Assembly (NCBI GenBank): GCA_009746045.1
Contig: RPFO01000022.1
Span: 2,298,680 to 2,362,679, forward strand
Source of the DNA: Mesostigma viride
Lineage: Eukaryota > Streptophyta > Mesostigmatophyceae > Mesostigmatales > Mesostigmataceae
DNA: 64,000 bases
Reading direction: 5' to 3'
Under the pieces are notes generated by a model. It searched no databases and was not told the origin of the DNA. It was given only the letters and a program-made list of their open reading frames with translations. Made by a program: the position numbers and the translations under genes. Shown piece after piece: positions 1 to 64,000 of this stretch; within the stretch, counting starts at the first letter, position 1; the number at the start of each line of letters is the position of its first letter.

Positions 1-1640
1 GAGCCCGTCATAGGTGGGGAAGATCAGCATAGCTATACAAGAGCTAGAGCGTGGCATCTCAGCAGAGAGCAGCTCTCTGCATGGGCACAGCATAACTAAA
101 TAAAGCTAGGCATCATCTGGAGTGTGGCACATCATAGGCACACATTTACATGGCTAAATGAGACTCGTGAGTCAGCTGGTATAGAGCCTGTAGGAGGCTT
201 ACATGCATTACATGGCCACGGTCTATATCTATTCTGCACTACTACTGCTGTATTCCCCTAAGCTGGAGTCGTTGGGGCCGCGGGGGTCGCCTGCCAGGGC
301 TTGTGGCCGACGTAGATGGCCGCCCCCTTCCAGTATGATCGGCTTCCCCGCCGCGGTCTGCCGGAGCTGGAGGTAGGTCGGCCATAGCTCCCGTCGCCGT
401 TGTTGCTGCGCCAGGGTCAAGTCGTCGTCAAGGGTGATCGAAGAGAGTCTTCTCGAGCCGCTTGCGGCGTCGAAGAAAGGAAATCTTGTCCGCCGGGTTC
501 TTAAAGGTGAGAAGGAGCGGGGGAGCCCCTGCCTTACCCCGCGCGCGGGGAAGGCGGTGGGCGACCAGCTCAATCTCACCAGTAAGGCCCATGCGACTAA
601 GAATTTCTCTCTCAAACGCACGTGCAAGCTTCTCGGAATTCTCACCTTCCTCCATGTCGAAGTTCTTGACAATGACATTGAGGCTGCGCTTGGCGAGCTC
701 GGCCTCCTCGCGGAGGTCGAGCGTCTGCTGCTGGAGCTGTGCTGCGACGGCGGAGGTGGTGGAGGTGGCGTGCTGCTGTCCGCCCAGGTCGGCGGGATGG
801 GAGGAGCATTGCCGGCCAGGCCAGCCGGGGCTGGCTTGGCGCGGCAATGTCCTTCACCGCCTGGGCGGTGAGGCCTGCGGTGTTTTGCAAGACCTCGATG
901 GTGATTGCATTGTCCTTTTTTTTTTTTTAATGCGCTGCCAGGTCAATGTCGCGGAGCTGGGCAGTGATGGCCGGAGTCGGAGGCGGGGGGGGGGTGGAGG
1001 CGAGGAGGGTGGCGGTGGCGGTGGCGGTGGCGGTGGGGATGCATGGTGGGGAGCTCAGCAGCCAGCTGACGACCCAAAACTTGCATTTCGCAAGCGAGGG
1101 GCGTCACGTGCTGTGAGAGGTGGTGGAGGAGGGTGAATTCGCCCAAGGGGGCGGGTTGCCAGAGTTCCGCGGAAGAACGCTTAAGGATGGAATAGAGGGC
1201 GGCAAGCTGAAGGCGCGGTCGCTACCAGCCAGACAGGTCACCTACGCGGAACTGAAACTGGCCGTCAGACTCAGTGGCTGCGGAAGCATTTGTGGCGGTG
1301 GAGGCGCTGGCACAGGTCAAGAAGGGAGGCATACGACCCATAGAACAGGAGCTCCAGCATCCGGATGTGTGGCTTGTCGAAATAGCCGGGTCTGTTGACG
1401 TCGAAACGTGGAGAATAACTCGTCAACGTCAAAGTCGACATCAGACCAGCTAGGTTCAGTTGGGCGGCTGCGTTTTGGCTCGGGCGAGGCTGAAGGCGAG
1501 GCAGGAAGCCCGGGAGGGGGCTGGGCGACCACCAGTGCGCGACTATAGTCATCACCGTGTAGCCATGTGTCACCGTGTAGCCATGTGCATTGAAATTATG
1601 GCTGGCTTACGTGTACAAACTGAACCGCGGTGGCCGGCTG
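1..1640 (-). mobile_element. ORF1-only LINE, copy 1 (partial, decayed)
   Basis: Reading on the minus strand, the segment holds the 3' UTR (1-240), then a decayed ORF1 (about 240-1540). Its protein pieces match the intact copies at 31384-32746 and 49923-51194: a coiled-coil stretch, a LINE ORF1 RNA-binding core beginning NVIVKNFD (about 660-690) and the conserved block LDDDLTLAQQQRR (about 390-430). Frames are broken repeatedly, so it is not coding. The 3' terminus lies left of the window and the 5' end is missing. The start of the window (about 30-120) matches the 3' UTR of the copy at 49440-51346. Confidence 0.8.
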
Positions 1641-3345
1641 TAGGCTCGTGACTATTCTACACTACTGCTGTATCAAGGAGACAACCAGCAGGCCAGAAAT
1701 CAGCGCTGTATTCCCCTAAGCTGGGGTGTGTGGAGGTGCTGGGGCCGCGGGGGTCGCCGAGCGAGCGGGGCTTGCAAGGGCTTGTGGCCGACGCCAGATG
1801 GCCGCCCCCTTCCAGTAAACCGGCTTCCACGCCGCGGTCTGCCGGAGCTGGAGGTAGGTCGGCCATTATTAGCTCCCGTTGCCGTTGTTGCTGTGCCACC
1901 TGGGGTGAAGTCGTCCGGTCCAAGGGGTAGTGAGTCCTCTCGAGCCGCTTGCGGCGTCTGAGGAACGAAATCTTCAGTTGTCCGCCGGCCGGTTCTCAAA
2001 GATGAGCAGAAGCGGAGGCGCCCCTGCCTTACCCCGCGAGAGGGGAAGTCAGTGGGCATCCAGCTTGATCTCACCAATGAGGCCCATGCGACCAAGGATT
2101 TCTCTCTCAAACGCCTGTGCAAGCTTCCCGGAGTTCTCTGACATTCCACCAGGTCGAAGTTTTTGACGATGACGTTAAGGCTGCGCTTGGCGAGCTCGGC
2201 CTCCTCGTGAAGGTCAAGCGTCTGCTGCTGGAGCTGTGCTGCGACGGCGGAGGTTGTGGAGGTGGTGTGTTGCTTGAGCATGTCCGCCCAGGTCTGGGTG
2301 CAGGAGGAGGGGCATCGCCAGCCGGGCCAGCGGGGGCTGGCTTGGCGCGGCAATGTCCTTCACTGCCTGGGCGGTGAGGCCTGCGGTGTTTTGCAGGCAC
2401 TCAATGGCGATGGCGTTGTCCTTGAGGCGCTGGTCGATGTCGCGGAGCTGGGCAGTGATGGCGTCGGTGGTGGGAGTGGTGGCGGTGGAGGAGGCGAGGA
2501 GGGTGTCCACAGGTGGCGGTGGAGATGGTACGTAGCTCGCGATCGGGCAGTCAGCGTGCAACCCAGGGCTGCCACATCTGCAGCGAGGAGAGTCACGTGC
2601 TACTCGACGGCGTCCTGGTCGCGGATGGTGTCGGTCACAGCGGTGGGGGCATGCAAAGATCTGGGCGGCAGAGCGTCCGAGGAGGGAGCCAAGGGCGATT
2701 TGTTGCAAGTAGTGACGGGCGAGGGTGGGCAGCTTTGCAGCCACACCGGTCGTGCTGCCACCTGACGGCAGGCAAAGGCCACGGCCCTCCCCACTGTGGA
2801 GTTGGTGGCACAATTCCAAAAGCGTGTCCCACGTCTCATGAAGCAGGATGTGCAGCTGTTCATTCGGACTTTTCTGCCAAAAGTTGGGCTTAAGTCGATG
2901 GTGAAATCTTGAAACTGGCTGGGTGGCTCGGTGGGACGAGTGCGCTTGGGCTCAGGAGAGGCCGACGGCGAGGCCGAAAAAAAAAATAAAGGAGGCCGCC
3001 GGCGAGGCCGAAGAAGGGGCAGAATGTACCACTAAAGCTAGGGATCTGGTGCTGGTGCCTTCCAGGCCGGGCGGCGGAACTCTAGGCGTAGCTTCTTGCG
3101 TAGCTGCAGGGCTCAGTGCTGCCGCTAAGCTGCGCTGCGTCGAGGTGCATTTGCTCGTCATGATATTGCGTAATAGCTTCGGGAAAATATATCAGCGTGT
3201 GTGTCATAGAAAGACAAAGCGATTGTGATATTCACGGCCGAATTTGGTGCCCAAACGTGAAAGTTATGAGCTCCGCCGTCAGCCATGGCTACCTCGTGGC
3301 TAGCGCGTGGCTCGTAGCTAGCATTCCTTCCATCCATGCATCTAC
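1641..3345 (-). mobile_element. ORF1-only LINE, copy 2 (decayed)
   Basis: This is a second, diverged ORF1-only copy directly abutting copy 1 in the same orientation. ORF1 remnants run from about 1715 to 3160 on the minus strand, again with the NVIVKNFD core and the LTAQAVKDIAA block. The 5' UTR (3160-3345) matches the intact copies, including the stretch around 3225-3290. Multiple frameshifts show it is dead. A 31-bp insertion at 1674-1704 interrupts its 3' part. Confidence 0.8.
1674..1704 (-). mobile_element. 31-bp micro-insertion with 7-bp TSD
   Basis: The insert is flanked by GCTGTAT on both sides (1667-1673 and 1705-1711). The related, uninterrupted sequence at about 245-265 carries GCTGTAT once, so the empty site is visible in the same window. 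Read on the minus strand the insert ends in GGTTGTCTCCTTG, the 3' end shared by the other micro-insertions. Confidence 0.8.
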
Positions 3346-3522
3346 CTGGTTGGTGCGAGCTAAGTGCCCTACTATAAAGTACTAGCTCTGCAGGCGCCTC
3401 GATCATGCTTGATATGGTGCTGATGAGATCGAGTGGCATGCAGGCCTAGGTACAATACTCCTTGCGGACATTCATGAGCAGCGTATCCCACACGAAAAAT
3501 GGACCGCAGCATGTAGGTGACC

Positions 3523-3640
3523 TTTCTTCCTGTTGTCAAGGAGACAACCAGCGCAGGCCAGTTGTGCACGTGTACACAGGAATTAAAATTACTTCGGTGC
3601 TCCGTGACTCCCAACGGGAGCACGATTAATAAATTAATTA
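3523..3640 (+). mobile_element. 5'-truncated LINE-C-type 3' end, nested
   Basis: The insertion holds a 3' UTR end with the hairpin GTGCTCCGT/ACGGGAGCAC (about 3597-3624) and a TTAA-type tail. It is flanked by ATGTAGGTGACC (3511-3522) and ATGTTGGTGACC (3641-3652), a 12-bp duplication with one mismatch. It lies inside a minus-strand LINE-A and itself contains the 24-bp micro-insertion at 3537-3560. A close relative is at 27755-27850. Confidence 0.8.
3537..3560 (-). mobile_element. 24-bp micro-insertion with 5-bp TSD
   Basis: It is flanked by GTTGT at 3532-3536 and 3561-3565. The related unoccupied site at about 27765-27775 reads CCTGTTGTGCAC without the insert. On the minus strand the insert reads from TGGCCTGCGC to GGTTGTCTCCTTG. 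It is the shortest member of the micro-insertion family. Confidence 0.75.
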
Positions 3641-3879
3641 ATGTTGGTGACCGCGCCGTCCAGCTTTTTGGCAAGGTCGGCGGTGAGGGGCCACGTTTCG
3701 TCCCCGTACGTAAGAACAGGGAGGACCAGGACCTTACATAGGTCCTGTTTCTCTAGCTAGCCCAAGGTTGAGGGCTTACGCCATGTCGCCTGTGCAGGGC
3801 CCTGTATTGGCGTAAAGCGTGCCAGGCCAGGGAGATACGGTGGTCCACATCGGCCTCGCGCAGCTGGGGAGTAAGCTAT

Positions 3880-4050
3880 TAATTAATTAATTAATTAAAA
3901 TCATGTAGCTCCGTTGGGAGCATATGTAACACATAGCCCTGAGAAAGGGGCATCTATGGGTTTGTAATACAATCAGGGCTACAACCTGCAGGTGGAGGAT
4001 GTACAACTGTCACCTGCTCTGGGTGCACAAGGTGCACCTGCACCGCCATG
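3880..4050 (-). mobile_element. 5'-truncated ORF1-only LINE 3' end
   Basis: The 171-bp insert matches the 3' UTR end of the ORF1-only copies: the segment around CATAGCCCTGAGAAAGGGGC, a CTCC-CAACG-GGAG hairpin and a TTAA tail. It is flanked by the 10-bp duplication AGTAAGCTAT (3870-3879 and 4051-4060). This shows that the hairpin and tail define the element's 3' end. Confidence 0.8.
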
Positions 4051-4560
4051 AGTAAGCTATACCCAGCAACTTGACGCGGTCCCGATACTGGACTCGACTG
4101 AGAGCCATCAAGGAGAAAGAGGTCGCCAGGTCGGGCGGTGGCTGAGTGAGCCCAACCGCCAGGGCCTCGGCCTTCTTGCTGACCTCGAGCCCCACCACTC
4201 GGGCCTCGATTGCGAGCCAGTCAGGCCTCGTCTGCACTGTGCTCAGTGTTCTCGAAGAGGGTGGTGTCGTCTGCGTAGATGCGCGAATCTCCGTGTCGGC
4301 CCCGCCATGCCAGAATTTGTTGGCAAACCTCACCCTTGGTTCCCTACCCACAGTGCGAGCAAACCGCTTGCGCGCCTGAATCATCACGTATTCGAGCACA
4401 ATAATGAACAGGTATGGCGAGAGCACGCAGCCCTGCCACACACACTTCTGTAGAGGGCATGGTGGCGTGGACCCGTAGGAAGTGCGCACTGAGGAGGCGG
4501 ACCCTTCTTTGTTTTGCACATAACGGGCACCTGCTGGGGGGTAGTACCCCCCCCCCAAGC

Positions 4561-5138
4561 GGCTGGTACAAAATTTTTCATCATATTCATGCTATATTTT
4601 CATCATATTCATCATTGGATTTTTAGCACATGCATAGACCTGTATGGTTGAACCAGAAATGTGCACGTTAGGGGTGTCTTTTACCCTTATCCGAACATCA
4701 GGGTCCGCGCAAACTAACAAACATGGACTGCGCGCTCCCCGGCAAGCATTCCAGGGGCATGCCATGCCACAGATGTCAATAGCAACCTCAGAAAAGCTAT
4801 CAGTGACAGACTCGTGTTGGTATGTTTCCAGCAAGTACCCGTCTACCATGTGTGCATTCATGGCTGCACCCCATCGCATGAGCCAGACAGCTTGAGTCGA
4901 CGGCAAAGCCAACAATGCACACGCATGTTCTGCCACCCACATGATTCCCGGTTCCGGTCGGTCTCCCGACCCAAAGCAGATACTTTGCGAAAGCAAAGAT
5001 GCGGAAACTATGGGCAGCCGATTCTTCATGTACCTACACTTAGGCTCCGCATGCGTGATATCTCACCCGAGCCACACGTCCATTATTCCCCTCCCATATC
5101 ACCTACAACGCGACCAGTATCTACTTCACAGCCCGGGC
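4561..5138. other. 3' flank of the lysine-rich gene
   Basis: This is unique-looking sequence with no recognisable repeat, presumably 3' UTR and downstream flank of the minus-strand gene that ends at 5139. I found no TGTAA polyadenylation motif on the minus strand here, so the transcript end is not placed. Confidence 0.4.
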
Positions 5139-8100
5139 CTAGGCGACCGCCTTCTTGCGCTCCACCTTGGCACTGATTGGCTCGTCGTCACTGTCCCCAT
5201 CGTCCTTGGCCACCGCCTTTCCCTTTCCCTTGCCCTTGCCCTGCGCGCCCTTGTCCTTGGCACTCTCTTTGGCCTCCTTCTCCTTGGCCTCTGTCTTGCG
5301 CTCCTTCCTGGGCACGATCACCTCCTCGCTGTCCTGCTCCTCCTCCGATTCCTCCTCCTCGGACTCCTTCTTGGACCGCTTCTTCTTGCCAGCCGCCGCC
5401 TTCTTGTCCTTGCCGCTCGACTTGGCGGCAGAGCCTTCCTTCTTGGCCTTCTTGCCCTTGACGATCTTTTTCTTCACGGCGAGCGACTTGGACACGGTCC
5501 GTGAGGATGCCTCAACCTTGGAGACACCGCCCACACCCGCACGCTTGGCCTTGGCGGACTTGATCTCGTAGGCCTTATCGGCGCGCGCGCGGTCGAGCAG
5601 GCCGCGCTCCATGCACCTGCGCAAGTAAGCACAGGATGGACATCCATGGGTGGGACCAGGAGAACAACACGGGCACCGATTGGTGAGGCTAATGCAATAG
5701 ATTTATCAGGAGTGATCCATGGCTTTCATAACAGGGCTAGCACGGATGGGCGAGGTCCAAACTTTCAAGCACCGCCGCGGATGAGCGCAGGAATAAATGC
5801 ACGCATGGGTGATCCCAAGGCTATGCAACTACAGCAGTGATGGCCGTAGCATTTATTCAACCATAAGGTCATGAATGTACGATGGAAACTGGAGACAACC
5901 GTGGCACAGATAATGACATTTAAAAAAAGAAGGCTGTGCACAAGCAAACAATGGGGGAAGGGGGGGGGAGGGGGGGTGGGTGGGGGGGTGCATTTAGTCA
6001 CTAGTGACAGCAGGACGACATACGATATTTTGGTGAGGCATGGCTCACTGACTATCCCGGCAGGCTGCTGGAAACCTTTAGAGCCTATGGGGCAACCGCT
6101 GGCTGCGAGTGAAGCGCAGCTGTGAACCGACCCCACAGTGAGAGGACCCCACAGTGAGAGGACAAACCCGACCCAGGCCTGGCTAACCCAACGTCATGCA
6201 CCTACACATGCCACCAGGGATACTTGGCAGGAGCTACCACTTCCCAAAGCAGGCCAGCTCGGATGGCAGCACAAGGCGTATCGGTCACTACGAATCCACG
6301 TGCGTACACATCGGACCCCGCTCTCCCCAGCTGTATGGTCCCTGTATTCTTGACGATCCTATTTGGTCACTGTGTTCTTATTGCATTCGAAAACATGCGG
6401 CAACCCCCCTCAAGCACACAAGAAAATTCCACCAGACAGCCTGAGCTGCCGAAAATGTATAAACCGGCAGCCACGACATTAACACGCTACCCCCTTTGAG
6501 AACACATTGAGACGCAACTTAAGGTGGTAGAAAACTCGCTACAAACAAACTTGCTAGTACGCAGGGCTGCGGCCATGACAAAACGGAAGTGGAGATAACG
6601 CTTTACGCTCGAGATCTTGGATTTATTGAGTAAAATGAATCCACAGGTTTCATGATGACACTGGATAAAAATCCCGGGATGTAAGAAACGCATTGACGTG
6701 ACTGTATGTGGCATAAACAGGATATATGGCCACAGACATGTGTGTGCGTCGCACTCACCAGAGCAGCGCCATCTCGCTACCCGGCACCTGGCGCAGCAAG
6801 CTCTCGTAAAAGATGCGGAACGGGTCCCGCTGCACACAGGTGGGGAGGGGAGGGAAGGGGAGGGGAGGGGAGGGGGGGAAGGGGAGGGGAGGGGAGGGGG
6901 GGGGGGGGGGGGGGGCGGGGCGGGGCGGGGCGGGCGGGGCGGGGCGGGGCGGGGCGGGGCGGGGCGGGGCGGGCGGCGGGGCGGGGCGGGGCGGGGCGGG
7001 GCGGGGCGGGGCGGGGCGGGGCGGGGCGGGGCGGGGCGGGGCGGGGCGGGGCGGGGCGGGGAGGGGAGGGGAGGGGAGGGGAGGGAGGGGAGGGGAGGGG
7101 AGGGGAGGGGAGGGGAGGGGAGGGGAGGGGAGGGGAGGGGAGGGGAGGGGAGGGGAGGGGAGGGCAGGGTGACAAGCCCCAAACGTACCCACCGCACGAA
7201 GGGGATCAAGGATAGAACAGGGGTGTGGCAACGGTGAAGACACGAGCATAGGAAGCAGACGGCAACCAGTCAAAATCAAGGGAGCAAGTCAACCAGTACA
7301 CCTGGAATCCAACCAGCTGGAAGGGGTTTCTTGCCAATTGACAAGCAAACACCTGCATGAGCCGCCATCCCCTGACTTCCCGCCAAGGCGGAAATGGCTG
7401 ACTGGAAATGACCAACGATTCCACAGCTGTGTAAATTCACTGCCATGGAAGCCAAGCGCATGCTTCCCATCCCCATTCAGTCGTGAAATGGTGACAGGAA
7501 GGAAGAACAAAGAAAAGGAATGACAGCGTTACCGGGTAGGTTGGGTGGGATCTACGACCAATGATAATAAGTAATAATTGATCAAAAAAATAAATCACAA
7601 CAACAACAGCAATGATAATAACAATAATCATAATCATGACAACGACAAGTTGGGGGTCCCTTCGGGGCCCAGACTTTTTGGCGCCTGAGCGGGCGATTGG
7701 CGTGTACACCCGTGGGGTGCGTCCTCGGGAACGCCAGCGCCACGCGGGGCGCGCAGCGCGAATGGGCAGTGGCCGAGGGCGCCGAGGCGGGGGGGGCCAG
7801 CGGGAGCCCAAAAATTTCGGCTTCGTACGGCCCGTCCGCAGGCGGAGCCCCCTGCTTTTCACAGCTTCGAGCCGTTTCCTGGCACGCGCCCCGTCTGAAC
7901 ACGTTCAGGCAAGTAATTTTGCTAAAATTATTACGGAAATGGCGTGGCAAGTAGGCCGAACCGAAAAATTACTGAAAACCTCGTTCAGAAAAGTGTTCGA
8001 ACTTAATTTTTGGCACGGTCCGTCCTCGGTCTGAACTCTTTCAGTGAAAATTGAAACATTACCCGCTGCTTCTGCTCAGAAATCGTTCAGAAATTTAATC

Positions 8101-10188
8101 GTACTAAATTTTGGTACGGTTCGTCCTGTCTTCCGCATAAATTGCGCGCCTTCGGCTGCATTCAGCACGCGTTCAGAGCTCGTACGGTCCGTCTGGACAC
8201 AAAATTTGCTTTCCCTCGCCCCGTTCAGCCTGAACACTTGGTACGCTCTGTTGCGGGACAAATCGCGTTCAGCCGTTATGGTCTGAACAGCTTTCTAGTA
8301 AATCGAGTAGGATGTTTGGATAGAGATCTATTGTGAAAATATCTTCCCCCCATCCGTATATGCCCCCCGCCATTTCTCGCGCATTTTGCTGAATTCAGCA
8401 CCCGTTCAGAACTCCTGAGACTCGATCTTAGGCGGGTGTGACGGCGTTCAGGCCCGCGGTTACGGGCCCGAACTCGCGGCTCCTCAGGATTTCAGCAATG
8501 GCCCTCGGGCGTGGGGGTGCGATCAGGCCGTACGGTACGGCGCCCGCGGCGGTGTCAGGTAGTTCGGGGTTCTCCCCGACCATGCAGATTCGTAATATAG
8601 GTAGTTGATTGATAACAGGCATTACATCCAATGCGCTGAGATCAAATATAACATACTGTAACTTCCACCGAGAAAAAAAAAGTGTTCAGGAACTGCCTGA
8701 TCTTCCCATGACAGCGGTAGCATCCTAGACAACCACCACTACCTACCCCTGCAGATACTCTCTCTCCTTACCACCAAGTCGTGCCTCTTGACCGGTGCAG
8801 TTATTATGGGCCAGGCCAGGAAATTCTGTCAACAGGCTTTCCCAAAACATTATCTCTCTCGACGGTTTACTATACGATCAAAGCACAGCAGCTGTGCATA
8901 TTCATGGTACAGCGACCCGTTCCACAATCCACTTATCCCACTGACCCTGTCCTGCTCGCACTGTGCATGTGGTCCCGCAACAAACAGCCCGAATGGGGGA
9001 TGAGGGAGGCTCGCAAAATGTTCACTATTTTGTCCTTGAGCAGCTCAAGCTACTAAAGGTCCTATCAGATGGCCCAGGCAACACGCACGACAGGACGAAT
9101 AGGCACGGCCACCTTCCAAGTCTCACCACATGGCCACGTGGCGCAAGGCATGTGCCAGGGTCTGTGCAGCCACGAGCAAGCACATATCCAACACACCATT
9201 CTGCATCTTACAAGCCCATCTCGACCCCTCGGCCCCTCCCAGTCTACATGAGAACAGTTGCATCCTCCTTCAAAGCAGCCATGCCCAGCAACCCACAACA
9301 CACATGCGTATAGAAAACCAATCAGCGTACCGAAGGTAATGGCATGCCAGCACACAGTGCATGTCCCACCGCACCCAAAATCACAGCGAAAGAAAAGGAG
9401 CCAGATGCTTTGGACATCATGTACACGAGGTCGTGCAATCACAGGTTGCATTCTGGCACTCCGCCCGCCCGCCGCCCGCCCGCCCGCCCGCCCGCGCCGC
9501 CCGCCCGCCCGCCCGCCCGCCCGCCGCCCGCCCGCCCGCCCGCCCGCCCGCCCGCCCGCACACAGACACTAGCCATCACAACTACAATTGAAACCACCAT
9601 GGGGGGGGCAGACACCCCGCAATATGCCCTAAATGTTATTGCTACAACGCCCACCTTTTCAGGCGGGTCCATCTTCTGCCCGGGAAGGTCATACGACTTC
9701 TTCTTGGCCGGCGCGCCATCCTTGTCTTCGGATTTGGCCCCCTTGCCAGCCTTTTTTGCCACCGCGACCTCCTTCTTTTCCGTCTTCACCTTCTTCTCTG
9801 TCTTGACTGCATCCTTATCTTCTTTGACCTCCTTCTTTTCTGTTGTGACTTCCTTCTTTTCGGCCTTGACAACGACGTCGCCCTTCTTACTCGCGGCCGC
9901 CTCCTGCTTTACCTTCACTGTCTCCTTGGCCTCTTCTTTCACCACTTTCTTCCGCTTGGCCGGCTTCTCCTCGCCATCGTCGTCATCTGCCTTCTTGGCG
10001 GCCGCCTTCCCTTTCTCCATGCCGTCCTCGTCCGACTCTTTCTTCACCCCCGTTTCCTTGGCCGACTTCTTCAGGGAAAACTTCTTTGCGGTCTTGGCGT
10101 CGCCGGCGTCCGAATCCTTCAGTATCGGCATATCCTCACTTGGCTCGCCATTGCGGTCAACCGGTGGATCTGCACTTCCACCTTCCAT
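5139..10188 (-). CDS. lysine/glutamate-rich probable nuclear protein, three exons
   Basis: The gene model is complement(5139-5616, 6759-6829, 9655-10188), 360 residues. Splice sites are GTGGGC (exon 1 end), TGTGCAG (exon 2 acceptor), GTGAGT (exon 2 donor) and TTGCGCAG (exon 3 acceptor). The phases fit: 0 at the first junction, and a TG|G tryptophan codon split at the second. Residues 1-170 and 220-350 are low-complexity K/E/A tracts with basic clusters such as PAKRKKVV, typical of chromatin or nucleolar proteins. The only folded-looking part spans the exon 1/2/3 joins (about residues 165-225), with [12 protein letters not shown] and FYESLL..VPGSEMA, then MERGLL. From memory this block recalls a conserved segment of uncharacterised plant proteins, which I could not check. 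The long first intron carries G/C-rich arrays. No enzyme motif was seen and the function is unknown. Confidence 0.75.
5617..6758 (-). other. intron 2 of the lysine-rich gene
   Basis: The intron contains a poly-G/GGGGGT tract (about 5954-5990) and a 16-bp direct repeat around 6128-6162. No open frame in it matches a family I know. Confidence 0.5.
6841..7166. repeat. (GGGGA)n/(GGGGC)n microsatellite
   Basis: This is a 326-bp pentanucleotide array of GGGGA changing to GGGGC and back to GGGGA. On the transcribed minus strand it is a pure C/T-rich tract that runs straight into the acceptor of exon 2 of the lysine-rich gene, so it probably serves as its polypyrimidine tract. The plus strand should form G-quadruplexes. 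Confidence 0.95.
7890..8690. repeat. cluster of GTTCAG/CTGAAC motifs in intron 1
   Basis: Nine GTTCAG (7903, 7983, 8085, 8171, 8223, 8267, 8404, 8446, 8684) and four CTGAAC (7895, 8031, 8230, 8283) occur in 0.8 kb, against about 0.4 expected by chance on both strands. Several are inverted pairs, for example CTGAACACGTTCAG. A second recurring motif, close to TACGGTCCGTC, appears about four times between 7826 and 8195. This may be a degenerate satellite or a binding-site cluster. Confidence 0.6.
9461..9559. repeat. (CCCG)n microsatellite
   Basis: A CCCG/CCG array lies about 100 bp inside intron 1 of the lysine-rich gene. On the transcribed strand it is G-rich, just downstream of the exon 1 donor. 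Confidence 0.9.
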
Positions 10189-11409
10189 ACCGTGGTCCCT
10201 GTCGCCCTGGCTGCTAGTCGGCGAGAAGTTGAAAGTGCATTAGGAGGTGTGAACGGGCAAATCAGCTCACAACCAGCTTATCGGTCCTTCGTGCCTCCAA
10301 ACAAGGATGGTAATATTCACCGGGACGCAAGGCACGGACAGCGATCCCAGAGGAGAACGCAGCAAAGCAGAGCTTCTAAGGAGTTATGTGAGGCAGTAGC
10401 ATACACGACTTACCAAGAAATGTCACAGCTCACAAATAGACCTCTGGCGCTCGAGAGTTAAACTTCCTACAGCTTAATCTCCCACTCTGCGCAGGCACGA
10501 GAATTCACTGCATGTGCGTGCTACATGTCCTTTCACACACGGTTGGCAGCGTGCAACAAAACGCAGCATGCCCCAATGGGATAAATGCGCTTCTCGAAAG
10601 ACTTTCGGGGCGTGGCAAAGCACCGCGGACGGCAGCTATCTTTCAAATACCAGAAGGCACGCCCGTTATAACAACGCTTCGCAAAAGCCCTACGCACAGC
10701 GAATGTTGTGCGTAGCTGTAGCTTCGAAAACGTTAAAATAAGTTTATGCCCTGCGTTCTCGACCTACAAAGACGTAGCAACTAGCAATACATAACTCAAG
10801 CCACCAAGACCAAAGCTCAAACGACTGCAAGTCTGCAACGTCTCCTGGCACTTAAACCTGCCATCCATCGTTTGTGTGACGCCTTGACAGTTGTTAACCC
10901 TGGAGTCCCTCGCTACGACTTTTTGAGTTTTAGCGCGAATTAAAAATATAACACCCTCACGAACAAGTGAAGAAACGGCCTGTAAATTGTTGACGGACTC
11001 CCGGTTCCCGAAGATTCCCTCCCTGGCTGTCAAGACTCTGCCAAGCCTGCCGAGCCGTATGTTCGGGTGTCAGCATGCGTGAAAATTGAGGCGAAGGTAG
11101 CGGAGTGCGTGTACAACTTGGTAAAACAGCCATGGCAGATTCAGCTAACAAATGGCTTCTATGTGCATTTTCATGAACCCACCCGAGGCTTGTTGCACCA
11201 TGCCACAGTCAAGGATTTGGATGCTGACGTCGGGGACTCTTCCCGAAGCTTGTCTTTCATGTCATTGCAACGTAAAGCCGCGACTTTGAGGGGCAGCAGG
11301 GTACGAGAGCATGGACGCCCTCGCTTTCAATTCCCAACTGCCGTCTGGCTGCGAACCAGGTTAAAGTTTAGAGCATAAAAGAAATTACTGCGCAAGTCCA
11401 GCTAAGAAT
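10189..11409. promoter_or_regulatory. divergent intergenic region
   Basis: These 1.2 kb lie between the start codons of the minus-strand lysine-rich gene and the plus-strand transporter, so they must hold both promoters. I see no TATA box, repeat or conserved element that I can name. Confidence 0.4.
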
Positions 11410-14400
11410 ATGTCACGCGTTTTGGTTGTCTCGCTTCTTCTAGCAGGTGCTACATCTTTGAATCCCTTACTTACAACTGCGAGTCAATATGCGGACGGCC
11501 ATTACGCGTATAATACGGCTACGATTCCGTTAATGGCGGAGTTTGTTAAGATGTGCATTAGCGCAGCTCTTCTTGTCGTAGAAATTAGGCAAAACCCCGG
11601 CAAGGTTCAGATTTCTAGGGATGTGCGCAGCCTTCTCCATTTCCCTCTTCCATCCATCATGTTCGCGACAATCAACAACCTGCAATTTGCGATCCTTTAC
11701 CGGATGGACCCGACATCTGCACAGGTAACGTGCAACCAGCTGCCAACCTGCCTCAAGAAGCCTTGTGCTTGCTCTATTGCAATTCTCTCTCCTAATTCAC
11801 GCCACCACACTCCAAGGTTCCATTTTCTCAACGACCATCGGTCAGCACGGCGCGATGTCTCACGCACCTGGCCGCGTTGCCCAGCAGGTGCTGGGAAACC
11901 TGAAGATCGCCTTCACGGCCGTCTTCTTCCGGTGGCTCCTCGGCGTCCGCCTCTCCCAGCTCCGCTGGCTCTCCCTCTGCCTGCTCGGCCTCGCCTCCAC
12001 GATGACACAAGTCAGCGGCTACTGCGACAGCGACATCGCCGGGCTGGGGTACCTGGCCGGCATGAACCAGGCCGAGTCGGCGGCCAAATCTCAACTACCT
12101 CCCGAGGCAGAGTCCCCCTACGACACCGCACTTCTGGCATCCCTAGACGAGCTCCCCGTATCTGGCACTGTCGCGGACCAGCGGCGCCTCCTCTGGCACG
12201 GCCACCACCAACCTGGCCACACACACAGCCTGTTCCAGTACTCTGCGTACGCGTACCTGCTCGTGATGATCACCGTGATCCTCTCCTCCATTGCCAACGT
12301 GTACACGGAGTACATACTCAAGCGGCGTCGGCAGGACAGCATCCACTGGCAGAACGTGCTGCTGTACTCGTCAGGCGTTGTCGTCAACTTTGTGCACCTG
12401 ACAGCGCGCAGCGAAGTGGACGCGATCTCGTCCTCGCTCCACGGTGAGTCACCCTGGGCATGGCGCGACCTGTTCCGCGGCTACGACGTCGTCACCGTGC
12501 TCGTGCTGCTCAACATGGCAGTCATGGGCGTGCTCACCTCGTGGCTCATGAAGTATGCGGACAACATCATCAAGGTGGGCAAATGGGGGGGAAGGGGGGG
12601 AAGGGGGAAGGGGGGGGAAGGGGGGGAAGGGGGGGAAGGGGGGGGAGGGGGGGGAAGGGGGGGAAGGGGGAGGGGGGGAAGGGGGGGGAAGGGGGGGGGG
12701 GGGAAGGGGGGGGGGGGGAAGGGGGGGGAAGGGGGGGGAAGGGGGGGGAAGGGGGGGAAGGGGGGGGAAGGGGGGGGGAGGGGGGGGGAAGGGGGGGGAG
12801 GGGGGGGGAAGGGGGGGGGGGAAGGGGGGGGAAGGGGGGGGGGAAGGGGGGGGAAGGGGGGGAAGGGGGGGGAAGGGGGGAAGGGGGGAAGGGGGGGGGA
12901 AGGGGGGAAGGGGGGGGGAAGGGGGGGGAAAGGGGGGGGGAAGGGGGGGGGAAGGGGGGGGGGAAGGGGGGGGGGAATGGGGGGGGGGGCAGGGGAGACT
13001 GTGCCAACACAGAATCACTGTGGTTGGGGATGGGGAAGGAGTGAGGGCACCATGGCATCAGCAAAGAGCAGCTTCGTGTTCGGGTGCCACTTGTGTATCA
13101 CCCTCAAGACACAGAAGGGGAGCCGTGCCATGGTGCCTTGTGTGTGGCATGTGGATGGCATTCGCAAGGTGAGCAGCCTTTGGAGGAGAGAATTACCGAG
13201 ATGGGTGGCCGTGTATATTACAGCATGTTCACACTGACAAAAAGTTCTGCTGAATGGAGATCCGGACCGATTTCTAAAATCCCCGAATTGCATTCACATT
13301 GGAAGTACTCCCACCTGAACGGCAAATCCGGCCGATTTCGTTTAGTGACTTCCTGTGACCTCACTCCCGACCGAAATGGAAAAGAATGAGATGAGAGGCG
13401 ATTCAGCAAATTTCCCTGAATTACGGCGGGAGTGGATGGAACTGCATATGAGCCGGACCTGACCAGTCGCTCCACTCCCACTCCAGAAAGCCCCGATTTG
13501 TACCCCGAAGACAACTTCGCACCGTGCACTTCCTTCTCGATTCTTGAACAGTAGTAGGCCTGAACCGTAAATATGCCGATACCAGAGATGTGGTACAGAC
13601 TGCTGGTGACGCGCCGTGCCGATCCTTTTCAGGGAACTTTGGCGACTATGTGCCGACGCGGGTCACTCCCGCGTCACGCCCAAAATACACCAAATATCCG
13701 AGCGTTTAGCCCGACCCCCAAAGAATAAATCAGCAGAATTTTCGGTCGGTGCAAACATGCTGTAAGAGTACATGTGTTACTGCTTCAGTGGTCTGAACTT
13801 GATGTGCCAATCATAGGCTGCGCATCCTCCCCACCATTTCGTGTCTTCAGTGCAGGGTTGCTATGGCGCAATCACAGGCTTTTGATTTAATAGCACATGC
13901 ATGTGGCCTATGACACTTATGTTGTCCTTTTTCTATCACCAAGCAACCTGGGAGCAGGCCATGCGAGTTTTTGATGGGCTAGTGCCAGCGATGGTTGCGT
14001 ACCATGGCTACGGCAAGGTACTACGGTACAGATTTGTCATGGCACATGCCTGCTGTCTATGACGTTTTATTTGGTCTCTGTTCACAACGGAGCATGATGG
14101 AAGTGGGTATTGCAAATTTGCATCTGAGGCTCGCAATGTAATTGACTTGACGCGTCGCATCCCATCGCGCTTCCACTCCCTGTGGCATATGCGACTTGTT
14201 CGCCTCACTCTGCCGACCACCTGTCGCTCCTCCAGATCTTTGCTACATCCGGCGGCATGTTTCTGACAATGATCGCATCCGCCATCTTTTTCGGTGACCA
14301 GCACAACCTGCAGGTACGTCCTATAAGCCCCCATACATCCCCTTGACACCTCATAGCCCTTGCGCATGACATCTTTTAGCCCCTTTGACTGTCTTTGGGG

Positions 14401-15055
14401 GCTTGATCGGTAGAAATAATTTGGCACCTGCCCAGGTCATGGGCACGATAGCATGCAACCGACACACACTCCATCACCCCTGCCACCCTGTCTGCACGCG
14501 CATACATCCAGGCAGCAGGTTGGGGGTGCTGATGAACCCCCTCTTACCCACCTATATGCAGGCAGCAGGTTGGGGGTGCTGATGAACCCCCTCTTACCCA
14601 CCTATATGCAGGCAGCAGGTTGGGGGTGCTGATGAACCCCCTCTTACCCACCTATATGCCCGCCGACCCGCCATGTGAGAACAAATATGCTGGACCCATT
14701 GCTTTATCTCATCGCCGTAACGTCTGCGCTCTGCGCTTTGTGGATTCCTGTGCACGGGGAACATTCGTTCTCCGCGGCAGCGTGTGTCCTACTAGTGATG
14801 AGGCCCAAGCATCCCGTCTGCATGGCTCAGTCATGGCAGAAATGGTATGCTTTAGGTGCCTACGGGTATATAATAGGTACTGCCTGCAGGCATGTACCCA
14901 GCCATCCCGGATTCTCAAAGATGGTAATGGGCCCTTGCCATCGGCGGGCTTTTGCACAGTGGTATAACCTGCCAACAGATATGTCTATGCCATGGCACAT
15001 ATGCCCTGCCAGAAGGTTGAGTCATGCTTCCAGCCGTTGCTTATCTAGATTTGGT

Positions 15056-15118
<63 letters not shown>

Positions 15119-15600
15119 ACCACCAATCCCCCTTCGGGTTTGATGCCGAATGCGAACAAGCACATCATTCCCAGTGGAAACCTAGTAGGTCCAATGGACA
15201 GCATAGTTGCCTCACGTAATGGACAGGTAGCCTCGGATAGCTTTCCTTGGGGAGACCCTGTACGCCCTTGGCTATGGTGGAGGCATGCTGTCTTCTTAGC
15301 AGCTATATGCTTTGCTTGCATGTGGAGACAGCTGCACCAACTCACCCTGTGTTCTTATACTACTCTACTGTGTGCCCATGGTTGTCTCACTGGATACCGG
15401 TGATGCCCATCTGGGACTATTCTGCGATTGTCTGTGTGTGCTGATGTTTCCTGCTGGCTGGACTTTGACAGATGCTCTTTGGGATCATCGTCGCCAGCGT
15501 CTCGGTGTACCTGTACAACTACGTGCTTGACACCCCGGCCAACTTGCAAGTGGTAACGGTCGACACTAACTCCGAAAAATCCCAGCAGCCTTCCAGTTAG
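11410..15600 (+). CDS. nucleotide-sugar transporter (SLC35A/CMP-sialate-UDP-galactose type), four exons
   Basis: The gene model is 11410-11724, 11888-12574, 14236-14313 and 15472-15600, 402 residues, all junctions phase 0 with GT-AG borders. The protein is hydrophobic throughout, as expected for a Golgi/ER ten-helix carrier. Family marks are MAEFVKMCISAAL (helix 2), INNLQFAILYRMDPTSAQV with LKIAFTAVFF, SQLRWLSL, then SSIANVYTEYILKR and LMKYADNIIK followed by IFATSGGMFLT, and a short soluble C-terminus. It should exchange a nucleotide sugar for nucleoside monophosphate; the exact substrate cannot be read from sequence. An insertion of about 50 residues rich in E, H and P sits between the middle helices, longer than usual. 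A TGTAA motif at about 16139 may mark the polyadenylation site. Intron 2 holds a large G-rich array. Confidence 0.93.
12585..12990. repeat. (GGGGGGAA)n-type minisatellite
   Basis: About 400 bp of G-runs spaced by AA, starting some ten bases after the exon 2 donor of the transporter gene. It is strongly G-quadruplex prone. The long Gly/Glu/Lys and Pro/Phe reading frames over it come from the repeat. Confidence 0.95.
14510..14659. repeat. 50-bp tandem repeat, three copies
   Basis: Three essentially identical 50-bp units start at 14510, 14560 and 14610 (unit begins AGGCAGCAGGTTGGGGGTGC). They lie in intron 3 of the transporter gene. Confidence 0.95.
15058..15117. repeat. (CA)n microsatellite
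   Basis: About 30 perfect CA units in intron 3 of the transporter gene. Confidence 0.97.
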
Positions 15601-16264
15601 TTTCATGAGCATCACCTGCCAACCCCGGCATACTTTGGCTTGGCTCATGTCTCTGGAAGTGCTAGCAAGTGCCACGTCTGTTACAGGTCTCCCTGGTGAT
15701 TCATGGGTTTGGTGACACGACCAAAACAATCGTAGGCTGGTAAATGGCCTTAAGTTATGTGATTAGCGCACACGGCAGCTATTGATTGGTGCCCAGGGAT
15801 TTGTACTTGTTCTGGGCATGAGTCTTGAGTGGCTGGGACCCTGGGACGCTTTTATCTTTTCTTCCAAGGCAAATGAGCAGCATGCATGTTCCATGCATGT
15901 TTGCGTCCACTTGGGGTTGAGGGGGTTGCGCTATGCGTGGCGTTCATGGCATACTATTGCCCAGGATAGTAACTGCATCGCCCCTTGCTGGCGCCGCAGC
16001 GCCGAGTAAAGCAAGGCCCTAGGAGGCCACCTACCTTGCACCCCACGCAAGCTTACTTTCAAAGGGACCGATCGACGTGAATAGCCGGCCCCTCCACCAG
16101 CCGTCGATCGTCGGGTTGTTCATGGGATTTCGAGCTCATGTAAAGCAGTGAATGCACGCCCGGAAGTACAGATATCGCATTCTCTGTGAGTCTGGGACGC
16201 ATGCTTTTACGCAGATGCCTGCATGCGTGCATGCAGCTAGCTAGAACAACTCGTGAGTTAGCAG
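15601..16264. other. transporter 3' UTR and flank
   Basis: No reading frame or repeat is recognised. A TGTAA motif at about 16139 is the best polyadenylation candidate, which would make a 3' UTR of about 540 bp. Confidence 0.4.
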
Positions 16265-16400
16265 ATTAAACACATGCTCCCGTTGGGGAGTCAAGGCAAC
16301 AGAGTGCTTTTAATCCATGAGCGGGCAGGGGCCGGGCAGAGACCCCCCCCTGATCCCTCATGCCACAGGGTGTGCAATCGGACCCGTCGACATACTAGGA
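16265..16400 (-). mobile_element. LINE-C-type 3' end fragment
   Basis: On the minus strand the segment reads GGATTAAAAGCACT, then ACTCCCCAACGGGAGCA, matching the 3' UTR ends at 3523-3640 and 27755-27850. It is a short 5'-truncated copy. The stretch at 16310-16400 also resembles 56490-56580. Confidence 0.6.
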
Positions 16401-16532
16401 CGTTCTACAGTTGTCTCACTTAGTACTATATAGATCTTTCTCTCAGGACTTCCTTTTGATGACAAATTCCTCTCCTTGATATGTGACAAAGTCCTTAATT
16501 AATTTATGAATTAATTAACACATAACACATAT

Positions 16533-16685
16533 TATACGTTTTGATGAGTAGTGTAGTTAGGATTTTCTAGATAGCTTAGAGTTAGGATAGTTCGATCACG
16601 CGGCTTACTCCACCCCATCCATCATGAAATATGTGCTACATGACCTCCCCACCCGGAGGCCTGTTATAATTTATTTAATTTTTTA
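16533..16685 (+). mobile_element. LINE-B 3' end, 5'-truncated
   Basis: It begins with the last LINE-B codons (CGTTTTGATGAGTAG, Arg-Phe-Asp-Glu-stop), then the 3' UTR with the hairpin ACCTCCCCACCCGGAGG and a TTTAA-type tail. The 11-bp duplication ATAACACATAT flanks it (16522-16532 and 16686-16696). Confidence 0.85.
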
Positions 16686-16933
16686 ATAACACATATGACA
16701 AATTAAAATAAAAATAATAAGTTATCTAAATTATAATGAAGTGAGACAACTATGCCTGGACGCATTGCGATCCAACGCCGTGGAAGGACTGGGGTAGTTG
16801 TCTGCTCGAGGATCGAAGACGCAAAGGCAGCGGGAGCCGCGTAGCTATCTCTAGGAAGACCTGCATGGAGGGAGACAGAGGGTAACAAGAAAGGTTGGTA
16901 GGGAAAACACTCAACCATACACATACACACACA

Positions 16934-18099
16934 TAGCTTAGAGTTAGATTACCGTAGTGGTCAAAATCACTTTGCGTCTAATTACTTTGCGACCCCAAAA
17001 CTGGGTGGAATTTATAGTTTGCGACCAAAAATGCAGGCTAAGTTTTAGGTTTGCGAGCCCATCGGCTTGTTAGTGGTCACTGGTCAGTGGCTTGGCTTGG
17101 GTCTCACCAACTTCATATCCCTTTGCCCCCTCTCCACGCATGTAACCCAAGTACCCACCTGAGTAATTTGATTGATCAATTGGGTAGCACTGATTATAAT
17201 ACTACCAATAATAGCGGTTGTCTCGCGCTTAATGAATAACGCGATACAATCATTAGTGAGGAGCCACGGAGCATTAGTTAGCCCTTAGGATGATGGTGTA
17301 GGAGACCAGGCTGCTCTACCGTCTATCTAATTACCTTATCAGTAATGATCTAAATTCAAGTAATTGAAGTTCATCTATTCATCCACACTAGGGGGCATGA
17401 CCCGGTTGCGGTAATGGAGGGCGGGCCATCAGTGTGTACACTTCATGATAATTATTTGCCAACAAACACTACCGTAGCATTTGTTGTGCTGTCCTCGATC
17501 TTCATCAGTCCATGATAACTAGAAGGTGTAAACACCAAACACAAGATCCGATGCACTCAAAACCATGGCCACCTGCCCAAGGTATGTACCCAATTAACTG
17601 AAAGCTGCCACAAAGCTACGGACGCTGACCATATAAACACCGGCAATCGTGATGAAAGAAACCGGCATGGGCATGCATGTAAATTTGTAAGCCAGCAGGC
17701 TTGACTGCCTGCTGGCCTGCCTGACGCCCCGCGGCTCTTCTGCCATCGACGCCCCGCTCTTCTGCCAAGACACCGTGCATTCTGCACAAGCCTTTGGCTT
17801 TCGCAGTGACAGTGACAAAAGGCGCGAAAAATTGTGGCGCGAAAGGCCGTTCGCTGGGCTTGGGGCTGTGCGGCGCGGCGCAGGCGCGGCGCGGTAACAT
17901 TTGAACTTTGCGACCCAAAATCAAGCCCATTAATAGCAGTTTGCGAGGTCGATTCGCAAACAATTAGACGCAAAGTGATTTTGACCACTACGGTAGTTCG
18001 TTTTCGCGGCTTTGCCCCCCCCCTCCATCCATCCACGGGAATATGTGCTACATGATCTCCCAACGGAGTCATGTTATAATTTAATTTAATTTTAATTTA
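16934..18099 (+). mobile_element. LINE-B 3' UTR fragment split by a DNA element
   Basis: The LINE-B 3' UTR starts at 16934 (TAGCTTAGAGTTAGATTA), is interrupted at 16952-17994, and resumes to the hairpin CATGATCTCCCAACGGAGTC and an AATTT-type tail. The 11-bp duplication ATACACACACA lies at 16923-16933 and 18100-18110. Confidence 0.8.
16952..17994. mobile_element. 1.04-kb long-TIR DNA element, TA target (Tc1/mariner-like, non-autonomous)
   Basis: The ends are inverted repeats of about 40 bp with few mismatches, beginning CCGTAGTGGTCAAAATCAC and continuing through TTTGCGTCTAATT. The host LINE-B 3' UTR reads GATTAG at other sites and is split here into ...GATTA and TAG..., a TA duplication. No transposase-like frame is seen inside, so it would depend on an enzyme encoded elsewhere. 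The superfamily call rests on the TA target alone. Confidence 0.75.
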
Positions 18100-18197
18100 A
18101 TACACACACAAAAAAAAAACAAAGAAAACAACAACAACAAACAACCAAAACTAAGAAGGAAAAGAGGGAACACATACACACATACACGAAGGGGCTA

Positions 18198-18439
18198 CCA
18201 AATCCGAAAGGCTTGCATCACTCCCCGGAAAGGAAAACTTTTGCGGATGACTGTAGGTGTCAGTTGGCGATGCCTAAGGATCCAGAGACGTCCGTCCTAT
18301 AGTCAGTGCTCACAATTGGTGCGAGGGGTCCCCAGTTCGATTCCAGCCTGGATTCATTTGCAGATCGCATTTTTCCGCGTTTTCCGCGGACCGGCACTGA
18401 ACGCAAATGGTTTTCACCTTTGCGGCGTGCCAAATCAGA
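18198..18439. mobile_element. SINE-like element with 16-bp TSD
   Basis: The 242-bp insert is flanked by perfect 16-bp copies of ATACACGAAGGGGCTA (18182-18197 and 18440-18455). The interior has a pol III B-box-like AGTTCGATTCC at about 18333 and a weak A-box candidate upstream, suggesting a tRNA-derived SINE. There is no poly-A tail and no protein frame. The origin of the head is unproven. Confidence 0.7.
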
Positions 18440-18477
18440 ATACACGAAGGGGCTAAAAGAAAAAGTAAGGAGTGCAG

Positions 18478-19830
18478 GTTTTCATGCGGCTCATCCTGAT
18501 CCGCCTGCGCACTGCCCTGGACGGCCACCTCAGCGAGACTCAGCTTGGCTTCCGTCCAGGCCGCAACGCAGTACAGGCGCTCTTCGCTCCTCGCACCCAT
18601 ATTGTGGAGGAACTGCACCGCCTTCAGCCTGGTTCACGAGTCCCCTCTGCACCTTGTGCTGGTGGACTAATTCATCAAAGCCTTCGATTCGCGGTTTCCT
18701 GGCCTGCGCTGTGGGACATGCATCCTCGCTCTGTTCCGGATCCCCCTCCCCCTAATTGCTGTCATCCGCAACCTGTATGAAGGGTCCACCACCTCGGTGC
18801 GCACTTTCTACGGGGCCACGCCACCATGCCCTTTACAGAATTAAGGGTGTGTGGCGCAGCCTGGCTGCGTGCTGTCGCCCTACCTGTTCAATATTGTGGT
18901 CGAATACGTAATGATTCAGGCGCGCAAGGGATTTGCTCGCATTGTGGGTACAGGGAAGCACACTTCACGCTTTACACCAATATTACCGGGCCTTGTGGCG
19001 CAAGCCCTTGGGCAATTGAGCTACTGTAGAGAAACAGGACCTCCCTGTTCCTGGTCCTCCCTGTTCTTACGTAGTAACGGAGCCGAGACGTGGACTCTCA
19101 GGTGCCGCCGACCTTGCCAACAAGCTGGATGGCGCGGTCACCAGCATGCTGCGGTCACTTTTCCGTGTAGGATACGCGCTGTGCACATGCTCATGTCCGC
19201 AAGGAGGACTTGTACCTCGGCATGCCACTTATTACTGTACCAGCACCATCAAGCAGCGACGCCTGCTGCCGAGTAGGGCACTTAGCTCGCACCATGCAAC
19301 CAGGTAGACACCTCAAGTGGCCCCCGGGTCTCTGCAGGGCTGTGCCCCGCTCCGCCGGGCCGGCACCTCCTCACATGAGCCGGGCCCAGCCAGGTTAGAC
19401 GCCGCAAGGCCCGCACCTTCAAAGAGCAGCTAGTAGAGGACATGGGTGGCCTAGGCCTCTCCCGGTGATTTGGAAAAAGATGATGGACATGGCCAAGTGG
19501 GCCCAGGTCATAGTAGAGGACTACAAACCCCCTGCAGTGGGGTCTAGCTGTGGGGAAGCCGCGCGTTCAGTGCACACGTGCATGGGAAGCATGCTAGACA
19601 AGACCCCTAGGGTCGCGGGCACCATAGCTATATAATAGTATATTTCTGGCCTGCGCTGGTTGTCTCCTTGATCAATAGAATAGTAGGACTCTTTTTGTAG
19701 ATAGCTTGTAGATAGCTTTTAGACCGGTAGGATTGCGTGCATGTACCCATCCATCCATCCATCCACCGGGGTTAACGCTTCGTGACTCACCAACGGGAGC
19801 ACCGGTCGGCGAGTAATAATAAGTTAATTA
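18478..19830 (+). mobile_element. LINE-A copy (RT fragment, decayed)
   Basis: Broken frames encode the RT palm region (HLSETQLGFRPGRNAVQ, EYVMIQARKGFARIVG) and C-terminal codons, followed by a 3' UTR with a CCATC microsatellite, the hairpin around CGTGACTCACCAACGGGAG (about 19780-19801) and a short TTAA tail. It is 5'-truncated and not functional. Confidence 0.85.
19641..19678 (+). mobile_element. 38-bp micro-insertion with 7-bp TSD
   Basis: It is flanked by AATAGTA (19634-19640 and 19679-19685) inside a LINE-A 3' UTR. It contains TTTCTGGCCTGCGC and GGTTGTCTCCTTGAT. Confidence 0.65.
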
Positions 19831-20378
19831 ATTTAAGGGGACGTGACGGTCGGGACTTTTCACGCGCCAAAAAAGGCGTGCCGGTACCGACGGACCGTGA
19901 AATTGTGGTCACAGTGCGCGCACCGTGCGGAGGTGGCCTTTGCGACGTGCGTTCCGTTAAAATATGGCTAGTCCGGCGGGCGACAGGCGGAAAAAGGCCG
20001 ATGGTTGAAAATGATGTTCCATTATGATGTTTCGTAGCCAGATCTGCACTACTTGCAAATTCGCTGCCTTTCTTGATACCTGGATTTGCACGGGGGTCTC
20101 ATCCAAAAATTTAGCCTTGATGAATAATCTGTAGCATGCGTGCCTGCGACGGTAGAACTCAATCTTCGTGGGTTATATTGATGCAGCAAGAGCTGCATTC
20201 AGCAGTAACGGACAATGTTCATGAAAATTGTACCTAAGCGTCTTCGATCTGCGGCCATTTCCTGTCATTTCTAAAATGATTTTGTTCAGGCCTGCGCGAT
20301 CCGGAGATGGCACCCCAAAAACCTTAAAACTTGGCCTATGGTAATACATTTGAAATTCATTTGCACAATGCTGAAATA
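19831..20378. other. unassigned spacer between two LINE-A copies
   Basis: No coding frame or known repeat is seen in this stretch of about 0.55 kb. Confidence 0.35.
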
Positions 20379-20454
20379 ATAATCGAGGAGACAACCAGCG
20401 CAGGCCAGAAATCGGGAGAATCCGGACCATGGTAGCTCGAGCCTGCCGTTATCT
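20379..20454 (-). mobile_element. 76-bp micro-insertion with 10-bp TSD (longest copy)
   Basis: TGCTGAAATA flanks the insert at 20369-20378 and 20455-20464. Read on the minus strand it extends the family in the 5' direction through GGCTCGAGCTACCATGG, then GGATTCTCCCGATTTC, ending GGTTGTCTCCTCGATTAT. Confidence 0.8.
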
Positions 20455-21466
20455 TGCTGAAATATGACTGGGGGCACTAAATTACATCTCTAATGTGAGT
20501 TGTCCATGCACTTGTTGGGGGTACTACCCCCAAGTATACGCCAATATTGCGCCCCCGCCCCTGCTCCCAGCCGCCGCCGCCCGCCCGGCCGCCCTGCCTG
20601 GCCGGCCCCGCTGGGCCCCCGGCCCCGCCTATAGGTCAGCGGCGGACTACCTAGCCCCCCCGCTGCTCGGCCCACTTGGCGACGTCCCGTCAGACATGCC
20701 TCCTTTCACCTCTCGCGAGGTCACGGAGGCGGTCCAGCGCCTGCGTTATGACGCAGCCACCGGCTCAGACGAGATTCCTGCCGCAGTTGTGAAACCTGCA
20801 GCCGAATTCGAGGACACCGTAACTTGTTATGCTGCTCTTCCGGGACATCTGCAACCGCCTTCTGCTGTCGTCGCAACCGCCCCCAGCAGCATGGCAACAC
20901 AGTTTTCGCACGATGCTGTACAAGAACAAGGGGTCGCCAGCCGACCCCGGCAACTACAGAGGGGTGTGCATTAATTCAAAGTGCCCCCCTCAAGCTTCTT
21001 ATGCGGCTCATCCAGTGAACCGCCTGCGCACGGCCCTGGACGGTCACCTCAGCGAGACTCAGCACGGCTTCCGTTCAGGTCGCAACACAGTACAGGCGCT
21101 CTTCGCTACTCGCCGACTGGTGGAGGAACTGCCACGCCTTCAGCCTGGTGAGTCCCCTTTGCACTTTGTGCTGGTGGACTTCATCAAAACCTTCGATATT
21201 TCGGTTTTCTGGCCTGCGCTGTGGGACATCCTCGAGCTGTTCCGGATCCCCCGCCCCTTTATTGCTGTCATCCGCAACCTGTATGAAGGGTCCACCACTT
21301 CGGTGCGCACTTCTTACGGGACCACGCCACCATGCCCTTTACAGAAGTGCGTGTGGCAGGGCTGCGTGCTGTCGCCCTACCTGTTCATTATTGTGGTCGA
21401 ATACGTAATGCTTCAGGCGCGCAAGCGATTTGCCCGCATCGTGGGTAGGGAACCAGGGGTGCAGGT

Positions 21467-21824
21467 AGTTAAGTAATGCAATACGCATTACTTTTGCATA
21501 CTTGCAAGTATGCAAAAGTAATGCGTATCGCATTACTTAACTAAAATTGGGCCGCGTGGGGAAATCCGGCGTTCCGCACACACCGCTCGTTACCGAGGTG
21601 ACTCGATTAATTACGACTCGGCTATTCCCAGCCTCACGCCGTAATTCCTATTTCGACTTGGCCGACCCGGCCTCCGCCAAACATAGAAATCCACAAATAT
21701 TTCGACTCGGCCTCCCAGGCCTACCCGCGCCGCAATATTTCCGTGCCTCCGAGAGGATTCGAACCCGGTACCCCAGGAGCGAACGCCAATTTTAGTTAAG
21801 TAATGCAATACGCATTACTTAACT
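21467..21824. mobile_element. 358-bp foldback element with palindromic ends
   Basis: It is inserted in the RT region of LINE-A between two copies of CAGGT (21462-21466 and 21825-21829). Its left end (21467-21542) is a 76-bp near-perfect palindrome. Its right end (about 21794-21824) is a 31-bp palindrome built on AGTTAAGTAATGC and its complement with a 5-nt centre. The minus strand carries GGTTCGAATCC, a canonical pol III B box (about 21755). There is no coding frame. Confidence 0.75.
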
Positions 21825-22437
21825 CAGGTTGCTAACCACTTCTGGCATGGCGGAGCGGAAACGGAGATTCGGCTGGCGGACATCATCTACGCAGACGACA
21901 CCACCCTCTTCGAGGACACTGGGCACGTGCAGACATGGCTTGACTGCCTGGCTATATCAAGGCCCGTGCAGTGGGGCTTGAGGTCAGCAAGAAGACAGAG
22001 GCCCTGGCGGTTGGGCTCACCCACTCACCGCCACCCCTCTATCTCCTAGACGGCTCTCGAGTCCTGTATCCGGACCGCGTCAAGCTGCTGGGCAGCCTGC
22101 TTCCCAGCTGCGAGGTTAATTGATGTGGACCATCGCATCTCCGCCTCGCCTGGCACGCTTTACGCCAGTACCGGGCCCTGTGGCGCAAGCCTCTGGGCAA
22201 GATCGAGAAACAGGACCTGTTTAAGGTCCTCGTCCTTCCTGTTCTCACGTATGGGGCCGAGACGTGGACCCTCACCGCCGACCTGGCCCGCAAGCTGGAC
22301 GGCGCGGTCACCAACATGCTGCGATCCATTTTCAGAGTAGGATATGCTGCTCATGTCCGCGCAATGAGGACTTGTACCAGGGCATGCGCCATATATCACC
22401 AGCACCATTAAGCAGCGGCGCCTGCAGCTAGTAGGGC

Positions 22438-23829
22438 CCGGGTTGTTATGTACGCCGCACTTTTGCGATAAAATGCGGGATAAAGCATATTATGGGCCTC
22501 GACGTATTTTACGCGTATTTTACGTCTGACCACGCGGTTTGGACTTAGAATTTTTCGGGGGTACCAGCGGGCAGCGGGCACTGGCGCGGTGCCCAGATTC
22601 TGGGCGCGGCGCGCTCACTGCACATTTGAGATTTTTACTACTAGAAGTAGATGCGTACAGTTCTTTTCATAAAGCGCAAGCCTTGCAAAATGTTTGGCCG
22701 GTAGGAGACAGCTAGGACTAGGTACATAACGCATAATAACAGTGTGCCAGCTGACATCTTGATACCCTAGGCTTAGCAGGGATTACCTACTGGCTATATT
22801 TGGAATAAACGTACACCTATTTACCTGGAAAAATAACAGTGTGCCAGCAAATGCCAGCTGTGCTACTGACGGTGTAATGCAATATAGCGACGACGAGGCC
22901 AGTGCGACTGTGCGACAGTGTGCAGCCATTTTCGATTTGCAGCCATGAGGAAGAAAGGGCCTGAATGGGATTTCGTTCTCGAGAAGAAAGAAGCAGTCAC
23001 AGATGCTGTTAGTAACAAAACGCAGTTTGTGTCGAATAAGTTGATCTGCTCATTTTGCAACAAGAAGTTCTCATACGGGGCGGGGGCAATCAGCGTATTC
23101 CGAGTCCGTGCACACTTTGCCGGAATCGCAGGGGAAGGGATGTTACCCTGCGACAAAATTCCACCGAATATCCGGAGCAAGTTTCTCAGGATGTATAACA
23201 ACAAGTCGCAGCAGTCAGACGCCAAGAAGCAGCACAATTTGAACAGGGCAATGGCGGAGATGGGAGGGGCTGCGCCGGCTGACTTGTCGTCGGTTCCCAG
23301 CAAAGGCCAGCTGAGCATCACCAAATGGCTGGTTCCCGTCGACGAGAAAGGTGTCCAGCTGCTGGCTGCCGAATTTTTTATCGAGAACGGCATTGACTTC
23401 AATGCGGCTGAGAGCGCCTCTTCATGTGTGTATGTGTATGGAGCTTGTTGTGGGATCCTTGAGAGCAAGGTCCGTAGTTGTGTCTTATGTCCTCTCATGC
23501 ATTATAGAGTGGATGGCTTTCCTTACAATTAATTAATTAATTGATTCCTTACCATTCCCGTTGCAGCATGCTCCCCCCTGCATTTAACAAATCATAATCA
23601 GATAGGATTGCAGGGCATAAATGGAAGATGTTAATAAATAAGCATATACACCAAGTTTCAGTTGTAATAACTGCATGACCATCATCAAGGAGCGTGCTAA
23701 TTGGGTGACTGACAATTGGACCACAAAAACTGTCGCGCATTTTACCACCGCGTATTTTATACCCCCCACGTATAATACGTGTATTTTAAGTCCACGTATT
23801 ATACCCCGCACACGTATTTTACAACCTGG
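22438..23829 (+). mobile_element. hAT DNA transposon, internally deleted
   Basis: The 8-bp duplication AGTAGGGC (22430-22437 and 23830-23837) interrupts the C-terminal part of LINE-A. The termini are imperfect inverted repeats: CCGGGTTGTTATGTACG on the left against CCAGGTTGTAAAATACG read inward from the right. Copies of the CGTATTTTA motif cluster near both ends, as in hAT subterminal transposase-binding regions. At 1.39 kb it is too short for a complete transposase. Confidence 0.85.
22945..23435 (+). pseudogene. hAT transposase N-terminal fragment with BED zinc finger
   Basis: The frame from ATG 22945 encodes a BED-type finger: CSFC, then AHFAGIAGEG and the final C of LPCDKIP, the C-C-H-C spacing usual in hAT proteins. 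It continues into ITKWLVP and AAEFFIENGIDFNAAES, resembling the start of the hAT catalytic region. A possible donor follows at about 23436. The RNase H-like catalytic residues and dimerisation region are absent, so it cannot encode an active transposase. The fragment is well conserved in its finger, suggesting a fairly recent deletion. Confidence 0.75.
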
Positions 23830-24388
23830 AGTAGGGCACCTAGCTCGCACCAAACAGGTAGACACCTCATGTGGCCCCCCCGCGGGACTGCGACCAGCTC
23901 AGCGCCTGGCCGGCACCTCCTGACGTGGGCTGACTAGGAGTGACGTGGGCGGCCGGCCCCGTGATGTTAGACACTGCAAGGCCCGCACCTTCAAAGAACA
24001 GCTAGTAGAGGACATGGGGGGCCTAGGCCTCTCCGTGATTTGGAAGAATTAAGATGATGGACAAGGCCAAGTGGGCCCAGGTCATAGAGGACAACGAGCC
24101 CCCCCCTGTGGGGAAGCGCCCGCGTGTGCAAACCCGCGGGCCGGAGGCACGCCAGACAGCTCCCCTAGGGTAGCGTGATGCTGTCTAGATAGATGTTTGT
24201 ATTTAGTGATGCTGTTTAGATAGATGCTGTAGGTGGCTGATGTACGTAGATAGATTAGACCGGTAGGACTGTTTGCACCCATCCATCCACCCATCGGGGT
24301 CAATGCGTGTCCAACGGGAGCACGAGTCTAATTAATTAATTAATTAGTTAATTAATTAATTAATTAATTAATTAATTAATATTGCGCT

Positions 24389-24431
24389 ACCAACGGGAGC
24401 ACGAGTCTAATTAATTAATTAATTCATTAAT
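24389..24431 (+). mobile_element. 43-bp LINE-A 3' end inserted in a LINE-A tail
   Basis: TAATATTGCGCT occurs at 24377-24388 and 24432-24443. Between them lies only the last arm of the LINE-A hairpin (CCAACGGGAGCACGAGTC) plus its TTAA tail. It is an extreme 5' truncation with a 12-bp duplication. Confidence 0.75.
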
Positions 24432-24489
24432 TAATATTGCGCTTTAAATAGAAAAAGACGCTAATTAGGGCTGGGTATGCCCTGGTTAC

Positions 24490-25540
24490 CTGATTTATGC
24501 GGATGACACCACCCTCATCGCGCGCCCCGAGCACATTAAGACCTGGCTGGGCTGTCTGGGCCTGGAGGCGAGGGCGGTGGGGTTGGAGATTAGTGTCAAA
24601 ACTGAGGCGATGGTGATTGGGGCCTCCAGTCCACCGCCGCTGCCGCGCCTGCTCGATGGGACGACGGTCCCGTTCCGCGACCGCTTCAAGCTAATTAGGG
24701 AGCTGGCTCCCTGACACCGCCGACGACGTGGACACCCGCATCGGCCTGGCCTGGGCTAGGCTTCGTTCGCTCAACACCTACTGGCGCTCCAAGGGCCTGG
24801 GCGACCACCGCAAGCGCATGCTCTTCAAGGTCCTCGTCCTCACGGTGCTCACGTATGGCGCCGAGGCGTGGACACTCACACCCACACTGGCAGCTACTAA
24901 GGCTAGACGGCACAGTTTACAGGATGCTCCGACAGGTCTTGAACGTAGGGTTTTCCAAGCGCCCGTCATCAGAGTCTTTGTATCAGGGCATGCCTCGTAT
25001 TTCGGACGAGATTAGACAGCGTAGAATAGCATTTGTAGGACACCTTGCTCGCACTAGCTGCAGGTCGACACCGCGCCCTTGGTCTGGCAGGCCCCCAGCG
25101 GCTTGGCCAGCCAGGGCGGCACATTCTGACCTGGCCTGGCCCCAAGGACATTCCCAAGAGGTACGTAGGGAAACATGTCATGAACTATACGTACAGGTGT
25201 TGCTGGATGACCTACTGGTCCCAGCCCAGTTTGAATATCGCATCCACTCTCTCTCCCTTCTTTGGACTGCCATGCATGCAGAACAAGACGCGGTGGCAGA
25301 AGATTGTCAAGGCTCACACGCCCGACCCTGTGGGCAAACCACCTCCCCCCAAGCGGAGGAGGCGTTTTTACGAGTAGGGCAGTTAGGATTTTTCTAGACT
25401 AGGTAGCTTAGCGTTAGGATATAGTTAGATTACGCGGCTCTCTCCTTTCCACCACCCATCAAGGAATATGTGCTACATGACCCCCCAACGGAGGCATGTT
25501 ATAATTTAATTTAATATTTAATGCCCCGGCCAATGCACAC
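24490..25540 (+). mobile_element. LINE-B copy (RT palm to 3' end, 5'-truncated)
   Basis: It starts at the RT motif YADDTTLIARPEHIKTWL, passes through LEISVKTEAM and the VLTYGAEAWTL region to the C-terminus KPPPPKRRRRF..E-stop (25376). The 3' UTR contains GAATATGTGCTACATGACC, the CCCCCCAACGGAGG hairpin and a TTTAA tail. Frameshifts near 24700 and 25100-25230 inactivate it. Confidence 0.85.
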
Positions 25541-26639
25541 ATTTGTTGGCAACCAAAAATCAACCATTTGTAGTTCCCTGAGTGTGTAGCTGAGCTATTT
25601 ACATCATGGAAATGGCAAAACCTTGAACAGTTATTAATTTTCCCGCAAAACAGGTTCTTTTTTTACCGGATCGACATCAACTGGGAACAAACATATATCA
25701 TAAACACTTCAGACAATTAGCAAGGCCACAAAATCAAGCAAAAATCCGGCTAACAGGGGGACAGCAGTGGTCCAAGTCCCAGGTCATTCCAACAATTCTA
25801 GCTCAAGTTATAAGGTTTTGTGTGCTAAAACCTGAACATACGCTACATGAGGCTTTTCTGTGTATAAGGCCACCTAGACATGATGTTTTCCATCCAGGAA
25901 GCCAAAACCATGCCCAACTCGATCACACAACATAAGAAAAGGCTAGGCACCTCATCTGCCCTCACCTGCCCTCAGCATGGCCAGCCTTGCCAGCGTGGGC
26001 ATAGCAACACCATCGCTAGGCATACATGCACCAAGAGAGCATACACTATGCGAGCCCAAGGTTACCGTGTAAATTTATGCCAAGAACTCAGCAAGTATAC
26101 GTGTAAAAACCTTAATTAGAAAGACTGCCCATTAGCAATAGAGGCAACTGCAGCCTGCAATTAACTTGGCAGCAAATCATACATACATTCTGTCGATCTG
26201 CCATGCATTCACATCCTATCCAGCTTGCCGTGCTGCACATGCACATAGCAGGGAAGTCTCAATATGGTAAAAGCTCAAGGAAAGCAATGGAAACACCTAT
26301 CTAATGCAATGCCACTCACTGATGCAGTATGGCCAGCAAAAGAACCATGCACTCTCACCTTCCTTTCCTTAATATGGTAATTTGCTAAGAAGCTGATGGC
26401 AGCTTTATATTAGCTCCCCCGGGACAGAGCACTCCAGCTATAGTTGTCTAGATGGGGGCAGGCGTCGGATTATGGGATAGCTTATATTAGTAGGCATTAC
26501 AGCACTTGAAATATGATATCAGCGCCCAGCGTTATAGTACCTTCAATTAGCTCTGGCACCTTGTGGCCATCAGCTTGCGCCTTAGCCGACGTCTTGAGCG
26601 CTAGCCCACCTCACCTAATTTGTAGCATAAGCTATGCGT
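25541..26639. other. 1.1 kb without recognisable features
   Basis: AT-richer, apparently unique sequence. No exon, repeat or RNA gene can be supported. Confidence 0.4.
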
Positions 26640-26895
26640 CAGCCTACCTATGGTATGTATTGCACTGGTTGTATTGCACCCGGCCACAGTGCTGCGCCCC
26701 GGCACCACTGCTGTGGAGAGAGCGCTATGAGTGGCCTGCCCACTAGCTTGCGGCAGTGAGAGAAGCTAGGGCGCCCTCCCTCCTTCTGATCGCTGTGTAT
26801 TATATTATAGCCGGGTTGAAGCCGGGTTCCTTTACTCTGTATTGGCCGGGCACCCACGCACGTGACGCAGTCACGTGCTTATGAACTAATTAAGT
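26640..26895 (+). repeat. dispersed repeat family X, copy 1
   Basis: It shares blocks with 33305-33550 and 61075-61245: TATTGCACCC, GTGGCCTGCCCACT, GGCAGTGAGA, GGCGCCCTCCCTC, GTTCCTTTACT. It ends with the hairpin CACGTGACGCAGTCACGTG (26859-26877) and a TTAA-like tail. It is non-coding, probably the 3' end of another LINE or a SINE. Confidence 0.7.
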
Positions 26896-26899
26896 TCCT

Positions 26900-27385
26900 C
26901 CCTTCGAACACCGTGCATTTCCTTACCTTTGAGTACATGGCGGACAAGCTTCTGTTCCTCAAACGTCGCAATTAAGCTGCTCGAGAGGACTCGCTACACG
27001 CTGGACAACGACTTGATCGACGACATGCAGCTAGGGTCATGACCCTGGCGCAGCAACAACGGCGATAGGCCGGCTGTAATGAATTCATTGATTAAGAACA
27101 TAACTCCGTTCAATGGGAGTATTGACGTAACACATGGCCCTGAGAAGGGGGCCTATGGTTTCTGGGCTACAGCCTGCAGGTGGGAGGTGTAAACAGCCAC
27201 CTAGTCTGGGTGACGACCTGACCCCCGCTCAGCAGCAGCAGCAGCGACGCGACCGGCCTGTGGCCATGCAGCTAGAATACCTCCGCCACAAGCAGGACCC
27301 CCAGAAGCCCGATTGGTGTACTGGAGGGGGGCGGGGACCTTCGATGATCAACCGCAAGATGTGGACGCCCCCTGCGGGCTAGACG
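26900..27385 (+). pseudogene. LINE ORF1 remnants, plus strand
   Basis: Two ORF1 pieces encode the conserved C-terminal RNA-binding blocks: FEYMADKLLFLKRRN at about 26930 and DDLTPAQQQQQRR at about 27212. Between them (about 27080-27200) is a minus-oriented 3' end of the ORF1-only family. All are fragments. Confidence 0.65.
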
Positions 27386-27397
27386 GTAGCTATAAGG

Positions 27398-27420
27398 AAG
27401 CTGGTTGTCTCCTTGATAAT
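27398..27420 (+). repeat. probable micro-insertion family copy
   Basis: It contains GCTGGTTGTCTCCTTGAT, the shared 3' end of the micro-insertions. The flanking duplication is unclear. Confidence 0.45.
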
Positions 27421-27754
27421 AGCACTAGCTTAATTAATTGTATCCATTGGTAGTCACTGCCGCCATGGCAGCCAATAGCCATGCTTAGAATGTTTGCCTA
27501 GCTGTACCACCATACCTAGTCACGTGCACCGCTAACACACGGTACACAACCAGCCATAGCCTTAGCTTAGTCCTTAATGTACAGCGGCATGCTACGTCCT
27601 GGCTATGCTCAGATTATTTGCCCACGCTCCTAGTTGTTATGATATGCTCACATGGCGGTCTTATTGCACCCACAGATTTTGCCGGATCGTTTACCGAGTC
27701 GGATATTTTCAGCTGTGGCATGCCTTTTGCATGAAGGAGAAAGGGGGTCTCTGC
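27421..27754. other. unassigned spacer
   Basis: No gene or repeat was recognised. Confidence 0.3.
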
Positions 27755-28054
27755 CCTTTCTACCTGTTGTGCACACGTACACACGGGGATTAAAAGCACT
27801 TCGGTGCTCCGTGACTACCCAACGGGAGCACGAGTTATTAATTAATTAATTTCTCTGGGTGCACTCATGACCTGCACCTCTGGACAATGATGTATTCCAG
27901 CAGCTAAGGTTCGGACATGCCGGGTGGAAGATGATTGTGGCAAGGCAATAGCTAGCTAGGGCATGCATCATCTCAGCAGAGAGTAACTCTCTGCATGGGC
28001 AACGCATGACTAAATACTCATCATCTGGTGTGGGGCCTGCATCATAGGCATGCA
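27755..28054. mobile_element. LINE-C-type 3' end (+) abutting ORF1-only 3' UTR fragment (-)
   Basis: 27755-27850 reads GGATTAAAAGCACTTCGG, then CCAACGGGAGCACGAG and a TTAA tail on the plus strand. 27850-28050 matches the minus-strand 3' UTR of the ORF1-only family, including AGAGAGTAACTCTCTGCATG. The two families meet at the TTAA tail. Confidence 0.65.
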
Positions 28055-28835
28055 AGCTAGAGAAACAGGACCTGGTCCTCCCCGATCTTACGTAGTACGG
28101 GGCCGAGACGTGGACTAGTCTCACTGCCGACCTTGCCAACACTGAGCTGCCGGATGGCGCGGTCACCAACATGCTGCGGTCAATCTTTCTGTCGTGTAGG
28201 ATACGCTGCTCATGTCCGCAAGGAGGACTTGTATTTTGGCATGCCACTTATCACCAGTAGGCCATCAAGCAGCGGCGCCTGATGCTAGTACTAAGGGCAC
28301 CTAGCTCGCACCAACCAGGTAGACACCTCACGTGGCCCCTCTGCAGGGCTGCGCCTCGCCCAGCCGGGCTGGCACCTCCTCACGTGGGCCGGGCCCAGCC
28401 AGGTTAGACGCCGCAAGGCCCGCACCTTCAAAGAACAGCTAGTAGAGGTCATGGGGGGCCTAGGCCTCTCCGTGATTTGGAAAAAGATGATGGACAAGGC
28501 CGGCCAAGTGGGCCCAGGTCGGTCATAGTAGAGTCCTGACTACAAACCCCCTGCTGTGGGGAAGGAGCGTGTCTGCAAACGAGGGAGGCATGCTAGCCAA
28601 GCTAGACCCCTAGGGTCGCCAGCTAGCATCATAGATCCTATAGAGAATAGGAGTGTTTTGTAGATAGCCTGTATAGATAGCTTAGTTAGACCGGTAGGAT
28701 TGTGTGACGTGTGTACCCATCCATCCACCCATCCATCGGGTTTAATGTTCCGTGAGTCATCCCCCACGGGAGCACGAGTTTAATTACTGATTAATTAATT
28801 AATTGATTGATTGATTGATTGATTAATTAATTAAT
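28055..28835 (+). mobile_element. LINE-A copy, C-terminal part and 3' UTR
   Basis: It encodes decayed C-terminal LINE-A codons (matching 22200-22437 and 23838-24060), then the 3' UTR with CATCCATCC repeats, the CCCCCACGGGAGCACGAG hairpin remnant and a TTAA/TTGA tail. It is 5'-truncated. Comparison with the 20515 copy shows the uninterrupted site of the hAT insertion (about 28290). Confidence 0.8.
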
Positions 28836-28959
28836 TAATTAATTATTAGGCATGCATGGCCAGTGGCGTGACGTCGGCTAGGCCTTACTACTGACTACAC
28901 TACAGCTATTAAAAAATTATAACATATAATTATAATCCCGACTAAAATAATATATGTTA

Positions 28960-29150
28960 TTTAATTATAACATGACTCCGTTGGGAGATCATATAGCACA
29001 TATTCCCTTGATGGATGGATATGCAGGTGGGCGAAGCCGCGAAACCGAACTAGTCTAACTCGATCTAAGCTAATCTGATCTAGAAAACCCTAGCTACTCT
29101 ACTCAACAAAGCACCCCTTCCTCTTGGGGGGAGGGGGCTTGCCCACACTA
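28960..29150 (-). mobile_element. LINE-B 3' end, 5'-truncated
   Basis: On the minus strand the segment begins near the last codons (GGCAAGCCCCCTCCCCCCAA, encoding Gly-Lys-Pro-Pro-Pro-Pro-Lys), then the LINE-B 3' UTR with the CTCCCAACGGAGTC hairpin and an AT-rich tail at about 28960. Confidence 0.75.
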
Positions 29151-30460
29151 CAGCTATAGTCCGGCCTAGGCTGGGGTTGCTGAGCTAGGGTGCTGGGGCA
29201 GCGCGGGGGTCGCCTGCCAGGGCTTCATGGTCGACGTAGATGACCGTCCCCTTCCAGTATACCGGCTTCTTCCCTGCCGCTGTCTGCCGGAGCTGGAGGT
29301 AGTTTGGCCATATAGCTCCCGTCGCCGTTGTTGCGCTGCGCCAGGGTCAAGTTGTCGTGCAGAACAGCAGAGTGTAGCTAGGGGATCCTCTCGAGCCGCT
29401 TGCGGCGTCTGAGGAACGAAATCTTGTCTGCAATGTTCCCAAAGATGGGCAGCATGCAGCGGAGGCGGTCCCGCCTTACTGCCGCGAGCGGGGAAGGCGC
29501 CAAGGCGGAGGGCCTCCAGCGCTTGAGCTCACCAAATATGAGGCCCATGGTGGCAAGGATTTTGACCGCAAACGCCGGTGTGCAAGCTTCTCGGAGTTCT
29601 CACCTTCCATCAGGTCGAAGTTCTTGACGATGACGTTAAGGCTGCGCTTGTCGAGCTCGGCCTCCTCACAGAGGTTGAGCGTCTGTTGCTTGAGCTGTGC
29701 GGCGATATGGCTGAGGTGGTGGTGGTGGTGTGGTTCTGCACGGCGGCCCAGGTCTGGGGGGGGGGAGCATCGCCTGCTGGGCCATGCAGTGGGGGCCGCT
29801 GGCTTGGCAGCAATGTCCTTAATTCACCACCTGGGCGGTGAGGCTGCGGTGTTTTGCAGGCACTCGATGGCGATGGCGTTGTCCTCCAGCCAGGGAGGCG
29901 CTTGTCGATGTCACGGAGCTGGGCGGTGATCGATGGCGTCGGTGGTGGAGGTGGAGGTGGTGGAGGTGGAGGCGAGGAGGGTGGAGGTGGTGGTGGAGAT
30001 GGTGGAGAGGAGGGGGAGCTCGGCAGCCAGCGTGCTGCCCATTGCTGCCACATAGATCTGCAGCGTGGGGAGTCACACTCGTCAGGGCAACTGCGCTTGG
30101 GGTCATGATCACGCGACGCTGCTGGCGAGGCGAGCCCGCCGGGAGCCGACTGAGGCGACCACTAGTGCTTGGCTAGTGGCGCCGCTGCCTTCAGGGCCGG
30201 AGGGCGAATCTGTGCACAGCCAGAGCTGCAGCCGGATTATCAGGGCTCAAGCGCAGCCGGGCCAGGCTGCGTTGCGTAGAGGAGCGTTTGCTCGTCATAA
30301 TATTGCGTGATAGCTTCGGGAAAATATATCAGCGTGTGCGTCTCAGAGAGACGAAGCGATTGTGATATTCACGGAAAATAAATAAGGTGCCCAAACGTGG
30401 AAGTTATGAGCTCCGCCGTCAGCCATGGCTATCTCGTGGCTTGTGGCTCAACGTGCATGG
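29151..30460 (-). mobile_element. ORF1-only LINE, copy 3 (decayed)
   Basis: Diverged ORF1 pieces on the minus strand (29240-30290) and a well conserved 5' UTR (30290-30460) that matches the intact copies. Multiple frame breaks. Confidence 0.75.
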
Positions 30461-30549
30461 AATACTTGCTACATTACTTATGAGACAACCTTGATCTCCC
30501 AATGGAGTCATGTTATAATTTAGTTTAATTTTATTTTATTTTTATTTTA

Positions 30550-30680
30550 GATAGAATAGAGCCAGTAGAATTGTTTGTCCATCCATACATCCATTGGGAT
30601 AGTATAGGGAGCACGAGTCTAATTAATTGATTAATTAATTAATTGGGATAGTATAATCCGTGACTAACCAACGGGGGCAC
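30550..30680 (+). mobile_element. LINE-A 3' end fragment with nested 36-bp copy
   Basis: A LINE-A 3' UTR piece (GAATTGTTTGTCCATCCAT, then CCAACGGGGGCAC at 30666-30680) is split at 30606-30641 by a still shorter LINE-A tail insertion. Confidence 0.65.
30606..30641 (+). mobile_element. 36-bp LINE-A tail insertion with 13-bp TSD
   Basis: ATTGGGATAGTAT occurs perfectly at 30593-30605 and 30642-30654. The insert is only AGGGAGCACGAGTCTAATTA plus more TTAA/TTGA tail, i.e. the last bases of LINE-A. Confidence 0.8.
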
Positions 30681-30944
30681 ATTAAATTAAATTAAATTAA
30701 ATTATAACATGCCTCCGTGGGGAGGTCATGTAGCACATATTTCATGATGGATGGGGTGGAGGAAGCCGCGTGATCGAACTATCCTAACTCTATCTAGAAA
30801 ATCCTAACTGCACTACTCATCAAAACGCCTCCTCCGCTTGGGGGGAGGTGGCTTGCCCACAGGGTCGGGCGTGTGCGCCTTGACAATCTTCTTCCACCGC
30901 GTCTTGGCCTGCATGGCAGTCCAAAGACGGGAGAGAGAGTGGAT

Positions 30945-32904
30945 TAATTAATTAATTATCAACATCACTCCGTTGGGAGTAGATGTAGCACATAGCCCTG
31001 AGAAGGGGCATATGGCTTTTAATACATTCTAGGCTACTTCATGCAAGGGTGGGAATGTAAGCTACCCCTGCTCTAGGTGCACCAAGGCACCTGCACCCTC
31101 ATGGTCTATCACGCTATGCCCGGGTAAGGGGGGAGCATGCCTGTGAGGGAGGAAGATCATCATGGCTATACAAGAGCTAGGACATGGCTTCTCGACAGAG
31201 AGCATCTCTCTGCATGGCATAGCATGGCTAAATTCTTAATGCAACATCCATGGGGGTCCCATTATAGACAAAGCATGGCTAAATGTTGAAGGCATCATCC
31301 ATGGGGGCCATTATGGGCGCACATGCGCGTGGGCCACATGCTAGGCTAAGCCTTACTAATCTACACTACTGGTATATATATTCCTAGTCTGAGGTGGCAG
31401 GAGGGGGCTGCCAGGGCTTGTGGTCAACGTGGATGACCGCCCCCCTCCAGTATACCGGCTTCCCCCTTGCGCTCTGCCGGAGCTGAAGGTAGGTCGGCCA
31501 TAGCTCGCGTCGCCGTTGTTGCTGGGCCAGGGTCAAGTCGTCGTCCAGCGTGAAGCGAGTCTCCGAGAGCTTCTTGCGGCATTTAAGGAACGCCAGCTTG
31601 TCCGCCATGTACTTAAAGGTGAGGAGCACGGGTGCCGGGCCAGCCTTCCCCCGCGCGCGGGGGAGGCGGACAGCCGACATGTCCAGCTCACCAGTGAGTA
31701 ACATGGGGGCAAGAATGGCGCGCTTAAATGCCTCAAGAAGGCTCGTGGAGGTCTCACCTGCCTGCTGGTCGAAGTGCTTGACGATGACATTGTGGCGGCG
31801 CCGCGCGATGTCGGCTTCCTCGCGAAGGTCGAGGGCTTGTTGCTTGAGTTGTGCCGAGATGGTGGAGGTGGTGGAGGTGGTGTGCTGCTTAAGCAAGTCC
31901 GCCCAGGTGGAGGGAGCATCGCCGGCCGGGCCAGCAGGCGCCGGCTTGGCGGCAATGTCCTTCACCGCCTGGGCGGTGAGGCCGGCGGTGTCATGCAAGC
32001 TCTCAAGGGCGTTGGCGGTGGCTTGAAGGCGGTGGTCGAGGTCGAGGAGCTGGGCTTTGATGTCGGCAGTGGAGGCGGAAATGGCAGTGGAGGTGGAGGC
32101 GGCGGCGGTGGAAATGTGAGGAAGTTCAGCAGTCAGCGTGCCGCCGATTGCTGAAATGTCGGCAGCAAGGGGGGTCACGTGCTGCTGAAAGGCTTCCGTG
32201 AGGATGGAACGGAATGCGGGGGCGGAGATGTCCAGATGGAGCCCAGATCTCGCCGTCAGACTTCTGGAGAAGAGAGTTGAGGACGGCGTGTTGGAGTTGG
32301 GGGCGGGGACACCCGAACATCTGGCTGATGTTGTGCCAGCGTCGGCCGTCTTCGACGAGGAGGCGTCCAGTGGCGTGGAGATGGAGGCACAGGTCGTAAA
32401 GCGAGGCGTAGTCCCCGAAGAAGATGTGATGCATAGCATCACTCGGAGAAATGGTGGTCCAGTCGTAATCATCGACCTGGAAAGGTTGGGGCCGAAAGCG
32501 CGGTTCCGAGAAGCGTGTTTCCGCCCAGCGTGGCCCTCCAGTTTTGTCGGCGGGGCGGGTGCGTTTAGGGTCAGGCGATGCCGATGGCGAGGCATTGAGG
32601 CCGGGAGGTTGCTGGGCGACCACCAGTGCACGACTAGTGTCACCGCTGCCTGCCGGATCTGGCGAAGCGGCAGCCTCAGCTGCCGCATTGTTGAAGGCGA
32701 GCGCATCCGCCAAACTGCGTTGCGTCGACGGGCGTTTGCTCGTCATATATTGCGTCGTGGATTCGGAAAATTATACCAGCATGTGCGTCTTAGAAAGACG
32801 AAGCGATAGTGATATTCACGACTAAATTCGGTGCTCAAACGTGAAAGTTATGAGCGCCGACAGCCATGGCTACCTCGTGGCTCGTGGGATCCATCCTACC
32901 TCGT
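30945..32904 (-). mobile_element. ORF1-only LINE, copy 4 (young, full length)
   Basis: The 1960-bp element is bounded by perfect 12-bp copies of GAGAGAGTGGAT (30933-30944 and 32905-32916) inside LINE-B ORF2. Its order on the minus strand is a 5' UTR of about 160 bp, ORF1, a 3' UTR of about 440 bp, the hairpin ACTCCCAACGGAGT and a TTAA tail. It is nearly identical to the copy at 49440-51346. There is no ORF2. Confidence 0.92.
31384..32746 (-). pseudogene. LINE ORF1 protein (copy 4), one 4-bp frameshift
   Basis: The frame from ATG 32746 runs to about 32235, where a 4-bp insertion relative to copy 5 shifts it. The second frame continues to the stop at 31384. Otherwise about 452 codons are intact. 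The N-terminal domain includes MHHIFFGDYASLYDLCLHLH (unknown fold). The middle is a Ser/Thr/Ala-rich coiled coil. The C-terminal half is the usual LINE ORF1 RNA-binding region (HNVIVKHFD, then ARGKAGPAPVLLTFK) followed by the C-terminal block LDDDLTLAQQQRRRELWPT. In LINEs this protein coats element RNA and acts as a chaperone. The near-absence of other damage implies recent activity. Confidence 0.82.
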
Positions 32905-33045
32905 GAGAGAGTGGATGCGGTGCTCAAACTGGGCTGGGACCACGAGGTCGTCCAGCAGCATCTGAACGTAGTTGGTGACAGGTTTCCCTACCCTTTTGGG
33001 AATGTCCTTGGGGCCAGGCCAGGTCAGAATGACGGGGGCACATGT

Positions 33046-33300
33046 TATTAATTAATTGTCGCGGAAGTATTCCGGCCGGCCACAGGTCGCGTCGCTGCTG
33101 GCTGCTGAGCGGGGGTCAGGTCGTCATCCAGCGCGTCCAGGGGAGGTCATGCAACCTCTTGCGACGAGAGAGGAACCGCCGGCCGCTCAACCTCTATGGA
33201 CCTGAAGGTGAGCAGGACTGGTGGGGGAGTGCCACGCATGAGCTAGCGGGCCGGCGCGCCTACGTCTTGAGCCCACCTCACCAAAGCTAAGCATCTGCGT
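33046..33300 (-). pseudogene. LINE ORF1 C-terminal fragment
   Basis: The minus strand encodes a decayed ORF1 end containing the LDDDLTPAQQ block (about 33105-33145). It abuts the truncated LINE-B across a short TTAA tract. It ends near 33240-33300. Confidence 0.5.
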
Positions 33301-33304
33301 CGAT

Positions 33305-33550
33305 CAGCCTACTTGTACTTATTGTATTTGCACCCAAGTACATGCAGTACGTTGCACCCGCACCTATTGATCGATGCGGAGAGAGCATCCTGTGGCGCCT
33401 GCCCACTCGTGGCAGTGAGATCGAAGCTAGTGCAAGCAAGTCGAGGGCGCCGTCCCTCTACACTAGAGCTCCTCCTCGTTGTGTATAGGGGTTGTGAGGT
33501 TCCTTTACTTTGTACTGGCATCCAAGTAACGCAGTCACATGCATGCTAAA
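33305..33550 (+). repeat. dispersed repeat family X, copy 2
   Basis: It matches 26640-26895 in order: TTGCACCC, GGAGAGAGC, CCTGCCCACT, GGCAGTGAGA, GGGCGCC, TTGTGTATAGG, GTTCCTTTACT, and a degraded GTAACGCAGTCAC hairpin end. Confidence 0.7.
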
Positions 33551-33666
33551 TCATCGATTTATTAAAAACTCAGTCTATTGCCGGCCGGCAAGCAAGGCGT
33601 ATTGCAGCTAGGCTGACAATGCATACGCCCCTCGGTGTGCGGATGGCTCCCTGATGCGTGCAGCCA

Positions 33667-33714
33667 TGGTCCGGATTCTCCCGATTTCTGGCCTGCACTG
33701 GTTGTCTCCTTGAT
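33667..33714 (+). mobile_element. 48-bp micro-insertion with 13-bp TSD
   Basis: It is flanked by ATGCGTGCAGCCA (33654-33666) and ATGCATGCAGCCA (33715-33727), one mismatch. The insert starts TGGTCCGGATTCTCCCG and ends GGTTGTCTCCTTGAT. Confidence 0.8.
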
Positions 33715-33727
33715 ATGCATGCAGCCA

Positions 33728-34628
33728 ACCCGCGGTCAGCACAGTGCCTAATTGATGCCCTTGAATGCCAATTAGTATTGAGATGGCCCGGTGTGCAGAC
33801 TGTGCTCACTGCAGATCAACCGATACGTACGTGGCATGCCAAAGCTTTTGCATGACATGTGTCAGTTGTCCATAACAAGAAAGCGCTGTACATGCTTGCT
33901 AGTCACAAGTACATGAGCAAATTACTTATAAATGTGTTCTTCCATGAATGTCCCATGCCTATCAACATCGCCTATTCAGTCTTGTACCAATGCCTAAAGC
34001 AAAATAATAAAAGACTCTTTGTTTACAGAACAGAGTCACCAAAGAGGTTGTAGTTATTGGAAGAAATAGAACGAATGCAGTCACCATACTTCAGCCTGAT
34101 CGCAATAACGCATGTTTTTCCACTCAACTGTATTCAAGACAGCTGGTCATTAAATTATTAAGGAAAATTGGAAACTATGGAACAACCAGCAGAGGCCTGG
34201 AAGCACAACAGCTTTGGCCGCAGGAAGCTCCAGCCTATCTGGGTGACAGCAGGGTCGGAGCATACCGCGTGAAACGTGCTGCTGTCTTTTGACTGTACTT
34301 TACACTGCAGCGCCATTTTCACCAGCTGACAACCAGGACAGATTTGCCGATGGCACCTTGCAACGAGGTACCGGAGGATTCAGGGCAAAGGGCATTAATA
34401 GACAGCATTTTAGCCGAAATGCGAGCCTCGCCATATACTCGTCGACCAGCTTGCCCGTCAACATCTGAATTGGACGTGCGAACTGGGAGGAGATGCATTT
34501 TCATCCATTCCACAAATTCCGGTCAAGATAAGGGTGCAGTTATGCATACGAAGGCGACGCGCCCCTGGAACGCCCATGTGGAGGCCACCCTTGACCTGCG
34601 AATGCCTTGAACGTATGACTTGCGGCTT
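33728..34628. other. 3' flank of the uS17 gene
   Basis: No other gene is seen. On the minus strand, TGTAA at 34304-34300 is a plausible polyadenylation signal about 325 bp after the uS17 stop. Another lies near 34022. Confidence 0.45.
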
Positions 34629-35060
34629 TTAAAAATTCAACGTGGGCTCAAGCTCTCCAGGGACAGCCGTAACCGCCGCCTTTGGCGTGCGGCGGATAAT
34701 TTCAACAAGCTCAAACCGCTTCGTTTTGCTCTTTGGGGCGGTCGCCTTGATAGACACGAAATCCCCAACTTCGCACTGATCCGTCTCATCATGAGTAGGG
34801 TACCTCTTTGAGCTCCGGACGTTTTTCTTATACCTCGGGTGCATGTAAACACGGGAGACCTCAACGATCGCCGTCTTTGACGGTGCGGTCGACACCACCG
34901 TGCCCTCCAAGTACTTCATAATGGTAACCCTTTGGCATGTCGTTGCCGGCTGTTTGCTAAGGACAGTGGCGTTGATTTTCTCCCCGGCAAACGACTTCGC
35001 AGACAGATCGACTCCGCGGCAAATGAATGGGCTTGAAGCGGCCATCGCAATGCTAGCCAT
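34629..35060 (-). CDS. plastid 30S ribosomal protein uS17 (nuclear-encoded)
   Basis: Single-exon gene, 143 residues from ATG at 35060. The N-terminus MASIAMAASSPF with many Ser/Ala and few acidic residues fits a chloroplast transit peptide of about 50 residues. The mature part is a bacterial-type S17 OB-fold: KYLEGTVVSTAPSKTAIVEV, HPRYKKNVR, THDETDQCEVGDFVSI and SKTKRFELVEII, covering the full usual domain. It binds 16S rRNA in the plastid small subunit. The Pro/Tyr-rich HPRYKKNVR segment is closer to plastid than mitochondrial forms in my reading, but mitochondrial targeting is not excluded. It is divergent to MNS1. Confidence 0.92.
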   Translation of the reverse strand: MASIAMAASSPFICRGVDLSAKSFAGEKINATVLSKQPATTCQRVTIMKYLEGTVVSTAPSKTAIVEVSRVYMHPRYKKNVRSSKRYPTHDETDQCEVGDFVSIKATAPKSKTKRFELVEIIRRTPKAAVTAVPGELEPTLNF

Positions 35061-35786
35061 TGTGACAATTGAATTCCTGGCGGCTGTGCTCAACAACCAG
35101 CAGCGAGGCGATGGTGGCCGAGCTATGGATACAAGCCAACCGGATATGTCTGTGACTGCGCTCGAGAAGGCCGTCCGAGGCCGGTCCTACAAGACAAACT
35201 TAAGAATGGGGATGGAGTTAACTTAAGGTTGAATAGGGTATTTCAGGGCGTACGGCAGGGACTTTGCACCGTAAGAGCATAGCCCCAAGGTTCCGGGCCC
35301 GAACGAGTTCTATTCCTGGGCACCGAGCTGTCGAGCACTGGGCAATGGGCATTGACTGCTGACGGATTTTTGCTACTGTAGTGGATTATTGCATTATAGC
35401 GCTACCTGTATGGCAAATTTGGCCAAGGCTATGGCAAACTAGTTCTAGTGGGTATTGCTTCGCGTTTGTACCCGAAATATTTTATCAAGGCCGTAAGCTT
35501 TTGTTTGGGTCGCTTACCTGCTACCGTCACGGCCGTGGTTGGATACAGCGATCCTAACAATGGTCAGTGCCCAGCTAATTACGGTTGGGCAGTGATGTTA
35601 GCATCATAAATTTGTTATTGCCAACTCTCTAGGATTTTGTCTAGAATTCGTTATCTCTATTCATATGATCGGCTAGCATGGCATTATGGCTATTGTATTT
35701 CTGCTGCACATGCATGGATAGCAGCTTGCCAGTATTGATGCATCCGACTGAAAAGTGTTTGTTCACGCCCATGTTGCCATCCGCAG
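35061..35786. promoter_or_regulatory. divergent region between uS17 and MNS1
   Basis: It contains both promoters, the 5' UTRs and the unresolved first exon of the MNS1 gene. A possible one-codon start exon is ATG at 35560-35562 followed directly by the donor-like GTCAGT. This is only a candidate. Confidence 0.4.
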
Positions 35787-38700
35787 GCATTTAACGCCAG
35801 CAGACGCGGGGGGCTAGCCAACCGTAAGTTGCCATACATCTCCTCTCCCGGATGCTGTCTCCAAAATAAGCGTGGCTTGTACTTTATTGCCCTGCCTGTG
35901 CTTCGATAAGCTGACCACGGTTCCATCCATTCCGGCTGTTCTGGCCTTTCCCTTCTCGTCTTTCAAGAGCGATATGCTGCTTTATGCGCCTTGTTCGTGT
36001 GCGTCCCGCGTGCAATCGACATGCAATCCTCTGCCACTTACTGCCAAAACTTTTTGTCTGCCAATGTCGCGCTCGACCATACCCCACTACTTGCGAGCAG
36101 GACAAAATGCGATGGTGGAAAGGCGCCGGGAAGAGGAGGACAGGCGAACAGCGTTGGAATCGTAAGTCGTGTTGCTGTCGGTGTGCTGCCTAAACCTTGC
36201 ATTTCAACTCACATGCCTCCAGTGCTGATCCAGAATATTCTCAGTTGCTTGCACCATTCCATGATCCGTGTGACCGTGATGGATGCATTATGCACATCAT
36301 TCGCCTCGTTTGAGTGGACTTGCACGGTGGATGTTTGACCTCACTAACATGGCACGCACGAGCTAGCTGTGTAACAGGTCACACATTGCTCGGAATCCCT
36401 CACATTCCTGTCAACTGGCTTCATACTGGCCTCTACTAGGAAGTCCTCTCAGTCTCCCCTCACTGTATTGCCCATGCTGATCTCTACTCATATCTCGTGC
36501 TCGCTCTCTGCTGCTGTAGCCTTATGCCAGTATTCATCCCAGTTACTCCCCAACCGGAAACTGGTTGTTCCATGGAAATTTTCCAACTTTATCCAGGAAC
36601 CGTTAAGCCCCCAAGCACATCCCTGTTGTCTTCTGAGTGGTCTTGGACACTATGCATGAAATGCTCACCCCGAATAAACGCATGCTGTCCCAAGGCAGGC
36701 TGCCCCACAAAAACGTGTCCAAACCTGTCCAGGAACCTCTTTCCCCCTAACAAAACCCTATCATCTCAGGAAACATGTCCAAACCTGTCCAGGAACCTCT
36801 TACCCCCTAACAAAACCCTATCATCGCACGAAACATGTCCAAACCTGTCCAGGAACCTCTTTCCCCCTAACAAAACCCTATCATCGCACGAAACATGTCC
36901 AAACCTGTCCAGGAACCTCTTACCCCCTAACAAAACCCTATCATCGCACGAAACATGTCCAAACCTATCCAGGAACCACTCACCTCCCCAAACAAAACCC
37001 TGCCGTCTCATGCAAACGCGTTTCCAACAGCAACCTGGCGCGCGACAAGATGGAGGGCCGGAACCAGCGGCACATGGACATGACAGAGGATGTGCGGCGC
37101 GAACGGGAGGCAAGTGCCACGCTGGTCCCCTGGCTCCCTTCACCGCTGCTCCCTTTCTCCGGGGATCCTTCGCCCCTGGCTCTTTCTTCTCCTGGCCCCT
37201 TGTGCCCGTGGTTTCCTTGTTCCTGGCTCCTTTGGCTCCTGCCTCCATGGCTGCTGTGTTTCCCTGGTCCCTTGCTGATAGGCTCCTTTCGCTCCTGGCT
37301 GCTTTCGTTCTCCCATAAAACCTTCCTCACGATTCGGGATAATTCTACACAATTGCATTCCTGCGCTCTACTGATTCCTTCTGGACTTCAGTCTGCCGAT
37401 TATTTGACTTCTGCGCGCCACCGTTGTTCATATAGTACCGGCCTGTTCTCCCCCCCATTCATAACAGTGCTGCCCTGGGTCTCTGGGTGGCTTATCGTTG
37501 TCAGGGGCATCGCCATTGGGCGGGCTTGTTGGTGCTATGGACGTATAGTCCTCGGATCTTGGTGGACGACATGAAACATCGAGTATCGGCCGCGGCTACC
37601 CCCCCCCCCCCCCCCAGCATGAGACATGGTCAGAGCGGGCAGGGACCATTCGCGCATGCACCGACACCATAACGTCAAATAATGCTCCATTCTTGAAACA
37701 CTCGCGATGCGGTTGGGTTGCAAGGCCACCATTCATTCCGTACATTGGTGGCTGCCTTGGGTAGGCTGTGCTTCGAGTCAGATGGTCAGGTGTTGCAAGG
37801 CTAATTTTTTTAAGGAGGCCTTTTGCAAGGAACGAAAGGAAATGAAAGGACAAAGGGGGCTCAGCATGTGGGTGAAGGCCATAAGACAGGTTAGGCAATG
37901 TCTGCCTGTGAAACTTTACGGCAAGGATAGTGCCGTGCATGCTCATATCGTGCCAGGCGGACAGCCTCCTGTCCTCCCAACCATATGCGTAGCTTTGTGG
38001 CATGGCATGTGCGTCCATGCAGATGACTGCCCCTAGCACACACACCATGTCTTCCCCGTGACAGTCACAGGCTTTTTCGCTGACAATCGATACAAGCCCA
38101 TCGAACAGCCAGCGATCATGCATCATCCTACGTCTCTGCGGTCACCTTGCCTCATTGACCCCAGTGCTCTCTCTCGCCTCGTGGCTCCCGCTCACCGCGG
38201 TTCCTGTGGCTCGTTCTGGTGGACCCCGGTGCGCTGTCTCGCCTTGTGGCCCCCTCTCGCGGCGGTTCGTGTGGCGCGCTCTCGGTGCCTTGTGTTGCTG
38301 CCTCGGCTCATTCTCCCTTGTGTTGCTGCCTCGGCTCATTCTCCCTTGTGTTGCTGCCTCGGCTCATTCTCCCTTGTGTTGCTGCCTCGGCTCATTCTCC
38401 CTTGTGTTGCTGCCTCGGCTCATTCTCCCTTGTGTTGCTGCCTCGGCTCATTCTCCCTTGTGTTGCTGCCTATGCTCATTCTCCCTGTGCCCACGGTGCG
38501 TCGGCTCACCCCGCACCGCTACCTGTCCTTTCAGCGTCGCGAGCGTGCTCGGGAGCAGGCGCGGCTGGAGCTCATGTACGAGGTGCAGCGCGCCCGCGAG
38601 ATGGCGGCGCAGGTGGGCGAGAAACAATTTTAACACAGCTAGGACAGATGGGACAAGTAGGAGCTTATCTATGAGGTGCAGCGTGCCCGGGAGATGGCTT

Positions 38701-41700
38701 CGCAGGTGGGCAAAGAAAGGAGAAGAGAATAGATAGGATAGAACCAGTACATCAAGTACAAATACAGCAAATCTTACAAGTACTACAAATAGATATTGAA
38801 GAAAATAGAATTGAATGAACGATTGGAAGACAAAGAGTACTTGTGAATGTATGGGTACTGTTTTGTGGCATTTCTCCCCCTCCTGTCTCCTGCCAACATT
38901 CTCCCCCTTGCTTCATCCTGCCACCACCACCCTCACAATGCCAGAGCCCCTCCCCCTTCCATAACTTCTGCCAGCGCCCCCCTCCCTGCCCTAAGGTTCC
39001 GCCATAGCCCCCTCAATTGTGTTACCGTCCACTCCGTTAATCCCCCTCCCTGACTTCCCCTCCCTTCCTTCCCCTTCCTTGAATCCCCCTCCCTTACTTA
39101 ATCCCCCTCCAATTATTCCCCTCCCTTCCTTCCCCTTCCTTGAATCCCCCTCCCTTACTTAATCCCCTTCCCTTCCTTCCCCTCCCTTGAATCCCCCTCC
39201 CTTACTTTCCCTCCCTTACTTCCGGTTCCGTGCATTCACCTCCCTGTACTCCCGCCAGTTGGCGCGCGGGGACCAGGCGCATCCCTACCCTGCACCCCCC
39301 TCCCGTCCCCTCCCGTCCCCTCCATTCCTCCCTCCATCGTTCTGCCCACACTACTCTCGACGTGCGAGAACCAGGCGATCGCCTAACTTACTCCCCACTT
39401 CTGCCATAACCCTCAAAAGAAAAGTAGTAACAGGGGCTTTAAAAAATAATATATATGCACGATTCTTTTTATCAACCCAGTCGGCGCGAGAGGACCAGGC
39501 GATTGCGTCGGAGCTCGAGCGCCGCAAGAAGGAATCGCTCCGCAACGACAAGATGGTCGCCCGCGTGGTGGCCGAGTCGGTCGAGCTGCGCGAGCTGCAG
39601 GAGAAGCTGAAAGCGGCTGAGGTGAACGCAGCGCGGCAGGCGCAGCTGGCCGAGAGCCAGGCGCTGCGCACGCAGGCGCGCACCTACGAGCGGTCGATGG
39701 ACATGGCCATGGAGGCGCAGCGAATGGAGGCGTTGCGGCTGGAGGAGGAGAGGGCGCTCGAGGAGCGGCTGAAAAAGGTGAGGGAGGGGGGGGGGCGGGG
39801 TTGAGGAGAAGTCAAGTGTTAGGGTGGATGAGGGTGGGTACGGAGGGGTAAGGAGGGGAGAGGAGGGGGGGGGGGGGAGAAGGGGAGGGGGGGAAGGGTG
39901 GATCTGGGAGGAAAGTGGGAGAAGGGGTTCAAAAGATGGCATCATGGGCGCAGTGTTTAGGGGTTCTTAGGGACCTTGGGGGGGTGGGGGGATGGGGGGA
40001 TATGAGGGGGCACGCCATGGGTGAAGAAGGCAGAGATAGAGGATCGGTTGACAGGGAGGGAGGGGGTCCACGTGGCTGGCAGGGTTGGGTACAAGTGTGC
40101 TCAGCAATTCGTTTGAGCAAGAATGATTGCAGGCACAAAGGGTAGCCTGTACAAGGAAGACGAGAACGGTTTGCTATCAACATGCGCTTAGAGGCACGGA
40201 TAGCAGATCAGAGATGTTGTCTGTGTTCCCACAAAACGTGTTGTGTGCACGTGTGGCTACCTGCCACAACCCTATTTTCCGTCCATTCATTTTGGCCTAT
40301 CCGCCACAACCCTGTCTTACCCTTCCGCCACAACCCTCTCGTTGGTTTCTCTCCTATAGCTCCCTCGACCTCACCCTTCCCACACCACCCAACCATCCAT
40401 GCATCGGCATCGCCGGGTGGAGGCTCGCTACAACCCTCGAGTGCCGTTCGGCGATCCCGGTCTGCTGCGACAGCGTCACCTTCGTATCCCTCTTGTCCAA
40501 CCACCCCGCACACACCCCACCTTAACCTGCCCATTCACCCGGTCTGCGCCTGTTTAGTCCATCACCCACCCACCCACCCACCCACCCACCCACCCACCCA
40601 CCCACCCACCCACCCACCCACCCACCCACCCACCCACCCACCCACCACCACCCACCCACCCACCCACCCACCCACCCACCCACCCACCCACCCACCCACC
40701 CACCCACCCTAACCCCCTATCTGTATTCGGCGTATACTTGTCTGCATGTGCCAGGTGGAGGCCCGCCACGTCCTGGAGGAGCAGATGGCGGAGAAAGAGG
40801 AGGCCCGCCGCGCGCTGGCGGCGGAGTACGAGCGCGAGCGTGCGGCCGTGGACGCGATCGTGCAGCGCATACAGGAGGAGGACGACCGGGACGCCGCCGC
40901 GCGCAGGTGGGGGTGTGGGGGGGGAGAGGGAAGGGGGTCATGTGCTGTAGGTGGGTGCGTCGCAAAGATGGTGACATGCCACTTTCAGGTGTGCGTGGAA
41001 GTGGGGGGGTGGGGGAGGAGGAGGTCATGGCCGCAGGCGAGGCCGGGGGCGAGAGGAGGGGATATGCCGGAGGTGTGGGTGTTGGGGGGACAAGGGGCAT
41101 GTGCAGGTGGCAGGGCGGGTAGAGGGGGGTTTTATGCCGCAGTAGGGGGCTGATGCCTGGTCGGGAGGTGGGAGGTTAATGCCTTTGGTGGGGGCAGGGG
41201 GGGAGCCTTAGGGGGAGACGAGGTGACGCCGAAAGGCGGGTGGGGTGATGTCATTGCCGAAAGGTTGCAAGGTCATGTGCTCGAAGTGGGTGGGGTGAAG
41301 TCATGTCAGGAGGTGAAGTTCTGCCAAGAGGTGGGTTAGGTGATTCTGCCATGTGGGGGTTGGGTGGTTGGGGGGAGGGGATTTGCCGCTCATGGTGGAT
41401 GGACAACGGCGGCAGATGCCTGCCAAGAGATGGGTGTGCAGTGCGTGCTGCCATCTTGTCCTCTGCACCACGCATGCCCCATGGCATGCATGATCACACA
41501 ATGAGGTGCCATGCCACCTGCATGCGAACACATGCGTGTGGTGCCTGCCGTGTGCGGGCCTTGAGGGCAGGCACATGCTGCGGTACTGAAGGAGTCACAG
41601 CCTTTGTCTCAATCCCATCCTCGTGGTCGTTCTACAGCACTGGCACTCACAAGGGCTTCTGACATGCCGGCCAAGCAAAGGCTACCCTCCACAAAGTACT

Positions 41701-43781
41701 TTTTTTTTTGGCGAAGATGCCGCACACCCTGCGGGCCACCCCGGCAACGCGGCGGCGTTGCTGCATGGAAGGTCAATCCTCCCGTAGCTAGCCGTGGTCG
41801 TTGTGGTGGAGCGGTGCTTTGTGTAACAACTTGCTGACTGCTAATGCCGTGCCCCCCACCCACAGTTAGTTGCACCCGTGCCCAGGTGGTGTGGCTGGCA
41901 TGCTTGTGTCATAGCACTCGTTCTTCTTGCCTCCATGGCAGGCATGTTGCCGCCAACGCACTGCAAATCACCACCCCGCCACGATCATCAATCGCCACCA
42001 CAATCGTGCACCTGTGCGCGACTGCTGCGACGGCTGATGCCTGAACACCTGCACCGCAATGAGGTTTGCTGACTCCTCCACGTCTTCTCCCCGCTCCGCT
42101 CCGCGAGGGTGACCCCAGGGTCTCCGGGGTCACCCTGGGCTTTTATAGCGTTCCCGCCGCCCCTTCTCCTGCCCCCTCTATGACCCTGTCCTCCACCCCC
42201 TTCTTCCGCCCTTTACTTGCCCTGCCCCCTCTTCGTCCCCTGCTCTCTTCGTCCCCTGCTCTCTTCGTCCCCTGCTCTCTTTCCCCCCCACCACACATGT
42301 ATCCCCTTTTCCCCATTCTCACATTCTCTTCTTCTTTTTCCTTATCCTCCCTGTCTTTTCTTTCTCTCCGTCAACCTCCCTGATCCCCTTTCCTCCGCAA
42401 CACCAGGCAGAAGCAGGCGGAGATGCAGCGCTTTGTGGAGACCTACTTGCGGCAGCGCGAGGCGGAGCAGGCCAAGAAGGCGGAGGCGGAGGCGGCCGAG
42501 GAGCGGCGCATCGCGGAGCACGAGCAGCGCGTGCGGCAGCGCGAGCAGCAGCTCGAGGAGGAGCGGCAGCGCAAGAAGCAGCAGGAGGCCGTGTGAGTTG
42601 TCTATAGCTGCTTGCTTCATGGTTGCTTCATACTACTATTTGTTTTCATGGGTTAGAGAATGTTGCAGCAGGCCGCGCGGGTTGTGTCAAGCGCAAGAAG
42701 CAGCCGGAGGCCACGTGAGTTGTTTACAGTTTTGTGGTTAGGGGATGTTGCAACAGGCTGCGTGCATTATTTGTAGCGCACGAAGCAGAGCCTTTTTTTC
42801 CTGGTTGTAGCATGGGTATGCCCATGGGTCTGCTCATGGCATGACTCGTGGCATACATGGCCATCCATCAGCACCACCAACTGATGTGTGCGGTGGCCAT
42901 CACATGCCCATGTGCCGTCGCCATGACTCTCTCGAGTGTGCCCTGTGGTGATGATGACTTGTGCGTGCTCATGTGCTCATGTGCTCATGTGCTCATGTGC
43001 TCATGTGCTCATGTGCTCATGTGCTCATGTGCTCATGTGCTCATGTGCTCATGTGCTCATGTGCTCATGTGCTCATGTGCTCATGTGCTCATGTGCTCAT
43101 GTGCTCATGTGCTCATGTGCTCATGTGCTCATGTGCTCATGTGCTCATGTGCTCATGTGCTCATGTGCTCATGTGCTCATGTGCTCATGTGCTCATGTGC
43201 TCATGTGCTCATGTGCTCATGTGCTCATGTGCTCATGTGCTCATGTGCTCATGTGCTCATGTGCTCATGTGCTCATGTGCTCATGTGCTCATGTGCTCAT
43301 GTGCTCATGTGCTCATGTGCTCATGTGCTCATGTGCTCATGTGCTCATGTGCTCATGTGCTCATGTGCTCATGTGCTCATGTGCTCATGTGCTCATGTGC
43401 TCATGTGCTCATGTGCTCATGTGCTCATGTGCTCATGTGCTCATGTGCTCATGTGCTCATGTGCTCATGTGCTCATGTGCTCATGTGCTCATGTGCTCAT
43501 GTGCTCATGTGCTCATGTGCTCATGTGCTCATGTGCTCATGTGCTCATGTGCTCATGTGCTCATGTGCTCATGTGCTCATGTGCTCATGTGCTCATGTGC
43601 TCATGTGCTCATGTGCTCATGTGCTCATGTGCTCATGTGCTCATGTGCTCATGTGCTCATGTGCTCATGTGCTCATGTGCTCATGTGCTCATGTGCTCAT
43701 GTGCTCATGTGCTCATGTGCTCATGTGCTCATGTGCTCATGTGCTCATGTGCTCATGTGCTCATGTGCTCATGTGCTCATG

Positions 43782-43829
<48 letters not shown>

Positions 43830-43893
43830 GGCGTGCGTGCGTGCGTGCTCATGTGCGTGCGTGCGTGCGTACGTGCGTGCGTGCGTACGTGAG

Positions 43894-43989
<96 letters not shown>

Positions 43990-46900
43990 TACTTGCTTGC
44001 TTGTGTGCGCCAGCATCCACGCGCACCTCACGGCGGTGCGCACGGAGGAGGACCAGAAGCGCATCCAGATGGAGGAGCTGCTCAACCAGCTGCACTACGA
44101 GGAGATGGAGGACAAGTACCTGCGCCGCGTGGAGGAGCTGCGTCTGAAGGTACGATGGGGCTGGCTTTGTGAGGGCGAACCCCTGGGGGGTCGCTTTGCC
44201 CAGTTCTGACGCCTTACCATTCGAATGGCTCATCTCGCGCTTGCTTGTCGCTTCTGACGCCCAGTTCTGACGCCTTATTGTTCGAGTGGCTCATAAGTTG
44301 CTTACTTATCTCTTGCTCATCTCTTGCTCATCTCTTCCTCATCTCTTCCTCATCTCTTCCTCATCTCTTGCTCATCTCTTCCTCATCTCTTGCTTATCTC
44401 TTGCTCATCTCTTCCTCATCTCTTCCTCATCTCTTCCTCATCTCTTGATTATCTCTTGCTCATCTCTTCCTCATCTCTTCCTCATCTCTCGCTCAAAGTC
44501 CTGCAAATGCTCATCCCTTGCTTACTGGTTGCTTCTGCTAACCTAGGTGGCGAATCCCCTAAGACAGGAGGGGTCGGTTAGGCATTGTGTGGCTGGTGTC
44601 ATGCTGGTTTCTTGCGTCCTTCTTGCGTCCTTCTTGCCTCCTTCTTGCGTCCTTCTTGCGTCCTTCTTGCGTCCTTCTTGCGTCCTTCTTGCGTCCTTCT
44701 TGCGTCCTTATTGCGTCCTTATTGCGTCCTTCTTGCGTCCTCCTTGCGTCCTTATTGCTCGTTCGTGCTAAACTCCTGCTGATCTGAGGTGGGTGGTGGG
44801 CTGGTGCCTGGTGGGCGGGTGGGCCACCGTCTAGGGTTTGTGAGGGATAACCTTCTTTTCATTCCCGCCGTAAGTGCACTTGCCTGCTGATTTTTTTGCG
44901 TCCACGGGCCCCACGCTTGACCTCCTGCACTCATGTACTTGTTTGTCCCTTTGGCTTTCCCCGTGTCAGCCCCTTGTGCTTGTCCTTGTGCTTGTCCTGG
45001 TGCTTGCCCTTGTGCTTGTCCTTGTGCTTGTCCTTGTGCTTGTCCTGGTGCTTGCCCTTGTGCTTGCCCTTGTGCTTGTGCTTGCCCTTGTGCCTGTCCT
45101 TGTGCTTGTCCTTGTGCTTGTCCTTGTGCTTGTGCTTGTGCTTGTGCTTGTGCTTGTCCTTGTGCTTGCCCTTGTTCTTGTCCTTGTGCTTGCCCTTGTC
45201 CTTGTCCTTGTGTGCTTGTCCTTGTTCTTGTCCTTGTGCGTGTGCTTGTCGTTGTGCTTGCCCTTGTTCTTGTCCTTGTGCTTGTCCCTTGTTTTTGCCT
45301 CTTCTCTGTGTCGCTTGTCGTTGCCCCTTGTGTCAACCGCTGCGGCTTGTCCCTTGTGTATGTTTTCTCTGTTTGCCCCTTCCGCCTGTCACCTGTACGT
45401 GCCTGCTCCCCTTGTCCCTCCTGGCTGCGCCATCGGGTCGCACCGTGTCCTTGCGCCGTTTGTCGGCCTCATCCCCATCCGCAGAAGGAGCGCATGAAAC
45501 TGGAGCTGCAGCAGGCGCACGAGATGGCGCGCCGCGCCAAGGCGGAGCAGCGCGAGAGGGAGCAGAGGGAGGAGGAGGAGTTCCGCGCACGGCTCATGGA
45601 CAAGTTTGCCGAGGTGAGGGGTGGAGGGGTACAAACGCGCGGAGGTGAGGGGTGGATGCGTGGAAGCAAGTGGGGCAAGGTGATAGGGGGAGGGGGACAA
45701 GTTTGGCAGGGGTAAAGTGTGCCAAGGTGAGGGGGGTGGGGACAACTTTGAAGAGGTGAGGGGGAGGGGGGGGCAGGTTTGCCGAGGTGTGGGGGGGGCG
45801 GGGGGGGGGCTTTTACCTTCATCTGTGCTTGTCGTTCTTGATCTTTGTTCTTCTTTTCCTTGCATTGCCCCATCCACATCGTATTTTCTTTTTATGTTCT
45901 TCTCTCTTCCTGTCCTTGGAAGAGGGGTCGCTAATCGCGTACCTACCCTCTGCGGTACTTCTTACACCTGTGCTTCCCTCCCACCGCCTCATCGGGTGGG
46001 TACTTCTTCCCTTCCCACCTATTCTACCCTGGCAGGACGACCGCCTGGAGCAGTTGAATGCGCAGAAGCGCCGCCTCAAGATGGAGGAGCACAAGCGCGA
46101 GGTGCAGCGCCTGTGGGACGAGAAGAAGGCCATGTACGAGAAGCAGGTACGCAGCTCGGGCCTGACGACTGACTCCATCTCCCATCATGCTGTAGCAATC
46201 AGGGAGCGTTCTGGGGGATGATAAAAAGGGCATGTACAGAGAAGCAGGTACGGCACATGCGACTCTAGCAATACTCATGGCTAGGATGATGTCAGCCATG
46301 GCATTGGTTATGGCATCGTTTGGTATTTTGGGATGAGAAGAAGGCCATGCATGCGAACCAGGTATTGCAGACGCGGCCCCCGTACTAGACTTGGCTAGGT
46401 TGATATGAGCCGTGACATCCTCTACTACATACTATGGGACGAGAACGAGGCCAATAGGCCATGTATGAGAAGCAGGTGCGGCGCAAACCGATGGTCGCTG
46501 GCATGAACGGTGGTCGCTAGATGAAACGGTGGTCGCTGGCATGAACTATGTGAGCGGCGGGAATGGTGCACGCAGCTTCACATTACGAGTCGTGGATGTC
46601 TGCCCTGTAGTATCGCAATGAAAATAATTTCCAAATACCCCGGCTTGGCCCACACGATATAATTATTAGCCCCCCCTGGCCCGTGTTATGTACTCTACCC
46701 CCGGTCGCCCACCTGGTTTAGTGATCGGTTGACCAATCCACGGCAACAGCATGATTATTCATGGTTACTTAACCGCTCCGGGGGTGCATGAATCATGATC
46801 ATGATGTCTCGGTGCCCTTGCCCGCGTGGCGACTACTTCCTGGGTGCTCTCCCCAGCATGACCTTGATCAGTGATCACCCTGCGGATGCCCTGGAGCGTG

Positions 46901-47651
46901 TGTGTGATAGGGGCCTCTATCTTCCCTCGCGCCCATGATGGTTCTGGTGATTCGGCAACTGCTCGCCCACATGGCTCTACCTTTGGTGCTCACGTCCCGC
47001 CACCGTTTTGCGGGGTACCCACCTGTAGAGTGGCTGGATTCTGCTGTCGTAACGCATGACGGTCACTGTCCCGCGTGCTCTCGTCAGCATAGCCATGGCT
47101 TTGGCACTCATCTGCATAGCTACCGATGGTACTCGGCGCGTTTTCTATGTACTCCTGCATTTCTTTCATGATTTTCGCCTTGATTCGTCCTGCACCACAC
47201 TGGCTGATTTGCTCTTGATTATCCTCGCATCGCGCCCATGATGTCAATCTGAATCACCCTTGCATCACATGGACGGTATACTTGCATCTCGTGCGCTCTA
47301 TTCTTGCATCGCACCGCTTGAATGATCCACAAACGGATCCTCGTACCATTAACCCACGGGAAATGATGACTCTTGGAATGGTACTCCCCGTACCAACCCA
47401 CACGCCAGCACCAACGCGAGCTGGACGAGGAGCGCCGCATCGCCGACGAGGAGCGCGCCAAGGAGGAGATCATCGAGGCCGAGCGCCAACGGCTGCTGCG
47501 CGAGTACGCGTTCAAGCTCGCCGGCTTCCTGCCCAAGGGCGTGCTCAAGAACCAGGACGATCTGGAGAACCTGCGCAACTACGTGGCGGGCGAGGTGGAG
47601 AAGGAGAAGTCGGGGGGCTTCTCTATGGGCTCCGGCAGCCGGCGGTTTTAG
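35787..47651 (+). CDS. MNS1 (FAP127): MNS1/FAP127 axonemal microtubule inner protein, at least 11 coding exons
   Basis: Coding exons: 35787-35823, 36101-36161, 37031-37109, 38535-38612, 39481-39777, 40755-40906, 42407-42592, 44014-44149, 45485-45613, 46036-46146 and 47409-47651. All phases agree. They give 502 residues plus a very short missing start; human MNS1 is about 495. The protein is one long charged coiled coil of the trichohyalin-plectin-homology type. Diagnostic blocks are DKMVARVVAESVELRELQEK, AIVQRIQEEDD, RLMDKFAEDDRLEQLNAQK and the C-terminus LLREYAFKLAGFLPKGVLKN. MNS1/FAP127 lies inside doublet microtubules of cilia. The third intron starts with GC (GCAAGT). Several introns hold partial copies of neighbouring exon edges and large microsatellites. 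Confidence 0.93.
36715..36990. repeat. 60-bp tandem repeat
   Basis: Four to five 60-bp units (containing CCAAACCTGTCCAGGAACC) in MNS1 intron 2, ending about 40 bp before exon 3. Confidence 0.95.
38290..38490. repeat. 28-bp tandem repeat
   Basis: About seven units of a 28-bp motif containing TTGCTGCCTCGGCTCATTCT, C/T-rich, ending about 45 bp before the acceptor of exon 4 of MNS1. Confidence 0.95.
38661..38705 (+). other. possible cassette exon or exon-edge duplicate in MNS1
   Basis: These 45 bp repeat the last 45 bp of exon 4 (38568-38612) with the donor GTGGGC retained. The frame is open and phase 0 at both ends: ELIYEVQRAREMASQ against ELMYEVQRAREMAAQ. Five of seven base changes are silent. 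An AG precedes it, but the pyrimidine tract is poor. Confidence 0.5.
39240..39390 (+). repeat. two decayed copies of the 5' edge of MNS1 exon 5
   Basis: TTGGCGCGCGGGGACCAGGC (about 39258) and CGTGCGAGAACCAGGCGATC (about 39361) resemble the exon 5 start at 39481 (GCGCGAGAGGACCAGGCG). Both are out of use. Confidence 0.6.
40564..40708. repeat. (CCCA)n microsatellite
   Basis: About 36 CCCA units with one interruption near 40647, some 45 bp before exon 6 of MNS1. Pyrimidine-rich on the coding strand. Confidence 0.97.
40907..42406 (+). other. MNS1 intron 6
   Basis: Begins with a long G-rich zone (40907-41400) and ends C/T-rich (42070-42400). No gene is recognised inside. Confidence 0.5.
42680..42800 (+). 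repeat. decayed copies of the 3' edge of MNS1 exon 7 and its donor
   Basis: GCGCAAGAAGCAGCCGGAGG followed by CCACGTGAGTTG (42691-42722) copies the exon 7 end and donor at 42570-42600. A weaker copy follows at about 42775. Confidence 0.75.
42965..43780. repeat. (GTGCTCAT)n array, about 102 copies
   Basis: An 816-bp, essentially perfect 8-bp tandem array in MNS1 intron 7. The long Cys/His/Val/Leu reading frames over it come from the repeat. Confidence 0.98.
43781..43990. repeat. (GTGC)n array
   Basis: GTGC tetranucleotides with few interruptions continue directly from the 8-bp array to within about 25 bp of the exon 8 acceptor. Confidence 0.96.
44305..44765. repeat. two 11-bp tandem arrays
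   Basis: CTCATCTCTTC units (44305-44495) and GCGTCCTTCTT units (44605-44765), both C/T-rich, in MNS1 intron 8. Confidence 0.92.
44970..45300. repeat. (CTTGTG/CTTGTC)n array
   Basis: Hexanucleotide-based C/T-rich repeat in MNS1 intron 8, upstream of the exon 9 acceptor. Confidence 0.93.
45614..45800 (+). repeat. tandem decayed copies of MNS1 exon 9 edge and donor
   Basis: The exon 9 end and donor (AAGTTTGCCGAGGTGAGGGG, 45602-45621) recur in altered form about six times: near 45630, 45667, 45699, 45719, 45743 and 45774 (for example CAGGTTTGCCGAGGTG). Confidence 0.7.
46215..46490 (+). repeat. tandem decayed copies of MNS1 exon 10 edge and intron start
   Basis: Three copies of the exon 10 end with donor (GGCCATGTACGAGAAGCAG, then GTACG) occur near 46230, 46340 and 46460, spaced about 105-115 bp. 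They also share the following intronic bases (GGCTAGGATGAT, GGCTAGGTTGAT). Confidence 0.75.
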
Positions 47652-49149
47652 CTGTTTCTGGGCGCCGTCTGGGTTCTTACCGCCGACACTATTTTGGAGT
47701 CGATCAGAGAATCTCATTCGCTTAGCGGGTGAATTTGGGAACAAGTTCTATTTTTTTTCCGTTCTGTTGAAGGTGAAAATTTTCCCGGAACCACTAACCG
47801 GAAAGTTTGCGGCTAGTACAAAAGTAAAGGGGAACATGTCACGGAATGGCCCGATATGGGCTATGGGGGGCGTCGTGGGACCGATGCAGAGGGCCGTAGC
47901 ACACCGGGGTGGGTACGGGAGGGCACCTTCCGCCCGCCATCAGCAGCCAGTTCATGAAAGACGTTTTCTTGGTACACTTGCATGGTGATACGGTGATAAT
48001 CCCAGGGAAGGTCTGCTATGGTGGTAATTTGTAGTCACAACCGGGCCGAAAGCGTGGCGGCCTCCAGCCAGCTATTGCCACCTTATGCTGGCATCACGTG
48101 GCACGAACGCCAGTGTCGCCAACAAAGATGAGCCCGCGCAAGCATGGGCTACTGTCGCTGAACGAGATTCTGGGGAGGGCCCTGACAGGAGGCCACCGAT
48201 CAGAACCCTCGTGCGCCTTCTGAGAAAGGTAGCTTTGGATGTCTTTGGGCCTGATGATACTGCTGGCAGCCGGGGGGGAAGCTGTTGGTAGCTACCAGGA
48301 GCCTGGTATGACCTTATTGGACTCGTACTCCCACCACGCAGGGCAAATGTGTGCCTGTCCAGGTGATCATTGATCCGTTTGGGGCAGGCGCAACCTGCGG
48401 CACATTGAAAGCATGATATTTTGCACTGTGAGATGGTTAGTCAGGCATGAGACTCCCTGGATTATATGTCCCAGCAGACATCCTCCATGGTCCTCACTGG
48501 AATAATGTGCAAACATGGCACTTGCGGGTCCATAACGAAGTGGCCGAGATAAAAATTACGAGGATGCGATGAAATTCCAGTGCTACGGAACGACGAAGCG
48601 CAGCCTGCCAACCATCCTTGCTTGTGCTGTTTTGTAAGGTGCTTGCAGATGGCATCTTGTGGGATGTTACAAGGTGGGATGGGACATGTGCGAAAAATGG
48701 TCAGAGCTTAGACCTGTATCCTTCCTTTTCCTTCGAATTCCTGCCCTGGCTTTTGAATTCGCCGGGTTAAGTAGTCTTGTAAGTGAGTACTTGCGTGTCA
48801 TGCACATGATTCACCTGCTACTGCTACATCCTCGAGACCCGGTCGCCTCATGTGGGGTGGTGTACACGCGGTCAAAGCTATAGCTTCGCAAAACCACTTC
48901 ATTTCAAAGGTATGCGTCTCCAATTTGATAAAGAAGACTATCAGCAGCTAAATTGTGCAAGTGGAGAACGATCTATGAAGTGGTGTGCACATTCATTCAT
49001 TCATTCATTCACGCGCCTTCCGGCGCCTCCGCTGGGAGAGTCACGGGGTACCAACTTTGAGTAGGTACCTAGCTTTCATCCCTGTTTGCTGCACAGCAAG
49101 AAGGGGCATGGGACCTGCCCTTTCTCTCGTTGCCTTGAAAGGCAGGCCA
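47652..49149. other. MNS1 3' UTR and flank
   Basis: No coding frame or repeat is recognised. TGTAA motifs at about 48634 and 48778 are distant polyadenylation candidates. Confidence 0.4.
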
Positions 49150-49192
49150 TGAATTAATTAACACGTAACTGCGTCACGTGGCTGCTAGTACA
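49150..49192 (-). repeat. family X 3' end fragment
   Basis: The minus strand reads ACTCTGTACTAGCAGCCACG, then TGACGCAGTTACGTG and TTAATTAATT, matching the hairpin end of family X. The LINE-C tail begins directly next to it. Confidence 0.6.
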
Positions 49193-49439
49193 GAGTAATT
49201 AATTAATTAATTAATTATTCACGTGACCCCGTTGGGGTGTCACGGAGCACCTAAGTGCTTCCAATCCCTGAGTGTGCACAATGGGTAGGGCCGGGGGCAA
49301 GTAAGTAAGTAAGTAAGTACTTGCGTGTCATGCGCAAAGGCATGCCACGGAGTACTATGCTAATCTCATTAGAAAAATAATTACACAAAAGTTTAAACAA
49401 ATATCGTCTGCATCATCCCCCAACCGTTAAGCACTAGAT

Positions 49440-51346
49440 TAATTAATTAATTAATTATCAACATCACTCCGTTGGGAGTAGATGTAGCACATAGCCCTGA
49501 GAAGGGGCATATGGCTTTTAATACATTCTAGGCTACTTCATGCAAGGGTGGGAATGTAAGCTACCCCTGCTCTAGGTGCACCAAGGCACCTGCACCCTCA
49601 TGGTCTATCACGCTATGCCCGGGTAAGGGGGGAGCATGCCTGTGAGGGAGGAAGATCATCATGGCTATACAAGAGCTAGGACATGGCTTCTCGACAGAGA
49701 GCATCTCTCTGCATGGCATAGCATGGCTAAATTCTTAATGCAACATCCATGGGGGTCCCATTATAGACAAAGCATGGCTAAATGTTGAAGGCATCATCCA
49801 TGGGGGCCATTATGGGCGCACATGCGCGTGGGCCACATGCTAGGCTAAGCCTTACTAATCTACACTACTGGTATATATATTCCTAGTCTGAGGTGGCAGG
49901 AGGGGGCTGCCAGGGCTTGTGGTCAACGTGGATGACCGCCCCCCTCCAGTATACCGGCTTCCCCCTTGCGCTCTGCCGGAGCTGAAGGTAGGTCGGCCAT
50001 AGCTCGCGTCGATCGCCGTTGTTGCTGGGCCAGGGTCAAGTCGTCGTCCAGCGTGAAGCGAGTCTCCGAGAGCTTCTTGCGGCATTTAAGGAACGCCAGC
50101 TTGTCCGCCATGTACTTAAAGGTGAGGAGCACGGGTGCCGGGCCAGCCTTCCCCCGCGCGCGGGGGAGGCGGACAGCCGACATGTCCAGCTCACCAGTGA
50201 GTAACATGGGGGCAAGAATGGCGCGCTTAACTGCCTCAAGAAGGCTCGTGGAGGTCTCACCTGCCTGCTGGTCGAAGTGCTTGACGATGACATTGTGGCT
50301 GCGCCGCGCGATGTCGGCTTCCTCGCGAAGGTCGAGGGCTTGTTGCTTGAGTTGTGCCGAGATGGTGGAGGTGGTGGAGGTGGTGTGCTGCTTAAGCAAG
50401 TCCGCCCAGGTGGAGGGAGCATCGCCGGCCGGGCCAGCAGGCGCCGGCTGGGCGGCGATGTCCTTCACCGCCTGGGCGGTGAGGCCGGCGGTGTCATGCA
50501 AGCTCTCAAGGGCGTTGGCGGTGGCTTGAAGGCGGTGGTCGAGGTCGAGGAGCTGGGCTTTGATGTCGGCAGTGGAGGCGGAAATGGCAGTGGAGGTGGA
50601 GGCGGCGGCGGTGGAAATGTGAGGAAGTTCAGCAGTCAGCGTGCCGCCGATTGCTGCTATGTCGGCAGCAAGGGGGGTCACGTGCTGCTGAAAGGCTTCC
50701 GTGAGGATGGAACGGAATGCGGGGGCGGAGATGGATGGAGCCCAGATCTCGCCGTCAGACTTCTGGAGAAGAGAGTTGAGGACGGCGTGTTGGAGTTGGG
50801 GGCGGGGACACCCGAACAGCTCGCGGACGTTGTGCCAGCGTCGGCCGTCGGTGACGAGGAGGCGTCCAGTGGCGTGGAGATGGAGGCACAGGTCGTAAAG
50901 CGAGGCGTAGTCCCCGAAGAAGATGTGATGCATAGCATCACTCGGGGAATGGAGCCGACAGCGCGGTTCCGAGAAGCGTGGCCCTCCAGTTTTGTCGGCG
51001 GGGCGGGCGCGTTTTGGGTCAGGCGATGCCGATGGCGAGGCATTGAGGCCGGGAGGTTGCTGGGTGACCACCAGTGCACGACTAGTGTCACCGCTGCCTG
51101 CCGGATCTGGCGAAGCGGCAGCCTCAGCTGCCGCATTGTCGAAGGCGAGCGCATCCGCCAAACTGCGTTGCGTCGACGGGCGTTTGCTCGTCATATATTG
51201 CGTTTTAGATTCGGAAAATTATATCAGCATGTGCGTCTGAGAAAGACGAAGCGATAGTGATATTCACGACTGAATTCGGTGCTCAAACGTGAAAGTTATG
51301 AGCTCCGACAGCCATGGCTACCTCGTGGCTCGTGGCTCGTGGCTCG
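49440..51346 (-). mobile_element. ORF1-only LINE, copy 5 (young, full length)
   Basis: The 1907-bp element is bounded by perfect 12-bp copies of TAAGCACTAGAT (49428-49439 and 51347-51358), inserted across the stop codon of LINE-C ORF2. It has the same layout and near-identical sequence as 30945-32904, with a deletion of roughly 50 bp near 50950. Its 5' end carries a short CGAGCCA tandem. Confidence 0.93.
49923..51194 (-). pseudogene. LINE ORF1 protein (copy 5), late frameshift
   Basis: The frame is open from ATG 51194 for 423 codons. A 4-bp insertion at about 50010-50013, absent from copy 4, shifts the last residues after LDDDLTLAQQQRR, so the normal end (RELWPTYLQLRQ) is lost. The N-terminal domain, coiled coil and RNA-binding core are intact. 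Copies 4 and 5 carry different single frameshifts, so each was presumably open when inserted. Confidence 0.85.
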
Positions 51347-51352
51347 TAAGCA

Positions 51353-54300
51353 CTAGATGGGGATGTAATACTCATCCGAGCTGTCCTCTACTGTAATGGC
51401 AGACGAGGCGGTAGTGTAGCGGCTATCCTCAGGACCAATAACCTCCACCTGCGGACTTCTACCCTGGCTAGCAATGGGCCGCGGGGCCCGTGGGGAGAAA
51501 ACAGGAGCATACCCCTCGGGGAGGTGCTTATCGCAGATGGCAGCCCATTTCTCCTTGTCAATCATGCGGGCGCGGAGTACGGATAGTCCCAGAAGCCCTG
51601 CATCTTCAAGCAGCTGTGTCACATAGGTCCGGGTCGCGCCGCGCCGGTGCCCGGCGCGCGCAAGTTTGCCAGTGGGTTGCGATGGGACAAGGGGACCCTG
51701 CCATAGGAGGAGGTGTCTACCTGGTTGGCCCCCCGGCAGGGCCCACATCGGTATTCACCTGGTCTGTGCGGGCAAGATGGCCGGCAAAGAGGAGGCGGCG
51801 GTGTCGGATGGTATGGGTGACAAGAGGGAGCTCGCAGTAGAGCTCGGCCCGGGTGCGGCGTTCTTGGTAGTGGACGCCGAGGATATGACGGAGCATTCGA
51901 GTGACGGTGCCGTCAAGCTGCTGGCTCAGCGCGTGGTCCAGGGTCCACGCCTCGCAGCCATAAAGGAGGATGCTGAGGACAAGGGCCTTGAACAGAATGC
52001 GCTTGCGTCGCTCACTCAGGTAGCGACAGGTCCAGAACCTGTCGAGGCGGCGGAGGGCCGCCCAGGCCTGGCCAATGCGGGTGTTGATGTCGTCGGCCGT
52101 GGAGGGAAGCCAGCTGCCAAGGAGCTTGAAGCGAGTCGCCGGGGGGACGGGGCTGCCGTCTAGCAAGAGGAGGGTGGGTGGGGCTATCCCAGCAGGGAAG
52201 CCGATGGCCATGACCTCCGTTTTCTTGCTGATCATAAGCCCCACCGCCCACGCTTCCAGTGATAAGCTGTCTAGCCAGAGTTGGGCTGACTCTGGGGTTT
52301 CCACGAGTGTCGTGTCATCAGCGTAGATCAGATCGCTCAGGCGGTAGGGTGGGTCAACCCCGCCGTAGCTGGCGTACTCCGTGACCTCGATCCCCGGCGG
52401 GCGCCCCTCCACCCGGGCGAAGCGGGCTTGTGCACGCCGCATAATATAGTCCACCATAATGATGAATAGATATGGGGAGAGCACACAGCCCTGCCACACC
52501 CCGGTGTGCAGGGGAAACGCCGGAGTGACGCCGTCGGCGGTACGGACCTGGGCTTGGGACCCTTCATAGAACTGGCGGATGATCTCAACGATGTACGATG
52601 GGACACGGAACAGGTGAAGGACCACCCACAGGGCGTCCCATATAACCGTATCGAATGCCTTGGTGTAATCCACGAAGATCAATAGCAATGGCAAGAGGCC
52701 GGGGGCCAGGCGGCCCACTTCCTCGATCAGGCGGCGCGCGGTAATAGTGACCATAACACAATTGCGACCAACACGGAAGCCCATCTGGGACTCACCTAGG
52801 TGGGGATCGAGGCTGGCGCGCATGCGGTTCAGCAGGAGACGCATGAAGACTTTCAGCACGCAGCTTTGGAGGCATACGCCGCGGTAGTTGCCGGTATCCG
52901 CGGCGGACCCCTTGCCCTTGTACAGCATGACCCGGACAGCGGTCTTCCAATACGTCGGCGGGGGGAGGCCATCTCGTAGAATCCGGTTGCAAACACCCCG
53001 GAGGAAAGGCTCAAGCTCAGGCATCTTAACCACCTCCGGTGAAATATTGTCCACTCCCATGGCAGCATCATTGCGGAGGGTGGAGATGGCAGCAGCCCAT
53101 TCCTGGGGAGTCCACTCGTCGTGGGGGCCGTCCACCAAGGGGCCGGAGAGCGGTGGGACCAGGTAGTCCGTCTCGCTGGTGGGCGCCTGCGGGGGCTCAA
53201 TGGGGCCGCCTCGGCTGGCCGCAGGGCGTGCAGCTGCAGCGGGGTCAAGCGGGGGGGGCGGGCCAGGGGCCCCTGATAGTTTGGCCTGGGAGCTGGGAGC
53301 TGAACCAAATCTCAAGGCGTTCACTGGGGGTGCCTGGGATGTCAGCCCGTTGCGTTTCCCGGCGTCCGGTGAGACGGTCGAGAGAGCGCCAGGCCGCCTT
53401 GTGCTGGTTGGCGGCCGTGTGGCGATTGATTTCGGCGGCAAGTGTCTCCACCTCCTCCGCATGTGCGGCAGTATATGCTTGAGTAAGCCGTTCCTGGTAC
53501 GGGTACAGGTCCTCCCCGCGGCGGCGGGCCTGCGCTAGCGCCAGCCGGGCGGCAACCACCCGGGCGTCGCGCAGGTAGAGCGGGGCTGGTCGGGCGCGGG
53601 GTTGCTCGGGGAGAAGCTTAGAGCCAAGCTCCACCGATCGCATGAACAGTTCGTAGGGTGGCGTGAGATCTACACCGCGATCTGCGTCCAGGTACATCAA
53701 AGGTTGCGCGTCCACGAAGGCAGACCTGATTGCATCGCGGCGTATCTCATCCGCTGACCACTTCTCCCTGCGCCCACGGACGGGGCGTAAGCAGGTCCAG
53801 TCAGGGCGGGGCCGGGGGCGGCGGCGCGCAGGGGCCTGAAGACGTAGGCGCAAGGTTGCGGTGACCATGCGATGATCCGATGCGACACTGGGGGTGGTCA
53901 GCGTACGGGCATCGATGACGGAAGAGCGCCAGCACTTGCGCACAAGTATGTAGTCCAAGCATACACATCGCCGCCGAGGGAGCATCGAGCCAGCCGCCCT
54001 GCGCATGGGGCCCACAAAGGTCACTAGTGCATCAGGCGGTTTAGCAAACAGCGTATTGGCAGCAGTCAAGTCCCCCTCAGTGAGCAGTTGCTCAAGTAGG
54101 GGGGTGTTGGCATTGCTATCGGTTAGGCGCGGCGCATACATGCAGCCCCCGCGGCCCACGGGCAGGGTCGCGTTGGCATCCACCAAGATGGCAACGATGT
54201 ATTGACGTGGGATCTGTTTCTCTATGTCGAGCAACTGGTTGAAGAACGCTGCGCGGTCCTCGGCCGGGTGCCCAGCATGTGGGGCATATCCGACAATTAC

Positions 54301-54948
54301 CGAGAGCATAATGGGGGTCCGTCCTTCAAGGGAGCGGAAAGTGCACTGAAGGATCCGATTCGAGCAAAGTTTGTGGTCCACGAGCTGGGCGGCAGCGGTG
54401 GGGGAGCACAGCAGGCCCACTCCTCCCTGACCCGGTGCATGCGCCGGGCCGCACAGCAGTTGCCATTGTAGTGCGAGGGTGACACGCTGAACGGGGCCCT
54501 CAAAGGAGCGTCGGTGCTCTTGGACCCCAAGCACATCAATGCCATATAGGCGGCAGTAGTGGACAAGCTCGTTGGCCCGCGGGGGGGCATCTCCCCCGGG
54601 CAGGGTGCGGACATTGTAGGTTGCGATGCGCAGCGAGTGGTGCCGGCGTTGGCCCAGCAGGGGGCGCCGGGGACCCGCGGTGTCGGCAGGGGGTTGGGGG
54701 GAGGCTGGCGGGGACGTGTGTGCGGCGTGAGATAACATAGTACTTTTCAACGCGCATAGGGCACCCTCCAGGCGGGCGGCGCGACTTGCTCGCCTGGTCT
54801 TGGGGTCAAAGAATGCAGCATACCGTTGGGAGTGCCGGGTTGCGAAAGCCAGCAGGCGCTCCTTGTTGCGAAGTTGGCGATGAAGGTCGCGGCTTTGACT
54901 CCGTTGCGTCGTCCGTGAGATTGGACTATCCAAGACACGCTCGGCCAT
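51353..54948 (-). pseudogene. LINE-C ORF2: AP endonuclease and reverse transcriptase (two frameshifts)
   Basis: Minus-strand start at 54948, 27 bp after the ORF1 stop. The endonuclease domain shows RIATYNVRTL, VLGVQEHRR, ILVDANATL, CLDYILVR and ASDHRMV, which are the catalytic N, E, D/N and SDH positions. After a frameshift near 53250-53450 the reverse transcriptase shows FVDYTKAFDTV, GVWQGCVLSPYLF, the catalytic YADDTTL and ISKKTEVMAIG. The C-terminal region has YGCEAWTL and FAGHLARTD. A second frameshift near 51717-51750 precedes the last 120 residues, ending EYYIPI-stop. This enzyme would perform target-primed reverse transcription. The clade is L1- or RTE-like, not settled here. Confidence 0.9.
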
Positions 54949-54974
54949 CGGACGACGGGTGTGGGGGGTGGGTT

Positions 54975-56282
54975 CTAGCTAACCCCCCGGTAGCTGCTCG
55001 CGGTGTGAGGGGGCGGGGAGGGCCTACTCCCTACCCCCCGCGCGTCTCCCCTCGGCGTGGTAACCTCCCGTGAGGTAACCTCCATGTGCCATGCGTCGTC
55101 CTTCCACCGCAGCCGCACCTTCTTCGTGCGGTCAGCGAGGGCCTCCTTCGCGTCCTCTTGTGCCAGCCGGTCCCTGCGGGCGCGAAGCTGCGCCGGGGTC
55201 AGATCGTCGTCGAGACTCCAACCCAAGCCTCGTGGTAGCTTGGTGCGGTGTTGGAGAATATAGTGCTTGCCGATGGGGCGCGTAAGCACGAGCGCCACCG
55301 GCGCATCCGCGCGCCCCGGTAGGCGGCGGACGGTGTCAATTGTGACACTGTCCTCTAGGCGGAAGTTGGTGATGAGTTCCTTCTCCACCTTGAGGCGGAG
55401 GCTCAGCCCCGTCTCCCGGGGGAGGGCCGCCACATTACGAATAATTATGGTGCGGCCGCGCCGCTCTTTGTTGTCCCGGTCGGCGAAGGTCCTAGAGACC
55501 GCCTGAGCAGTGCTAGTGGCTATTTCTTGGATGGCTGTGCTGGCCATAGTCGCGTAGGACGGGGCCACCTTCGCCACCTGCGCCTCCACGTTGTCCGCTA
55601 AATTGCCGGCCACCTGCGCCGCGAGGGTGCCGGCAACCGCCTCCGTCAGCGTGCCGGCGACCTGGGCCGCCACCTTGTCCGCCACGTTGTCCTCGATCGC
55701 CGCAGCCAAGTGGCCTGCGAGATCAGAATTTATCAGCTCCGTGGCAAGCTTCTGCGCCACCGTACCGGCAAGGGCTGCTGCTGCTGCAGATCCGGATACT
55801 GGCAGCAGTTCCGACTTTCCCAGCAGCGTCGTCGTGGCAACGACGCGCAACTCACTTTTCTTGAGTGAGGTCAAGTCCTTGGGGTCGGTATCCGGGGTTA
55901 TGGCGGTGAGCCCAGGCGGTGGCTGAGGCCAGAGTAGGGGCCGGCCTTGTTGCATAATCTCGGTGAGCAGAGCCACGAAGTCCAGCTTAGACAAGGTCAG
56001 AAGGATTTGCACATTAGCTGTGCCGTTAGCAAATGCCGCAGCGTCGAAGGGTGCATTGCGGACTTCAGTAGCGGTGTGCTCCGAGTCGGCAGGGGCTGCG
56101 ACGAACAGGGCCCGGGCCGTGCCAGTGTGGCCACGGGGGGATTTAGGCCCATGTTTCTTGGCGGCAGACTCCATAGCCTGAGAGTTGCCCGTGCCTTCTC
56201 CTATGGCTGGCGCCTGCGGGGCGTCGCCTGCACGGGCGGCAGCAGGCGGTAATTCCTTGCGCCCTGATTTCTTGGTAACCAT
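54975..56282 (-). CDS. LINE-C ORF1 protein
   Basis: Intact 435-residue frame on the minus strand from ATG 56282 (MVTKKSGRKELPP). The N-terminal part is disordered and basic. A long Ala-rich helical section follows with LAG/VAGTL-type repeats (about residues 170-255). The RNA-binding core (RTIIIRNVAALPRE, DTVRRLPGRADAPVALVLTR) and C-terminal block (LDDDLTPAQLRARRDRL) match the ORF1-only proteins in order. It probably packages LINE RNA. It is a transposon gene, not a host gene. ORF2 starts 27 bp downstream, suggesting reinitiation or a bicistronic RNA. Confidence 0.85.
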   Translation of the reverse strand: MVTKKSGRKELPPAAARAGDAPQAPAIGEGTGNSQAMESAAKKHGPKSPRGHTGTARALFVAAPADSEHTATEVRNAPFDAAAFANGTANVQILLTLSKLDFVALLTEIMQQGRPLLWPQPPPGLTAITPDTDPKDLTSLKKSELRVVATTTLLGKSELLPVSGSAAAAALAGTVAQKLATELINSDLAGHLAAAIEDNVADKVAAQVAGTLTEAVAGTLAAQVAGNLADNVEAQVAKVAPSYATMASTAIQEIATSTAQAVSRTFADRDNKERRGRTIIIRNVAALPRETGLSLRLKVEKELITNFRLEDSVTIDTVRRLPGRADAPVALVLTRPIGKHYILQHRTKLPRGLGWSLDDDLTPAQLRARRDRLAQEDAKEALADRTKKVRLRWKDDAWHMEVTSREVTTPRGDARGVGSRPSPPPHTASSYRGVS

Positions 56283-56424
56283 CTTCAAGACCGATCTCGG
56301 TCGATGTGGCGTGGAATGGCGAGTCGATCGTGACAAATCCGACCTAATTCGGTGACCAAACGTGGTAGTTAGCGTCGTTTACGTCCGCCATAGCATGTCA
56401 ATTTTGAATTTCGCGCCTCAAAAA

Positions 56425-56590
56425 GTAGGAGGTTATTGGTCCTGAGGATAGCCGCTACACTACCGCCTCGTCTGCCATTACAGTAGAGGAGCCGGGTAGA
56501 GAAGCCGGGGGCAGAGACCCCCCGCTTCCCTCACATCACAGGCATGCTGGCCACAGGGTGCTCAATCGGACCCGTCTAACTATAAACGAT
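56425..56590 (+). mobile_element. LINE-C C-terminal fragment, opposite orientation
   Basis: GGTTATTGGTCCTGAGGATA and the next 40 bp equal the complement of 51380-51440 (LINE-C ORF2 codons VIGPEDSRYTTASSAITVE), here on the plus strand next to the 5' end of LINE-C. The remainder resembles 16310-16400. Confidence 0.75.
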
Positions 56591-56599
56591 CCGAAATCA

Positions 56600-57100
56600 G
56601 AATAAACGATCCGGAGCATCCCGGCGTGTAGCCGCCGTCGACTGTCCCCGGCATCTATTTAGCGGCCAAGAATATATCCCGGTACGTGGTGGCAGCCTTT
56701 TCGGCGGCTGACGTGGCTTGTCGGCGTCCTTCAGCACCCGCCGGGGCTCCATCAGATCTGGCTGTGGCGGCTGTGGACGTGACGATTTCACGCCCCGAAA
56801 CCGTGGTCGGATGCGCGTGAAGACCGCCCGACCGGTGATCTGAGTCCACTTTTGCTGACAGAATCCTTCATTACCCCGGCAGTTCACAACAGAAGCTAGG
56901 GCGCTGAGCACGTACGGCGCACACAGCTAGGTACACAAACATAGTCGAGATTCACAACTCGATTGGAGGGGCCAAAGAAGGTGGCCAGCTGCGATGCGGG
57001 CCGCGCAAAAGTTGTGTTGCAAGCAACAAGTGCCAATTCAGTTGGCAAATCTACAAAGGTCAAGCTAGATCCAGGTGTTACCGTCAAACAGGGATGGAAG
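56600..57100 (-). pseudogene. LINE endonuclease fragment (another family)
   Basis: The minus strand encodes VACNTTFARPASQLATFFGP with LDYVCVP, then an SDHR motif about 50 codons later: the last part of an AP-type LINE endonuclease. Frames shift between the pieces. It differs from LINE-C. Confidence 0.65.
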
Positions 57101-57159
57101 GCCCCAACTCGCTAAGTGACTCTCCTAACGGATGTTCGTGATTCTTGCATGAATGACTT

Positions 57160-57711
57160 AACGAACGAACGAACGAACGAACGAACGAACGAACGAACGA
57201 ACGAACGAACGAACGAACGAACGAACGAACGAACGAACGAACGAACGAACGAACGAACGAACGAACGAACGAACGAACGAACGAACGAACGAACGAACGA
57301 ACGAACGAACGAACGAACGAACGAACGAACGAACGAACGAACGAACGAACGAACGAACGAACGAACGAACGAACGAACGAACGAACGAACGAACGAACGA
57401 ACGAACGAACGAACGAACGAACGAACGAACGAACGAACGAACGAACGAACGAACGAACGAACGAACGAACGAACGAACGAACGAACGAACGAACGAACGA
57501 ACGAACGAACGAACGAACGAACGAACGAACGAACGAACGAACGAACGAACGAACGAACGAACGAACGAACGAACGAACGAACGAACGAACGAACGAACGA
57601 ACGAACGAACGAACGAACGAACGAACGAACGAACGAACGAACGAACGAACGAACGAACGAACGAACGAACGAACGAACGAACGAACAAACGAACGAACAA
57701 ACGAACGAACG
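57160..57711. repeat. (AACG)n microsatellite
   Basis: About 138 tetranucleotide units, nearly perfect, with a few AACA variants at the right end (57685-57705). Confidence 0.98.
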
Positions 57712-57888
57712 AAGGAAGGAAGGAAGGAAGGAAGGAAGGAAGGAAGGAAGGAAGGAAGGAAGGAAGGAAGGAAGGAAGGAAGGAAGGAAGGAAGGAAGGA
57801 AGGAAGGAAGGAAGGAAGGAAGGAAGGAAGGAAGGAAGGAAGGAAGGAAGGAAGGAAGGAAGGAAGGAAGGAAGGAAGGAAGGAAGGA
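57712..57888. repeat. (GGAA)n microsatellite
   Basis: About 44 GGAA units following the AACG array without a gap. Confidence 0.97.
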
Positions 57889-59688
57889 ATTTCTGAGCTA
57901 TCTGCTCATTTTATAGTTATGTTGCGGCGGGCTCAAAGGGGGCCGATCTGCCGCCTGTAGCGTAGCTCTACCGTACGTCACCTACACCATGTAAGGTGCT
58001 TGTTGTTACTTAGGACTAGAGAGAGAAAGGGACCGGCGGTGCGCCGGTACTAGTGCCTACTGGCAACCGTGCCCGCCCTTGATTGCGGGGGGCGCGGCGC
58101 CTTGAGACATGTGCTTTGTTTTCCATTTTCACACCGTACTTAGAGTGGTGTGGTGAACGTAGGGAGGCCTTTTTGCAGCTGCGTGTGTGCACTGCTATGG
58201 CGGTGCCGAATGTAAATCACAGCTACCGGCCTCCGAATTATTATTCGGGGGCCTGTTTTATTTAAAGTTATGACGGCTGCGCGACGGGGGTCGGCAGCAC
58301 CCCAAGAATTTGCCATTCGAAGTGCGGGCGGTAGCTGCCAGTGCCAGATTGTGTATTTTTGCTCGCCCGTTGTACTCGCCACCCCGAGCTCGCGGGAGGG
58401 GTCTGGATAGACGCGGGAGTGACTCTTGATCGGACAACTAAAGCGGGGCAATCGTGGTGCTTGGGTGGCAACAGCTACAGGCGGAGGGGGATTACGCCTC
58501 AGGCAAATTCGCTGGGTATCGGATGCGCTGGGCCTGGCTAATAAATGTCGATAGTGCATGAGGGCGCTATGCGAGCAGGAAGAAGGCGGAGCCAAGCCCC
58601 CAGGCCAGCACAGGAGCGGGGTGGCTGCAGCCCCAGCGCCAAGGGGGGCAGCACCCTAAACAGCCTAACATTTCCTCGTGCTAATTGAGTCGGCAGCGGC
58701 CGGTGGCCAGGGCGGAATGGCGGGGTCGTTGACGCGTAATGCGGGGACGAGTTGTTGGGACTGACGGTGCACAGCGGGGAAGGGGAAGGATGTACGTTAG
58801 GGCGGGGCATGGTGCCAAGGCGAGGGGGGAATTCAAGCCGCAGCGCGGTTTCGGGGGTAATCCGTGAGGAAACCCCCATGGTTTGCGTAGCTTTCCTGAA
58901 AAAATTTTCCCCTCGAGGGGGGCCGGCGTGAAAACGGCAAAGGCTCCGCTACGCCCGCCCAAAGGCGGCGGGCTCCGCTTTGCCTTTGCCGTTTTCACGC
59001 GCCCCCCTCGAGGGGGGGGGGGTGCGTGTGGAACCCGGCAGTACGGTCCGGCTTTGTTTTAAGAAAATGCATTATATACCATAATAAAGCTCCACTCGGC
59101 TGCGGCTGCGCCAAGGCTCGTGACACCATGGCGATGGTGAGCCTTGGCGCTAGGAGGTCCGCAGCCATCATTATCACCACGATGGGGGGTAATGGGGCCA
59201 GTGGCAGTGGCTCTACCCTCGGGAAATTCCAGCGGCTTTGCCGGTGGGCTGGTGATGGTGGTTGGGTGAGCTGGAGACGTTCCCAGGTGGCATAAGTCCT
59301 AAAGCGGCAGCACTGGGATGCGCCCCTCTAAGAAGGGGAACGCATGTGGCTCCGCCCTGCGTCCGCCGGGAGACCGTAGCGGCCACACGGGGGCGGGAAG
59401 GGGGGCATCATCATGCCAACAAGAGCCCAGCATTCCAAGTGGTTGCGTTCCTACCACCAGGGCTGGAAACGGCCTGGGTGGCCAGAGATGGTGATGTGGG
59501 ACAAGATTGGACCAAGGGGGCATGTGCTGGGCCCCAGCATGGTGAACTGGCCTAACTTGACAATGACTTGTACAATGATTTTGAGGGTGTGGCTAGGCTC
59601 AACTGTTAAAGCCTGCACACACTTATTGTAATAAACTTGTTTCTCTGGTAGGAAGGCACTCCAATGGACCTTAGCTTCAGCACCTATG
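57889..59688. other. unassigned 1.8 kb between two GGAA arrays
   Basis: No gene recognised. It contains a short hairpin at about 58228-58252 (GGCCTCCGAATTATTATTCG) and the large palindrome at 58909-59017. Confidence 0.4.
58909..59017. repeat. large two-level palindrome
   Basis: Arms of about 36 bp (58909-58944 and 58982-59017) carry CCCCTCGAGGGGGG and GTGAAAACGGCAAAGGC and their complements, with a 1-2 bp bulge. Inside, CCCGCC-CAAA-GGCGGCGGG forms a second hairpin. Confidence 0.85.
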
Positions 59689-60990
59689 GAAGGAAGGAAG
59701 GAAGGAAGGAAGGAAGGAAGGAAGGAAGGAAGGAAGGAAGGAAGGAAGGAAGGAAGGAAGGAAGGAAGGAAGGAAGGAAGGAAGGAAGGAAGGAAGGAAG
59801 GAAGGAAGGAAGGAAGGAAGGAAGGAAGGAAGGAAGGAAGGAAGGAAGGAAGGAAGGAAGGAAGGAAGGAAGGAAGGAAGGAAGGAAGGAAGGAAGGAAG
59901 GAAGGAAGGAAGGAAGGAAGGAAGGAAGGAAGGAAGCCGGGAAGGAAGGAAGGAAGGAAGGAAGGAAGGAAGGAAGGAAGGAAGGAAGGAAGGAAGAAGG
60001 AAGGAAGGAAGGAAGGAAGGAAGGAAGGAAGGAAGGAAGGAAGGAAGGAAGGAAGGAAGGAAGGAAGGAAGGAAGGAAGGAAGGAAGGAAGGAAGGAAGG
60101 AAGGAAGGAAGGAAGGAAGGAAGGAAGGAAGGAAGGAAGGAAGGAAGGAAGGAAGGAAGGAAGGAAGGAAGGAAGGAAGGAAGGAAGGAAGGAAGGAAGG
60201 AAGGAAGGAAGGAAGGAAGGAAGGAAGGAAGGAAGGAAGGAAGGAAGGAAGGAAGGAAGGAAGGAAGGAAGGAAGGAAGGAAGGAAGGAAGGAAGGAAGG
60301 AAGGAAGGAAGGAAGGAAGGAAGGAAGGAAGGAAGGAAGGAAGGAAGGAAGGAAGGAAGGAAGGAAGGAAGGAAGGAAGGAAGGAAGGAAGGAAGGAAGG
60401 AAGGAAGGAAGGAAGGAAGGAAGGAAGGAAGGAAGGAAGGAAGGAAGGAAGGAAGGAAGGAAGGAAGGAAGGAAGGAAGGAAGGAAGGAAGGAAGGAAGG
60501 AAGGAAGGAAGGAAGGAAGGAAGGAAGGAAGGAAGGAAGGAAGGAAGGAAGGAAGGAAGGAAGGAAGGAAGGAAGGAAGGAAGGAAGGAAGGAAGGAAGG
60601 AAGGAAGGAAGGAAGGAAGGAAGGAAGGAAGGAAGGAAGGAAGGAAGGAAGGAAGGAAGGAAGGAAGGAAGGAAGGAAGGAAGGAAGGAAGGAAGGAAGG
60701 AAGGAAGGAAGGAAGGAAGGAAGGAAGGAAGGAAGGAAGGAAGGAAGGAAGGAAGGAAGGAAGGAAGGAAGGAAGGAAGGAAGGAAGGAAGGAAGGAAGG
60801 GAAGGAAGGAAGGAAGGAAGGAAGGAAGGAAGGAAGGAAGGAAGGAAGGAAGGAAGGAAGGAAGGAAGGAAGGAAGGAAGGAAGGAAGGAAGGAAGGAAG
60901 GAAGGAAGGAAGGAAGGAAGGAAGGAAGGAAGGAAGGAAGGAAGGAAGGAAGGAAGGAAGGAAGGAAGGAAGGAAGGAAGGAAGGAAGGA
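59689..60990. repeat. (GGAA)n microsatellite, 1.3 kb
   Basis: About 325 GGAA units interrupted only near 59936, 59994 and 60800. The reading frames of about 500 codons on both strands are repeat artefacts. Confidence 0.98.
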
Positions 60991-61074
60991 ATGGCTCATT
61001 GTCGGGCCATTTGCAGTGGCACCTCGGCCTATGTTCTGGCCGCACCTCACTCCCAACGCATCTGCTTACATATT

Positions 61075-61245
61075 TGTTGCGTGTGCATGTATATTGCACC
61101 CACAGTTGCGCCCGCTGGCCATGGTGTGGAGAAAGCGCTCTGTGGCCTGCCCACTTCATTTTATGCGGCAGTGAGAGACTAGCTACTAGTGCCAGCTAGT
61201 TGTGATGGCGCCCTCCCTCCGTCTAATTGTTGTGTATAGGACTTG
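61075..61245 (+). repeat. dispersed repeat family X, copy 3
   Basis: Shares TATTGCACCC, GTGGCCTGCCCACTT, GGCAGTGAGAGA, GGCGCCCTCCCTC and TTGTGTATAGG with copies 1 and 2. The hairpin end is missing. Confidence 0.65.
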
Positions 61246-64000
61246 ACTTAATCGTTGGCACCCACGCGCAAGCTTGCATATATTTGTCTTTTGTAATTAT
61301 CATAACAATCTTAGCATGTCAGCACTCAGCTGTCCATGTCTTTCCCAACAAATTTCATGAAAAAGTACTCCGCGACATGCCTCTGCGCATGGCACACAAT
61401 AGCATACTTATTCCCAACATCCTATCCGCACAGCCAGTCCGGGCGACAACATTGTCAAGTTAGAATTCAAGCAAGTTCTACACTCACGCCTAGCCATGAC
61501 ACCGGGTGGCGCACGTTATTTGCATCCCTTGAACGCAAGCCAGGTCGAGCTCAAGGTCCTCCGTCGGGGACACCTAATTCTACCTTTTCGGGCTTTTGCC
61601 AGTGATTGAGCATCAGCATCGGATCCGAGACACCTCTTTTATCCCAGCAATTCGTGCCATGTCACCTGGACTTACCCTGCTTGACATCCACTTGCGCGAG
61701 CCAGCTTTAAGAGAGCCATGCTCCTCTGTCCGGATTCTTTCTGGCAAGCCAAGGTTAACTTGAGGTCACATAACCTCTTCAACACATTATAGAGACTTGA
61801 TACCAAGCCCCCCTTGCCCCCCCCCACCCACCCTCCACGTGAACACAACAGCAGCAGGAGAACAACTACAGCCGCAGGGTGGCACTGTAAGTGTGCACAC
61901 CATGGCAGACCCATTGGGCAAACTTTCCACCCGCTGGCATATCACCGCATTACAAATCCACCCAGAGTTCTTACAGCGCGCCCACAGGTTTTAACACAGC
62001 CATTGCCAGCACAGATCCTTGGTGTGCAATCACATTCCTTTACCCGACAGTTCGGTGCTGGCAACCGATACGACCATTCAATGGCGTGACCATGTCCCAC
62101 CCGGGCAGATGCAACGCCAGCAGCGTTCTAATAACACGACTTAATAGCCTACGAACTTCAGAGGAATGTTGGACATCCCATCATGTGACAACAAGTGGCC
62201 CAAAGCTGGAAATGTTTCTTGGATCCCAACCCGGAGGGCCCTTGGAGTGCTGCAACCACCCATGTGACGAGTCATGCTGCAGCCCGTCATGCCACCCAGC
62301 AGTCGCCACCTGTCATCCGCATAAGGTCATAGCCCATGGGTGAAATTGTTTACCGTCACCAACGCAGTGACAAAACCGAGGCTCCATACGAGTAGTGATC
62401 ACAAGTCTGCGCATGTCGCTGCACACAGGCTACTGGGGGCACTGCCCAGAACACTTCTCCCCTCAAAAGGCCCAAACAATGACGCCTCAAGGCTTCAACA
62501 GAAGGATGACTTGGACCGCGCCAGGCGGTGCGCCGCATGTGTTTAGGGCGGACTTTACAGAGGGGAAGGTCACTGTAGCCCTCCCGGGCAACTTGGTGCA
62601 GGGTCATTGTAGCCAGTGATAGTAAAGCATGGTGCTCAGATACGGTTACAGCCCCCTCAAGACTCGCTGCCCTCGCTGCCACTGTAATCGAAGAAACTCT
62701 CGGCGTGCAATCGTGACTACAAGCTGGGTATGCACCGGGCTGTGTATGGCATGATCACTGTGGATCTAGACCACAGCAGGGTCGTCCTTCCAATTATAGG
62801 ACGCGGGCGGGGGAGGAGGAGACCTGGGTGGCAGCACGCCTGCGAGGGTCCGTTAAGGATGCCACCCAACCAACGGACGAAAACACCCGTCCTGTGAAAA
62901 ATAGGGGGCAATGCTGCGACTTGGATGGCAAAGGAGTGCTCCAGGGCAACAGAATGCTCCAGCACTGGCCTGGGCACTGCCTAGCTATTTGACCTGAAGC
63001 CCTTGGGTAACTGTCGGTGCTCAGAGTGGTGCTGGGGACAGACGGGGCAGAGAAGGCCAGGAAGAGGGGGCATAAAGTGTAGAAGCAAGGCGGGGAGGAC
63101 GGCAGGAAGAGGGGGAGGGGGGGCCAAGATGAGAATAGGAAAGGACAGGAGGGACTTCCGCTGGTGTATGTTGCGCCTGAGAGTGCCACCTCTCTATGAC
63201 AGCACATATAGAAAGAAACTGCACAAACAGGGGATCCCCTCTGGGGATATATACTTGGTAAGAAGAAAGACAAGTCCATTGTATGTCACAAAATCCAGAC
63301 TAACAATGACAAAGAAGTAGAGCCATTCAAGGTAATGATGGGAAAAGTGGCCCTGCTAGCCATCGCATTGACCAAGGAATACCATGTAGCTTTGAACTGA
63401 GAGACATTGCAGGCCTGCACCCGATGCGATGGGTTTCTAATACCGGGGGGAAGGGTTGAATACATCGACAAGGCTGGTAGTGTGGCGTGGGAGGACATAG
63501 ATGACGATTAGACGGCCGCGAGCTGTTATTATGGCACCTATGAGCTATAATTATGGCTGACCTATTATTATTGTCATATACACCCTGCTCAGGTGCCTCG
63601 GTGACACCCAATCTGGTATAATGGATGGACAAGACTCCCACGCACGACTCCCACGCATCCGCCCACTATCACTCTTGATCCTTTCTCACCCCCCACAGTC
63701 ATCAAAGGCCCTTTGTGTTGGCAATCCAAAGCAGTTTTGTCCACACGACACGATCAAAGGCAGTGATACCCTCACACTTGCATAACGACGGCAGCCAAGA
63801 CGCCAACCCGATGTCCTAAAACGTCCCAGTGGCGGCCTTAGTCTTATGCATAACCTAATCCGTCTAGCTACAGACTTCATTTGCCCCAGTGATGCTCCTC
63901 CACAGGCCAAGCCATGCTTTGCCAGTTGGCAAGACCAGAAGCAGGCTCCTGAGGCTGCTGCACTGACGAGTGCTGACCGCTCGCGTTTGCACACGACGAG
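61246..64000. other. unassigned right end of the window
   Basis: No coding frame here matches a family I recognise on either strand. Short open frames (for example 63003-63320 plus and 63686-63994 minus) lack supporting motifs. An exon of a gene beyond the window cannot be excluded. Confidence 0.35.

Follow-up and report, generated by a model that had tools for sequence, protein, structure and literature searches.

Where do inserts of a few dozen nucleotides come from that share one 3' end and are framed by target-site duplications, and how are pieces of this size inserted? The question is raised by a stretch of 64,000 nucleotides of the Mesostigma viride genome (the window), in which the initial annotation had proposed a separate ultra-short retroposon family. 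A motif search of the window with the 13-mer GGTTGTCTCCTYG gave exact matches at six sites, all of them at the places for which a common fixed 3' end had been claimed; two-mismatch matches at 15380 and 16796 were at chance level.

The insert at 1674-1704 (minus strand) is 31 nt long, has the family 3' end at 1674 and is framed by GCTGTAT (7/7) at 1667-1673 and 1705-1711. The 24-nt insert at 3537-3560 (minus strand) lies between copies of GTTGT (5/5) at 3532-3536 and 3561-3565. At 19641-19678 (plus strand), 29-30 nt of element sequence (to 19670) and an 8-nt tail, ATCAATAG, are enclosed by an AATAGTA duplication (7/7). The insert at 20379-20454 (minus strand) measures 76 nt including the 5-nt tail ATTAT and has the 10-bp duplication TGCTGAAATA (10/10); 68 nt of it are 100% identical to a copy bearing a reverse transcriptase (RT), and its last four element letters differ. 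For the 48-nt insert at 33667-33714 (plus strand), the 13-bp duplication is 12/13 identical. The sixth site (27400-27415, plus strand), suspected as a probable copy, does contain the motif but matches 16 nt of the family 3' end only and shows no convincing duplication (3-4 bp at best; null P 0.71).

Duplications are thus present at five of the six motif sites, four exact and one at 12/13 according to a letter-by-letter check, and the lengths of 5, 7, 7, 10 and 13 bp given in the initial annotation were confirmed with this one restriction. Empty sites for the inserts at 1674 and 3537 align, as had been proposed, with paralogous repeats in the window at about 245-265 and about 27765-27775, respectively; a third one at 28561-28656 is plausible for the insert at 19641 and has diverged surroundings. 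The 5' ends are ragged and nested overall, but the nesting is imperfect because the copy at 1674 lacks 2 nt internally and carries some additional 5' letters. Under a loose null, the duplications of four window copies were weak when taken singly (P 0.05-0.17), and none was detected for the copy at 1674 because of its indel. The significance of the duplications therefore comes from the genome-wide set and the empty sites, not from single window copies. The fixed 3' end, the ragged 5' ends, the variable duplications and the empty sites agree with target-primed reverse transcription, as the initial annotation had held.

The genome-wide search that had been suggested gave 8,580 exact copies of the 13-mer in 439.9 Mb versus 13 for the reversed word, with duplications above the control and a shared 3' end; a 16-mer located 20-35 nt from the 3' end gave 5,761 copies versus 0 in the control. 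A sample of 96 copies found by the 13-mer was analyzed, consisting of 90 of the first 100 listed motif places on one contig plus the window copies. Their matched length ranged from 10 nt to ~1.2 kb. When aligned to a 203-nt consensus of the 3' end, 58 of the 96 matched over ≤ 80 nt, 38 over ≤ 30 nt and 23 over 13-16 nt, and 27 matched ≥ 195 nt. The short fraction may be overstated, since the intact array unit described below ends in GGTTGTCTCTTTG, which differs from the searched word by one letter, and its subfamily, perhaps richer in long copies, lies outside the sample. Exact-length counts were uneven, with no copies of 9 or 10 nt and one of 6 nt versus 1.19 in the background. The nucleotide following the 3' end was A in 95/96 copies, and ATA followed in 72/96. 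A search for other ends of the element, which drew on family-selected loci, found 83 of 100 matches to end ≤ 20 nt from the usual 3' end.

The longer copies lead to the source. The inserts were checked for missing duplications, for the lack of a shared 3' end and for an origin from internal pieces of larger repeats, and they trace to the 3' end, as opposed to internal sequence, of a larger element whose RT matches a Mesvir1 protein at 99%. Two long copies (L038 and L068) have an open RT frame; L027 contains a degraded RT piece and L041 no RT frame, so that two of the four translated long copies are without an intact RT. Of 119 RT matches scored, each listed at 100%, 62 lie in a 1,020-codon open frame (hand count). 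An intact single ORF of 1,018 AA sits in an array whose 4,552-bp units are arranged head to tail: three RT matches in C307 are spaced 4,552 bp apart, L071 has head-to-tail junctions, and L068 contains two element copies in a row. In the window, a 40-bp piece at 1575-1614 (minus strand) is 95% identical to an internal stretch of the element's 3' UTR, 123-163 nt away from the 3' end; 16 bp matching the RT frame at 21203 were taken as chance.

From alignment and structure prediction, this source is classified as a Penelope-like element (PLE) with a predicted N-terminal GIY-YIG endonuclease and a putative C-terminal telomerase-like RT. The modelled fold of the RT of a relative was closest to telomerase (top 15 and top 17 rows in two structure comparisons); no PLE entry was among the matches listed in either comparison, which excludes nothing. 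The N-terminus of the Mesostigma ORF is in register with the GIY-YIG region of relatives bearing PF01541 (VIYAIYN...YVGQT, R115, H119, E157). PF01541 was above the cut-off at residues 51-165 in five of nine relatives scanned, these five having been chosen because they were already listed with PF01541 (16/120 rows, hand count), and one more was just below. Pfam found no family in the 1,018-AA ORF at E ≤ 1 and no more than a sub-threshold RVT_1 in the protein P0063, for which a PDB sequence search gave nothing beyond a defence RT (E 0.0052) and one hit at E 0.55. Hence, the endonuclease and RT assignments rest on the alignment and on the model of a relative, and the absence of an APE domain by Pfam is weak; Exo_endo_phos was found by Pfam in the unrelated LINE of the window. 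The element combines a predicted telomerase-like RT and GIY-YIG domain in the same ORF with tandem arrangement, variable target-site duplications and 5' truncation, as expected for a PLE. Of the features of canonical Penelope/Poseidon elements, a C-terminal GIY-YIG was not found, the ORF ending shortly after the RT, and Rfam detected no hammerhead ribozyme at E ≤ 5 in seven element loci. The position of the putative endonuclease N-terminal to the RT is that of permuted PLEs, which we take to be the Naiad/Chlamys type, placed by domain order. A separate ultra-short family is thus not supported: the window inserts are the short end of a range reaching ~1.2 kb and belong to a PLE of ~4.5 kb.

The inserts are probably extreme 5'-truncated copies of this autonomous Mesostigma viride PLE, produced by target-primed synthesis with a fixed start and frequent abortion. 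The endonuclease would nick where the duplicated strand starts A^TA, and the exposed 3' end would serve as the primer, the element RNA being copied from a single fixed position (...GGUUGUCUCCUUG). Many events may end within ~80 nt of synthesis, and often within 15 nt. Joining of the short cDNA, often at 0-3 nt of microhomology, would follow a cut in the other strand at a distance of 5-25 bp, and a few element letters would end up between the two copies of a duplication; repair after the aborted synthesis would be normal. Some copies elsewhere in the genome comprise only 5-15 letters, which suggests that the copying enzyme often stops almost at the start. We consider it somewhat more likely than not that most insertions are abortive in this sense, the RT starting at one nucleotide and stopping after 5-80 nt and the cell completing the insertion. 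It is rather unlikely that the PLE protein instead copies short pieces of RNA, or a small RNA that is non-autonomous and has the PLE 3' end, without any abortion on full-length RNA. The excess of 13-16 nt copies over longer ones does resemble a separate component, and the PLE protein of Anolis takes 5'-truncated RNA in vitro (PMC11167929); however, the 5' ends are ragged without a common short 5' end, and the lengths continue into kb-long copies.

For the duplications, a first null with loose settings was weak and was replaced by a swapped-flank null. A duplication score ≥ 7 was reached by 27/69 truncated copies versus 0.85% of 2,711 swapped-flank pairs, and a score ≥ 8 by 18/69 versus 0.30%; 30/69 remained below a score of 5 and 17/69 had no duplication of at least 4 bp. 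Among copies of 7-8 nt, a duplication was present in three of seven only. The clearest 20 duplications start with ATA in 17 cases (hand count). An element-blind scan for close direct repeats (346 kb, both strands, 893 hits) recovered inserts of 5-7 nt within duplications of 11-14 bp, namely CTCCTTG (14 bp), CTCCTTG (11 bp) and CCTTG (12 bp), and all three duplications start with ATA. Microhomology at the 5' junction averaged 1.07 nt over 15 of 21 scorable junctions, where ~0.33 nt is our own estimate for equiprobable letters; extra letters were present at 4/21. Such microhomology and extra letters, together with the copies devoid of a duplication, would also suit templated repair, i.e., an end-joining polymerase patching breaks with abundant RNA or DNA snippets without the element endonuclease. 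This is improbable given the nucleotide-precise 3' end, the frequent ATA and the duplications of 5-25 bp, which point to a specific nick and a primed start and away from random breaks. Most matches in the family-selected loci lie near the usual 3' end.

The small size in the window, the shared 3' end and the duplications would also fit a short, promoter-bearing SINE that parasitizes an unrelated LINE. We judge this very improbable, since longer copies run on into the RT frame and the intact unit, the insert body being PLE 3' UTR continuous with that frame, and since neither Rfam nor ARAGORN (bacterial settings) detected known RNAs or tRNAs in the window; a source among such structural RNAs and tRNAs was rejected on the same result. 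The LINE at 51717-54948 of the window was considered as a source too, and no motif copy was found near it. Folding of three forms of 32-73 nt indicated no unusual stability (z -1.13, -0.19 and 0.43). A 20-mer of the family had one match in viral contigs, to a phage-like contig unrelated beyond ~20 letters and taken as chance, and none in the genome-contig collection searched. That the inserts are DNA transposon ends or what deletions have left of longer insertions, for which no support was found beyond the short size, is hardly credible with ragged one-sided ends, variable duplications at the insert edges and an RT frame in long copies, and is contradicted by the perfect duplications around 5-15 nt inserts.

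The element is of a known kind, and the nano-insertions are its unusual part. Among the titles listed for PLEs, abortive target-primed reverse transcription and Mesostigma in the open-licence literature searched, none was on nano-insertions of this kind. If abortive target-primed insertion is correct, the genome contains thousands of them, many below the limit of any repeat finder, and their lengths record how processive the RT of a young PLE is in its first steps. When duplications enclose an insert of just 5-15 nt, it would normally be read as a random small indel; thus, failed retrotransposition may account for part of the load of small insertions in genomes. The PLE insertion mechanism is still largely open (PMC11167929). 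With its many intact, near-identical copies and its thousands of footprints, a young element offers nucleotide-level in vivo evidence, which bears on the fixed start site, the A^TA target and early termination, and the Mesostigma PLE is a good candidate for biochemistry.

Among known systems, permuted GIY-YIG PLEs (Naiad/Chlamys) have the same order of an N-terminal GIY-YIG and a C-terminal telomerase-like RT in one ORF. They occur in the green lineage and were reportedly described by Craig et al. in 2021; to our knowledge, very short copies are not among the findings of that study. 5'-truncated LINE copies (L1, CR1) have a fixed 3' end, a ragged 5' end and variable target-site duplications like the Mesostigma inserts, but involve an APE-type endonuclease, carry a poly(A) or microsatellite tail and are usually hundreds of nucleotides long. 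The Penelope/Poseidon element PAc of Anolis differs in its C-terminal endonuclease and its hammerhead motif, and insertions of a few nucleotides are not described in the excerpts of PMC11167929; it shares an RT start at a defined RNA site, by which the 3' end of the copies is set, AT-rich cut sites and tandem arrangement (PMC11167929). The Penelope families of Adineta vaga are of kb size and carry both direct and inverted pLTRs, and no family of 5-80 nt inserts is described in the excerpts of PMC3846280. They resemble the Mesostigma PLE in 5'-truncated copies, short target-site duplications and partial tandems, and one described 5' junction likewise has microhomology (excerpts of PMC3846280).

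The motif GGTTGTCTCCTYG was matched exactly six times in the window, at the five inserts described in the initial annotation (1674-1704, 3537-3560, 19641-19678, 20379-20454 and 33667-33714) and at 27403. The last was proposed as a sixth copy and carries the motif with no clear duplication. No mismatch occurs in the flanking duplications of 7, 5, 7 and 10 bp and a single one in that of 13 bp; both claimed empty sites align, and the observation is confirmed. The copy at 1674 lacks 2 nt internally and carries additional letters at its 5' end. For a stretch of 64 kb, 1.25 copies would be expected, compared to the six found (P = 0.0018) in a window picked after the copies had been seen. Tested singly against a permissive null, the duplications in the window carry little weight, so the case was made genome-wide. 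At 16470 (+ strand), TCTCCTTG is followed by ATA and an imperfect duplication (TGACAAATTCC / TGACAAAGTCC) was noted by eye; this is a possible seventh copy of 8 nt.

In the 439.9-Mb assembly, the 13-mer from the 3' end of the element occurs 8,580 times versus 13 times for the reversed word, and a 16-mer located 20-35 nt inward has 5,761 occurrences versus 0. Lengths were measured for 96 copies (90 of the first 100 listed places and the six from the window) by alignment to a 203-nt consensus of the 3' end. The match was ≤ 30 nt in 38 copies, ≤ 80 nt in 58 and ≥ 195 nt in 27, and 23 copies fell at 13-16 nt, where the search word sets a length floor near 13 nt; the sample leaves out a subfamily ending in CTTTG. 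By pairwise alignment, the longest truncated copies were traced to about 1.2 kb; two pairs match further because they are segmental duplicates. In two truncated RT-bearing cases, L038 and L068/L070, the shared sequence starts at the same letters, AGTATCACTGC, with unlike upstream flanks, which is either coincidence or a preferred stop.

Duplications were scored as length minus 3 per mismatch in the 69 copies shorter than 195 nt, using as control 2,711 pairings of the 5' flank of one copy with the 3' flank of another. A score ≥ 7 was reached by 27 copies versus 0.85% of control pairings, and a score ≥ 8 by 18 versus 0.30%. The score was below 5 in 30 copies and 17 had no duplication, which may reflect the age of a copy, gaps at its boundaries or a duplication that was never made. 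The 3' end is directly followed by A in 95 of the 96 copies, by AT in 86 and by ATA in 72. Since the upstream duplication copy also starts with ATA in 17 of the 20 clearest cases (hand count), ATA belongs to the target. These 20 duplications measure 6-25 bp, the search having stopped at 25 bp, and enclose inserts of 10-197 nt. Unusually long perfect duplications flank a 35-nt insert (C1_983156+, locus L011; 20 bp) and a 25-nt insert (C1_2802426+, locus L057; 25 bp or more, up to where the search stopped). Among 21 junctions, four have 1-3 extra letters and two are gapped; mean microhomology was 1.07 nt over the 15 scorable ones, which include the three nano-insertions described below. Two tail-to-tail copy pairs were seen, one 4 bp apart reading CTTG-ATAT-CAAG (G000:C1 3239983/3240000) and one 21 bp apart (G000:C1 1663668/1663702), consistent with a second insertion at palindromic ATAT or within the duplication of the first copy.

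Still shorter insertions were sought with an element-blind scan for direct repeats ≥ 9 bp spaced by up to 24 nt in 346 kb, which were selected around family copies and do not give a genome-wide number. Among 893 hits (both strands counted), five spacers end in at least 7 letters of the element 3' end, two of them already selected by the 13-mer and three not. The latter three are nano-insertions: CTCCTTG in a 14-bp duplication (L046), CTCCTTG in an 11-bp duplication (L018) and CCTTG in a 12-bp duplication (L053). ATA opens each of these duplications without having been a condition of the scan. In a second count, 3'-end suffixes of exact length followed by ATA were compared with shuffled sequence. 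Suffixes of 7 nt occurred 3 times (shuffled mean 0.15) and of 8 nt 4 times (0.07), with a duplication at three of these seven. For 5 nt the count was 13, against a mean of 3.39 and a maximum of 11 among the shuffles; it was 1 for 6 nt (mean 1.19), 0 for 9 and 10 nt, 4 for 11 nt and 1 for 12 nt, values too uneven to fix the length distribution at the short extreme.

Of four long copies translated, two (L038, L068) continue into an open RT frame that contains GIPMGTNCAG and YIDD. The family RT matches the predicted Mesostigma viride protein P0063 at 99% with the whole query covered. In the own-genome protein search, 119 of 2,399 candidates were scored, all listed at 100%; 62 of the 119 lie within a 1,020-codon open frame (hand count). 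On contig C307, three RT matches are spaced exactly 4,552 bp. One fetched array unit, L071, encodes 1,018 aa from the first ATG, has about 556 bp from stop to 3' end, ends in GGTTGTCTCTTTG (one letter off the common form) and has head-to-tail neighbours across short, differing spacers with ATA at their start. Pfam recognised no domain in this ORF; its N-terminus aligns with Pfam-recognised GIY-YIG domains of relatives, found above cut-off at residues 51-165 in five of nine scanned relatives, the five having been chosen for carrying the label. For a confident model of the relative P0069 (mean pLDDT 89), telomerases were closest in both structure comparisons. By domain make-up, the source is a Penelope-like element (PLE) with a permuted endonuclease, as in the clades named Naiad and Chlamys. 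The initial interpretation is partly supported; the element is of an already known kind.

Besides the family, the window holds a LINE (51717-54948, - strand) in which the endonuclease domain Exo_endo_phos and the RT domain RVT_1 were recognised and whose RT has 62-63% identity over 56-59% of the query to its nearest proteins, one from Mesostigma. Further ORFs noted with it lie at 31384-32706 and 49923-51194, and pieces are shared among several truncated relatives throughout the window. At 42848-44209 and 59664-61199 there are simple tandem repeats of great length that are open in several frames (HVLMCSCA-type and EGRK-type).

The Mesostigma PLE copies stand out by their lengths. To our knowledge, it is unusual for more than half of the sampled footprints of a family to be shorter than about 80 nt and for the smallest, of 5-7 nt, to sit within perfect duplications; targeted searches of open-licence literature listed no comparable family. 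The partial text of the M. viride genome paper (PMC6947507) names PLEs among the repeat classes in a figure legend; no mention of short copies was found in it. Beyond the anatomy, target, lengths and source observed, we infer that the target would be nicked, with the duplicated side starting at A^TA, and that copying would start at a fixed place on full-length element RNA. Reverse transcription would often terminate within the first tens of nucleotides, which is how we read the 58 copies ≤ 80 nt and the 23 at 13-16 nt; repair would then finish insertion of the short cDNA, its ends presumably joined by microhomology. The main rival, copying from short RNA fragments, would give the same anatomy.

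Inverted element pieces near a copy (L007, L042, L023) recall the inverted repeats described for PLEs. Fragments at 1575-1614 (- strand) and L050 1-364 share an internal 3' end 123 nt before the usual one, possibly a second start site by analogy with the Anolis PLE, for which two are reported. According to PMC11167929, AT-rich DNA is cleaved in vitro with the Anolis PLE, reverse transcription then starts at a set place within the RNA, and this place fixes the 3' end of genomic copies. The constant 3' end of the Mesostigma copies and the A^TA at the start of their duplications fit this scheme.
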